DNA of 64,000 nucleotides from Morinoia aosen (Eukaryota; Arthropoda; Malacostraca; Amphipoda; Talitridae): the NCBI GenBank assembly GCA_030386875.1, contig CM059562.1:44475757-44539756 (forward strand). Direction: 5' to 3'. The notes beneath the pieces were generated by a model, which did not search any database, was not told the DNA's origin, and saw only the letters and a list, made by a program, of their open reading frames with translations. Shown piece by piece: positions 1 through 64,000 of this stretch; positions within the stretch are counted from its first letter, which is position 1, and each line of letters opens with the position of its first letter. The position numbers were made by a program, and so were the translations under genes.

Positions 1-1640
1 CTAATTTCTAATAAAAATCCTCTCATTACTATATCAAACTTTAACCGTGGACGAGATATGTATCTCTTGTGGATGTATTATATCTACTGAAATGTATATC
101 TATTTCTTCTGCGAGTAAGAAAGTTAGTTCACTAATACTTCAAAATGTCACCTGCTATAAAAATGGGGTAGGATAAAAATGGGGTAGGAAGAGCGAGCCC
201 GAATAATGGCAGCAAGTCTGCGTAGCATATAGTTTTCCTGTCTCCTCAAAAGCATTTAATTTATTTAAAATAACTCTTCCACAAACTGATCTCGTAGTGC
301 CTTCTTGGTACTGACGTGCGTGGACGATTTTTTCGACTTCTAACTTGTCGCTCTAGGTGAAGAATTTTTTCTGTTTGTACAAATTTGTCGGAAAAAAAGT
401 CTCCAGTGGCCTTTCTAAATGTGGGATATATCATGAACGACCGTCATGCCAATTGATGAGTACTAGTCCGATTTACCAAGTAGTGGTCATTCAGCAACGT
501 GTTTTTATTCATTCAGGGGTTGTATAAATAACCAGACCTGATAATTTATTAACTCAGTGCTTCTTAGCTAGTTCAGTTGAACGGATACCTCAACTAAAGG
601 ACCTATTTCTGTTTAGCTGAAACACCCTCAGAAAGCGACGCTCTCCTCTTGTATCGCTCCGTGCACACAGGCTTCGTTGAAAGCTTTATAAGATCTTCGA
701 TGAACACGACTTCAAGCATTATTGCTATAGAGACAGAATGGTGATTCGTCTGACAACTGACACTTTCCTGCACTTCTACAGTTTAAAGTGCTTTGGCCCA
801 GTTTAAACGAGTGGTCTTGTGAGTAGGAGTCAATATAGGTCGTTTCCGAACCACTAAGATCCACATAACAATTTTCATAGAGACCTCTATGAAGAGATCA
901 TTCAGGAACAGCAGACGAAGGACTGTCATTGACGCTTTGCAGTACATGGTTCCATCTTTGATGCAAAGCGATTCCGGTCAATAATGCAGACACAAGGCGG
1001 CGGTCCCCATCGTTTAAAATTTTTTTGCAACCACAATTTCGTCTAGAATTACCGTATGTATTTTATTATTTCTATTGTTGGTAGACCCGCTTAACAGTCC
1101 AGCCTGAAACACTAAGGAATTCCGCTATTTTCTTCACTAGGTTTCTAGCCCAACCAAACACAGCAGCCCCTTTTTACCATTCGGAAACGTTTTGCTTTTG
1201 TCCCATCGTTGTGGAACAACTAAGAAACAAGTTTATACATTACCGGCTTTGAATAAAGGCTGATGCTATTAAGTACTCGTATTTAATTTAAACTTCAGTT
1301 ACAGCTTTGAACAGCAATTGGTGAACGTAGCTTCAGCTCGTAAAACATATGACTTTTTTTCTCCGGATACCTAGTAGGTAAAAAGATATTACAAATTCAT
1401 GGATAGGAAATCGTAGAAAAAGTGCTGCTGGTAAACAAGTAGTATAAATATTTTTCTTGCTCTCTCTTTAGACTCAGCAGGTTGAAATAAGTCTGCAGGT
1501 GAAAATGATGATTTATTCATAAGTGTTGAACATGCCACTGTTAGTCGAGATTGGATGTTGATTCATCGCTTAGTCCCCTTTGTTTTACAAAATAGGCAGT
1601 GGCTTTAGGTTAGTTAGGTTTGGATATCGTATGCTATGAG
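1..1640. other. Non-coding DNA upstream of phosphatase exons
   Basis: AT-rich DNA with no open frame or splice-bounded exon I can support. It is probably intron of the phosphatase gene, since the first visible exon starts mid-codon. Confidence 0.4.
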
Positions 1641-1645
1641 GACTG

Positions 1646-2012
1646 GTTCCCCTCTGGTGACATTGTTATGTTAGTTTTGCTGTAGAACGCCTTTCCAGAC
1701 GCTCTCAGGGTGAAGTTGCGAGGTCCCGAACTGAAGGTCAGATAGGCCTTCCTTTTGTTAAAATGGAATAGTTTCGTTTTGGTAGGGATTACTCTTTTCA
1801 GTTCACTGTTTATTTTTAGCAAATATTAGTTTCATTTTCAACATCTTTCTTCTTTCATGAGTTTCTCAAACTTGCCGTTTCCATACGCAGGGTGTGGGGA
1901 CGCACCCGATATCCCGTTCCCATAAATCCATAATGAGCTGGGCCTTTCTCCTTCCTCACATGGAAAACCTTTGCTGTGGTTAGGGGCTTAAACTAATTTA
2001 TAAGCTAATCTG
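1646..2012 (+). repeat. SINE-like family, copy 1 (diverged)
   Basis: A diverged full-length copy. It keeps the internal box gaggtcccgaactgaagg, the T-rich middle and the end gtggttaggggcttaaac, then a TCTAATC-like tail. The family reads, sense strand: CCCCTCAGGGG head, ATACAACTATTGTATC palindrome, GGGAATTAGCGCTCCCAGGGG, GAGGGCCCGAGCTAAAGG, GTAATAAAATAGG, T-rich centre with GGTTCACTGCTGTCCTG, CTAAATGGTGCCTTC, and GGTTAAGGGAGGCTAAAACT before a simple-repeat tail. Confidence 0.75.
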
Positions 2013-5000
2013 ACCGGAGGCGACCTCTAAACACCGTGCTTAAATCAATGTTTTCAGGTACAACGGTTTTGCCCATAACAAATTCGACTATTCCTATTGA
2101 AATACCTTATTCAAACTCATTCATCATTAGGAAATTAATTATTTAATTGGCACAGAATTTCTTAAGTTAGACTTTGGTCAATAAGCTGATGCTCACTTTG
2201 CGGTAAAAATGCAGAAAAAAGGCTAGAATCTAACTGGTTTCTGATCTCAAACAGACCAGCTTACCTTTATTACCTACAAGTGTACATAGCCTGTCAAAAA
2301 TGACGGGATTTGATAACATTCGATAAAGCACACTAATCACGTAATCATGTCGTATCACAGATACGGTCATTAAGCACATTCCCCTTAGTAGGAATATTCC
2401 CCTACGTAAATCCTTAAGAGCGTGTCAGAGAGACGGACCAAGAAAGCAACAACGTGTATTATATAGTGGATACCTTCATACCGTTTGATGCTATCCTAAT
2501 AAATTCTCCGGCCGGCCTTGATTGCAGCGCTTTCGCTGAATTTCGGCGACAAACCAAAAAGCCACCATCCAGCCAATTGTGATTTGAGTAACTCGCAAAA
2601 ATTGGGCGGAGTCAGTTACTTTCACTGAAGGTGTCCAAAAATAGCAGTGAGAGTACTAGCCTGACACAGCCGTGTGGGAGCACGCTCAATAGACCACATT
2701 CCGTAAATGGTGTGTTCGAGCTAACAATCTGGGAGCCCTAGTCGGCATCCATGTCGCGAAATTCTCAAGCTCATAGGGCCCGATTTTGCCAGGATCTAGA
2801 AATTGTTGTTGGCCATGAGTTTTGAAATAGATAAGGTAGGTTAAGTTAGCTAAATTTCTTACGAGTAGATATACAGAATTCAATTTATTAAGTGGGCGGG
2901 GTTTTACCACTCTAGCTCAAAGAGTTCGATGATCGTGCTCGTAGCTCCAGTTTGACATTGTGCGAGACAAGTTTGTCTTGGTCGCAATCTGGAAAACGTG
3001 GCCCAAAGATTTCTTCTGATCCTTAGTCTGACACTTGAGTAAAATCAGCTAGAGGCCACAGCTTACGTGAGTTTTGCGTCAATGTCCAAAAAAATCACAT
3101 GTGAACACTGGTCTGATACTCAGGTAGAACGAAGTAGAGGCAGTGACGACTTGAGATGTGGAGCGGTGTCTAAAAACGGCAGAGGAGCACTGATATACAT
3201 TATTACTCCATGAATATAGGTAGAAATAAACCAAGTCTAAAAATGCGTGGTCGGAGCTGTAACCTCCAGAGAGTCAGTCGGTTGAGGCAAAGTGGCTCAA
3301 CATCACAAAGCAGTGTTGCCTCATACTATGGTATTGCCCCAAGTTATTTCAGGACCGTATTCTTGAAAATTATTTACAGAGACATATCGGTTGAAGATAT
3401 TTTTTTTCTTGTTTATTTAAGAGGACTTCATTTGAAAGAGTCTACTAGTTAATGATATGGTTGGCTTTTAGTATAACTAAGGAAAATTACTAATATCTGA
3501 TCGGCGTTCGATCCCCTTCTATTACCGTTTGTGTTATCCATTCCAATCCAAGTAGCAATTGCATATTCGGTAAGCATTAGCTAACAGGTGTGAGGCAGAC
3601 CCTTCGTGTGTAGTTTTATTAGTTGAAAAATGAATGATAACACAACGGGTGTCGACTTGATTTCAGTTATTTAATGCTTGTAATCAACAAATTAGCTCCT
3701 AATATCCTTCACTCCTACTGAATGTTATATGGAAACAACGGACAACCGAGTGAGAATTTCGCGACTGGTGCAGCTGAAGAACTTGCCATTTAACCAATGC
3801 TTATTAGGCTACATTATTTCAATCATTTTTATGATTCTAACAAAATGTATTTAATTTACTCGGTTTTTAACTGATATTTGTTATTTTAACTCTGTTCTTC
3901 ATCTCTATTCGATAGCTGTATAATTAATAGTTTTCAGTTATTCCCTTATCTTTTTTATTTTGTGGATACTGTCGGGGTGCTCATTGCAAACTGCTGTTCC
4001 TTTTTTCTTAATGTACTGAAGAGTGAAGACGGAAGGTGGTAAAGTGAATAATAAGAAGAATATATTAAAAATATATTAAAAAACCCAAGTGGATTGAAGA
4101 AAATTTCTCTTTGAAAACTTGAAAGTTACGACTTGCTCAAATACTTGGGAGAATTTTTCAGTTCAATTCTTTATAACCCCATTACTTGTGTTGCATTTTT
4201 CTCTCATTTAAATTTCTTCTATTAGCTTCCCGTACAGTTTCGTTTTGCTCTACTCTCCCTAACTCGCAATGTCCATTTTATTAGCGTAAACTTTCTCTCT
4301 TCAGTTTCATCTTGCACTTGGTGCTATCCATGCAATCACCTTTCTGCCCGGTCACGAAGATCGGGTCACCCTTTCTTCCAGCTCTATATTGTAGCGCTCA
4401 CTTTCTAGTGTCAGCCCGCTCTTCTGTTCCATTGTTGGATGACTGAGAACATTTTATTACCTTAGCTTGTGGTGTTACCTATTCAGTTCTATTTATGTAA
4501 AGCTCCAGTTTCTTTGCCTGCTATATGATCACATGGCTTCTTGCTTTTGGAATAGGTTCTGCTGTCGCCGTTTCTGTCAATCCTTTCCTTGTGTTTTTAT
4601 TAGAAGGTTCCACTTCTGTTTATATATACTTAGTTGTGTAAGAGCTGGTAATGAAATGCACAAATATAAATGGAGATAAGCTTTAAAGTATTCTGCACGA
4701 TGTAGGATGCCTTGGACTCCTGAGTACCAGTGAGCTCAACTGAGATGTATAATTAGCAGAATGAACTCTCGTAATGCTGCAATCGCTTTAGTAAAAAGTT
4801 TGATAGTTTTTATCCTGGTTAATATTACTTCTGATATTCTTCTACACACACATAAACATCGAAAATCCAGTTAAGACTTTTTCTTTAGCTAATTGCCAAA
4901 AGGGTAGCGAGTCAAGAAAACATGCATATTTCGTACATTGTGAATTATTGTATGATGTGGATTTTGAAAGTGAAAAAGTTTATTATTCAATAAGGAGCGT

Positions 5001-6206
5001 GGTTTTCTAGATTGATTATTATTTAGTTGTATCCCAAGACCCAGTATATCGTTGCGATGCCATACGAACGCAATTTCTTGCTTGGCTTTGAAGTTTGGAA
5101 AATATGTTACCATGCACCGTCCCAAGATGCACTAAAGAAAAGATTGATGAGCTTCACTACTCTGTGATTGCTCTGTAAGTGTTGGTCTGATTTTTAGTTA
5201 ATCTCGAAGTCCTTCACAGGTTTGTGCAGAAATCAATGCAACAACCTTTGTTTCAAAGTTAATATTTGGGAACTACTGTTTTTTCATAGAAAGTGAAAAG
5301 GAGTCACCTATAAGGCTCCTGGATTAACTTCTCTTAATTTACTAAAATATTTGTAAATACTAGTTAGCCGCAACTCTGATAAAGTGGATTTGTCTGCTTT
5401 GTAAATTGTTTTGAACTGGTTTAATAGTTAAATATTTGTTTCAAAGTAATGAAATGTTAACAATTTTTCTTTCCTTATTTTTGTGGGGATCGTAATGTTT
5501 CATAGTTATTAGCGATCAAATTCTGTGTTTGCGCTTCAAATAAAAGCTCATTGTATGGTTATTTTGTTTATTTTTTGATTTGCTGGGGTAATTTTCATCA
5601 AGTATGTTTTAACATGTATTTTCTTTGTTGAATTTTTCACTTGAATTCACTAATGACTTCTATGCCATGATCAGGACTAGGGTGGTCTGAAATTCATGCG
5701 ATACTGCCTGTCTAACTTGAAGCAATCTTTGTGTGTTATGAGTGAAAAATTTTCTAAATAAAAATAATAATTAAGCCCATTATCTTTCCAAAATTATAAT
5801 AGTACTCTTAATTTGAGTGTTATGTTTTATATTGACTTTGAAGCTCAGAATTAGATGTACAATACAACAGATATAATGGTAAAATTTTCCTCCAGTGATG
5901 TATTTTGTCTACTGTGATATAGACCTAATTGTTGCTGTCTAATTCTTTGTTGAACATAGTAACAGGCTACGAAAAATGAAGGTAACATATTCAAATGAAG
6001 GTAATGCGTTAGTTCGGAATCTAGTTGGGAGGAAAGCCGAAATTTATGATGACTAATTTTTGTCTCACTAACGCTGAAAGTATTACGGATTTCTTGTTTT
6101 ATTTATTGTGTCTCAAACTTTTTAGTTTTAGCTGTGGTGTTTTCTGTGCATTTGAACGCTAAATTTCCATTTTTAACGTCTGTGATATAATTTCCTCCAA
6201 ATGCAG
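2013..6206. other. Non-coding DNA, probable phosphatase intron
   Basis: No exon is supported. At 2630-3200 there are loosely repeated phrases such as gtgtccaaaaatagcag (2631), atgtccaaaaaaatcac (3083) and gtgtctaaaaacggcag (3168). These suggest an old tandem or dispersed repeat, but alignment would be needed. The rest is unremarkable AT-rich sequence. Confidence 0.4.
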
Positions 6207-6541
6207 AACCAATGAACGGTACTTGGTGTTGGGAGACAACAAAACTGTGGGCGGCAACTGGTCTGAAGGGTGCGGTGCATGCATGAGATATTCCGCGCCG
6301 CCGTCCCCTGCCACCACGGCTCGGCCTTCCACCGTGCCTACGACGACTCTACTCGAGGCCCTCAGCACCAGCAGCGACCCCACCTCGACTGCCACGCTCC
6401 CTGCGTCTCTGCTGAGTGAGGCGCCGCAGCCACCGCCACATGGTCTCGTGCGACGGTCACCCAACACGGACCTCCTCCCGCCTGTGGTCGATGGTGCGCT
6501 CTCACCTGCTCACAATTATTCCGGGTTCCTCATACTCTCAG
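6207..6541 (+). CDS. Ptp69D: Phosphatase exon: membrane-proximal ectodomain
   Basis: The acceptor is ...aaatgcag at 6206 and the donor is ...CTCTCAG/gtgagag after 6541. The first base completes a codon from an exon outside the window. It starts TNERYLVLGDN and ends SPAHNYSGFLIL. The middle is rich in Ser, Thr, Pro and Ala, like a flexible, probably glycosylated stalk. NYS is an N-glycosylation sequon. GC content is far above the flanking DNA, which fits a coding exon. No FN3 core motif is clear, so this is the segment between the last FN3 domain and the membrane. Confidence 0.75.
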
Positions 6542-9500
6542 GTGAGAGCGGCTCTCGAGGTTATTCTCGTGCTTTTTGTATATGTTTGTTGGATTTCTCA
6601 ACACTAAAACCAATCAATAGGTGAAATTTAGTTGATTGCACAAATTTTTTGTCAAATATTTGGTGCGTCTCAGTTGTTGAAATTTATGCGTCGTTAAGTA
6701 ACTTCATCCCTAGGTTCTGTCCCTTCGATTAATTTTAATGTAATCCCTCCCGCGGCATACAACTATTGTATCCCCCTGGGGGATACAATTTCCCAGAAGG
6801 AAAATGTGTGAGGGCCTGAGCTGAAAGTTAGGTAGGCTTTCTTTTTGTTGAAATAAAATGTTACATTTCAATACTTCATTCCATTCTATTGTTGAAAAAG
6901 ATACCAATGTCTTCAATGTAGATCACAAAGATACTGGCTTTGAAGAATTGTGTTTGATAGTATGAGGCATTTCCTTCAAGAATTGTTGCTTCTTTGGAAA
7001 CAATACTGGTATAACTGGAAAATTTGTTTCTACATTTCATTTCCCGTGCGATAATTTCTTTCCCTTGAAAAAATCAGGCTCATTAAAGATTGGGATACTA
7101 GATTGATCAATGAAAAACATATAATCGTCGTTAAAATTGAAGATAGAGTATTTTTCTTGACGCAGTCGTATGTCTTACACAGTACAGTCTTTTGAAATTT
7201 ACTTCTTTGTGCACAAATACCATAAATACCGTGATTGAAGAGTCAATTTTGTTTCAATAAAAATGATGACCTTATAGATGGTGTTGGTATTCGACGTGCT
7301 TTTTGTGATCAGTAAAAAGAAAATGCTGGATAAACCTTCAGGTTTGAGCAATCAGCTGAGCAAAAGTGCAGATATTTTCACGTACTGATGTAATGTTGAG
7401 TATTTACACTCTGTTTTGTATCTTTACTTGCTGCAATTAACGTTTACTCATGATATCTTGTTAAAATTATTTACGGTATGATATTAGTGAGCTTTTGACA
7501 AATTCTTTGATACAATACTTTCATACTTTTGTTGAAAGTCATTCCTTCTGTTATTTTTTAGACTTACCATTTCTTCAGGTGAAATTGTTTAACTTGTTTT
7601 CAGGCATTAGTTATTTACACTGTTGCTACGAAAGCCACAATATTGTAAATTTTGGCCCAAATCTGTACCAAAATTTTTGGACGAAATTATAGTAAAACCA
7701 TTACAGACTAATGTTGAAGCACATCCCGTGTTGGTCGTGATGGTACGGTTGCTGGACACATGCTTGCTCAACCATGCATCTTCTATTTCACTGCCTGTTA
7801 GTTTGTGCTTGTTTTCATGGTCTGAAAAAGAAAGTAATTAATTATGATTGTAATATTAAGCTGTAAACCTTATAAAGTCCCTTAAGATAGGCCTCACTAG
7901 CCTGGCTAATATCTATTGTGGCTGGTGTGCTGTTTCTTCAAGTTCTTGTGTCGGACCTATGGCTTGCGGAACGCTGATTATGAGAATTAATTGTAAATTT
8001 CATCATTAATATGTCTTTCATTATTTTTTCACCTATTAAGATGATGGGGAGATCAGAGCGGCAACGTGCCAGCTGCTAACTCCCGCTAGAACGCAAAGTT
8101 ATTGTTTCATTATTTACTATTTTATCCACTTAGTTATCGCACTTATTTCTTGTTCTTTCTTCTGCATTCTGTTCTCCGTAAAGAAATTTATTTCATTCAT
8201 TTCTCTTCTGTTCATTCTTCTGTTTCATTCTGTTCTCTTCTGCGTGAAGTCTTGCTTAATGGTCAAATCCTCTATTTTGAGGAATGTGTTTCAGTTCCTT
8301 ATAATAATCTTTGTTAGTTCATTGTATCAGGTTTTCTGACGTATTTCTACCAAAAAAAACTGGGACTTTGGGAAGGAAAATAGGCATCTTATAAAACTGT
8401 TCTTATTGCACTGCCTTTTGAGTAAGCAAATATCTATGTATATTAGTTCATTTCTCACGATATTTCAACTGATTTTCTATTTTTGGCTTATTTGCAGTGA
8501 ACTCTGGAAAAAGTGGCGTACTGCACCGATATTCTGAGTACTTCAACGTCGTGCACCCCGTCATGTCCGAGGCTCCGCCGAGCACCTCAACTTCGAGCAA
8601 CAGCGCGACGGACCTGACCAAGCAGCCCTACCTCTTGGTGGCGCTGTGCGTGCTCGCCGTGCTCATCATCATCACACTTGTGCTCTGTGCTGTCCTCATA
8701 TTCTACAAACGGCGCAACAAGCATCTCGAAGATGAACTCGTATATAGCGACACGACGCTGGGGTCAGACCTTATTATGCACTCTCTTGCGTGTCATGAAC
8801 TGTTAGTAACGTAGCTTGATATATCACGTCATTTTGTTGTGTATTAATCTGTGGTTAACTTGTGAATACAGTACGAAGAGTGTAACTGATGCATAAAACT
8901 GTGTAAGGGTTTTGTGTTATATTTGTACCGATTTATCTCCCATATTTTTTGTTTATAGTAATAAATACTGCATTATAATGTATTTCATTATGGCGTTGTG
9001 TTCATTTGAGCATAATTCATACTGGAATTTTGTTTCTTACAGACGAAAACTGTTTCGATCTTTGCGCAAATCTAATACACTTCTGTCTCAAAATTCCATT
9101 GAAGTCAAACCCATTGCAAAGGACGACCTTGTGATGGTTTACCTTGAGAACATCAAGGATTCCGAACTGGGATTCAGGCGAGAATACGAGGTAAGTGTTT
9201 CCTCTTTATTTTCTTTGTGTTCTTTTTACCGTTGATCTCAGTTACGTTCTGGAATAACTGCTTTGTTAATGAACTCGAGCTCTCAATCTTTCAAAGCTTA
9301 ATCCAGAGTGGTGCTGATCTGTAGTGTTTAGAGTGTTGCTGATCTATGGAAATTTGCTTTCGAAGGAGGAAAATGTGATGTCCGGAGTTCAGACTCGGGT
9401 AGATCTTTTTGTTGTGATAAAATATTTTTTGTCTTGTTGAAGCCATCTTTTTTCGGTTCACTGCTCTCCTGTTCTTCACCTCCGCTAACTTCCTCCTTCA

Positions 9501-12500
9501 ATTTTTATCTTGTTTTACATCCTTCCTTCTTAACTTACTGTTCCTGTGCGCAGAGGATCTTGTGTGGAAACACTCTTTGTGCAGAAATTCCGCTTTCCCT
9601 TAACGCCAAACTAAATGGTACCTTCATTTATCCTCTCTTAAGAACGCCTTCATTGAAGTTAGGGAGGCTTAAACTATCTGATATAGTCTGAGTGTGTTGT
9701 TGGTTATTCCATCATTATGTTCAACAGGATTTCCCTACGAAGTTCCGCTTTTGTTGTGTACAACTATTAAAACTCCATGCATTGCTTTTTTAAGGAACGC
9801 TCTTCAGACTTAATGCCTTGTTACAATTGAATAATTTGAGGAAACTGACGTGGTCTTTAAACTTGTTAGTTTAATGAGGACTGTATCTACTTATAATCTC
9901 AACATCATTGAGAATGCACTACTTGCTTTATGTCTGTGCAATGACGAAAGTTTCATTAAAATAAACTCACCTATCCTCGATTTTTATGCACATTTACGAG
10001 GTTGCTCAGTTACTAGTGCGCTCGAGCACTTGCCTTTCTTCGTCAATTGATCACGCCTTACCAACCAGTGACCGCGGCGACTACCATCAAATTTTTTTTT
10101 CGATTTTTGGGGTCGTTGAAAGTTTTTAGATGTTAAAGTTTATTGCAAATATTATGTAGAAGAGGTTTGTTAAAATTTATCTTCATTAAGCAATCTTTTA
10201 AACTTCTTAAGACTAAGGTTGGGATAACACTGCAAGGAGTAAGTAGTTTCACAGGCAGCCATAAATTTCAGGACTCAACTTGATGTCAATTATGGCAGGC
10301 TAGAGACTGGACTAGTACAGACGCTACCAATCAGTGACGAGACTACCTAAAGGGTTAACCTGGGCTGTGGAGTCTCGGCACTCTTGCTACAGTATAGTAC
10401 TGATCGTCAAATTACCCAAAAACGCTCAGTATAGAGCTTGCGCGGTACATAAGTTTGCGCAACGGGCCGTCAGTGAATGACTTCGTCGTTCACACTAGTA
10501 AATATATATATTCTTTAACCATCACCTTACTCCTTACTATTCATTTGTTGCCCAGGCTTTACCTGAGAAGCTGGTTGACCGGAGCACACGAGTGTCAGAG
10601 ATGCTGGAGAACTGCAGCAAGAACCGCTATCCTGATATCAAGGCGTATGACCAGACGCGTGTCAAGCTTAATGTTTCTGCAGCGCATCCTTCGGATTACA
10701 TAAATGCCAACTTTGTGCTCGGATACAAAGAGAGAAAAAAGTTCATTTGCGCTCAAGGTAAGTTTTAATATTAGGCTTAGATCGATTTCAATGCGAGTTT
10801 AATTATTATCGCAGAGTTTGAAAATTTTTTGAGATTAGATATTACGAGGGGCTATTTATCATAATTGTATTTATTAGATATCACGAGTGATGTGATGTTA
10901 TTATGATATTTATTAGATATCACGAGGGATTTGATCATGATTTTTGTCACATTTCACATGAGATGTCATCGTGATATTTGTAACGATTTCGTGGGATTCT
11001 GTCATGATATTTACTAAACATTAAAAAGTATGCTGTGATACTTATTATATATTGCATGAGATACTATCGTGATGTTTATCAGATATTACGTGGGATACTA
11101 TCATATTTATTATGCAAATATGGCCTGTTCTCGTGATATTTGTTATATATTACACGGGATGCTATCATGATATTTATAAAGATGGACTGCATGAGGTCCT
11201 CGTTATTCACTCGTAACATAGCACTTGTGTATAAAAAGGATTTGTTGGCATGATGTCAACTTTCTTAGAACACAGCGTCATTATTTTCTTTTTAAATTTA
11301 CGTTAACTGTGAACTTAACAATATAGTATAAAGTTTCCCTACACAGGGTTTACTAATATGAGATAGTAATTTGTTTTTGAACATTTACTGTATAATCAGA
11401 GGTATGGGTCTTAAATAGTACTTTAGTGATATAGTAATTTGGGTCCCGTAAACTGGTACGCGTCGTTGCACGGTAACACTCGTAGATTATGTGTGGTACT
11501 TGAGCATTAAATCATTTGCCACTTGGTGTGTGTGTGTGTGTGGTAGTACTCTGTAGTATATTGCTGATTAGTCGATTTGTAAGGAATCTCTCTTGCCTAG
11601 TCATCGTTCAAGTGCCTAGATACTACCTGAAAAATTACAACAGTGCTGGCAGTCTCTGTAATTTTTCAAATGGGAATATGACTGGCTATGAAAGTGCTCA
11701 CTAATAACAAATTAATTGGTTTAGTTACTGTGCTAAGCTATGGCTAAATATTTTGTGCTTAAAATGATTCATTCTTACATTTCGTGGTCAATTCAGCTAT
11801 TGGTTGACGTTAATATCTTCAGGGAGTTTCGGAGATGCTCAGTTTTTGTTACTAGTTGCATTAGATGTTTCCCATATGAAAGTATGGTTTCTTACTCTCA
11901 AACGAAAGTTAAATTCCGCGTCAAACATTGACAACATTGAAGTTGAATAATTATTCACGGAGTTAGAAACATTGTAGCTGAGAGTACACAGTTTTGTAGG
12001 TCTCCCTGTATTTTTCATGTATCTTGCTTGTGCAAAGAAAGTGATGATTTGAGTGGAATTATTTATCTTTTGTCTTGAAACTAAGCTTCAAATTTATAGG
12101 TGGATGTTAATCGAGAAAAGATCTAAGTGGGTGAATCTCGGCCAAACCAAATCTTGGTTTTTATCTTGAAAAAATTAACATAATTTCCACTCTTTTTTTC
12201 ACAAAAAAATGGTTCATGCGCTAATGAGAGATCCGGTGTCCGATGGCGTCTTGTATACAATAGTTGAATAATATATAATTTAACAAATGGTACCTACCAC
12301 ATTACCGTTATCTCTGAAGAGATTTTTACTATAATAAAAACCTAAATTAAAGAAGCGACTATACTCGCTTATTTTTGAGTCAAAACTGATCTTTATCACG
12401 CAGTTTCAGACTGAAATATAGCTATCACGTTTGCAGACAGAAACATGCAGTAAATCGCTTGAGAAGGTATTCATTAAATACATGCATATCTTATCTGGAC

Positions 12501-15500
12501 GAGCAATACAATTTAAGACTTCTTCACTATATTGTGGACTTTTATACATCATTGGGGTAACTGATTAGCTGAAAAGTACATTCTAAGGGTGAAAAAGTCA
12601 TTGTACCTAATATACCTGTCATGTTTTCGAAAATTTGGAGAGTTACTGAACCAAGAGGTTCTTTTTAATTCCTTGTATATGTGTTCATTTCACTCTCTAC
12701 AGAAATGGGCCGTGTGCACCAGACATGAAAGTGGGCATTCATTTGACCGTACTCAGTGCGCCACCACAAAACTAGTATAGCGAAGCGAAGACGACGTTTT
12801 ACAGTGTCGGGAACATTTTCGACTGCCTGAAATGAATATCTTCACTGTCAACCAAATTTTGTTGGCGATAATCAGTTTTGTGTTCCACTTTTAACTCTCC
12901 TGTTTGTGCTAATTAGAGAATGAAAGATTTAAGATTTCCATTTAGATTTAGATTTCTATTTATCGCGCTGCAATGTTTGGTTGTTGTAGTAGTAAGAATA
13001 AGAAATAAAAAATTATATGTGCTGGCTGGTTTCCTATACAATATTTGGAAGTGTATATGCGTGTGCAATTAGTGAGGCTTCCAACACAGTTTGTAGTATT
13101 GCTTTGTGGTTCATTAAGTGTGGGTTAACATAATTAGTTCTTTATTCACTGAAGGCAGTGACCATGTGAGGGTCAAACTCTCTTGAATTAAATGAAATAC
13201 TTGTTTGTAACGTATTTTGCTTCAGATATATTTTTTATTCAGGGCCAATGGATGCCACTGTGGACGATTTTTGGCGCATGATTGTGGAGCAGGGCTGTGG
13301 AATTTGTGTGATGCTCACCAACCTTGAAGAAAACGGCAAGGTCAAGTGTGTCAAGTACTGGCCGGAGGCTGGGCAGCCTAAAACTTTCGGGAACATCACA
13401 GTCAGGCTCGTCAAGGAGAAAAGCTATGCTGGTGAGTTTTCTCTTTTTTGCCCTCCTTTTATTTGAGAAGAGGTAAAAAAGGACTAATGCTTAGGCATGA
13501 TATAAACTACTGGAGTCGCTTGTTCATACCTCGGTGTACGGTCTACTTAGACATACAATCATACGGTCAGTGTTTCACCTCTCATTTCTGGTGTAGGCTG
13601 CGAGCTGTCTTTTGAAAGAAGCCAAACTCCCAAATGAAAGCTACAGTTTTTGCTGGAAAATTATGGATGGCATATTTGATATATTGTAGCTGTTAGGGGT
13701 TGTGGTTTATTGTGAGCTTCTCTTCGTATAAAACGTGGTGCTGTTGAGCTATATTTGATATCGGATCGAATTCTTTAATCCTTTGTTTATAATGGCACAT
13801 GTTTAAATTTGCGGTGGTTTTACCAAGTGGGACTAAGTTGATCTGCAGATAAGAATACTGACTGGGGAATTTTAAATTAATGAAATGAGGGGACTCATTG
13901 CAAATGCTGAGGAGGCTCATTCATTTCAAAGTAGTAAATTTGTTCTAAATTGGAAGTTTTTCATCACATTATTTTCTAGCTTAGATATCGTCGCCTGCCT
14001 CTTTCCATAATATCCTACTTACATTAAATGCTCAGGTCACTGAACACTTGACAATATGATTATTTTCAAGTATGTCGTATTGTAGTGCTTGAATCCTTTT
14101 TGTCGACATACATACTGAACTATTCCTTTGTTTTCTAAAGGAAAAAAATTGATTCAGTGCATAAGTATCGTAAAATTGGAGAGTAAGTTAACTAAATAGA
14201 GCTTAATTTTTCAGGTCAAGTTTTAGCTGATTTGTTTACATTAGAAATACTTTTCCCAATGATGAAGCAAATATGCAAAATTAGATTCATTGAGTGTGAA
14301 GGTCTCTCACGTCTTAATGCTCGCCAAGCTGCACTACAGCTGAGAAATGCTTCAATATTGAAACAATAGTGAAGAAAATGCCTAATACCGCCATAGGTAA
14401 GAGCTCTGTGTGTCTGCGGCACGCGCTGCATCATGCATGCAACGCGAAACGAGAACTTATTTCTTGAGATCGGCTTTGTCAATTCTTTGCGGCGAAGTTC
14501 CGATATCAATGAGACCTCCATACCACATTCTTAATCCGAACAAAAATTTATCAAACGCCTACATGAAAAGAGTGTGAGAGAAGTCACTGCGCGCCTACAG
14601 GGTTTCATTCTCTTACCAACATTCTTACACTAATATGACTGGCAGAAGTTACAAACAATTTTGGAAATTACCCGTGTTTTACTTTTATTCTGGTTTAGAT
14701 TTTTTCTCATTGTGTTTGAAACATTTACTTGTTATAAATAAAAATATAAATATAGAACGGCACTGTCACATTTAACGCACTGCGCTTAAAATTCACATCG
14801 CACTATATTGATTAAACAGCAAAATATTGTTCCTTTCACGAGATTTTCTTTTGCATAATAATAAGTGAACTTCCTTTTTTAATTTTTCTATAGCAAATCA
14901 AATTCCCTGGATTTTCCCTGCTTTTAATCTATCCCGATAGACACAATGTTGCCACCAGCTTTTGCCACAACTGTGGTTTGCAAAATTGTTGAGGGAATTA
15001 CAGCAATTATTCAACCTCCAGTACTCGATGAAAATCCGCATCAATTGCTTTGATTGATCGTGAAAAATTAAATTTCAAAGACCCTCCAATAAAGGCTTAT
15101 CAAACAAATTTGATCCTTTTGATGTTGGTGATTAGCAATAGGAAAAAAATGAAATCTTTGAATCATTCAGCCTCAACCCGAATGAAAAATTCAACTCTCA
15201 AAAGTGTAGCTCATGCTGGCTGCATGAAAAGAGATATTTGAAAGGAAATTTTGGATTAATTCAAACAGCAACGTTTGAATGTGATGTTGTTTTAATTGGT
15301 GTTGCTGGGTTTAATGTGAATTGATTTATAGCTAGATGTAAAACGAATGCGTAAGGCTGGTGTTTTTCACGTGTGAGATTTGGTTTTCATTTTGAAAATG
15401 TCTTATTTTTATAATGTAGACTAAGTGTAAATATTAATGAATTTAATTTCCAGATTACATCGTACGCACGCTACGAGCCGAGTGGATGGTACAGAGTGTC

Positions 15501-18500
15501 AGCTCCAACGTTGACCTGAGTAACAAGAATATCGTAGGTGGAGAGGGGAGCACCAGCACAAACACCAGCAATGCATCGAACACCAACCACTCGAGTTCAG
15601 GCTCACTTGCCGAGGAGCTGAAGTACCATGAAGTGGAGCAGTACCATTACCTCATGTGGAAGGACTTCGTGGCTCCTGAACACCCAGTGGGCATCTTGGC
15701 GTTCCTGCGCCGGATGAACGAGGCCTACTCGCACGAGAAGGGCCCGCTGCTGGTGCACTGCAGCGCTGGTGTAGGGCGCACTGGCACGCTCGTCGCGCTC
15801 GATTCTCTCGTGCAAGAACTTGATGATGAGCGACAGGCTTCTGTGTACAATCTCATCTGTGATTTGAGACACCAGCGCAATTTCTTGGTGCAGTCGCTGA
15901 AGCAATACGTGTTCATTCATAGAGCTTTAATGGAGTACGCACAATTTGGCAGCACTGAGCAAACTCCCCTCCAGCTTCGAGAAGCTTACATCAAGCATGT
16001 CAATCAAGTCCAGCAGCAGCAGCACGCTTCTCCAGTCCTCTTTGAGGAGTTCGATTTGCTCAGCAAAGTCATTGAAGAAAGAAAAGCTTTTACAATAGCT
16101 ACCAGTGAAGAAAATAAGTGTAGAAACCGCTACGATTATGTCCTGCCTTATGACTCGAACCGTGTCATCCTGTCTCCAGTTGCTGGGAAGCCTGTTAACA
16201 CTTATATCAATGCATCATTCGTTAGTGGTTTTGATTTGGACGAGCACTTCATTGTTACTCAAGATCCAATGGAGAATACAGTGGCTGATTTCTGGAGGAT
16301 GATATTTGAGCAAGACGTGACCACAATCGTAATGCTGTCCGAGCTTGGCAGCGGCGACCATCTCTGTACGCGCTATTGGCCTGAAGAAGATGAAGACGCT
16401 CAGCACGACAACATAACGGTCAAACTTCTCAGCAGTGAGAGCTATCCCAAGTTCTCTAGCCGCGTTTTTCAGGTAAGTTACGTACTGTGCAATGACAGCC
16501 AAATGTCTGTATTGGATTACTTACATATTTCATAAATCTGTTGCTTGCATGTTGTGAAATCTAATACAAATCTTGGCCCTACTTTTTCCAATGGTGGGTG
16601 GAGAATTGATTTAAATATTAAATCACTCTCTGAGGAAGAATCTTAGTATTGTTTGGGTGAGAATTGCTGCTGACTTCATACTGAAGGGCCAGGTGGATCG
16701 CGGTGGTTTACTTCCGTTTGTGTCACTTACCGGATGCCTCACCTACAGCTCTTAATTTTTAAAAGTACTTGTAAGATGGAAGACCACCCTTGAATTGTCC
16801 CGTCGGAGTATTGGCCGCCAACAAATTGTCTCTCCATCCGATCTGTAATGACCAGTCTATGTTCTTGAAGTATGAAATCCCAGTTGTGGTTCTATCGTTC
16901 TAGCGCTGCTCTGCAGGATCCATTCTTTCTTAATTTAGCTATTTGTCTCTCCATTTAGTTCTTTCTCTAATTTTAATCTGGAAACTGCTCGTTCCTTGTC
17001 TTTGTGTGACAAAGCTACTTTAATGATGTACCATATCCATCGAATTACTTGTATCATCTTTCCTTCACTGGTCTTGCTCAATTTAGTCACTCCAGTAAGT
17101 TTTAATCATCTCTCATCTAATATGTCAATTTTCACTTATCACTCAATCGTGAGTATTTGATGTCGGCTTTTTTGTACTAACATTACCGCCATCCCAACCA
17201 CCGTCATTCAACTGTGTTCAAAATAATCAGGTTGTCACAGGTATAAGAACGAGGAAGTAACTTTGAATGAACGATAGATTGGGAAGAAATTTAACAGTAA
17301 ATACTAAGTATTAAGGCTATTTTGGGAAAAGAACCGTATGGTCCCGTTGGGCATAAAAGAGTTGAAGTTACCTCACAACATAAAATTGTTGGGACGGTGG
17401 CGCTCTAATAAACATTTCTTGTTCTAATTTCATAGCTCTGGCTCTTCAAGACCTTTTCAACACCCCTTTTCTCATTTCTGCACTCACTCCGAGTCGTCAG
17501 AACGCAATTGCACATACGAACTTAACGAGAACATTTTTTTGAAAAAGGAACTATAGAAGAACTATTCTTATCCGTAGGCCAAGTGCACGTGTACTTTTCT
17601 TACACGAAGTGCAAATATTGTTTATGGTTACTGATATTCTGATGGCGTGAATGTTAATTGTTATACTCCAGAAGACATCTATTAATTGATTTCACCTAAC
17701 ATCCATGAATTGCTATATTAATTCATCTGATGAGTCCCCTCAGGGGAATACAACTATCTTTGGGAATTAGCGCTCTCAGGGGAACTATGCGAGGACCCGA
17801 ACTAAAGGTTGGGTAGGCTTTCTTTTTTTTAAAATAGAACAGGTTTTGTTTTGTTACGGACCATCTTTTTTGCGGTTCACTGCTGTCCTGTTTTTCAGCA
17901 CCTACTACTTTTTCATTTTTTTTCTTGTTTCATGAACTTCTTTCTTAGCTTACTGTTTCTATGCACCTTTTGCATAGATTCTGCGTTCCCTCAACTCCAT
18001 ACTAAATGGTGCCTTCATCCTTCCTCTCTTTGAATGAATATCTTTGTCGTGGTAAAGATAGGCCTAAACTTTCTTAAATAATAATAATCATCTGATGAGT
18101 ATTGCATAAATATTGCATATCTATCGGGAATCGGCATTTGACAGCGTTTCGGTAAACATATTGCAGCTTTAGGAGGTCGCACGCAATGGGATCTAGCCAC
18201 TCAAAAGTGGAATTATCCTTAAGTTATTGGGAGATGAATTGAACGAAGACTTTTGTGCTTTTTTTGCTTTTTTTTGCTTTTATGATTCTAATTGATAAGG
18301 ACGTTTTCCAAAAATCTAGTTAGCTGCTCATTAGTTCATCATTAATTGTTTTAAAAGTTATACCTTGAATTGATTCACGGCAATATGTTCTTATTTGTGG
18401 CTTGCCAAATTAGTTGCGATTTTGGTGCACTAGTAGAGTTGACTGGGGTATGTTCATGTAAGGATTTATGTTGGGAATATATGTAGGGTGCAAATGTATG

Positions 18501-20534
18501 GACATTTATGTTGCACGAGTATGATGAGGCCGTGGCGCTAGTGGCCTACATCCTCCTTGGCGCAAAAGTCAAGTGTTTGTGGGTTTCAGAACTGGTTGAG
18601 TTTCCGAGTTTTACTTGGAAATGGAAGCAGAGCGAATAAGAGTTCTAGATCCTGCCAGTTATGCATTAACTTGTTTAAAATCCCCGTTTGTTTCTCGGAT
18701 AGGCCACTGAGCCTATTTTGCTTACCCTGGACTCTTAACCCTTTGAGTACGGAAATTCAAATGGTTTAGGGAAAATTACCTAGTAAAAAAGTTGCCAGTA
18801 CCTTAAACTATTAGTGAAATTACCTTAGTGTGGATGTTTTTCGCTTAAGCAAGCGCCTAATTATTTTGATTGAAAATCATGAATCTTTTAAGCTTTTAGC
18901 TTGGCGAGGGAGATTTTCGACATTGAAAATAAAGCTTTTGAATTTAAGAAAAAATCATTAATCAGTTATTAGTTTTCCCGAACTTGTCGGAAAATGAGCG
19001 AAGGTTAGAAAAAACTTGCTCAAGATAAATTGAAAGGTTATTGTAGCGTGAACTTATGAAGTAATCAATGATAATTAATGCAAGCAGGCCCCTGGAATGT
19101 CCAAAAATAAGCTTCATGAATGCTTTTAATTTCCCTAATTTTGTCATTTACTTCAAAATATTCCCTCACTAGTTAAATTACTTTAAAGTTGTGTTTGATA
19201 CCCTAAACTGGAAGCACTAGTCATTTCGGACGCCAGAGTTCCGTTAGTACTCAAAGGGTTAATGTAAACAACTGGATTCTACTTCCTCCTCAGGGTGCAT
19301 AGCATAGGTAATAGGTTTAGGTTAGTTGGGTTTGTTTAGCGCATTCTGCGGAGATGACCTCGGGGACGATATTGTTGGGTTTCTTCAGCTTTAGATAGGA
19401 CTTTGGGACTGATTAGATTAGATGTTAGTTTAAGTCTTCCTAACTACAACAAAGAGGTGTTTCAAAGAGAGGATTGAAGGAAAGTACCATTTAGCATGGA
19501 CTTGAAGGAACGTGGAATCTATGCACGAGGTGCATTGAAACATCGAGTCGAGAAAGAAGTTTGTGAATCAAGATGAAAGTTGAAGGAAAGAGTAGTAGGG
19601 GCTGAAAAGCTGTAAACCGAAAAATATCGTCTGTAACAAAGCAAAAAACTATTCTATTTCAACTAAATGTAGGCTTACCGAAATTTTAGTTCGGGACCTC
19701 ACATTTTCCCTCTAGGATCGCCAATTCCCATTGATGCAATAGTTGTATCCCCGTGAACGGTTTGGGACTGCTGTCTTTCGTGCCTATTTTTCTTCTGTCA
19801 GTGTTTATATACTCTTTTTTTCATTTCTATCTTTTTCCCCCCACTTTTTCTCCGACTTCAAATTCAATGCGCTTGGCATCTTCTGGTGAAACACGCCTGG
19901 AGCAGATTCCTCGTTTTCCACTGTCTTTACTGAATGGTCCCTTCTCTTCCCTTTCGAAATTACATTCATGGTGCTAGGGAGTGTTGAACTAATTGATAAA
20001 ATGTCAATTTTATCATGCTCATAATTTCTGAAATATTCGTTGCTTAGTCTAGTATGCTAAATTATGTAAAATTGAAGCTGTTCCTCATGTTTAGTTCATA
20101 AGTTTGACGATCGTAATTGAAAATTAAAATACCCTCAAGCGAATGGAACTATCGTACCTTTGGGAGTTAACGCTTTCTGGAGGAAACCCCTCAGGGGGAT
20201 ACAACTATTGTATCTATAGGAATTAGCGCTCCCAGGGGAACCATGTGAGGGCCCGAGCTAAAGGTTAGTTAGGTAGGCTTCTTTTGTTGTAATAAAATAG
20301 GTTTTTGTTTTGTTACGGACCATCTTTTTTCGGTTCACTGCTGTCCTGTTTTTCAGCACCTACTACTTTCTTCTTCAACTTTTTTTTCTTGTTTCATGAA
20401 CTTCTTTCCTAGCTTACTGTTTCTGTGCACCTTGTGCATAGATTCCGCGTTCCGTCAACTCCATACTAAATGGTGCCTTCCTCTTTCCTCTCTTGGAACA
20501 TCTTTGTCGTGGTTAAGGGAGGCTAAAACTTTCT

Positions 20535-20566
<32 letters not shown>

Positions 20567-22376
20567 TTCTGGAGGAAAATAAAAGGTCCCGAGCTCGAGG
20601 TTAGGTAGGCCTTCTTTTTTGTGGAAATAGAATAGGTTTTTGTTTTGTTGCTGACCCTCTTTTTCCGGTTCACTGCCGTGTTCTTTTTCGGTTCACTACT
20701 GTCCTCTTTTTCAGTCTCTGTTAGATTTTTCATCAACTTTTCTCTTGTTCCTTTAGGTTCATATAAATTTGCTGTTCCTATGCGCAAGCGAACTTCTGTG
20801 GGAACACACCCTGTGCATAGATTACACATTCATTCAGTTGTTTTGGGGTTGTTTAATTTTAGAACTTGTTGAAAGCATTTAGGCAATAAGCCCCCCAGGG
20901 TATACTATCATTTATCTATGAGAGTTAGCACCCCGGGAAGAAAATGTGAGGTCCCGAGCTGAGAGTTAGGTAGGCCTTCTTTTTATTTAAATAAAATGTG
21001 TTTTGTGTTTTGTTAAGGACCATCTTTCTTCTGTTCACCACTGTCCTGTTTTTCAATACCTTTAACTTTCTTCTTCAACGTTAATCTTGTTTCGTGGTCT
21101 TCCTTCATAATTTACTGTTTCTATGCGCAGGGGGTCTTGTGCATTGATTCCACGTTCCTTTACGCCATCCTAAATGATGCCTTCATCCTTCTTCTCTTTG
21201 GAAAGCTTCTGTGGCGGTTAGGGAAGCTTAAATAAAGATCTAATTTGATTTAAGCGATAAGCAGAACTACTCGTAAGGCACTAAAAAGTTTGGAAGGTCA
21301 CTGCATCCATCAGAGATGGTAAATGTTTCAGCCCAACAGATAACAGATTGAAGGGAAGAGAAGGATATCAGATTTGCTGATCTAAGTGAGGAGACCCTTG
21401 TGATATATTGACTCGTGACGTGTAGGTGTGTATCCGCTTATGAATAAGCGTCCGACTTTTTGTGTAGTATTTTATCATTTTATCGAGATGAATAATTCTA
21501 GTAACTTGAGGCTTCGTATGGTAACGATCCTTCAGCGCGCGCGTGTGGGCTTGACCCTGATTAACCTCTTAAAAAAGTGTCTAAGATCAACTTCTCTGCA
21601 GGAGATGCCCTCATGTTGTGTGCCTTCCCGAGGATGCCTCTGAAGTTTAGCGCGCTGTGAGGATATTTCTGCCAGTAGTTGGCCATTTCAGTCGAGGCCT
21701 GGTGCGGTATTGGCAGTTTAAGTCCTCTCATCATGATATTTATCCTATTACCATTATTATTATTTTGCATATGCAATCTTGTGCATGGAAATCGTTGGCG
21801 TTTTTCTTATCTGTTTAATTACCAAATTTTGTTATTGTTTATGCTCTTCGCTTATTACGGGCAAAAATACTGATGATAGAGGAAACATGTTCTAAGTAAC
21901 AATGTATGCATTTGTCTCTTTTTTGTTTCTAGTTTTTATATTAGTGTTTAGTTTTGACCTCACAAACCACCTTGTTTTCGTTTCAGCTGAGCCACAGCAA
22001 GAATGGAGATAGCCGACAGATAACGCAATTTCAGTACGTCGGCTGGTCAGGCTTGATGGGCGAAGTGCCTGTGGGCACATACGGAATAATGGAACTAATC
22101 AACCGAGTTCACAGCCACGTTCAAGCCAGTCTCTCAACAAGTATGCCTACACCAGTTGTAGTGCATTGTAGTGGAGGAGGTGATCGCTGCAGCGTCTTTG
22201 TGTGCCTCAATAATTGCCTGAGGCAACTTCGTCGGGAAGCTCGAGTTGACGTTTTCCAAATAGCTCGCAAGATACGCTCCATGCGCCAGTTCATGCTCCA
22301 AGAACCCACTCAGTATGAGTTCTGCTACAAAGCCCTCATCGAGTATATAGATAGCAAAGGCTTGGACAACATCTAG
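6207..22376 (+). CDS. Ptp69D: Receptor protein tyrosine phosphatase, Ptp69D-like, 3' half (7 exons, 5' end outside window)
   Basis: Exons 6207-6541, 8498-8762, 9043-9190, 10556-10757, 13243-13431, 15454-16472 and 21987-22376 have AG/GT borders, and their phases agree at every junction. Together they give 848 residues ending in TAG. The order is a Ser/Thr/Pro-rich extracellular stalk, one hydrophobic helix of about 25 residues followed by YKRRNK, then two PTP domains. D1 has KNRYPDIKAYDQTRVKL, DYINANF, DDFWRMI and the catalytic loop HCSAGVGRTGT. D2 has NRYDYVLPYDSNRVIL, YINASFVSG and HCSGGGDRC. Such receptors remove phosphate from phosphotyrosine at the plasma membrane, and in insects they act in axon guidance. 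Tandem domains exclude the single-domain Ptp10D/Ptp4E/Ptp52F types. Ptp69D is preferred over Lar and Ptp99A from general resemblance of the juxtamembrane and D1 parts, which is inference. The Ig/FN3 exons must lie upstream. Confidence 0.8.
6542..8497 (+). other. Phosphatase intron
   Basis: A 1956-bp intron from gtgagag to tttgcag. It holds a truncated SINE copy at 6745-6883. Nothing else is recognised. Confidence 0.7.
6745..6883 (+). repeat. SINE-like family, copy 2 (3'-truncated)
   Basis: Only the first 40 percent of the element is present. It covers the palindromic head (atacaactattgtatccccc repeated as gggggatacaat), the box gagggcctgagctgaaag and the AATAAA-containing part. The sequence then leaves the family. 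Confidence 0.75.
8498..8762 (+). CDS. Ptp69D: Phosphatase exon: stalk, transmembrane helix and juxtamembrane
   Basis: The acceptor is tttgcag at 8497. The donor is taken as GG/gtcaga after 8762 because only this GT fits the phase of the next exon. A Ser/Thr run (APPSTSTSSNSATD) precedes the helix starting YLLVALCVLAVLIIITL, at about 8629-8700. YKRRNKHLEDELVYSDTTLG follows; the basic stop-transfer puts the following domains in the cytoplasm. The open frame runs on past 8762 to a stop, so a longer reading exists, but it would lose the phosphatase domains. Confidence 0.8.
8763..9042 (+). other. Phosphatase intron (short)
   Basis: A 280-bp intron between the transmembrane exon and the wedge exon, with a T-rich 3' end ttttgtttcttacag. 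No other content is seen. Confidence 0.65.
9043..9190 (+). CDS. Ptp69D: Phosphatase exon: juxtamembrane wedge before D1
   Basis: The acceptor is tttcttacag at 9042 and the donor is TACGAG/gtaagt after 9190. It encodes RKLFRSLRKSNTLLSQNS, then IEVKPIAKDDLVMVYLENIK and FRREYE. The last part is the helical wedge that leads into a receptor PTP domain (compare the F..E(Y/F)E pattern before D1 in the family). It starts with the last base of a split Gly codon and ends in phase 0. Confidence 0.8.
9191..10555 (+). other. Phosphatase intron with SINE copy
   Basis: Runs from gtaagt to tgcccag. It contains SINE copy 3 at 9335-9691. The 9700-10550 part shows no exon or recognisable element. Confidence 0.7.
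9335..9691 (+). repeat. SINE-like family, copy 3
   Basis: A diverged copy. It has gatctatggaaatttgcttt for the head, cggttcactgctctcctgtt in the middle, and ctaaatggtaccttc then gttagggaggcttaaactat at the end. Confidence 0.8.
10556..10757 (+). CDS. Ptp69D: Phosphatase exon: start of PTP domain D1
   Basis: The acceptor is tgcccag at 10555 and the donor is GCTCAAG/gtaagt after 10757. It reads ALPEKLVDRSTRVSEML, then the phosphotyrosine-recognition loop NCSKNRYPDIKAYDQTRVKL, then SDYINANFVLGYKERKKFIC. These are standard PTP motifs M1 and M2. The join to the next exon makes AQGPMDATVDDFW, the expected continuation. Confidence 0.9.
10758..13242 (+). other. Phosphatase intron with degenerate tandem array
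   Basis: A 2485-bp intron splitting D1. Its first part holds a degenerate tandem array (10840-11190) and a short (TG)n run lies near 11525-11542. The rest shows no exon or known element. Confidence 0.7.
10840..11190. repeat. Degenerate tandem minisatellite, about 50-bp period
   Basis: Variants of gatatttattagatatcacg and ggatgctatcatgatattta recur about seven times (for example 10877, 10910, 10970, 11003, 11068, 11140 and 11160). Spacing is about 30-65 bases. Copies differ at many positions, so the array is old. Confidence 0.6.
13243..13431 (+). CDS. Ptp69D: Phosphatase exon: middle of D1
   Basis: The acceptor is tttattcag at 13242 and the donor is GCTG/gtgagt after 13431. It encodes ATVDDFWRMIVEQGCGICVM, LTNLEENGKVKCVKYWPE and NITVRLVKEKSYA. 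These are the DFWRM(I/V)WE-type and C.+YWP motifs of PTP domains. A Gly sits where most family members have a second polar residue (EQGC), but the fold motifs are intact. Confidence 0.9.
13432..15453 (+). other. Phosphatase intron
   Basis: A 2022-bp intron from gtgagt to ttccag. I see no exon, SINE copy or other named element in it. Confidence 0.6.
15454..16472 (+). CDS. Ptp69D: Phosphatase exon: D1 catalytic core plus first half of D2
   Basis: A 1019-bp exon, from acceptor aatttccag (15453) to donor TTTTCAG/gtaagt (after 16472), phase 0 at its end. It starts DYIVRTLRAEW, then has a Ser/Asn/Thr-rich insert of about 45 residues. The WPD-loop position reads MWKDF, with Trp at 15657 and the general-acid Asp at 15663-15665. 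The P-loop HCSAGVGRTGT has its nucleophile Cys at 15759-15761. The Q-loop region LRHQRNFLVQSLKQY follows. A short linker with QQQQ leads to D2: FDLLSKVIEERK, RNRYDYVLPYDSNRV, YINASFVSGFDLDEHFIV, VADFWRMIFEQ and TRYWPEE. D1 is therefore probably an active enzyme. Confidence 0.92.
17736..18087 (+). repeat. SINE-like family, copy 4 with 13-bp target-site duplication
   Basis: Near full-length. It begins CCCCTCAGGGG and ends in a short (TAA)n tail. TCATCTGATGAGT flanks it at 17723-17735 and 18088-18100, a perfect 13-bp direct repeat. The simple-repeat tail and this long duplication indicate retroposition. Confidence 0.88.
18739..19258. mobile_element. TTAA-flanked inverted-repeat element (MITE), 520 bp
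   Basis: Left end TTAA/CCCTTTGAGTACGGAA and right end TTCCGTTAGTACTCAAAGGG/TTAA (19239-19262). The inverted ends match over about 17-20 bp with small indels. TTAA target duplication and CCC termini are typical of piggyBac-type elements. No coding capacity is seen, so it is non-autonomous. Confidence 0.75.
19403..19754 (-). repeat. SINE-like family, copy 5 (only antisense copy in the phosphatase half)
   Basis: Inverted relative to the other copies of this half. It runs from gattagattagatgttagtt (tail side) through accatttagcatggacttg to ctaggatcgccaattccc and ttgtatcccc (head side). It is moderately diverged. Confidence 0.8.
19757..20000 (+). repeat. SINE-like family, partial diverged copy next to copy 5
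   Basis: The last two thirds of the element in + orientation, head to head with copy 5. It has ggtgaaacacgcctggagcag, actgaatggtcccttc and gtgctagggagtgttgaact before an AT-rich end. Confidence 0.6.
20130..20870 (+). repeat. SINE-like family, host copy split by another copy
   Basis: The head (about 20130-20186, gggagttaacgctttctgg) and the body (20579-20870, ggtcccgagctcgaggtt onwards) are one copy split by the insertion at 20187-20565. The 13-bp TTTCTGGAGGAAA is duplicated on both sides of the insert. Confidence 0.75.
20187..20565 (+). repeat. SINE-like family, full copy inserted in an older copy
   Basis: A complete element from CCCCTCAGGGGG to a (TAA)n tail of about nine units. TTTCTGGAGGAAA occurs at 20174-20186 and 20566-20578 as a perfect target-site duplication. 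It is one of the least diverged copies. Confidence 0.9.
20888..21247 (+). repeat. SINE-like family, copy immediately after the nested pair
   Basis: Nearly complete, from gccccccagggtatactatc through ggtcccgagctgagagttag to ggttagggaagcttaaata. It makes three insertions in about 1.1 kb. Confidence 0.8.
21987..22376 (+). CDS. Ptp69D: Phosphatase last exon: end of D2 and stop
   Basis: The acceptor is cgtttcag at 21986, phase 0, and the stop TAG is at 22374-22376. It encodes LSHSKNGDSRQITQFQYVGW then SGLMGEVPVG. WSG (22044-22052) replaces the catalytic WPD, so the general acid is missing. The P-loop is HCSGGGDRCSVF with Cys at 22167-22169. The protein ends KALIEYIDSKGLDNI, only a few residues after the domain. 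D2 is expected to be regulatory or scaffold-like rather than catalytic, as in most receptor PTPs. Confidence 0.88.
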   Translation: MSHSKNGDSRQITQFQYVGWSGLMGEVPVGTYGIMELINRVHSHVQASLSTSMPTPVVVHCSGGGDRCSVFVCLNNCLRQLRREARVDVFQIARKIRSMRQFMLQEPTQYEFCYKALIEYIDSKGLDNI

Positions 22377-22624
22377 TGAGTTTTCTGCTAATATTTTCCG
22401 TACGTGTTTGTCCTCCTTTTCTCTAATTGGCAAATATTGCCACGTTCACATGAATTTTTTATATAGTCAGACTTATGACAAAAGCATCGGTTTTGTATAA
22501 GTGTTTTACGTGATTCCAAAAAGTTAACTATTATTTTAAGAGCTGCAGTTTTTCCTTGCCACTGAGTATGTCCAACATTTGAAATTCTGAGACGAGGGTC
22601 TTTTTTCAAGTGCGCCATATTATT

Positions 22625-22630
22625 AATAAA
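22625..22630 (+). promoter_or_regulatory. Polyadenylation signal AATAAA for the phosphatase gene
   Basis: AATAAA lies about 250 bases after the phosphatase stop codon on the same strand. It is the first canonical hexamer downstream, so it is the likely end of a short 3' UTR. AT-rich DNA makes chance hexamers common. Confidence 0.45.
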
Positions 22631-23253
22631 TAATTGCTAGGATTTTGAAGTAGTTGCACGCTCAGCGAGTGTAATTTAGTACAAAAGGTTAAGGTTAGAT
22701 TAAAATATTCATGCTTGAAAATTAAGCTCATGCCATGGCTAGTCGGTTAATGCACAGTCCCATTCGTATTTTTCGTTTACGTTCTGAAGCTGAGACCTAA
22801 GCTGAGCAATTTTCGACATAGTCATGTAGGGTCTCTTGAGTTCTTACGTGTGGTTAAAACCCAATGAACTTGGCGAATAATATTTCTGATACTGCTTCAA
22901 AATGAAATTGTTCTTACTGGAAAACGTAAAAAATTATTTCTTGCCAAGTAACATAAACCATATTAATTTACTCTTTAGAGAGTGTGGGAAAAAATCAAGA
23001 GATCGAACATTTTGAAGTCATTCTGTGAGCTACTATATTTTACTTATCCTGTAAGTAATGGATGCTGTTATTCATTTGTTTTTGAAAGAAAGTTAGGAAA
23101 GTACCTCTGTTATTCAATTGCTCTGTATTTTAAATTAATTTTTCTTAAATTATGGCCAAAGACAGTCAAGGATAAACAGTTTAGATTTGAGAAGAAGCAT
23201 AGTTTTAGAATGTGGTCGAGAACTGTTTCTCTACCGTAAGCTTTCTGACTCTT

Positions 23254-23602
23254 CAGGCGAATAGAACCGTTGGATCTACGAGAATTGGCGATCATTGGGG
23301 AAGGGATTATGACATCCCGAGCTGAAGTTTAGGTGGGCTATTATTGAAGTAGAAAAGGTTTCATTTTCTGCGGACCATCTTTTTCGGTTTACTGCTGTCT
23401 TTTTTTTCAGCACCTATTACTTTTTTCTTCAACTTTTATCTTCTTTCAATTGTGCCGATTCTAATACTCAAGGTGCGAGGGACTAACCTTACGCATAAAT
23501 TCACTGTTCCCATAATTCCATTCTAAATGGTGCCTTCCTCCCCTGAGAACACCTTTGTTGTAACAAGGGAGGCTTAAGCTAACTTATAATGTAATCTGTT
23601 GG
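23254..23602 (+). repeat. SINE-like family, copy after the phosphatase gene
   Basis: Recognised by gacatcccgagctgaagttt, ttttcggtttactgctgtct, ctaaatggtgccttcctcc and acaagggaggcttaagct. Diverged about as much as copy 3. Confidence 0.78.
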
Positions 23603-26049
23603 TTTCTGAAGATCCTTGTGTGAGGAGAAACGATTAACTTCTTGAAAGTCGCCTTTGATGGTTCCTTCGGAGGTGACTAACCTTCTGAGTATTTTGGAAG
23701 TGAAGATAGTTCGACGAAACAATGAAACATCAGGTAAAGGAGAAAATAATGGGAACTCTTGTGGAAGATACCAGTTTTTTTATTGGTAGGGCTTGCACTC
23801 GACGTAAAAAGGTCAAATAAAAGCTGAGTGCTTAAGTTCAAGGGAATTCTCAGCCATCCCTCATGCTGAGAGTTTACGAGTTTAGTAGTGTGGGTGAATA
23901 TAAAATCTGTACAGGGTCTTAATTCTCTAAAACATCCCACAAAGGCTCAATGGCGGTGAGATAAGGGGACTGAGGACCCCACGTTTGATGTTCCACATCA
24001 TCATTTTGCTCATCCGACCATGTATGAACACAGTGAGCCATGCCACAGTGATTCCTCATGCTTCGTTCTCTGTTTTTGCTGACCGTTTAAAATATCAAGA
24101 AGTTTCGACGACAGAATCATTAAGTGGCATATGCTCGATTTGTAGGCGGTATTGTATTGATCATGGGAATGCTCGTGTAAGAAACAGAACAAACAAACAA
24201 AACAAAGGAGTGTGCAAAATGCACAATTTAAGCTGAAAACGATGCTCTCTTTATTTTTGGTGTTGAGCAACGAATACGATACAGCGGATGTAGTTTTTGT
24301 GTGCATTTATGTATTGAAATTTAGTTCAGTTGATTTCTTATGGCTCAAAATTTTATGTTGCATTAGCAATATTTAAAGAATGTAATAACCTGAAGAATTT
24401 GTATCTCTTGCTAAATTGGCAATCCTTAATTTTTCCTTATTCCCCATACAACTTTAAGGCTCTGTTTTCACCGTGAAACGACTAGTACTATTTGAAACGA
24501 AATTTCTATACATTTTCCGTCCTATTTTTCTTGTAACCAGAGTTACTGTGAAAAGTTAATAGAAAAATTGCGAATTAGAATTTTTAACGAAACTTGCAAA
24601 GAAAGAAACGAACTAATATTCTAATTGCTACCTGACTTGAATGATAATTGCCTATGAAGCCCATCGTGCTTCTTTTCTTGCTCCTGAATTATGAAATACC
24701 TTGACGAGTGGTTAAGTGGGTGTGCTGTAATTGGGATATTGAGAAAGTTGGATGGTAACATCTTTGCTTTCTGGGTATACTCTGGGGGAGTACCATTCAT
24801 GTTTCAAGTGCGTCTATACTAACCTACGTGAAGTTCAGACTCGGTTACTGGCAAAAGCTGTTATGTGCTTTTTTGGGGGTGTAGTATTCCTAACTTTCAT
24901 TTCTGTTTTATAATTACTCTCTGTGCTGGCGGGCTTAATATAATCAACCTTCACGATTATTTTCTATGTTATCGGTCTACTTAATTCTTCCATTTCTGGT
25001 CAAGTAGATGTGATCAGTTTAAAACATTTGAAATAGATACGTAGTGCAGCTCAAAATAAAGGAATTTCACTCGAGGGAAAGTCATACTAAAAATTGATTG
25101 ATGCAATTACTAAGCATGTCTGCAACTTTTGCAGTCTTTGTCAGTTGTCACTAAAATACCTGTCTGTTCATCCAGACGTGGACATATGGGGAGCTTTTTA
25201 CATCTTTATGAGACAAGAGTCTTTGGATTCCATAATTACTATGACAATACGCCAAATATTTTTTCATTCAGTCTGGCTTCCAAGTTTACGGAAACTAATT
25301 TCTTGAAGATGGGCAAGGTAGGACTTAGTGCATTTATGTTTTGGTGCTAGTGTTGAATTTTTTACAAGTATATTAAGGGCAAAATCAGTTAATATACTAT
25401 GCCTTTTGATCCGTGTGGAGGTAAGTTGCAAAAAAAAAACGGAGCGGTACGAGCGGGGATGCCATAAGATGTTTATCCGAATCATGGTTAAGAAAAAAGA
25501 AAGAAATGAGCAGAAGTGTACTTGAGAAATTGTTTTAAATATCAATGCGAGTTCGTGTCTGACATGTTCCTACGTTTGGCGTGCGATTGATCCGCATGAA
25601 GTTTAATTTTAATTCACTTTCTGATCTGGATTATGGTAGTCTGGAATTTGATTGTAAAGAATTTTAGCACAGCGTATAGAATTTGAAGTTTTGAATGAAC
25701 ACTTTCGCTCTTCAGTACAATGTTAATTGAACACGACATCGAAAATTTATAACATGAATTATCCTGCAATCGTACGACCGTTATGTCTAGTAGACTTGCG
25801 ATCAGCTGTTGTCTAACTTGGACGGTTTTTTCATGTGTTATACTCAATTTTTGTGCAAGAATATTACAAGGATTTTACTTGTGTGTTTGGTTATGGTTGA
25901 GAATTATTGGAAGTAAGTTCTTAAGCGATATTGCAGAATTTTATTCTGATTTCTATGGTATAGTCAAAAGGCTGATTTTTTGTTTGTATTTTCGATGATA
26001 GATAATTCAGTTGATTTGCGATGTCGTGTTCTTTGTGCCATGTGAGTAG

Positions 26050-26425
26050 CGGGAACACGAATGGGAAGGTGGGGAGCACCTTCGTGGGGAATGGGAACAC
26101 GAAGGTGAGGTCCCAAGCTAAGGGATGGATAGGCTTTCTTTTCGTTGAAACCGAAAAGGTTTATGTTTTATTACTGACCTTTTTTCTGTTAACTTCTGTC
26201 CTGTTTTCCTGCTCTTCCTTTCTTCTTCGGCTTTTTTCTTTTTTATAAACTTTTCTTGAAACTTCTGTCTCTATGTGGAGGGGATCTTGTGCAGGGACAC
26301 GCCTTGTTCATGTAAACCTTGTTCCTTGAACTCCATACTGAATGGTGCCCTCATCCTTCCTCTCTTTGGAACACCTTTATTGTGGTTAGGGCCGTCTAAA
26401 CTAACCCATAATCTGATCTAGCTCA
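26050..26425 (+). repeat. SINE-like family, copy with duplicated head
   Basis: The head is replaced by a short tandem (gggaacacgaa recurring at about 26050 and 26094). Then come gaggtcccaagctaaggg, a T-rich middle, actgaatggtgccctcatcc and ggttagggccgtctaaac, with a TCTAATC-like tail. Confidence 0.75.
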
Positions 26426-28504
26426 TCTAATCAAGTCTTGAATCGTAAGCAAGCAAAAGTGTATCATTTATTTTATTTTCAGGTATGAAGTATTCATTTA
26501 ACTTGCCGCTGGGTGCGAATTGGAGAAGTTGGGTTGCGAAGATTCAATATCACTCTTGAAAACGTTCAAATCTTCATCATAGCTATCAAAATATTCACGA
26601 AATCGGGTTTAGTGTAATAGATTGTTCATAATTTATTTTTGTACTTTTTGATAAAATTTATGAGAATTCCAGTCCTGAAATAGTTCATTAGATCTTCAAA
26701 ACTCAGTCCTTTCAAAATATGTGAGGAGTCAATTGTATTTCATTCTTCTTACATGATCACTCAAGTTCATAAAGGTGAGCATGCTTGTGTGCGTTCAAAA
26801 ACTTGAGTACTGAAAAAAAATTTAGAAGATAACATGAAACAGGATATTTGTAGAAAATGCTTCTCTATTGTTACGTCGTATTGTCATCACTCTTGTCTAA
26901 TCTTTCAGTTTTGGAAAGCTAACTCAGTCAAAGAAATGTATACTTCACCTAACCATTACTTGTATATACATTTTATGTTCTGTTATAAAGAATCATACTT
27001 TTGTACTATTCATGGCGTGGGAATCTCGTATAAATATTTCTGTCTTCGTTCAAGATTTAATCTGTAAGCTAGACATCTAACTCTCAAGTCATTCTTGTTC
27101 ATTGTCATCCATACTAATCCGTTTTGTACTTCTTAGTTTGCTTGGGGTAAGTTCGTGAAGTTTATTAATCTATATTCTATTATTATTAATTTATTGTTGA
27201 AACGCAAAATCTTCGACGTAAAACTAAACCTTCATATTTTTCTGTGTTAGTATGTAGCTGCCAATTTAATTTGTAACTAATTACGAATAGTTTTATTATT
27301 TGGCTTACTTTTTCATGTTGATCGACTCGAAATGGTCCCTGCTAGGCTGAGGAACGTTAGCTGCAGCCTCCGAGTGCTGTGTCATGAGCAACAAATGAAG
27401 TGGCACTTGGGTAGAGGCTGTGCCATGATGTTTCCTATTACTGTCAAACGTAATGTTCGGCCGAAGCTGGGGAGATTGTCTGTGTAACTGAGGGCCTGAG
27501 ATCCAGCGAGTTTATTGCAAAATATTCTTCTATTCAACATAATTTTTTTTAAGGTGCCGAGCTAGTGTTACCTGCGATGCTAATGTCTGGATGTTCACTC
27601 TAACGAGCTAGATTTATAAGTAAGAATTTGTGTACGCGTTAAAGCCCCTTCTAGTAACCCTAATTTAAAATGTGCATTGAATTAGACTAGAATGGAAATA
27701 ACTGTGCGGGCTTTAAACGAGTTGCTTCTCAAGATGTTTTGGTAACTTGAAATTTCAACATTAGCATGCATTTCTTAGCTTAGTGTCCGCCGTGCTGTTC
27801 ATTTTAGCAGAGCCTGGCAACGAAGAATTTTTCTCGTAGCCACTTTTATTTTTAAACGAGTAAAGCTAAGAAGGATTCTGAAGAAGCTAGTCATGACTGA
27901 ACTATGGCTTGGATCACTATTTCATGGATGCCAAAGGACCAGGATATTTTTTACTACTTGTGGCATATCCAATTGTATTGTACAATATTGTTCAGTTGCG
28001 CTCGTAGAAGGTGAACTGTATGTTCGAGGTATATCGTTTTCACCTTATCTCATACAGCCTTATTCCTTTTTTCTATCCATGCATTTTTGCTATAAGTGAC
28101 GGTGAACTGTTTACTTATTTAATTATTAGTGTAAATAGCTTTTGTACCCAGTATTGTGTACTTCACAATAAGAATTAATGTCTCAGTCTGTTTTTACTGT
28201 AATATACTACGACGGTTGACGTCTGCAATATAACTTCTATTGCTTTCAACCTTCTTTGTTTCACAAAGTATTAGTAACATGGGTTTGCTAGCGCTTCAGT
28301 TATTCAAGCTATATCGCACCGAAGGTCACATAATTTAATCAGTATCAGGCTTTTCCGATTTACCACGAAAGATGAACATCAACATTATTTGAATCATCAA
28401 AAATTATATGATAATAATAATAACTCAAGATTATAATGGTCTCCCCATTCAAATTTTATATATACTACAGTACATTCGAACACACTGGGCAGCCAAACCC
28501 CGTA

Positions 28505-28589
28505 GGGGGTTTCAGCTGCCTACCCACCATGGCCGGACGCCTTACCCACGCTGAAACCCCCGAAGTACCAACGCAGCGCGTCCGGCCAT
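28505..28589. other. Two interlocked perfect 12-nt inverted repeats (pseudoknot order)
   Basis: Segment A GGGGGTTTCAGC (28505-28516) pairs with GCTGAAACCCCC (28550-28561). Segment B ATGGCCGGACGC (28529-28540) pairs with GCGTCCGGCCAT (28578-28589). The order A-B-A'-B' makes a pseudoknot if both pair in one strand. It is a GC-rich island in AT-rich intergenic DNA. The function is unknown. Confidence 0.7.
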
Positions 28590-29691
28590 ATTGCAGTTTC
28601 CTCATCTACAACCTTCCAAGACGGTTTCACGCCTGGCTATAGTGAGTTACTGTGCGGCCTCCTGTCCAATCTCAGAACACAGCTTCACAAAATCGGTTAA
28701 AAATGAAGTGGAATTGTTTTCATCAGCGGCTGTTATAGTTCATACATAATGAAGCTAATACACAGAGTACTGCGTAGGCCTACTCGGGTTATTTCAGTAG
28801 AACTACAGTGCTAGATTCTAGTAATAGAGTCATCTCGGCCATTGGGTCAAGTTTTCCACTGCTTTCGTTCTTCTTTGCAACATAAGGGCAGCCTTGTAGC
28901 TGAAACTACATATATAGGCTGCGGTATTTAAATGTTTTGTTGAAATATGTTCGTACTTTTGGTTTATTTCTTTATTTAGTGTGCGTACTCCCGGCTTCTG
29001 AGGAATTTCGCCCGCCTCGACGCCGGGGTTAGAGGTGTTCAATGGCGGTTGCCAGAACCGTTCGAGGATTTACTTAATGATTCAAAGTAAAAAATCTGTT
29101 TGATATAACTTAGACATTAAAACTAATTTCTTGAAAAATTTGGAGGCTCTGAAAGTTAGGGCAAATTAAAGAGAAAATGCATAAAAAATTAGGACCCAAG
29201 GTCCGAGGAGCTAGGGCCGCCGCCCGGCTCAGTTCTACCAAGAATTGAAATTTGGGAAAATATTCGAAATCTTAATCCCTCGAAAGTAAACTTGAAGATA
29301 GAGGAAATTACAATTGAGTATTGCAATGGTACCACCTCGAGAAGGTGCCGGGTCAGCTGGATATCTGCTCGTGAGCACGTAGTCGTGTATCAAACCTTGT
29401 CTGACGGCTGCTTTCCCTTCACCTAGCCTAATAATTTGATACCAGTAAACATGGTAAAGGAAACGCTGAAATGCCAAAACCCTTATACAGAACAATGAAA
29501 AACAACTTATATTCGATATCAGTTTAAGCCACTTCCTCGACAACAGGACTATCTTGAGCTAGAAGTTACGAGACATTATTTGTAACGAATTTATTTATTC
29601 TGAGCTACTGTTCATCATTTCAAATAACACAATGACGCTCGAGTCTATGAAACGCGGAAAATAAAGTCAACAGCTCACTGTAAAATTTTTC

Positions 29692-29697
29692 TTTATT
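29692..29697 (-). promoter_or_regulatory. Polyadenylation signal AATAAA for the Gemin4-like gene
   Basis: AATAAA on the - strand (TTTATT on +) lies about 55 bases after the stop codon, a usual distance for a short 3' UTR. Further AATAAA hexamers occur within the next 120 bases. Confidence 0.5.
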
Positions 29698-29751
29698 AAC
29701 GAAATAGCAATAGACTTGAAATTAATCATTTTAAATAAATCTGAATAATTA

Positions 29752-30240
29752 TCAGTAAAATGTGTCAAACACACCAATAAGCTGCGCTGCTACCAAGGCG
29801 AGCGACTCGTCGCCCTTTGAATACTCTAACAGTGACTGCACCATAGCTCGCTCTCCAGCTTCTCGTCTGAAATTTAGCCCTGAAGCATTCAGGTCTTTAA
29901 AATCAGAGTTGGTTTCTTGAGTTAGCTTATTTCCGCATTTACTAGTATCTACTTTATTCGATGAAGCGTAGGAAGCAACGCCAAGGGAAACTGTTTCAGT
30001 TTTCTTTTTGCTACTTGCCTTAACGTTTGAAAAATAGTGCACAGCCATCAGATCGCGCAGAAGCTCGACGATTCTAAGCAGTAAAAGCTGCGACTGTTCT
30101 TCCCTTTCTTGAGCTGCAGAGAGACTCTCATTCTTAATGACCAGCATGCATCGTCGCTGGCACCACCACACGAAGGTGCCGCACAGCAACTCGAGCTGCG
30201 CTTCTGCCGCCATCTGCTCGCATTCGCGTTTCACGTATTG
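29752..30240 (-). CDS. Gemin4-like gene, last exon and stop
   Basis: 489 bp; acceptor acctacag, phase 0, ending in TGA at 29752-29754. It starts QYVKRECEQMAAEAQLELLC and goes on with FVWWCQRRCMLVIKNES and a long amphipathic helix EEQSQLLLLRIVELLRDLM. A polar Lys/Ser/Thr stretch follows, then a last helix and the end LIGVFDTFY. Transcription ends towards the phosphatase gene. Confidence 0.8.
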   Translation of the reverse strand, partial: QYVKRECEQMAAEAQLELLCGTFVWWCQRRCMLVIKNESLSAAQEREEQSQLLLLRIVELLRDLMAVHYFSNVKASSKKKTETVSLGVASYASSNKVDTSKCGNKLTQETNSDFKDLNASGLNFRREAGERAMVQSLLEYSKGDESLALVAAQLIGVFDTFY

Positions 30241-32524
30241 CTGTAGGTAGAAAGATTAAATAAGTTAGTTTGAACCTCCTTAACCACGAAAAAGGTGTAC
30301 CAAAGAAAAACGAAGGGAGGCACATTTATCAAGGAGTTGAGGAACGCGGAATCTAGGCACAAGGTCTGTTCCCACACAAGAATCTCTGAGCCCAGAAACA
30401 GTAAGTCCAGAAAGATGTTTATGAAACGGGATGAAAATTGAAGAAAAATTCAGGAAATGCTGAAAAACAGGGCAGCAGCGATTCGGATAAACCTGGTCCG
30501 TGACAAAAATAAACCTAGTCTATTTCAACAAAAAGAGGGCCCACCTAACCTTCAGCTTGGGACCACACATATCCACGTAAGTAAAAAGGAATCCCTGAAA
30601 AACAAGCAGGAAATCACTTCTTATGAATCAATCATTACTTCGACTATAAAATTTATCCAGTATTTATGTTGAAATACAATTACCCAAGAACTTGAACATT
30701 ACACGATGAAATTACATGCGCTCAGCTTTTCCGTGTTGAACTGTTTTACGGCTCATCGCTATCAGAAGCAGAAAAAGGACAAGCAAAGTTGCCTTCAAAA
30801 TATCGTGCCTGAAACCCTAAGCCAATCAATAGGAAAATCCTTCGCGGTTGCAAAACATTCAAATGTACTTTAACGTGAGTGCGCATAGAATTTCTAGTCT
30901 TACCTCAAACATCTGCCGAGTGACAAATTTTCTGCGAGTTCTTTCATTCGAGGGTCACGCAAACTTAACAAATATAATCTAAACATGAAGATTTCGATAA
31001 CACAAGTAAAAATCTCAGCCTAACGTCAGGATCATAACATTACCCCAATGAAATACTGTTACGATTCACCACAGCATTTACTTTCCCACATTTGGGATGA
31101 TCAGATCAGAAATCAGACAACTCATATGGTTTTCAAAGAGGACTAATCGGTAAAGCTTCCTCAGCTGATATGAAATGTGATAAAATACAGAAGACGATAA
31201 TTCTGTCGCTGCAATGCAAAGCCAGTGATTGACAAGGATGGCAAGAATAATAACTAATTGAAATGGAAAATTGTGAAATTTCATTAGTAAAACCACATCG
31301 AAGTTTATTACTATCCTAGACAACAAACTTGTAAACGGGCACAGTATGACAACAGTTCCACAAACTATTCTTGGAAAAGCTGCTGTTCCAAAATATCTCA
31401 CTACAAGGTTCAACGAGAGTGAATGAATGAAGGGGACTGAAATAACATACAAGCAAGTGAAAGCAGGGAGAATAGTTCATAGCCCAACTACGTAATCAAC
31501 TTAGATTTGAATCATTTAGCCAGCTTTGCTCCAGATGAACATTCAGGAAGGGTTTTAAATCCACAGAACAATCCAGTCGAGTGGCTCCACGATGATTTGG
31601 ACCATCTCGTTGTACTTCATACTACCATTGTTAGTTGTTACTATTAATCCATTTCCTCATCTGTTATTTGATACCACCGCTATACCCAAATTTCCAGATA
31701 TAGAAAAAAATATCACCCACCCACCACTGGTGTTTAGACGCACATCGGCAAGATTTGATTGTAAGTTAGTTTCAGCCTGCCTAAAGCCGCGTACTCACTT
31801 GTAGACATGTTGCGCGATGTGTCTATAGACCTGGTCTATAGACTCCGGTTTTGTCTCGCCTATCGTTCACACTACGATTTGAATTTCTCGTTTAGTCTCA
31901 GGCGGTACGTCATGGAGGATATTGCTTTGTGCGGAGTAAGTTCCTGCTCAGCGCTAATTTCTAGTGAAAGAACGAGAATGCGTTAACCTTGGTGGAGTCG
32001 CGAAGTGTTTGCAGAAAGACTTAGTTTCGGAATTTCATTATTAAATAAATTAAGACTGGAAGACGCCATGGGTTTTCGAAATTTCACACGCCTAACCCCT
32101 ATTGATTTCGAAGCTTTGCTGCTGATGGTTGAAGGACTGATAACGTAAAAGAATGCAAAATTTAGAGTTTATCCCAGCTTCTCTTCGACTAGCAGTCAAA
32201 CTGCGTTTCTTAGCAAGTGGAAACTCTTTCACGAGCCTCATGTATACTTTGAGAATATCTAAGCAGGTAATATCCGCGGATGGTACAAGAGGTTTGCGAA
32301 GTAATTATCTAATCATTAAAACATGTAAAGGTATATATGACACGAATTTACATTAAACGAAAGTATTTATTTAAGTTTTGGACCTCCTTTCGAATACGCT
32401 CCGCACTCGTGCATAGGGGGGAATATCTTACAGAAAAAACCTATGGCCCACGATAACTCACGTATCTTATTAAAAATATATTATTCAGGGCTTAAAATAG
32501 GTGCCTCTAACTCAAATGAATTTA

Positions 32525-32563
<39 letters not shown>

Positions 32564-35500
32564 AGAAAGTTTTAGCCTCCCTTAACCACGACAAAGATGT
32601 TCTAAGAGAGGAAAGAGGAAGGCACCATTTAGTATGGAGTTGAGGGAACGCGGAATCTATGCACAAGGTGCACAGAAACAGTAAGCTAGGAAAGAAGTTC
32701 ATGAAACAAGAAAAAAGTTGAAGAAGAAAGTAGTAGGTGCTGAAAAACAGGACAGCAGTGAACCGAAAAAAGATGGTCCGTAACAAAACAAAAACCTATT
32801 TTATTACAACAAAAAGGAAGCCTACCTAATCTTTAGCTCAGGCCCTCACATGTTTCCCCTGGGAGTGCTAATTCCCATAGATGCAATAGTTGTATCCCCC
32901 TGAGGGGACTCAAATGATTTAATGGTAACATACCGTTGGGTATTAAAAGTACAGAAGATTTTACTGTCTATACCTGTTAATTTTTCAAAGAAAAGCTTCG
33001 AGTTATATTGACATGTACTGCTTCCTTGTTCATATTACTCCAGTACAATAGTAAATCTTGCGCAAGAAAGCAAGCAAGATAGCGTTCGACCACAAAAAAA
33101 TGAAGCTAATTATACTCTTAGTACGTAGTAATAAAGTCAAAAAAGAAGAAAATCCGAATGGATGAATCTTACATCAATACTGTTGTATGATGAACTAAGG
33201 TCCTTTAATTTCTCATTAAAATATGCTACTAACGACTTTTCTAAAATCGCCTTTCATGAACAAACTCACAAGTTTCAGGCATTATTGTTCTAATTAAATA
33301 TTGGTACAGGTGTTCGTGCACTACAGAAATTCTTGCATATCATTGATACCTTCGACCCTTGACTCTGATTGCTGCTGAAATGGAACAGGTGATGTATTTG
33401 GATTTGCAGAATAATTGTCATGCAAATCGTCAGACAATGGGGAATACTCGTATGATGGGTTGGAGCTGGAAGATGTATGGGGTCACATTTTACGAGAAAA
33501 AGTAAAAAATTAGCCTCTTAAAAATATATAGATATTTGTTAAATAAAACCTCACAATACTAATTAACTCGATACATTGACAATATTGTGTCACCAACCGA
33601 TAGTCGTCCGATATAGGTAAAAGTATATTTTCTCATTGCTAATGCGCTTAAAATGTTGTCAATTTTGTGTAAATTGGCCATGAAATGACCGATCCGGCAA
33701 CCCTGTGCGTATCGTCTATCGTTGCAAATGTCGTATATGCTAGCAAAACATGGCGCAACATGTCTACCCTTACACGCAGTCTCCCATTCCGATCGGGAGA
33801 CCATAGACCTGAGACTTTTGGTCTCGCAACCGACTCGCAGATGACGGTTGGTCTATAGACGCGTCTACGTTGACTGCGCTAGACAGGTCTCAGAGACCAA
33901 AATCGCGCAACATGTCTTCAAGTGAGTACGCGCCTTAACCACAACAAGGGTGTTTCCAAGAGAAAGAGGAAGGCACCATTTAATAATGAACTCCGGAAAG
34001 GGGCATCCCTGCGCAAGGCGTGTTCCCACACTCTGCACACATCACAATAACTAATTTCAAGGATACGGGCAGAAGTTTTATTGCAACTTTTCGCTCCGAT
34101 CTCACATGCTTATAATTCGGTTGCAAAACTCACTATGACAGAAGACGTGAAGTTCGAACATAAGAATCCAACATTCGCTCTGGGCTGAAGCATCAGGAGG
34201 AAGAGAGCATCGCTCAGCAAATTCAGTCCACGCATTTTGTTTTCTGAAGTAGTTACGCTCTGCACACAAACACACGATAATCATCATTAAAGGAACCTTA
34301 GAATAACTTAAAATGGAAATATTTTACAAAGTTTGAAAAAGTTTAAAATCGAAAATATTGTTTCGTGATATAATCGAGTACGCAGTTAAAAGTCAGATTT
34401 CGGTAAAATGAAAAAAATGCTCACCAACAATAGTGTTGTCGAGAAAGAACTCAAAGCGCCCAATGCACAGAATATTCGAACAATATAAAATTTTTTTCAC
34501 ACCATCCCGGGTTACGTATAAGGCATTACATAGGAGTCAACAACACTATGCTAGGAAACAACTAACTTACTTGCTACCTTACAAGGAGAAGTTACCTGCA
34601 ACTAAAATGTAATAACACCTCGTCTCTAGCCCACTCAGTTCAATTCTTACATACAGTGCCCCTAACTTTCACTCGAATGTAAGCTGGAGCTTTACATAAC
34701 ATTTAGGCTCAAAACTGTATTAAAAAGGTAGATAATTAAAACCCATCACTCAATAGACTTATCGTTGCCTCGATTAAAGCCAAATACTATCTGTAGAGAA
34801 CGGCAATATGCTTTACCTCTGACAGGCAACACTCAACTAATACCAAATAAAAATATAGATATTAAACGTAAAAACCAGTATACGTTTCTAAAGCCATATT
34901 TAAATTAACATACCGAGTTAATAGAGCAACAAGTGAAGTATATGAAAGTAAGTCAACTCAGCGAAACAAGGAAGTTCCCTAACTGGATCAATTTTCAACT
35001 ATCAGAAACGAAATATTTCAATACTGCAAGTTTGCAAACACTCTATCGGCGCTGAACTATACCATGAAAGCCATCTTGGGTATATACTTCGAACACTCCT
35101 AAAAACAGCACAAAGAGAACTTTTCTCCTAAATAAATTCATGAGAGGTGAGAGCCGCAAAGCAGCCCAATTTCAAATACGCTAACACGATGGGCTCCTCA
35201 TTTACACTCTATGCCTTCTTTGTCTCTCACGTATCGAAATGTAAAAAATATTATCAAGCAAACACAAATGATAATAAACATACTATTTGACTATCTATAA
35301 CTTCTTAGCTCAAATTCAACAATGGAACATAACGGGTAGAACTGAGTTAATTTACCTATATTTCTTTGCTGTCATAACCCCAACCTAAAATATTACATAC
35401 AGATACAGTTCAAATTTTCCCCGTAACTATTTTGGCTTCGTACTTCTTGCTTTTACTTCGTCGCAGACCTTTTTAAGGTGATCCTTAAACCGGGTTACTC

Positions 35501-38500
35501 ACTAGCCCAACTGTAACAATACCATTCACGGTCTGTGTGTGACTCCAAAAGAGCTGGCTACAGTACCGAGTGCGGGCTTCTTTAGGCAATACAATTTAAG
35601 AAACAACATGTACAGCGAGTCAAGTGAGTGAATGAGGGCACACTTGCAAAATGGGTCGCTGCAATGTTGATTTACCTCGTCCGTTGGACCAACGCTGTCT
35701 GCAATGTTGGCCAGCGCTCGCCACTCCTCGGGGGATGCAGTAGGCAGAATCTGACAATAGTATACCAGATATTACATTTAGATGAAGAAAATGGTTATCG
35801 AAAGTCTTTTGATAGCAAGCACATAGAGAGATTTAAAAGTACTCTAAGTTCATGCCCTGTAATCACTCGAGTAAACTAGTAATAATTACAATTCGGTAAT
35901 TCAGAAAAAAAAACACTGTACTGTGCATCAAACTAAGGCTCAAATTAAACTCAGACCTTTAACCAGTACAATTGCCTCATTTTTCTTTTGACTTGTCAAC
36001 GTATAGTTTTCCAATTAAACGTCATGTAAAATGATAATACATTATTTATCCTTTTGCAATGGCTTCAACAGATTTATTCCTGTTCACGGTAGCTGTCGTG
36101 CCTTTAGTGGCATCAGAGCGTCACCTAATGCGCTAAATAACGAGAAAAATAAGATTTGAGCCTTTCCACGATGTCCAGACTTCCTATAACCTAAAATTGA
36201 TTTATCTTTGAAACACACTTCACACATCAAACATCGGTCTCTGTTTACTAGCTACTACATTTACAAGTGTCTGCAGTTTCTAAAATTTAAAAGAATTACA
36301 ACTTAGAAAGGCAGGGTCAATTTCTCTCACCTCCCAAGAAAGTTATCGGCGAATGCTTATGAAATGTGTTCAAAAACTATCTCTGCAAAATTCATTTTAA
36401 GCAAAATATGTATCCATATGGCATAAAAACTTTTAAAAGAATAAATAATAAACTTAACAGGAATTACGAAAAATTCATACGTGCTGAAAGCACTTGTGTG
36501 TGGTAGGTACGTAGCGTATGCACTCGGACTTCACTGTGAAGACTCTTTGAACGATAACCGAGTTTTGCATGGCGTAGCAATGCTGTGAGAGTAACAAGCC
36601 TAGAACACTGAACAGGAAGACTTTTCCAACAATGTACAATTGGAGACAATATGCATCAATAAGCTGATACGCTTACTTTTAAATTACAGAATTCCGAAGT
36701 CCTCACAAGACACATAAGCGCACAAGGTACCGATCACGAGTGTTATGAAACTTACAGTTTGAACACCATTCTACTCAAAAATTTTTGAAGTGCTCTCTCA
36801 AGCAGCATACATGTTCTGTCTCAATTTCTGAAATTACCTTTTTTGCAAACAACTTTAAGCAAATGCGAGCAAACAATTGAAGTGCGTCTCTGAAATTTCC
36901 TAAGCAAAATAACAGAATAGCCTATTTTCCCATAGCATTATATTCTATGTTTGATAAGATGATACCGCTCTAGGAATGAAAATGTTGCGGCATTTTAAAA
37001 ATATACTTTTTTCAAAGAATCTGAGTACAAATTGTGTAAGAGAGAAGAAAAGGAGTCAAGTCAAGGAAAAGTGATTGTCTGAGGAGTGCTGGTTAAGAAC
37101 TAGAAAAATTACACCTGTGGCCGGTAAACTTCTCTTTCTTGTTTACGAAAAATTACTTCAGGATCACTAGCCACTTTATATTGCCGGTAGACGATAGACT
37201 GTAATTTTGTTCAGTAAATTATTTCAAAGTATCGTATCTTTTCCTTTCCATAAAAATCCACTTTCCAGTGCGATCGAAGTGTGACATGTATTTAAACATT
37301 CAGTTATTTTTAATGTATATTGACTGTAAGCAAATCTTATAAGAGAAAATGGCACTCTATTAAGAGGTAACAATTACACACTTATTGGAACATTTAAAAG
37401 TTTACCAAATAGTATTTGTTTGAAAACATACGTTAAAAGTGTAAGGCATCACGTTTATTGAAAACATAAATTTTAAAAATTAACACCGTTTAAAATACCG
37501 AAATGCTTTGTACGCTTTCCACTTTACGAGAAATATACGGAAGTCCAATCGACACAGCTTGATCTGCCAAATGCTTTAGGTCATGACAGCTTGATCTAGC
37601 GACAGTACATAGGCCAAACAGAGATCCTGGCCAAAACACTGGCTCACGCACGGGCTAGCGCGCACCGCACGGCGTACAGGTAGAGTAGCTATCGATATAG
37701 CAAGTCACGGACACACTTTATCACGTGCGCGGGCATAACCTGCACTCTCTCGTTCTCGGCTTCTCTGTCTCTCACTCTCTCTTTACTGCCTGCCTCAGCC
37801 CAAAATTGGCTGCCGCTGCAGTCGGACTACTTCTTTCGATAGCGCTTTCAGTAAGGTGGCTAAAGTAAAATAAAAATGCCTCGGTCACACACCACATAAC
37901 TAACGAGTCAACTATAGTCAAGAGGAGAAAAGAACAAATTGGCGCATATAAAGTTATGCATAACGGAAAATGTCGTGCAGGTGTAAGGTTGCTTTAGAGC
38001 ATGCAGAGAAGTGAAGTGTACAAGGTCGGCCAAATATAAATAAAAATTGGGCAAAAGGATGAGATAATTTCTGGACTCATTCATGGATCTTGAAGGAGGA
38101 TATCCTTGTATTGATAGGAGTGTCCTGTGGAAGCAAAGGAAGCAAACAGAATATATGATTTGTGATAGACAAAATTAGGAGGTGAATTACCTACTGGCAT
38201 GAATCGAATTTTCTTTATCAATAGTGCAACGTGTACATAAAGAAATCGGGATTGAGTCAAACTATTAGCTTCCAAAGCAGGTGGGATCAGGACCGGTTTA
38301 CAAAATAACGTTTCACTATGCACATGGAAGCGGTTATCATGAACGCGAACATTACGGTATTTGGGGTTTTAGTATTACGTTTACCTCCAACTTGCTTCCG
38401 CTATTTTTTAATTCAATGTAACTGCATTAAACTAAAAAAAATAGTTTTCTACCCAGTCAGAAAAGAGCTCCTACATCAAATGGTCACTGTGCAGAAAAAA

Positions 38501-41500
38501 AAGAAGCAAGATAGAACACACGAACGGAACCAATGTTTACGCAGGGGTTCATACAAATTGCATGTCATTCTTCACTCCACAATCAGCACAAGCTCATCTA
38601 ACAACGGAATTGAAACTCACAACAGTAACTGCGACCCCCGCCAGTCGCACTACATGAGCCAAGCACGTAAATTCCATCTACTACACAGGAGGGCTAAGTA
38701 CGCTAAGATGCACCAGAGAACAATCACAACAGGCGCATCAGATTTAGAGGCAATACATAAGAGTAAGAAGTAGATTCAATTTAACAAAATCCGCAAAAAT
38801 AATCCCGTTATGTACACACCTGACAAAGAGAAATGAGCCATTCTTCCCGAGTCCACAGTGTCATGATAGAGAACCGACTGTTCATCGAGCTGCCCTCCTC
38901 CATGTTGGCGTGCAGGCAGTCCACAAGCAACGCACATTTGCTCTCCGGAGAACACACTCGAACATCGCCCCCACAACAAGTGTAGAGAATATCTATGACG
39001 TACACCACCGATGAGTACGAATACTTTGAAGGGTGCTTCAGAAAGTATTTGCACAGTAGTTCTCTGCCTGCCACAGAAAAAAGAAATGAATCAAGATTCC
39101 GTGAATAACCATCTCTGACAACAAATGCTGCTACAAGATCACACCGATTTATATTATTGCACACAAAGAGATAGTAGACTTGACAGTTACTGAACTTAAT
39201 ATAAACAAATACTTTAACGCTAAATGACTGTTCACATGATCCGCTGAATCCTAGTGAATTCTGGTACAAAGGGCACAGGTGTGAGCAAATGAAAAATGGC
39301 TAAATATTGTAGAAATTTTCATTCAAAAATTCTGCGTCATTTATATCTAATCATACATTATTAACTTCGATACCATCTCACTTTCAACATATAAATTTCA
39401 TTATATCTACATTTTTTCCAGGCAAAAGAGTAAGAAAAAAAAAATACACAACCAATCAGACTTCTATGAAGGCCAATCGTAAGCGCACAAGTCTCGAGTG
39501 TTTCAGCGCTAAGAACAACTGCCCAAATCACGAGCACCTGCGTATACAGATGACAGCTTAAATTCTACCTAAAAACTCATGATCATCAAAATAGAGGGCG
39601 CAACGGAAGGCGAGCTGTTGTACACTACGTGATCACGAGCTTCTTTAAATTCTTTAAGCGGAAACGCAACTGAAATCAATACGCAAAATATTTGGCATAA
39701 GTTTCTAGCATTAAAAATATACTGATTTTTAGCACTGAATAGGCCTAATTTGTTAGCATTAAAAACACATAGATTTCGTGGTGACCAGTGCACGCATTTT
39801 AACAGTAAATCTTCGCATCCTCCCCTTGGCATGCTTTTTTCACATTATGTTCAATCTACCAATTTTCCCTTACATCAGCTAATAGCGCTGTGCCACGTGC
39901 GTAGAGAGAACTTACTCATTCAGCTCACATATAAGACCATTTGATAAAAAAAAGTTTAGGACGACTTTCAACCCTGGTAGCAATTATTTCCCAGCACACC
40001 CATGAACACATTCAACTTCTACAGCAACGCCACTCAAACTAGTTTCCATTTGACTCGCACTAAACATGGATCATTCTCGTCATTCCTGTCTGAAGACGCG
40101 CTGTTCTCTCAAATGAATACTAGACAGCGTACATGCACATCTTCAGCCCAAATGGACTCAACTGCCTAAAATTATTCATTCATATTACGATCCATGAGTG
40201 ATAGAAGTAAATCACTACCTAATAGACACTCGTACTTCACTCCAAAATACTCGAGTCATCCTCTCCTAACACTACTTCTCTACAATATTCATAACCTGTA
40301 CGATACTTTATCGAATGCAATTACATTATAAACAGTACTCACTGGATGCTGTGCAGTTGTCATTAGATAAATGTTGAGAAGCACGAGAGAGCAGCTGCTT
40401 CATCACAGTCATGAGAGACATAACCTGCATCACTTGAGGGGGGGATAAATCCATAACCGAAGGCTCAAGACCATCAGCAGCACTTCTGAGCGAACGGCGA
40501 TCCATGGCACGCTGACCCGAGCGCTCGTCAGGGCGCAGTGCCTCAGAGGGACAAGCAGCCGGAGCCGGCGACGGCGCGGGGGCTAGCAAAGCTTCGCATT
40601 TCTGTAAACTCGTGATGAGGAAGACGACGAAGGCGACCAAGTCATTATCCGTCGAAAGACTCGAATAAAATTCCTCGTTCTGATGGTGGACAATCGCCTG
40701 CACATAAAATTTATTTTAGTTTTTTCTACATTTTAGTGATTAGTGCGTAATACCAGGCCTATTTTGGTACTATTATAATCACTTTGATATTTTCTTTGTA
40801 ATATTTTAGCATCAATGCACTAGCAAGAAATACGCGTCCAACTTACTAGGAGAACGTTCATGACTTCTGTCGATACAGTTATTTCTATAAACCCGACTAT
40901 CCAGTATTGTGAATGATGGAACTTTAAGCTCGCTCATCAGTATATTCAAAATTCAGTTAATTCGGTAGACGAGGCTTTTCAACTTTTATTCATGAATTTA
41001 CTAACTGCAAAAAAGTTTAGCAGACTAGCGATTTTTAATTTTATGACTACCTCCGCATCACAGGTCAGGCAAACCGCGTGCTATAAAAGTTTATTTGACG
41101 CAGCTCCAGGAAGACGTTACATTGACCTCATACGTCAATCCTGAGCTCCAAACCAAGCGGAATTAGCGCAACTCGTTTGAGACGTAACTTGTACAAAACT
41201 ATGAGTTAGTTAAAGCCTCCCCAACATGATAAGAACGTGTTCCAAAGACAGAAGGAGGCACTATTTAGTATGAAATTGTGGTAACCGGGACTCTATGCAC
41301 AAGTGAGCTCCTACACTGTTTTTCTTGCATATAAAATGAGCAAGATTGAAAAATTTGAAAAACAAGATAAAACTCGAGCAAGGAAATAATATGTGCTAAA
41401 AAAAGGACAGCAGTGAACAGATAAGGAAGGTCTACTCAACCTTTAGCTCCAGATCTCACATCTTGCTCCTGAGAGCACCAATTCTCGTAGATGCAATAAC

Positions 41501-44500
41501 TGTATTTCCAAAAGAGGAATCGATGAATAGCATAACACCTTTCATTTCCTTCCCAGATGCTGATTAATAACGTAAATGCGGCCTAGTGTCCGAACTGCAG
41601 AAAGCACAACACCAAGCAAAAGATTTCACAATAATGTTTATGCTAACAACGTTGGCCAAGACGGACGGCCTTTAGTATTTAATGAAACAGAATTCTCAAA
41701 ATATTTTTTTCAAAATAGAATTTTTGAAGCGAATTTAGGAGTAACTTTCTTTTCTCTCATTCTAGTCCAGAAATTAGCTTTTCCGCAGATACTGTTTTGA
41801 TTTTCATTCCATCTTCCGAGTTTGTACTAATGCAAGAGAACAACAAGGCCACTGATATTAACTCGTTACAAACTCTAAACTGTATAAAATTAATTAATTT
41901 ACGGATTTTAATCAACAATATATAATTCACTGAGAGCAGATTACATACAAAAACTCCAGCACCTGAAGCTTTACTGTAATTTCGCGGAAAGACGGAACCA
42001 ACTTGCATCTAATGCTCGACTGTTTTGGGTACACTTTAGGTTAGATTAGTCGTTAGTTTTAGCCTCCCTACCCAGCAACAAATGCGATCCAAAGAGAGGA
42101 AGGAGGAAGGCACCATTTAGTATGGAGTCAAGGAAACGCGGAATCTACGCAGAGAGGCATAGAAACAGTAAGTTGTGGAAGAAGATCATGAACCAAGACC
42201 AAAGTTGAAGAAGATAGTAGTAGGTGCTGAAAAACAGGACAGCCGTGAACCGAAAATAGTGATTCTTAACATAACAAAAACATTTTATTTCAACAAAAAA
42301 GAAGGCCTACCTAACTCTCAGCTCGGGCCCTCACATTGTCCCCCTGGGAGCGCTAGTTCATACACTGTAGGTAACCTGTTGATTACGCATTTAATTAAAT
42401 GTGTACCGCTAGGTAAATTGCTAATTTACCTACCAGTATCAGTGAATAGCAATTCAATTACTTCGCTACTGTTATTTAAATTAGACTATGGCGTACAAGT
42501 TTAACTGTCATCGTACAATTATATTTTTCCCGCTTCTTAGGAAGGATAAAATGTAATCATGCAGTTATGACTGCTTTTCAATGCTGCTACTTCCAACCTA
42601 ACCAAACCGACTGTAGCAACCGCGCAAGCGTAGTTAACGTGTTGAATGCTTCCAGGAAAACTATCAAAAGTAATTGAATTCAACTCAAGTCAGGCTACGT
42701 CGTTTGATGGATCTCCCCTTTTTTTGCCTCAACCTATTATAAGCCTACTTACGAAACCATCTCACGTCTGTCTAGTGAAACAAAATGTGATTTTCTTCGT
42801 ATTTAATCTATTCACCACTACAATGCAAAAACGCCCACTAAAGGATGAGTTAATGTCTTAAACACTTCGTTTATTCAAAGTAAAATTGCAGTGAGAATCG
42901 AGTTCTCTTGAACAAAGAAAATTTTTACTCAATGCACGTTCAGATAGGGGACATTAATATTATCTACTCCTAGATTGAAAAAATTTATTTCTGCTCATTT
43001 TCCCACTTTTACCGCCAACTTTTTTTTGTTCGAAGCAACCAATTTTGTTGAATACTTGGTTATGGAACACATATAATCTACAATTTGTAAAAGAAACTCG
43101 AAGCTCTTGAAAGAAAACCCACACAAGGTTTCAGACTTCTTTGATGGCAGAAGAAAAACGGAACAAGAAATACAAAATCGGCAAGGGCTCGTCGTATTAC
43201 TATCGAACCTATCGACAGGCAGACATAATTAAACAAATAAATCCGTCAAATGGCAGATCATCAAAATGACCACAATTTTTCAACCATGACCACAAACAAG
43301 AAGAAACTTTTTGACACAGTTCTCTTAGAAGCGTTTAAAGTGTTCTGAATAAAGCGTTTCAGAAAAAAACATATTGACCGAATAGTCACAGGAAGGCTGC
43401 TTGCGTGATGGTAAGATTCTGACCTCTTCTACGCAATTATCACAGCAGGAACTGAGAGTCCCAGGCCTAGCAGTCTGATTACCTTAACCACACTGTACCT
43501 GACTTTCTGTTTAACTTGCTTGACTGTAATTTCCAAGAATTCCAGGAGTTTGAGAACTCAAACAAGAAAACAAACAATCTTGCTACATAAACGAGCAAAA
43601 CAACACGATCACTAGTGTCTCCAGGTTGTCTACCTGGAGCTGCTCCCAAACTTGGGGCATCTTCGGCGCTGCGTTCAGAGCTCTCGTAGAGGGAAAATTA
43701 CGAGTTCATTGCGTAAGATGGGTAGAACATGTCGTGAGAACAAACTCCTTCAATTATGGCAAATGGAACATAAATTTAGGATCTTCCATACTTTTCCCGT
43801 GACGGATATCTTTGTGAGAAGATATGGTCTATTTACTACAGTCTATACCCAATACACATTTACAACAAGCCTTTGTATTATGGAGAATTAAAACCCTTTG
43901 AATGCAAATAAACACGCCAGTTTATGCTGTAAAAGTGCCTATTATTTTAGCACGACAACACAATAATTATTTTCAGGAGCATTAAGGGGGTCCTTCGCTA
44001 AAATTTGAATTTTGATTCGATTGGTCTGAAATTTGGCCAGTATGTATTTTTGAGAGAAAAACATATTTTATTCGGGATTTATTTTGATTTAGGCCTTAAT
44101 TTTTCCGAAAAATTTGAAAGATTAGTTTATTGAGTTATTTTTATACATATTTCAAAAGAATAGAAGTCATTGAGTTTTTATGCAAGAACAAATTCAAAGA
44201 CAGTTTTGGAATCCATGGAACATTTCTAACAAAGATACATTCAGCAATTTTGTACATGAATATTTTTTTCTATATATGCGATATTTTACCAATATATAAA
44301 ATATACCGAAATTTTTGGATTTGAACTATGATAAAAAAAGTTAAAATGAACAAATTGGAAAAATAGGAACGTATCTTAGAACAAAAATAAGACAGTTTTA
44401 GAATCCTTGGAACATATCTAACAAAAGTATAGTCGCAAATTTTCCATTTCCCGTTTTGTTTTCTTTTAATATGGGGTCGAAAATTGAAGATTTTGGTCCC

Positions 44501-47500
44501 CTCACCCTCCCCCTGGGAGGGATCTATTGTCCGTAGCGCCATAAAATTTTAGGACCGAATAGTCCACCACCTGAGGGTCATTTTCCAACAAAAACATGAT
44601 AAATGACCATCGGAGAGACAAGGGGCCTCGGAGGACCCCCTTAAAAGCAGTAAAAATAATGACAAAAAATGTACCGATGCTTTACAGTTTTCTCTGTGAA
44701 TTAAAACAAATTAAAATTAAAAATATATATACATATATATTTACAAGTAAGCTACTAAGTTGCACCACAATTAAGGAGCAACAGAACATGATTAACTCAC
44801 TTGGAGCAGCAGCAACGGCATTTCAAGGCTTTCAACGGCGGAGAATGCATCGTCTTCACCGTTGGGCAGCCACCGCAACTGCGGCAGCAGCAACTCTCGC
44901 ACCACCTCCGGGATGACAACAGCACATCCAGTACCAGGTGATGCACTCTCAGACCGGCGGTCAAGCTCACATAAGAGAGTCAACAGCTTCACAAATGGCT
45001 TCTGGTCGTTTGAACACTGCGGAGACGATTCCCTCTCGGCGGGTTTCTTGAGCACACTCGTCAAGAGCGAGACCGGTTGCGTCTCTGAAAACACACACAC
45101 AAATGGAAAAAAAAAGTTTTGAAGACTAGAGAACTCAAAGAAGCATACTGAAACAATTCAAACGTCCCTGCAGAACTATGGAAATTTGTTTGATATGCAT
45201 GCATATATTGGGGTGATGCAAGGATTTCTTGAGATACCTTTATTCTAAATGTGATTCTGTGTTACAAAAATATCATATACAAAATTATAAATGAAACATA
45301 TTACTTGGAGATGAAGCCAGGTCTTAGAAAATTTAAAAATTTTGATCTATTCATTATGTACTTCGTTGATTATTCCTCTTGACCCTACTATCTCGACGCT
45401 TTATTCTTGCTCATATCAAAGATCTCCTTTTGTCAGTCATTATTTCCATGACTCAGACTTTCAACTCACTTTCCATTGAATCGCCCTTACTTTTCCAATG
45501 TATTCCACACTTGAAGTCATATCACATGACTCCTTTTTAATGAACAACATATATTGTTAGTGGATGTGAGTTTCACCATCTCGATATTTAGTACGCAATT
45601 GAATAATCTTATGAATAGAATCGTTGAATTTTCAGATCAACATAGTTTGCGTGACGTTAATTCAATAATGTTCATTATTTGAATTAGTATTTATTCAGTT
45701 AGTTTAAAGGACTACACGCAGAACGTTAGCTCACCGTTTACTCATACTATTAATGAATTTGCACTTTGATGAAATGAGACAAATAAAGACACGCAGTCAG
45801 GGGACACAAGGGAAAGTGCAATTATACCCAACTTTCAGTAAGTCTAGCGGTGATGATAAATACTGCAGGGTCGCGATTTTACGTTAATTTTATACGTTGA
45901 AAGTAACTGTAATTTTCATAGATACAGAAATACTTCCATCTAGCAGGACAATAATAAGCTCAGAATGCCGACTGAGCACAAAATGCTTCAAGTCAAATAT
46001 TAGCATCACAAGAATCAAGCAGAGACCCTGGACAGACAAAATCTCATTAAGGAATGAATATCATCGTTTGCTAGGCCTTTACATATAGCATTTGAGGGAA
46101 AACACCGTCGCTGGTCACCGATACTTCCATGAAAAAGCAATGTTGCAAAACGGAAGGATTTTATTCTCGTCATAATTTTGATCAATTTATTTTGTGATCG
46201 ATTCCCTACAACATCTACATTTATAGATCATTTGTTATTACATGATCAGAGCATCGCGTCCTATTAAAGCATAGTTTTGTACATTTAATAGCATATTACA
46301 TATATTCGTATCCTTCACTTCAGATGGAGCGCAGTACTTCTCCCTGGGACATTCTCCGTTCTGACAGGTGCTGAAACCAGTTTATTTTTTAACAGCAGCC
46401 GTGGGTGGGCTTGTAGTAGTACGAACTTTTTGCCTTGGTATCGTTCCGGTGTTGTGTTGACGTCATCATGTGATTTATGGTGAACCAGCCAAGTGATTTT
46501 CGTCATCATTAATTTTCCCTGCTCGGTAATACTTTTTGTCAGTCAATGCGTGAATATGAATTCGCGAGCTATATGTGAGAAGCATATAACACCCAAGAGC
46601 AAATCAATATTAATTATTTTATTTTTATTTTCGTTCCAGGATAACTATACACTATAAATGAGTGAATGTTAAAATTATATCCTCTAACATAGAACTACAG
46701 CTGATGTCACTACATTTGGAGAAGGTAACAGTTAGCTGAGCTTTTAAACAGCTACAGACGTCACGTAAGTAATATTGAATTACAACTGAACTCAATGAGG
46801 GGTAGCAATAGCCAAGAGAGGTCGAGTGCGTCTTGCTCTTGCTTTCAATTATTCAGGCATCTCGTGAGATGAACATGGCACCAAGAAGCACAACTTCAGA
46901 CCTAGTTGATTAGCTAGTAACTAGATATATTATATCCAAATAAGGTGCTCTCAAATAATGAAGTAAGCACTTGCCTTATTCACGAATTACAGACGTAACA
47001 AGAGAGAAACTGTCGGAGACGCAAGTTCCATGGTTAATGTACTAAAAGTATGGCAAACCGCAGCAGTGCCAACAACACGAAAATGTGTTTTTATTATTAT
47101 TATTATATAAGAAAGTTTTAGCCTCCCTTAACCACGACAAAGATGTTCCAAGAGAGGAATGAGGAAGGCACCATTTAGTATGGAGTTGAGGGAACGCGGA
47201 ATCTATGCACGAAGTGCACAGAAACAGTAAGCTAGGAAAGAAGTTCATGAAACAAGAAAAAAGTTGAAGAAGAAAGTAGTAGGTGCTGAAAAACAGGACA
47301 GCAGTGGACCGAAAAAAGATGGTCCGTAACAAAACAAAACCTATTTTATTACAACAAAAAGGAAGCCTACCTAATCTTTAGCTCGGGCCCTCACATGGTT
47401 TCCCTGGGAGCGCTAATTCCCATAGATACAATAGTTGTATCCCCCTGAGGGGACACGAAAATGTGATCTAAAAAAATTAAATAATCTGCATAAGGAGTGA

Positions 47501-50500
47501 TAAATATTGAAAAAAGTATAAAAAAAATCAAGATTTTTGTAAGAAAAATAAAATACCCAAAAAAAAGTTGCGTGAATTTTCTGACAACACACATGTTAAC
47601 ACGTTCACTTCGTTTCCATTGTTGTTAACGGTTGATTTGGTTAGGTTGTAAGTAGCATAATAGGGAAATCGACTTTAATGCTCAAATACATTTTCATCCT
47701 TCCCTAGAAATATGAGATACAATTTCACGACACATTTCACCTAGTAAGATAACAGTTATTTTTTCAAAAGGTCGCGAAACTGATAAAATGTCATTCATTT
47801 ATACCAGCACGTGAATGAGCAATTTACCGACCGGTACACATGTGGCCCAATACGCGGGGAATGTGTTAATACTAATAGTAACTACTGAAGAAGATAGAGT
47901 TTCTCTGTCTACAGAGAGAAAGTTGAAAGAAAAAATTGACTGGAGTAGATAAGGAAAATGCATAGCTCCAAGAAGAAGCTGCAAAGAAGCAACAAGCTCT
48001 AAAAAAAATTGCGAATTTGCCAATCAAGTTCGTTTAAATGAACAGTAATTCTAGCAAGTAGCAGCAAATTCACCGAGTGACATAGTAGCTGATACAGAAG
48101 AGGTAGATCTGGCACAACCCTCAACATCAAAACAAGGGCCCCAGAAAAGAAGAAGTTTTGAAATACAATCGAATCTCTTCATTAGATGCGACAAAAATCA
48201 GCGATCGATCTGCTGCTCTAATCCTTATACCTACGATGGCAAACGTAGGAAAAGATCCGAGGATTACAGCATAAGCTACTCAAAGATTCTAAAATCAAGA
48301 CAGAAAGAAAGGGAAAATATAAGTGAAAATCTCTCCAAAAATTTGAACACTGATAAGCCCTTGATTCTTTGCTGGGATAGCAAACTTCTGGAACACATTA
48401 CCGGAAATGATAGTAGATCGTTTGCCAGTTCTAATATCTGGGAATGGAGAAAACTAACTGCTTGAAGAGTCAAAAATAGACTATAGAACAGACAAAGATA
48501 CGGCAGGTGCTGTGTATTTTGCAATAACCTATTGGGTTTTAACGGATCAGGTAAAAAAAAGTTTTAGTACAACGGCATCAAACACAGCTTTGATGCCGTG
48601 TCCTAATTAAGCAGAAATTGGAAAAGTTTGTTATGGTTGCAATGTAGACGCCATACTTCTGAAATTCTCTTAGCAGCAGCGGTGTCTCCTATATTACAGC
48701 CATGATTAGGTCCAGACATACAGGTATTCAACAAACTAATAACAGTCTGTGAGTCTGTGATAGGCTTCATTTACATCTGATCAATTACAAAATTACTCAA
48801 AACAAAAAAAGGAGGAAATAATTGCCTTTACAGACAGACAAATAAAGGAACTACAGCACCATAGAAATTAAAAGAGCTATTGGAATCGAAAATAATTTTG
48901 TTAGGAGTTACTCCATCAACTTGAACAAAATTCAAGAAACCTGGCGCATTTCATAGCAACTTTTATATCCAATGAAAATTTCATGTTCAAAAACAATTCA
49001 AAATAACATCAAGAAAAGGTATAGGTAAGAAACCTCTCATTTGACATTAGAGTGGAATTCTACCTCAATATGTATCACATTGAGCCCATATAATGAGTAA
49101 TTACTATAACTGGTCATATAATACCCTTACCTAGAACTTCCATTTAAAAAAAGTAGACAATTGCTGTAGCTCTTGGGTATCTTGGAAATCAGTAAATTTT
49201 CATAAAGCGAGCGCTTCTTCTAAATATTAAAATTTGGACCTAAACTTTTTATATGATCATTTTTTATATCAAATCAGTTGATTTGAGGTGTTATCTCAGC
49301 ATTTTCATATAAAACATTTCTTTAACCCCTAATTTGCATCATCCCAACATACAGTATATGTTTTTCAATGTAACAACACACAGATCGGGATCTAATAGTA
49401 AGTATTTCGAGGTTAACCCATCACACAGAACTGAATGTTGCAGGTTTAGGCAGTGCAAGACTAGAATCGAGTGAGAATAGACTACCCTGATGAGTTAGTG
49501 TAAGTCTTCCTAAGTACAACAAAGTGTTGCCAAGAGAAGAAAGAGGAAGGCACAATTCAGAGTGGAATCAAGGGAACGGGAAATCTACAGCATGTCCCAG
49601 AACTCGCGCACCAACCAGGTTTTTATAATAATACATGTGTATATCACTTATCAATCATAGATCAATGATCATTGACCAATTGAACTCTTTCTTGCACTGT
49701 TAGTTTTTCACCCATATCAGATCTAATCTGAACCATAAAAAAAGAAATACAAATTATTGTATGGTGCACAACTTCAGGGACACCCTGTGTCCCAGAAGTT
49801 GTTTAGTGCCAAATCCTGCATATACAAACAGTGTGATGAAAAGAAGTTGATGAAACAAGATTAAATGTGCTGAAAAAAAGACAGCAGAGAACAAACAAGA
49901 AATAGAACGTAAAAATCTTTAATTTTAATTTGAGAAAGGTATGGTTAGCATTCATTACAGGACCTCTTATTTTCTTCCTGGGAGCACTATTTCTCACACA
50001 CACACAGTAGTTGCTCACTCCTGAGGCGAGGTGAAAGCTTAAGATATTCCACTTAAGATATGCTACATTGATGCATGTATTATGAAATAAAATGTTTCCT
50101 GAATGCTAGATAGATTAGGAACAAATTTTAATGACTAGATCTAAAATATTATATGTTATAAACTTTACTCTTTGGAAACATTAACACACTAAATGGAAAA
50201 TGAAAGAAAATTCATAGACGATGTCGCCCTATCACGTCTATCACCTTCTGTCTAATGATGGACCCAATTTTAAATTTTTCTTGTTAGAAGAAATATTTCA
50301 TTAAGAAAAGGGATGCTTTATCTAGGTTCCCCTCCCTACGTTATGGGTTTACTTGCATACAAACCTTGACACTGCTTTTAAAAAATGAATTTTTTAAAAT
50401 TTACATCAACTTCAATTCTGATACGCTCATTGATTGGGAAGACCATACACACATAACAGGTTATTGAAACATTGAACAAGTGAGAAAAAAAACTGCCACT

Positions 50501-53500
50501 TCTCTTAGCATGATATACCTACAACTACTCACTAGTACTTCATGGTAATATTTCTTCAATAGAAGTTCAGGTTCTACTCCCGTACGCGCCAACGGTAAGT
50601 CATAATTAAAAAATTGGCTAAAATTTCAGGACACAAAAAAAAACAAAGTTCAGTAAAACCCAGCCAAGTCGGTATTCCTAAACAAACAAAATTTTTTTAG
50701 ATACAGCTCTTTCTTAATTCTTATTTTCATTCTATATCGATAAAGATTTGCCAATTTTATTTTGCCCCATAATGTGTAATATTGCTGGATCAGGACACAA
50801 CATTAAATAACAACAACACTTGCTCACACTGTTATCAAGTCCCAAGAAAAAGTAACACGAATGTCTGCAGCACGAAATGAAGTTATGCTAAAACAGGAAC
50901 TTACAGAAATGGCAAATGGCCTCTTTCCCTCAATAAATGGGAAAGAAAATGTAAAATGATTTCAGCACAATTCTACTACAAATGATCACTGTGGCTGGCG
51001 GGCCATGGTGTTTTTCGGTATCGTCGAGTACCCTCGTCTTACCTGAGGTGAGTCCTAGTCTTTTACGACCAGCGATCTAGGCCAAGATGGTAGCAGCTGT
51101 AAAATTGGGGGATATTTTGCGACCATTTGACGGAAGTGGTGATGTGAGGGAGTGGTTCAATAAGATTGAACTGGTGGTAAAATTGAAGGATATTACAGAA
51201 CTGGAAACTCTGGTACCGTTGTTCTTGTCAGGAAGTGCTTTTGCGGTGTACAGTGAACTTAGTGACGCAAAGAAGAAATCTTATGTGAACATTAAATCTG
51301 CGTTGGTTGATGCATTTGCTTTGAACTCGTTCCAGGCGTTTGAACAGTTCATGAGACGTGTGTGGTGAGACGAGCCGGTCGATGTTTTTCTGACTGATTT
51401 GAGAAGACTTGCCAAGCTGGCCATTATTATGTCAGATGTACTTTTGTTGCGAGCGTTCGCGGTTGGTTTGCCGTCTGAAGTATCACGGGAGCTTTGCGCA
51501 TCAACACAAATTGAAACGTTGGCACTGGATGAAGTAGTGAGGCAAGCCCGATCATTGCTAGCAGAGAGTGTGGAAAAGCCGGTTGGATTTTGAGCAGCCG
51601 TCATTGGTAGGGCTTTGAGGGACAGTGCCTCTGTGTCTCACGAAATAAGGTGCTTCAAATGTGGTGGGCCTCATCTTATTAAATCATGCCCTAGTGCAAG
51701 GTCATATGTTAGAGGTGTGGCAAAGATGGTCATTGGTCACATATCACGAGGCTGTCTGCCCGCCAGCCATATACCGGCAACCACAATCACAGCTACAGCT
51801 TTAAGTCATGTAGTTTAAGCCTTTTCTGGCAAACCTTAAGTAAGGTCCCTTTATTTAGACACAATATGTAAATGATGGAAGAGCCCAACAATCGTACCTA
51901 TTACTCAGGAGAGTCAAGAACACATGCAGTCTCACTTTGCTCAGGAGGTCACAGTCCTCAGCTGGATCTATTTAATTACCACTTTATTGTGGAAGCCAAG
52001 TCTAGTCTATGTTCCAATCAAAATATGACTGATAAGTGCCTTGAACAATGTTAGAGCACAAGCAAAGAAAATGACCTTAATACTACACACATACATCAAT
52101 ACTATTTACCAAGAGAAGCACGACAGACTGGAGCGAGCAGGTTGAGAGCAGCAGCAACAGTCGCCTCCATGCCGGTGACGGTGAGGGCGTGTTGCACGAG
52201 CCGCTCAACTGTGCAGCTCGGCTTCTGCAGGCACGTCCACCACAACAAGGACCTGCCCACACGCAACGCACTTGAGGACGCAGTCTCCTGGAATGTACAC
52301 AAAAACATATTTCTTCATATGTTGGAAATGTTGCATTTTTTGGCTAGCATTTATAGTTTACATGAACTTAATGAATGGCTAAAAACATGAGCGCGAACAA
52401 TTCCTCAGCAAAAGTAGATGCAAAAATATTGTACATTGCTAGAGACATTTGCTGAATATCCAAGTTCTGAAAAACAGGGAATATATTCCAAGCCCTAAAA
52501 AGAAAATTATTCCAGTATTATCTAAATACAGTAATTACTAAGCCCACGTTCCTGACGGTTGATACTATGTATATTTAGGGTATGTTTGAAAGTACATTTT
52601 GAAGTAATTTTTACACTAAATTAACAGTGATGAATATAACAAAATTTTTGGGAGTGTCTACAGAAGTACTGAGAAAGGATTTATTACTACAATTACTACA
52701 AAAATTAATTGTAGATTGACCAAAAATTTACCAATTGATTGATCATTAGTTAGTTTCACTGTCCCTAGACACAACAAAGATGTTCAAAAAAAAAAAAGGA
52801 TGAAAGCACCAATAAGTATTTAGTTAAGGGAAGGAGGAATCTATGTACAAGGTGTGTTTCCACACAGGATCCCCTGCACATAATGAGTTGAGAAGAAAGG
52901 TTAGGAAACAAGATTAAGAAACAAATAAAAATTGAAGACGAAAGTCAGAGGTGCTGAAAAACAGAACAGCAGTGAGCCAAAAAAAGATGGTCCTTAACAT
53001 AGCAAAAAATGTTTCATTTCAACAAAAAAAGGCCTACCTAACTATCAGCTGAGGACCTCACAGTTTCCTCCTGTGAATGCTTATTCCCAAATTGAAATGC
53101 TTCTGAATTTACTAGTTTGCCATAATTTGCTCACATTTTAGCCACCAGTTAATTATTCATTAGTTCACAATGACAACTGATCGATTAGATTAGTCATTAG
53201 TTTTAGCCTCCCTACCCAGCAACAAATGCGATCCAGAGAGAGGAAGGCACCATTTAGTATGGAGTAAAGGGAACGCGGAATCTACGCAGAAAGGCATAGA
53301 AACAGTAAGTTGTGAAAGAAGATCATGAAACAAGATCAAAGCTGAAGAGGAAAGTAGTAGGTGATGAAAAACAGGACAGCAGTGAACCGAAAAAAGGTGG
53401 TCCTTAACATAAAAACATTTTATTTCAACAAAAAGAAGGCCTACCTAACTCTCAGCTCAGGCCCTGACATTGTCCCCCTGGGAGCGCTAGTTCCCATAGA

Positions 53501-56500
53501 TACAATAGTTGTATCCCCCTGAGGGGGACAACTGATAGATAGTGCCTCCTAATGTTAATATTTTAATTTTATGAATTTAATGAATTAATTCCTAAAATCA
53601 GTTATTTAAGACTAAATTGTGTTTTGCTTCATTTTTATTATTACAAGATTGCAATGGTGTTTGTAGCACTTTATTAAGATTAGTTAAAATCTTAGCACAT
53701 AAAAAATCACGTCTTCCAAGAGTGTGTGCTTGTTGAATCAACATTTTTTATGCCTTGTGGGTCCTGGTGTGTTTGTGTTTGAGATGTGTTTGTGGGGGGA
53801 TTATCACAAGTCATTTTGAAAATATTACACGGTTGCAATGCTGTGGTGTACCACTTACTAACATTCTTCAAGGCAAAAAATATGGCGCTTGATAAAACTT
53901 CCAACGTTGTGTGCTTATGTGTGTGTAGGGCAAAGTGTGCTGTGATTAGCAAGGGTTGTGTGTTAGCAATTTTTTAATTTTTGGATACGCCTGGGCAAGT
54001 AGAGTGGGTGTGTGAAAATGCCGGCCTGAGGCAAAAGGACAATAATTAATAATCGATCCTTGAGCCAAAGGAACGTGAAAGCCAACGGTCGCCATCACAA
54101 AAGGATGTCAGGACAGTGGGGAGTCCAAACACGCAGCCTTAGAAAATATACAAGAAGAAGATTGAGCGTCAAATTTACAGGGAAATGTCGCAAGCCCGTA
54201 CTTGAAAGGAGGCAGGGAAACAGCGTTCTCACAGCCAATAAGGGACATCTACACCTTTACGAGAGGAGGGCTTATGCGAGCCTCAAGATCGCAAATAAAA
54301 CAGCCAAATCCACGCATAGGAGGGGTATAAGGGTTCACTTCTGAAGTTTCTGAGGACATATTGGTCGGATAAGAAATAGAGGGCATCCCTCAGGAAACAC
54401 TTAATGTGTAGCTCGTGAAGGAAAGGCAGTTCTACTGACGAGGCCGTGACGTGAAGTACAAAAAAGTGCAGATGTGTTACCACTGAAAGACGTGCTGAAA
54501 TAAATGAAGAAAAAAAGTGGCTAAATTGAGGATAAACAATTTCATGCAACAATGTATTAATTTATATCTGTTCTCATTCTCATTTCAGAGAATAATTTCA
54601 AATAAGAAAATCAAGGAAAATAGGGCCAAAAAGAGAGGCAAAAATTTATATGTACAAATAACTCCTATGAGAAGGGGTGAGTGACAAAATTAGTGAGTGA
54701 CAATGAGAACAGATATAAATTTATATGTTGTAGCATGAAATTAAATATATATATATATATATATATTTTTTTCAATACAACAAAAAAAATATGCTAATTA
54801 GATCTAGCTGTAAATATGAATTGAGTGGAGCAAACTTTGATATTGCATATGGTGGGAATGAAGAAAAGAAGTTAGGAAGCCACCTGATCAAGTCAACATA
54901 TCAGAGTACAGCGAAGAAATGCCTATCTGCAATATAAACTGAAGTCTTATTAAAAATGAATTGTCTCTCATCAATACAGAACGCGCTCTTGCAGTTTGGT
55001 TCCTGGAAAATGCTGCGGAGTGCCCTCTGATGTGTGATTGTGGAATGCAAGTGTTCAAGACAACGAGGAATACCATGATAGTCTACATGCGTTATTGGTG
55101 TCCATTATTGTTTACATGTATTATTGGCATCTAATTTTACGATACAGTGTTGGCCAGCCAATCAGTAGTATAGCGTTGTCATGAGAGATATTATGTTTAA
55201 ATCATCTCCAATTTAATCAATTGCGTTATGTGTTTGTAATTGGGGTTTGTGTTGGAAGTAGGTGTAGGTGTACTAATTGTCAATTGTATGGTATGGTGAC
55301 AATTGACTAATTGTCAATTGTATGTTAATTGTATGGTAGCCTCATAAAATGTGTAATAGAATGTTCTTCAGTAATCATAAATTTTTGCAATGAAATCTTG
55401 AGTTTTCAACCTGACGACATAAGCAGTATCTCATCAAGGCAGATGCGCACAGAAAAAGGCGCTGTTGTAAGTGGGTCTCTCCACTCGGTGAGTACCGTCA
55501 TTACTTGAGTATTTTGTAATCTTTAATCATTGAATCTTAATGTTTGTGTATTTTGTGTTGCCTGTATTTTCTCGTGTATTTCATGGAGGTATGCCAATTC
55601 CTCATTTCCGAGAATCCAGTCTCCTTGTTAATATAAATTAATGAGGGGCCAGAGGTTGTCTCGTGACACTAAACAGCCATTCAAAGAAAGGTAGAGATTT
55701 GTTCACTTAAATTGAGTCAAGAAATGGTTGAAATGTATGTACAGCATCACAAAGCAATAATTTAAATTTTTTTTCAAAACAATAAGTTTAGAATTCATCA
55801 TAATTTACCGAGTTTGTAGCAACAATGATTTCATTATAAATCTGCAACACAACATTAATCATTCATTAACACATTGTTTGCAATACAGCCCATCAATGGG
55901 TTGTTTGAAAAAATGCTAACAAACTTTTAAAATCAATGGTATTAAGGCCATCGAACAGTCTTTAGGTAAAAAAAAATTGAAAATGGGATTATTACGGTAA
56001 AATTATCCTAAACCCTTCTTCTATCTAATTCTAAAGTTCTTTACCCCGTACGTGCAGCCGAGACCCCCAAAAACTCCCCAAAAGCGAGCAGCCCCCCACC
56101 CAGCTACCCCGACGCGCAGCGCGTCTAAGCTATGAGAACTAACTCTTCACCCCCACAGCAGTGATTGGTTGTTCGATTTTTGTGGTTGTTTTTTTAACAC
56201 TGCTAATCTTTCATTGGTTACTGACAGTGATCGTTGGACTGTCATTGTGAGAGGATTCATACGTGTGTCTCCTGAAATGGGCAGAAAATCTAAAGCGGCA
56301 GAGCGCTCTGGGCAAAATATTCTCAAACGAAAAAGGCAACCTAGTGAAAGTGCGGAAGTGGTTAGTGTGCCTATTGAAGGTTGTTTAAAAAGACGTAAAC
56401 GACTCTCGAATCTTCAACAAGTAGATGATAATTCAGAGTACGGGGATCAAATGTTAGCTCTACCCAAAGAAGCTGTCAAGGAAATGGCAGCTCATATGCA

Positions 56501-59500
56501 GTGCAATGAGTGCGACGGGTCAGCTGGCTGTAATTTGACCTTGAACACGGTGATTCCGTCTCTAGACATTCCACTAAGCGTCAAGTGTAAGAAATGTTCT
56601 AAGAGTGTGTACAATTACGAACCAAAGTGTGTTGTAGGTTTAGATAGAAAAAAAAGTAAGCATACTTCCTGGAACCTCGCCAAAATTTATTCGTGTGAAA
56701 CGAAAGGTCTGGGGTTTTTCGGTTACCGATCGGTCTGTCTCTATGAGTCACTTTCTCCCGGTAGTTCAGGAAAATATTATAGACAACTCGACTTTCTTCA
56801 TAAAAATATGAAACTATTTTATAATGAAATGTCCCCAAAGATTGTGCGCGCTGTGAAGGAGTGTGAGGGTAGCAAGGGTGGTTTGACTGACGTTACTGTC
56901 AGCTTTGATGGCAGCTGGCTGACCAGAGGCCACAAGTCAAACATTGGTGTTGGCTTTGTAATTCATGCAGAGACTGGTTTTATTTTGGACTTTCATGTTT
57001 TGTCGAAATTTTGTGACGCCTGCGCAAAAAAGAAGAAGAAGATGTCAAGTGAGGAGTTTGAGGTGTGAAAAGAACATAGGCACAAGAAGTGTCAGCGCAA
57101 TTTTGAGGGTGAGAGTTCGGGATCGATGGAGAGTAGATGTGATGTTGTAATGTGGCAGCGCTCGGAAGAGAAAGATTTGCGGTACACCCAATTTATTGGA
57201 GATGGGGACTCCTCCGCCTATAATGCTGTCACTTCCTTGAACGACGGGAAAGGCAATTATGAGGTTCCCGTCGTCAAGGAAGAGTGTATCAATCACGTTT
57301 CTAAACGACTCGGAACGCGATTGAGAAACCTAAAAAAAGATTTACGCCGAGACATGACCACGAAAACTGGAAAAACAGTGAGGAGGTCCCTGCTTGCTGG
57401 AAAAGGAGGGCTTACTGATTCTTCGATAGATAAATTGACCAAATACTTCGGCATGAATATCCGACAACACGCAGCCACAGGGACTGTGGAATCAATGCGT
57501 GTTGGTGTCTTGAGCAGCTACGACCATGCCAGTAGCTGCGACGATGACCCTCGTCACACCAAATGCCCAACAGGTGAAACCTCCTGGTGTTTCTATAACC
57601 GAGCGCTCACCAAGGGAGAGACACCTGAGTCCCACAACTCACACAACCTGTACCTCTCCGGACTGAACGCATCCCTCAGGAAAGAAGTTCTGAGAGTGTA
57701 CCTTGATCTGACATCAACAAATTCATTATCTCGGTGCATGATGAACACAACTCAAAATTCAAATGAGAGTCTCCATTCCAAGCTTTGGATGAAATGCCCC
57801 AAAATTAAACATGCGAGTTTGAATAAAGTTATATTTGCTGCACAGGACACAGTTCTCCAACACAATTTTGGAGTAGCAGAAGGTAGTTTGCTGAAGAGAT
57901 TAGGTTTGCTCACAGAAGAATCGTGTGAAACAATGACAACAATTGAAAATAAAAATAATGCGTCAATGACCAGGGAAAGGAACCGGCCAACCAATGCTCA
58001 TGTCAATGATATAGATGAGCATGATTATTAACATGGAATGTTCTGAAAACTATTATGAAGTTTTAGTTTGTAAGAGTGATGAAAAAAACAATGAAAGATT
58101 ATAGGAATACATTAAAATTATCAGTGGTGTCATAGTTAGTCTGTAATGATGAGAAAAAACATAGTGTCCTGTTCAACAATGTGTCTTCAACTAAAACCAC
58201 GTTTTCTCCGAACTACATTTTCCAACTTTAACGGGCAATTCCACGTACAGCGTTCCACCTACGGAGAAGATTTTTTTTGCATCATCGAGATCGAAGTCAG
58301 TACTATGAATCTGAGATGTAGTTTTTTGTTTCGAAGTTTAGAAATATTTTTATTGCCATGTAAATAAAAAAATTTGAGTAAAATTTTTCGAAAATAGGTA
58401 AATTAAAATTTTACAGCGATATTCAAAAACTATACCTCAATTTTGTAGGTATGTTTATAGTGAATCAAACAAAAAAATAAAATCGTCTCTATCTACTATG
58501 ATGACTGAGAAATAGCAATTTTAAAATATTTCCTCCTCTGGGGGGGGGGGGGGGGGGAAGGGGGGTTTGGATAAATTAAAAAATTTATGGGCAATGAATG
58601 TTTATTCGATGGTTATAAACATGCTATTAACACCTCAGAGCCTTATTTCACTCCGAAAGTATTTTTATTCATTTTTTTAAAATTTCAAGGAAAAAACCGT
58701 TCGATGGCCTTAAATGGACCCTGTAAATGTTTGATATTTATAAAATTGCTAAAAACTTTTGACTTTAAGTTTGAATTGAAAATTGAACTTCAGTTTCACC
58801 CATTGCGTTAAAGGAGAATACAACCTTCCTTCAAAGAAAAAGGGCAAGTTTTTTCATTTAAAATTTCACATAAATTTAGTAGACAACTTGTCAATAGACA
58901 ATACCTGAACATTGGAGACTGTGTCATGAGTGAGCGAGTTACAGAGTGCTGTCAGGTGCGCATCATAAGAGGGGGAGCTGAGCCAGTCCCTGCACACTGG
59001 GTCCTGTTGCAACGCCCACGTGGCGGCTCTGCAGAGACACTCCTCATCCAAACCCCGGCACAACTCCAACATCACCTACCAAATATACAATCCAAATAGA
59101 TAAGAGTGTTAACAACATTTCAAATATAGTTAAAGCAGAATTCAGTTATTGAAGTTTAGTGCAAGTCGAATTTCCTTTTTAAGACTGACAAAAGTACCTG
59201 TCAAATGCTGATGCTGTACTTTGTATTAAAAAAGTTCTTTGGCAATGTTGAACAATGAAGTGAAGTAATGCACTTTCCAAGACATTTCATTTCACTCCTG
59301 CTCTGGGCCAAAAGTAAGAATAATCCTTGCTCTCACTGGAAAACTAGAAATACAATACCGTGACTATACAAGCATTTTAGCAAAAACAATCATTATGATA
59401 CGAACAAGCAATGACAAAGGTTGAAAATTTAGCTCTATATTAAAAATATATGAAAATGGTATCAAATAATACGATGAATTTCCACCTTTAACTTACCTCA

Positions 59501-62086
59501 AAGTTGAGAAGCCCTCAGTCCTTAATATTTTAGAACACACAACTGGAAAACAAGCTAAATACTTCTTTTTGAACTCAAAATTTTACACTATCACATCACA
59601 ATACTAATATGATAACAATGGAAACACTAACTTCAATATTTCTGCTATCAAATGTAGTGCATAATTTCCCAATTGAAATCCATTGGTCTGGAAGACGCTA
59701 CAAAAATGTAGACAAGAAGACATTAACCCATTCCCAGTGGCAGAATTATATATAGTTTGTCCCAAAAATGGTCCCATTCAGCGGAGCGTCTATACATAGT
59801 CGCTGTTTTATTCCGCCTGCTACACATGTGGTGGTTACAATATAAAGACTGCATGCAAAAAGGTGTTGTCTAGCATTATTTTCAATCCCTAATACAATTT
59901 TAAGCAAGTTGAACAATGAGTTCAGGGCCTTAACAGACATCAATATTGGTAGCGCAAGGTTGCGGGGCAGGAGAGGTAGCAGACTTGCTCCTTTACCTGC
60001 TTTTCTATCATTTTTTTTGTTTGTTTTCCCAGTTGAGTTGAAATTTATTGACTCGCTAATATTTATTGTTTTCTAATAACAGTAATAATAATCTCCTCTC
60101 ATAATAATAAAAGTAATGATTTCATTTCAAAATCTTATATGCTTTTGTAAGCAAAATACTTCTTATGCATTCTGTCAAGCTTTTGACTTTATATCTGAGA
60201 AATCAGTTTTCATATTCAGATGTACCATTCTATCTGTGATCGTATCAACACATATTTTCAGTCTACCAACATTCTAATTATTTTTACGTCAGTACTCGAG
60301 TATAAAAAAGTCAGTATGTATCAGAAATAAAAATCTATTACAAGTCTTTACTTTAGAAACTTCAAATTGGAATTCATTCCTCCATCATTTTTTATGTATG
60401 ATTCCAAATAAACTAATAAATATGCTATTTTCATTCCTATATTTAAAAAAATTAGGCCCAACTTGACCCTATCAAGCAGCAGAAACTATATACAGTCACA
60501 AGCTCATTTCTTCCATTTAGCAGCGAGACTATTTACAGTAAGGAGAAGTGACTGTCATGAACCGCGGCAGCTACTATATTTAGATCATTTCAAAATTTGT
60601 GCGTTCCGGTAGATACCCTGCCGCTTGGAATGGGTTAAATGGAACACAATTCAAGTGCAAATGCTTGAACACAAAATTAATTTGTACTAAAAATACAGAG
60701 CTAAACCAACAGCTAATTCTAGGCAATTTACTTAGTCCATAAGTCTATGACAAAGAGCTACCTTTTGCCAATGTTGTGGATGTTGAAGTGCTGCAAAGTG
60801 ATGTAAGAAGCTTTTCAGAAGCTCTTCAATCTCACATTTTGGTAACAGTGATGAATTTTTCAACAGAATGTCAGCAGTTTTGTCGATTGTGAAAAAGTTT
60901 GAGAGATGTGAATTTTTCATAACAATTTTTAAAAGTTTTTGTTTCCTGTCTTGAGAAACATCTTTCAAAACATCAGCATCTTTTTCACCTTCTTGGGGAA
61001 TTTCCAACACGCTGAGAATTTCCTCCAATGAGAGCTCAGAATCAGGGTCCACATGACAATCAACAGCAACTTGCTGCAGAAAGCTGAAGAGAGTCTTTTG
61101 TGCCAAGAGACCTGCTTGCACAGAGTGTAAAACTTTTGTCTTCTGTTCGGCAACAGACTTGCATGCCTCGTCATGTGAAATGTTGATTAGCAGGGAAATT
61201 CTCAGAATATCATGTGCACGATATGCGAGGAGATTTTGCACAGATATCTTGGATGCAGATTGAATATTACAGCAAAATAAAGATGGTGTCCAGTCAATAT
61301 CTGCCCACTGAATCCAAATTTCTACAGAAATATTTTCAATCAATTCTTGACAAATATTGAAAAAGAAAGTGCAACACTCAATAAATGAACTAGAGTATTT
61401 GGTAACAACATTGTTGTCATTTTGACGGTTAGAAAGTGGAAATATTTCCCTAAGTGTTGAGCTAACCAATGAAACATTGGGTTTCTCAATAATGCCATTG
61501 CAAGTTGCCTCCAAAAATAGCTTCAATAGCTCAAAAAGATGCAGAATAAAATAAGGTAGTTTGCTCGAGTTGCTAGGAAAAGACAACTTAGCTATTGTGG
61601 TAAAGGTAGTTTTAATGATGTCTATGATCCCTAAATTTGAAAAAACATCCCCTGAACACACCCGGAAAATCATTACTCTGATGAGCTCAGTGATGAATGA
61701 CATGAGGCCAGTGGTGTTGACTGTTCTAGCATCATTCAAGGCATCTGTCAAGAATGCAGAAACGACCTCAATAGGAAATGAAGATAGCAAAGGATAAACA
61801 ATTGGCTGCCACTTCAGACCTCGTACCACAATGGAGAAGCATTTGTCAGTTAACAATGGAGAGTCAATTACAAGTACAGAAAATTCATTTTGGGCTTGAA
61901 GGAGAGGAAGCTCAGCAACAGAAGGGCAACAAAGTAAGATGTGCAACAGTGTCACTTCATCGAAACTTGCTGCACTTGATTTTGTCGAGTTGCTTTTAAC
62001 ATCATCCTTCTCCAGCTTGGCCAGTAAGCTACGACATTGCTCTTGAAGGCCATGCAATAGCTTGCGAGCATCCACTTGATTACCAT
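29752..62086 (-). CDS. Large helical protein, tentatively Gemin4-like (SMN complex), 3' part in 8 exons
   Basis: Exons on the - strand, in transcript order: 62086-60762, 59075-58905, 52287-52110, 45084-44801, 40697-40343, 39067-38820, 35750-35676 and 30240-29752. All junctions keep phase, giving 1040 residues to TGA. The product is leucine-rich, helical and without transmembrane segments or enzyme motifs. Blocks resembling vertebrate Gemin4 occur in the same order: an LLP.xEIEELLKSFL.HFAAL block, EVVRELLLPQLR, and LISLCQILPTASPEEWRAL (Gemin4 has a Q-hydrophobic-P..SPQEW block). LELLCGTFVWWCQRR...LLRIVELLRDL follows near the end. The comparison is from memory, so the name is inference; the gene structure is directly seen. 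Gemin4 is a scaffold of the SMN complex that assembles snRNPs. Other HEAT/ARM-like scaffolds are the alternative. The 5' exon(s) lie beyond 64000. Confidence 0.6.
30258..30580 (-). repeat. SINE-like family copy
   Basis: Inverted copy: aacctccttaaccacgaaaa at the tail side, aacctggtccgtgac in the middle, ccacctaaccttcagcttgg near the head. The extreme head is missing. Confidence 0.75.
32153..32300 (+). pseudogene. Harbinger transposase fragment
   Basis: A short open piece with IPASLRLAVKLRFLASGNSF and LRISKQVIS, after upstream stops in the same region. The segment corresponds to the N-terminal helical part of PIF/Harbinger transposases. It is flanked by the element's own ends. Confidence 0.65.
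32525..32907 (-). repeat. SINE-like family, full copy inside the Harbinger relic
   Basis: Complete, with a (TTA)n run of about 12 units (the tail on the - strand) and the CCCCTGAGGGG head at its other end. ACTCAAATGAATTTA (32510-32524) and ACTCAAATGATTTA (32908-32921) flank it as a target-site duplication with one indel. It is young by divergence. Confidence 0.88.
35676..35750 (-). CDS. Gemin4-like gene, isolated 75-bp exon
   Basis: 25 codons in phase 0 at both ends, with acceptor ctattgtcag and donor GACGAG/gtaaat. It encodes ILPTASPEEWRALANIADSV then GPTDE. Skipping it would keep the frame, because the exons on each side are also phase 0 at these borders. The joined LISLCQ/ILPTASPEEWRAL resembles a Gemin4 block, which argues that the exon is real and constitutive. 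It lies inside an intron of 8.6 kb and is too short for simple open-frame scans. Confidence 0.72.
35751..38819 (-). other. Gemin4-like gene intron with GC-richer island
   Basis: 3.1 kb between the 75-bp exon and the exon at 38820. No SINE copy is seen. A GC-richer block at 37550-37860 holds TATCGATA (37690-37697) and CT-rich runs. No other exon is supported. Confidence 0.55.
37550..37860. promoter_or_regulatory. Possible regulatory island with DRE-like palindrome
   Basis: This block is clearly richer in GC and CpG than the surrounding intron. It has TATCGATA inside the palindrome GCTATCGATATAGC, a further CGATAGCG (about 37836), CT-rich runs and GCGCACCGCACGGCG. TATCGATA is the DRE core-promoter element known from insects. 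No transcript start can be shown from sequence. Confidence 0.3.
38820..39067 (-). CDS. Gemin4-like gene exon
   Basis: 248 bp; acceptor ctgtggcag, donor TTGTCAG/gtgtgt. Two bases complete a Ser codon and it ends in phase 0. It encodes RELLCKYFLKHPSKYSYS, VVYVIDILYTCCGGDVR, CALLVDCLHANMEEGS and LWTREEWLISLCQ. The last piece joins the isolated 75-bp exon far downstream. Confidence 0.75.
39068..40342 (-). other. Gemin4-like gene intron
   Basis: A 1275-bp intron. No repeat copy or other element is recognised. Confidence 0.6.
40343..40697 (-). CDS. Gemin4-like gene exon with Ala/Pro-rich loop
   Basis: 355 bp; acceptor tatgtgcag, donor GCATCCA/gtgagt. It starts in phase 0 and ends one base into a codon. 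It encodes AIVHHQNEEFYSSLSTDN, LVAFVVFLITSLQKCEALL, a low-complexity Ala/Pro segment (APAPSPAPAACPSEALRP), then VMQVMSLMTVMKQLLSRA. The loop is likely disordered and separates two helical parts. Confidence 0.75.
41197..41517 (-). repeat. SINE-like family copy (diverged)
   Basis: Inverted copy: gttagttaaagcctccccaa, ggcactatttagtatg, aggacagcagtgaac, ctcaacctttagctccagat, ctgagagcaccaattctcg. The head is partly degraded (tgtatttccaaaagagg). Confidence 0.75.
42038..42358 (-). repeat. SINE-like family copy, head-truncated
   Basis: Inverted copy with a TTAGATTAGTCGTTAG tail region, ttttagcctccctacccagc, accatttagtatggagtc and ctaactctcagctcgggccc. It stops at gggagcgctagttcata, so the palindromic head is missing. 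It shares the aacaaatgcgatcc variant with the copies at 53182 and 63289. Confidence 0.82.
43986..44640. mobile_element. TTAA-flanked inverted-repeat element, 655 bp
   Basis: Left TTAA/GGGGGTCCTTCG and right CGGAGGACCCCC/TTAA give 12-bp inverted ends with one mismatch and TTAA at 43982-43985 and 44641-44644. The interior is AT-rich and non-coding. The GG start and TTAA target match the Kolobok-like element at 55946, but the ends are otherwise different. The right end is only 157 bases from the Gemin4-like exon at 44801. Confidence 0.7.
44801..45084 (-). CDS. Gemin4-like gene exon
   Basis: 284 bp; acceptor tgttttcag, donor CTCCAA/gtgagt. The first two bases complete a Glu codon from the previous exon and it ends in phase 0. 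It encodes TQPVSLLTSVLKKPAERESS, FVKLLTLLCELDRRSES, VIPEVVRELLLPQLRWLP and DDAFSAVESLEMPLLLLQ. The block ELLLPQLR followed by an acidic turn and a Leu-rich helix is one of the parts that resembles Gemin4. Confidence 0.75.
47088..47452 (-). repeat. SINE-like family, full copy with perfect 13-bp duplication
   Basis: Complete copy with a short (TTA)n tail and intact head. ACACGAAAATGTG flanks it at 47075-47087 and 47453-47465. It is very close to the copies at 20187 and 32525, so these three form a young subfamily with (TAA)n tails. Confidence 0.9.
47880..48850 (+). pseudogene. Decayed transposase-like gene, antisense to host gene
   Basis: Frames shift several times, but family blocks are visible in order on +: KISDRSAALI (about 48195), DKPLILCWDSKLLEHITGN (about 48353), VDRLPVLISG (48412-48441) and CRRHTSEILLAAAV (from 48643). 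The same blocks occur in transposase-like proteins repeated in many arthropod genomes (a VDRLPVL.SG motif followed by a CR.H.(Y/S)E(I/L) motif). I cannot name the superfamily. It is too broken to encode a product. Confidence 0.55.
49487..50030 (-). repeat. SINE-like family copy with internal insertion
   Basis: Inverted diverged copy: gttagtgtaagtcttcctaa, ggcacaattcagagtgg, gaaaaaaagacagcagagaac, ggacctcttattttcttcc, gggagcactatttctcac. It is interrupted near 49593-49800 by foreign sequence bearing a palindrome. Confidence 0.7.
49593..49800. mobile_element. Insertion inside a SINE copy, hairpin-ended
   Basis: About 205 bp. tgtcccagaa occurs near both borders (about 49595 and 49789). The right end acaacttcagggacaccctg, followed by tgtgtcccagaagttgt, folds on itself. 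No superfamily is assigned. Confidence 0.4.
51087..51810 (+). pseudogene. Broken retroelement gag-like fragment
   Basis: Three consecutive open pieces on +, separated by in-frame stops at 51366-51368 and 51591-51593 and by a frame change near 51710. The first piece has ILRPFDGSGDVREWFNKIEL and the second LLRAFAVGLPSEVSRELCA; both are gag/capsid-like patterns common to arthropod and cnidarian retroelements. The third has a zinc-knuckle-like CFKCGGPHLIKSC (about 51653-51691), one residue shorter than CX2CX4HX4C, and a second Cys/His cluster in another frame. No protease, reverse transcriptase or integrase follows. It is inert and antisense to the host gene. Confidence 0.65.
52110..52287 (-). 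CDS. Gemin4-like gene exon
   Basis: 178 bp; acceptor acattccag, donor CTCTTG/gtaaat. It starts in phase 0 and ends one base into a codon. It encodes ETASSSALRVGRSLLWW, CTVERLVQHALTVTG and EATVAAALNLLAPVCRASL. It is a two-helix repeat-like segment and is GC-rich relative to the surrounding intron. Confidence 0.75.
52740..53092 (-). repeat. SINE-like family copy
   Basis: Inverted copy: gttagtttcactgtccctag, caaggtgtgtttccacacag, gaacagcagtgagcc, gatggtccttaac and ctaactatcagctgagg. The head is degraded after cctgtgaatgcttattcccaa. Confidence 0.78.
53182..53526 (-). repeat. SINE-like family, full copy with 10-bp duplication
   Basis: Complete copy with GATTAGATTAG tail sequence, aacaaatgcgatccagag variant and intact CCCCCTGAGGGGG head. 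GACAACTGAT flanks it at 53172-53181 and 53527-53536. Confidence 0.88.
54538..54742. repeat. Long inverted repeat (41-nt arms, 123-nt spacer)
   Basis: AATTTCATGCAACAATG... (54538-54578) is the reverse complement of 54702-54742 with about four mismatches. Both arms contain TTTATATCTGTTCTCATT or its complement. It could be a small foldback element or an RNA hairpin if transcribed. No clear flanking duplication is seen. Confidence 0.7.
55946..58709 (+). mobile_element. Kolobok-like DNA transposon, 2764 bp, TTAA-flanked
   Basis: The left end GGCCATCGAACAGTC and the reversed right end GGCCATCGAACGGTT are inverted repeats, each next to TTAA (55942-55945 and 58710-58713). The single gene inside is a Mutator-like DDE transposase. 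The TTAA target and GG ends fit the Kolobok superfamily (established for that group); piggyBac proteins look different. The element is complete end to end, so its arrival is fairly recent. A run of 18 G (58540-58557) lies in its 3' non-coding part. Confidence 0.7.
56277..58031 (+). pseudogene. Kolobok/Mutator-like transposase with one in-frame stop
   Basis: ATG at 56277 starts MGRKSKAAERSGQ; an upstream in-frame extension to 56169 is less likely because MGRKSK is the usual kind of start. One frame runs to TAA at 58029, broken only by TGA at 57066-57068. The order is a basic N-terminus, Cys pairs (CNECDGSAGC, CKKCSKSVYNYEPKC), DVTVSFDGSWLTRGH with Asp at 56907, a Cys-rich part CDAC, then RYTQFIGDGDSSAYNAV with Asp at 57201-57209. 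QNSNESLHSKLWMKCPK with Glu at 57765 follows. These make a DDE triad in the usual order. 583 sense codons remain, near full length. Read strictly, it yields a truncated product of about 263 residues with only the first Asp. Confidence 0.78.
58905..59075 (-). CDS. Gemin4-like gene exon (57 codons)
   Basis: Phase 0 at both ends, 171 bp. The acceptor is ttggtag and the donor is GTTCAG/gtattg. It encodes VMLELCRGLDEECLCRAATW, then QQDPVCRDWLSS and ends HDTVSNVQ. The higher GC against AT-rich flanks supports it being coding. It sits only 195 bases beyond the right end of the Kolobok-like element. Confidence 0.75.
59076..60761 (-). other. Gemin4-like gene intron
   Basis: A 1686-bp intron, more than half of it the TTAA-flanked element at 59727-60634. 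Nothing else is recognised. Confidence 0.65.
59727..60634. mobile_element. TTAA-flanked inverted-repeat element, 908 bp
   Basis: Left TTAA/CCCATTCCCAGTGGCAG and right CTGCCGCTTGGAATGGG/TTAA. The 17-bp inverted ends have a few mismatches, and TTAA is at 59723-59726 and 60635-60638. CCC termini and TTAA fit a piggyBac-type non-autonomous element. No coding part is seen. Confidence 0.72.
60762..62086 (-). CDS. Gemin4-like gene, first exon in window
   Basis: A 1325-bp exon of 441 codons, bounded by acceptor tgcacag (62087-62088) and donor AAAAG/gtagct. The acceptor leaves two bases to complete a split codon, so an earlier exon exists. It starts with GNQVDARKLLHGLQEQ, is a run of amphipathic helices, and includes an acidic stretch LSLEEILSVLEIPQEGEKDA. 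The frame also runs through the donor to a stop just after it (HRLMD), so intron retention would truncate the protein. The junction gives HPQHWQK/VMLELC, which reads naturally. Confidence 0.75.
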
Positions 62087-62878
62087 CTGTGCAAACAAAT
62101 ATAAGCATGTTTGTTATTCTTCATAATGTCTCTTATCTATTCTCAATGTAACTTATCTTCATCAACTTATCGTTAATCAAAACTAACAACCAACCTGATT
62201 GAGAGATTGTTTCCTAGAAGTGAAAAGTTTCAGATATATGTAAATTGACAATACAGATCTTAGTCTGACATTAAACAAAAAAGAGAAATATCAACAAATT
62301 TTGGATGCCACAAATTTTATTTGACTTATCTTTGAATCCACTTTTTTCTACTGCATATTGCTACAAGCTATCAGTAGAGTTGTAAAATTTTACCAAAATT
62401 TCAATTACATTCAATACTCTCTTCACAAAGACAGTCATCATTAAAACTGGAATCGTGGTTCACGCACTGTAAACAACAAATGATTCAACTAAAACAACTA
62501 ATTATGAATGAAAACAGAAATTTTAAAAAAATCAAGCAATAACAAAAAACAATTACATGTTACAGTTTACACCATATTATGCTCAGCATAGTGTTTATAT
62601 AAAATTATAATTTGATAAAACATATGGGATGCTTTTGCTGATTCGGTTTACAGTAAAATCATATAAAAAAATTTCTCTCCTTCCCAACAAATATGGTAAA
62701 TAGGAATGCAAGCCATCACCAGCACAAATTACTCTCAAGCTTTACTACACTTTGATCTTAATTTCACCAACAAAAGCAAGGATTGATACTTGTGCAGACT
62801 TCACAAATTAAATAACTCACTAAAAGAACGTCAAACCCAGGGCTACTCAACCTTTCTACTGTCGTGTACCCTCTTAGC

Positions 62879-62905
62879 TTAAGGAGGCCGTCTGGGTAGA
62901 AATCG
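62879..62905. mobile_element. Possible single transposon end (TTAA/GGAGGCCGTC)
   Basis: cTTAAGGAGGCCGTCTGGGTAG has the form of a TTAA target followed by a GG-starting terminal repeat, as in the other Kolobok-like ends here. No partner end was found nearby, so this may be a truncated element or chance. Confidence 0.3.
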
Positions 62906-63288
62906 GGATAAGTGTTGATTTTCTGTTTTTATATGCATCTTATAGAGGATTTTATTGCGTTTCCATTGGTACTTTCCGCTTACGTCTACTTCGAATGGTA
63001 CGCCCACCAGAGGGGGGAAAGCGATGGAGGTGGCGTGACCTTGACCCCTGCCCCCCTTCATTATTGGGGGTCAATTGAGCGTGTTTCTTTGCGGCAATGG
63101 CAATAGAGTTTGTTCATGGGCTACTCAAAGTGCTTTCATTATTCAAACAAAACATTCTAATGTTTTGAAGGCTCTAATGCCATGACTGCCAAAAGGAACT
63201 TAATTCTCATTTGAAGGATTACATTTTGTTCTAAAAGACAATTTAATAGCATAATTCTTTCATTATTTGGACATAAATTAATGTCATG

Positions 63289-63642
63289 GGATTAGATTAG
63301 ATGTTAGTTTTAGCCTCCCTCCCCAGCAACAAATGCGATCAAAGAGAGGAAGGAGGAAGGCACCATTTAGTATGGAGTTGAATGAAATGCGGAATCTATG
63401 CAGAAAGGGCATAGAAACAGTAAATTGTGAAAGAAGATTATGAAACAAGACCAAAGTTGAAGAAGAAAGTAGTAGGTGCTGAAAAACAGGACAGCAATGA
63501 ACCGAAAAAAGGTGGTCCTTAACATAAAAAAAATATTTTATTTCAACAAAAAAAAGACTACCTAACTTTCAGCTTAGGTCCTGACATTCTCCCCTGGGAG
63601 TGCTAATTCCTATAGATACAATAATTGTATTCCCCTGAGGGG
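63289..63642 (-). repeat. SINE-like family, full copy with 10-bp duplication
   Basis: Complete copy with GGATTAGATTAGATG tail sequence and the CCCCTGAGGGG head. TAATGTCATG flanks it at 63279-63288 and 63643-63652. It belongs to the same variant as the copies at 42038 and 53182. Confidence 0.88.
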
Positions 63643-64000
63643 TAATGTCATGAGAAAGAGAAAAACTTTCAGCTTTACAAAGAGGTAAGCTTTTCTACAA
63701 AAAAAACATTCGTAGTTACAGTAAATTGTTATTGTTCCCCTCACACCGAAACGGACAGGATAAACTCCAGTCTTTTCAAAGGAAGATATTATTGCTGGAT
63801 GTAAATGAACTGCAGAGAAGTTCCTTTGACATCTTCACCGAAGGATTGTAATGTACTGATGCTAAATTGAGGATGTAATGATGTATTGCAATATGATACA
63901 TTCAAAATTGTGATCCAAGGAACGTGATGTGAAAGAGTTGATATATAAATCCAGTTTTTCCCTTAAATTGCACATAAAATCCCATTTTTGTTTACAATGA

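Follow-up and report, generated by a model that had tools for sequence, protein, structure and literature searches.

Along 64,000 nucleotides of contig CM059562.1 of the amphipod Morinoia aosen (positions 44,475,757 to 44,539,756; hereafter the window), copies of one short repeat face almost without exception in the direction of the gene around them. This raises the question of whether the orientation of a mobile element can be coupled to that of its host transcripts in general, and whether such coupling would arise at insertion or by later selection.

The element and its surroundings

The element is a SINE-like, non-coding retroposon of ~360 bp (the longest stop-free stretch of its consensus is 84 codons), whose 22-mer motif occurs at 27,037 exact sites genome-wide and at 82,404 sites with up to three mismatches. 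Target-site duplications of 9-16 bp (mean 12.7) were found in 22 copies, and the tail is of the (CTAAT)n type, or (ATA)n in young copies; some full-length copies of the same set, mostly old ones, have no duplication. The T-rich strand was assigned as sense because the duplications and the 3' tail fix it.

In its short length, high copy number, and duplications combined with a repeat tail, indicative of LINE-type insertion, the element resembles SINEs; however, runs of four or more T on the sense strand of all 36 full-length copies depart from the SINE norm of lacking internal Pol III terminators. ARAGORN recovered no tRNA and no Rfam family reached its gathering score in the window, giving no sign of a tRNA, 5S or 7SL head. 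In a simple consensus scan the best B box differed at four positions within the first 150 nt and at three over the whole consensus, values equalled by shuffles, and the best A box had one mismatch in the consensus, a match also common in shuffles. Given the T runs in 36/36 copies and the lack of a good B box, any RNA spanning the whole element would more likely be made by Pol II. For one copy, the predicted fold of bases 1-114 was not more stable than shuffles. An element with reverse transcriptase and RNase H was found at another locus (L010), and inspection of its 3' part by eye alone revealed no evident likeness. An introner-type element was also considered and rejected, as the sampled copies sit between exons, with tails and duplications, and are not themselves introns in coding exons.

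The forward-strand host gene has open frames at 10502, 13170, 15447 and 21945, with its second catalytic domain ending near 22376 and a probable transmembrane frame at 8473-8814. The frames of the reverse-strand gene, which probably belong to a single gene, include those at 60732-62120 and 44792-45157, both bordered by AG/GT, and a last exon at 29752-30255 followed by AATAAA. The sequence-only reading had labeled this gene Gemin4-like, a name for which we find no confirmation: two frames gave no Pfam match and the longest gave no PDB match. Relative to the PF00102 exons, two copies (1700 and 6745) are on the 5' side and two (23249 and 26094) on the 3' side, and the copy at 63298 lies beyond the most upstream reverse-strand frame; these five are only putatively intronic. 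A cluster of alternative myosin exons, reminiscent of arthropods, was also seen in the DNA analysed.

Table 1. Host genes and conservatively counted element copies in the window
Feature	Positions	Strand	Evidence
Host gene 1, receptor tyrosine phosphatase exons	10502..22376	+	PF00102 matches; PTPRA/LAR-like by PDB sequence search
Host gene 2, unidentified protein	29752..62120	-	open frames with splice-like borders
Copy (model 43-358) lying 5' of the phosphatase exons found	1700..2003	+	nhmmer 208 bits
Copy, 5' part only	6745..6860	+	nhmmer 66 bits
Copy between probable transmembrane ORF and first PF00102 exon	9341..9686	+	nhmmer 259 bits
Full-length copy, 12-bp target-site duplication	17736..18081	+	nhmmer, duplication reading
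Sole antisense copy in phosphatase gene; full length, 9-bp duplication, divergence 17%	19419..19760	-	nhmmer
Young full-length copy, (ATA)n tail, 12-bp duplication; defines sense strand	20186..20541	+	
Copy as two overlapping pieces, 20569-20687 and 20684-20832	20569..20832	+	nhmmer
Full-length copy	20891..21232	+	nhmmer
Full-length copy, 3' of last phosphatase exon found	23249..23589	+	nhmmer
Copy, 3' of last phosphatase exon found	26094..26411	+	nhmmer
Copy; 3' end at acceptor of last exon of - gene	30256..30573	-	nhmmer
Young full-length copy with duplication	32557..32907	-	nhmmer
3' fragment	33932..34040	-	nhmmer
Old full-length copy	41200..41515	-	nhmmer
Copy, model 32-356	42048..42363	-	nhmmer
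Young full-length copy, 12-bp duplication	47103..47452	-	nhmmer
Single copy with ~210 bp interruption, 49801-50028 and 49490-49588	49490..50028	-	nhmmer
Copy, model 32-356	52745..53090	-	nhmmer
Full-length copy, 13-bp duplication	53196..53526	-	nhmmer
Full-length copy, 12-bp duplication with one mismatch	63298..63643	-	nhmmer

Element orientation relative to the host gene

An nhmmer search, whose profile combined 8 young genomic copies with 17 window pieces, recovered 24 matches in the window, 23 of them on the strand of the local gene: 13 between 1 and 27 kb (12 on the forward strand, one on the reverse) and 11 between 30 and 64 kb, all on the reverse strand. When split copies are merged (20569/20684; 49490/49801) and the weak forward pieces at 19811-20001 and 20132-20185 are dropped, 20 copies remain, nine forward and one reverse on the left and ten reverse on the right. 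Thus, 19 of 20 agree with the gene strand (two-sided binomial p = 4e-5), bearing out the sequence-only observation that element strand follows host-gene strand along the window. The flanks hold two further forward copies in the 9.8 kb upstream and none in the 9.9 kb downstream.

Because the window had been chosen for its strand pattern, the independent test lies in genes outside it. There, all 16 copies in 13 genes, with gene strand set by conserved exons, are sense (p = 3e-5), far from the near 1:1 intronic ratio that would have spoken against a general coupling. Genome-wide, close pairs of one 12-base motif at one spacing numbered at least 64 direct as against 3 convergent, where random orientation predicts 2:1, implying a minority orientation of ~5% (1-12%). 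As the pairs were counted regardless of location, they leave little room for a large randomly oriented intergenic class among close pairs. Tandem duplication could have inflated the direct counts, and both densities and convergent counts could have been depressed if inverted pairs were lost or if other repeats diluted the intergenic DNA. Counting against the pattern, 3 of 27 exact-motif neighbor pairs within 10 kb were discordant. Young copies agreed with their neighbors within 10 kb in 7/7 cases. Among eighteen 10-kb stretches picked regardless of genes, 12 had no copy and each of the six with copies was of uniform orientation. The coupling is real and general in the sampled genes, the minority orientation is near 5% among close pairs genome-wide, young copies show the same, and most copies are likely to be intronic. 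The control families are weak: a MITE-like repeat lay with the local element or gene strand in three of five loci and against it in two (its motif has 70 sites and no close pairs), and a LINE motif has 29 sites.

Kinship among copies within a gene was no greater than chance (permutation fraction 0.22), and local hopping or tandem duplication was rejected as the cause for want of extra similarity. The rarity of convergent pairs might also reflect physical instability and deletion of inverted copies, producing local uniformity with no link to genes. This is very improbable, and as a sole cause contradicted, for it predicts no match to gene strand, yet the 16 copies in 13 genes match. A preference for target sequences in strand-asymmetric introns is still harder to credit. 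The sense strand of the element is T-rich and that of the sampled genes slightly so (weighted T-A skew 0.08), but the 22 target sites are diverse and a weight matrix made from them predicts 50.1% sense in the sampled gene DNA, which contradicts such a preference at that sample size.

Insertion or selection

Copy density in known introns is 1.17 per 10 kb versus 0.41 in the genome (one motif, up to three mismatches), although the 18 gene-blind stretches themselves give 0.61, above the genome mean, so that such contrasts are rough. The excess in introns favors transcription-coupled insertion from a template-strand nick. The explanation that we favor, with about even confidence, is that orientation is set at insertion from such a nick in Pol II-active genes and is probably sharpened by selection. 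LINE-type reverse transcription would start mainly where the transcribed (template) strand of these genes is nicked, yielding sense copies concentrated in genes, and selection against antisense, purine-rich, exon-like copies would probably heighten the bias. Biased insertion had been the second choice of the sequence-only reading; it now appears the better fit to the distribution (density, uniform stretches, young copies and pair counts), though its origin at insertion, like mobilization by a LINE and any link to transcription, is something that we infer. A more specific form, to which we lean somewhat less, is that the machinery of integration senses which way Pol II transcribes and inserts the retroposon into gene bodies where the template strand is nicked, as might happen at transcription forks or R-loops. 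Nearly every new copy would then be sense, would leave splicing unharmed and would be transcribed anew by its host gene, and gene introns would be both promoter and habitat of the retroposon. L1 in human cells is a counterexample to such an insertion bias, as transcription-coupled repair lowers its sense insertions (PMC5717806).

The main competing explanation, plausible but with a clearly smaller share of our confidence, is that insertion is random and antisense copies are purged: in pre-mRNA an antisense copy would form a purine-rich, enhancer-dense, exon-like block, whereas a sense copy would be pyrimidine-rich and intron-like, and where the population is large, a slight cost would suffice to eliminate nearly all antisense copies before fixation. 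Fixed copies cannot distinguish insertion bias from such fast purging. The antisense consensus core is indeed 63% purine, with 55 GAR-type trinucleotides as against 10, and the enhancer-like GAAGAA occurs on the antisense strand of 27/36 full-length copies but on the sense strand of only 1/36; this motif is described as a splicing enhancer, and same-strand L1 as becoming exonised upon SAFB loss (PMC10901741). The copy at 30256, in sense orientation, adjoins an acceptor-like site.

Splice sites in the 36 full-length copies, scored with a generic metazoan weight matrix not trained on Morinoia aosen, point the other way. The best acceptor-like site was on the sense strand in all 36. For donor-like sites the sense strand had the best one in 25 copies and the antisense strand in 11, and antisense splice-site strength is rejected as the cause. 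The original proposal that antisense copies are lost through their splice sites finds little support; in its favor are the ACA/GTAAGT donor-like string, real in some copies, and those 11 donors. Its remark that sense copies carry AATAAA was correct for 22/36, and this signal too is commoner on the sense strand (6/36 antisense), contrary to what purging would suggest. Purging alone also leaves the higher density in genes and the near absence of convergent pairs unexplained, and the bias is already present in young copies.

Selection might alternatively follow a majority rule, in which an antisense copy pairs with sense copies of the same or other transcripts to form double-stranded RNA and is selected against, the direction itself being a historical accident. 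The local uniformity, the genome-wide pair counts and the high copy number (the 82,404 motif sites) would suit this, but it does not explain the density in genes, and we regard it as unlikely.

Comparison with known systems

That mobile elements within genes can show a biased orientation is known; whether selection or insertion causes it is disputed. The R1/R2 elements in rDNA and the Dictyostelium TRE5 elements near tRNA genes also have an orientation fixed to a transcription unit, for which they depend on Pol III factors or on particular target sequences; in the present case, in contrast, the 22 target sites are diverse and the sampled genes many. The insect SINEs HaSE1 (386 bp) and HaSE2 of Helicoverpa armigera are reminiscent of the present one in length, in target-site duplications and in their frequent intronic location (9/22 full-length HaSE1), but their heads are tRNA-related and contain box A and B, features not found here; the available part of that report does not mention a gene-strand bias (PMC3272025). 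Among the matches listed in open-access PMC for strand bias of mobile elements in genes and for arthropod SINEs, none was recognized, as far as its visible text goes, as describing mobile elements that lie almost wholly in sense within genes.

Population data on a family of this kind could separate insertion from selection directly. Provided that the whole genome behaves like the sample, the way an element faces would also predict the direction of transcription from raw DNA. Sense insertions of human L1 begin at the template strand and are depleted in human cells through transcription-coupled repair (PMC5717806); this is again a strand bias in transcribed genes at the insertion stage, a stage at which ours is probably set, but with sense copies depleted there and predominant here. 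Among mouse intronic variants the sense share is 32.6% for ERV, 41.7% for LINE and 41.6% for SINE, a deficit that the authors call strong (PMC3446317). The mouse elements thus share a non-random intronic orientation with the present family, in which the bias, at ~95% sense over tens of thousands of sites, is stronger than that reported in mouse and human and runs in the reverse direction.

Structure of the element and its orientation in the window

The element is ~360 bp long, with a 5' start of CCCCTCAGGGG, a 3' tail that is (ATA)n in young copies and of the (CTAAT)n type in older ones, and target-site duplications of 9-16 bp (mean 12.7) around 22 full-length copies; its copies diverge by ~6% to 30% from the all-ages consensus. 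It is like SINEs in size, duplications and tail, but as it failed the head, promoter and terminator tests for a Pol III SINE it is termed here SINE-like. As tail and duplications fix the orientation, its sense strand is defined independently of any gene. The shift in tail type between older and youngest copies (e.g. at window positions 20541 and 63298) suggests a switch of tail or partner; a partner LINE could not be established from the two reverse-transcriptase elements of stretch L010 (see the table). The element's 12-base motif is also included in minisatellites on contigs C4 and C24, tandem arrays that were perhaps seeded by it.

Profile searches recovered 24 matches in the window, namely 12 on + and one on - in the left part, and 11 on - in the right part. 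Gene 1, on the left, is a receptor tyrosine phosphatase on the + strand, while gene 2 is placed on the - strand by open frames whose borders look like acceptors and donors; two of these frames were scanned with no Pfam match and the longest had no PDB match. On a conservative count, 19 of 20 copies match the strand of the local gene, with five of the 20 (1700, 6745, 23249, 26094 and 63298) lying outside the exon-bounded spans found; this bears out the sequence-only reading, in which copies followed the host gene along the window. The full length, duplication and divergence of the single antisense copy indicate that antisense insertion is possible and survivable. At its 3' end, the sense copy next to the last exon of gene 2 has a CTAAC-like string ~25-35 bases upstream of the AG; judging from the sequence, the copy may have contributed part of the signal by which that exon is spliced.

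Features in the window and in sampled stretches and contigs
Location	Strand	Feature
Window 19419-19760	-	The one antisense copy in the window; full length, 9-bp duplication, 17% divergence
Window 30256-30573	-	Sense copy; end abuts acceptor of last exon of gene 2
Window 51081-51818	+	Gag-like frames with CCHC-type string, judged by eye; probably a retroelement fragment; frame 51081-51368, the only one scanned, without Pfam match
Window 56136-58031	+	Mutator-like transposase frames, within span of the - gene
L010:7308-9944 and 3447-5162	-	Two elements with reverse transcriptase, one also with RNase H, immediately beyond the window on its downstream side
C1:35644596-35648320	-	Run of myosin motor exons, five near-equivalent (model ~376-436) and, interspersed, one longer (376-452); arrangement suggestive of mutually exclusive exons in a muscle myosin gene
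C3:20905500-20908499 (L047)		3 kb within a kinesin gene; T-A skew 0.993 on gene strand, almost no A; long strand-asymmetric sequence
C4:73569-75569		Minisatellite, spacing ~39 bases
C24:12323099 onward		Minisatellite, spacing ~18 bases
L024:5861-6025		Second short repeat, perhaps MITE-like

Orientation elsewhere in the genome

Beyond the window, strand-known genes were located by exon matches to PF00102, PF00225 and PF00063 (phosphatase, kinesin and myosin genes), and stretches were cut between same-strand exon matches; with one MRCK-like gene, these make up the genes sampled. Ten of twenty 3-kb stretches had copies, 11/11 of them sense, as did two of six 2-kb myosin-gene stretches (2/2 sense). 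In L013, from a set of 18 10-kb stretches chosen irrespective of genes, an MRCK kinase exon lies on - (PDB sequence match, 1.8e-17) and 3/3 copies are on -, the extent of the gene being judged from this one exon. Thus, all 16 copies outside the window, in 13 genes, are sense (exact lower limit 0.79), and together with the window 35/36 are (p = 1e-9). The strand coupling accordingly reaches beyond the window, and nothing near a 1:1 intronic ratio was seen in this sample. Left out of the 16 are two young copies, one 2.8 kb downstream of a phosphatase exon and the other 13.7 kb downstream of a kinesin exon, each on the strand of its exon.

Genome-wide (1.99 Gb, 29 contigs), a 22-base element motif has 13,400 forward and 13,637 reverse exact sites, and 40,606 and 41,798 with up to 3 mismatches; therefore neither strand of the assembly is strongly favored. 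Among the first 100 exact sites of contig 1, neighbors less than 10 kb apart agree in 24/27 cases (permutation p = 5e-5), and agreement drops to about half past 50 kb, as expected for gene-sized domains. Among the first 100 matches listed for young copies, defined by the young 50-base 3' end (1,139 + and 1,218 -), neighbors agree in 7/7 cases below 10 kb and in 1/2 at 10-20 kb.

Pairs of the 12-base motif 482-507 bp apart are convergent in three cases in the whole genome and direct in 144. From 100 direct pairs listed, 36 were dropped as minisatellite (22 on C4, 14 on C24), leaving at least 64, a few of them perhaps segmental duplicates (e.g. three at C20:39.63-39.68 Mb). Only direct and convergent pairs are compared, with random orientation giving 2:1; the observed 3/67 convergent departs from this at p = 1e-8 and implies a minority orientation of ~4.5% (1-12%), though tandem duplication could raise direct pairs and instability lower convergent ones.

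The 18 stretches are not strictly random, in that 15 have round coordinates while L011, L012 and L013 were placed less than 30 kb from known copies. Six have copies (22 matches), each stretch being uniform in orientation, and 12 are empty; without those three, 4/15 have copies (17 matches, again uniform) and 11 are empty, which at known-intron density has p = 2e-6 for at least 11 under a Poisson model weakened by clustering. A second short repeat recurs in the copy-bearing stretches L024, L012, L018, L025 and L029, three with and two against the strand of the local element or gene.

Insertion and selection as possible causes of the bias

A target-sequence preference, which predicts 50.1% sense by a weight matrix from 22 target sites, was rejected at this sample size. 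Copies sharing a gene are no closer in kinship than chance, and many independent insertions thus produced the pattern. Ranked first, and held with about even confidence, is insertion coupled to transcription, which would set the sense orientation of the element in genes.

Selection after random insertion is a possible cause, ranked second. The sequence-only reading had proposed that splice-like sites on the antisense strand drive the loss of antisense copies. Scoring of 36 full-length copies with a generic matrix went against these sites, placing the best acceptor-like site on the sense strand in 36/36 and the best donor-like site in 25/36. Selection could still act in an altered form, because the antisense strand is purine-rich and carries GAAGAA, a known enhancer type according to an excerpt of PMC10901741, in 27/36 copies versus 1/36 for the sense strand; GAAGAA is absent from both strands of the antisense copy in the window. 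AATAAA was noted in sense copies by the same reading; of the 36 copies, 22 have it on their sense strand and 6 on the antisense strand. However, motif density (up to 3 mismatches) per 10 kb is 1.17 in known introns and 1.72 in the window, as against 0.61 for the set of 18 stretches and a genome-wide 0.41, which argues against selection alone. Selection after random insertion should also leave dense unbiased intergenic copies and hence many convergent pairs, and the latter were not seen. Given the higher density in known introns than in the genome and the scarcity of such pairs, insertion coupled to transcription is ranked above selection.

The near-complete sense bias of the present element is the opposite of the sense-poor state described in excerpts on two mammalian systems: in mouse intronic variants sense copies are depleted, at 32.6 to 41.7% (PMC3446317), and in human L1 sense insertions are lost through transcription-coupled repair (PMC5717806).
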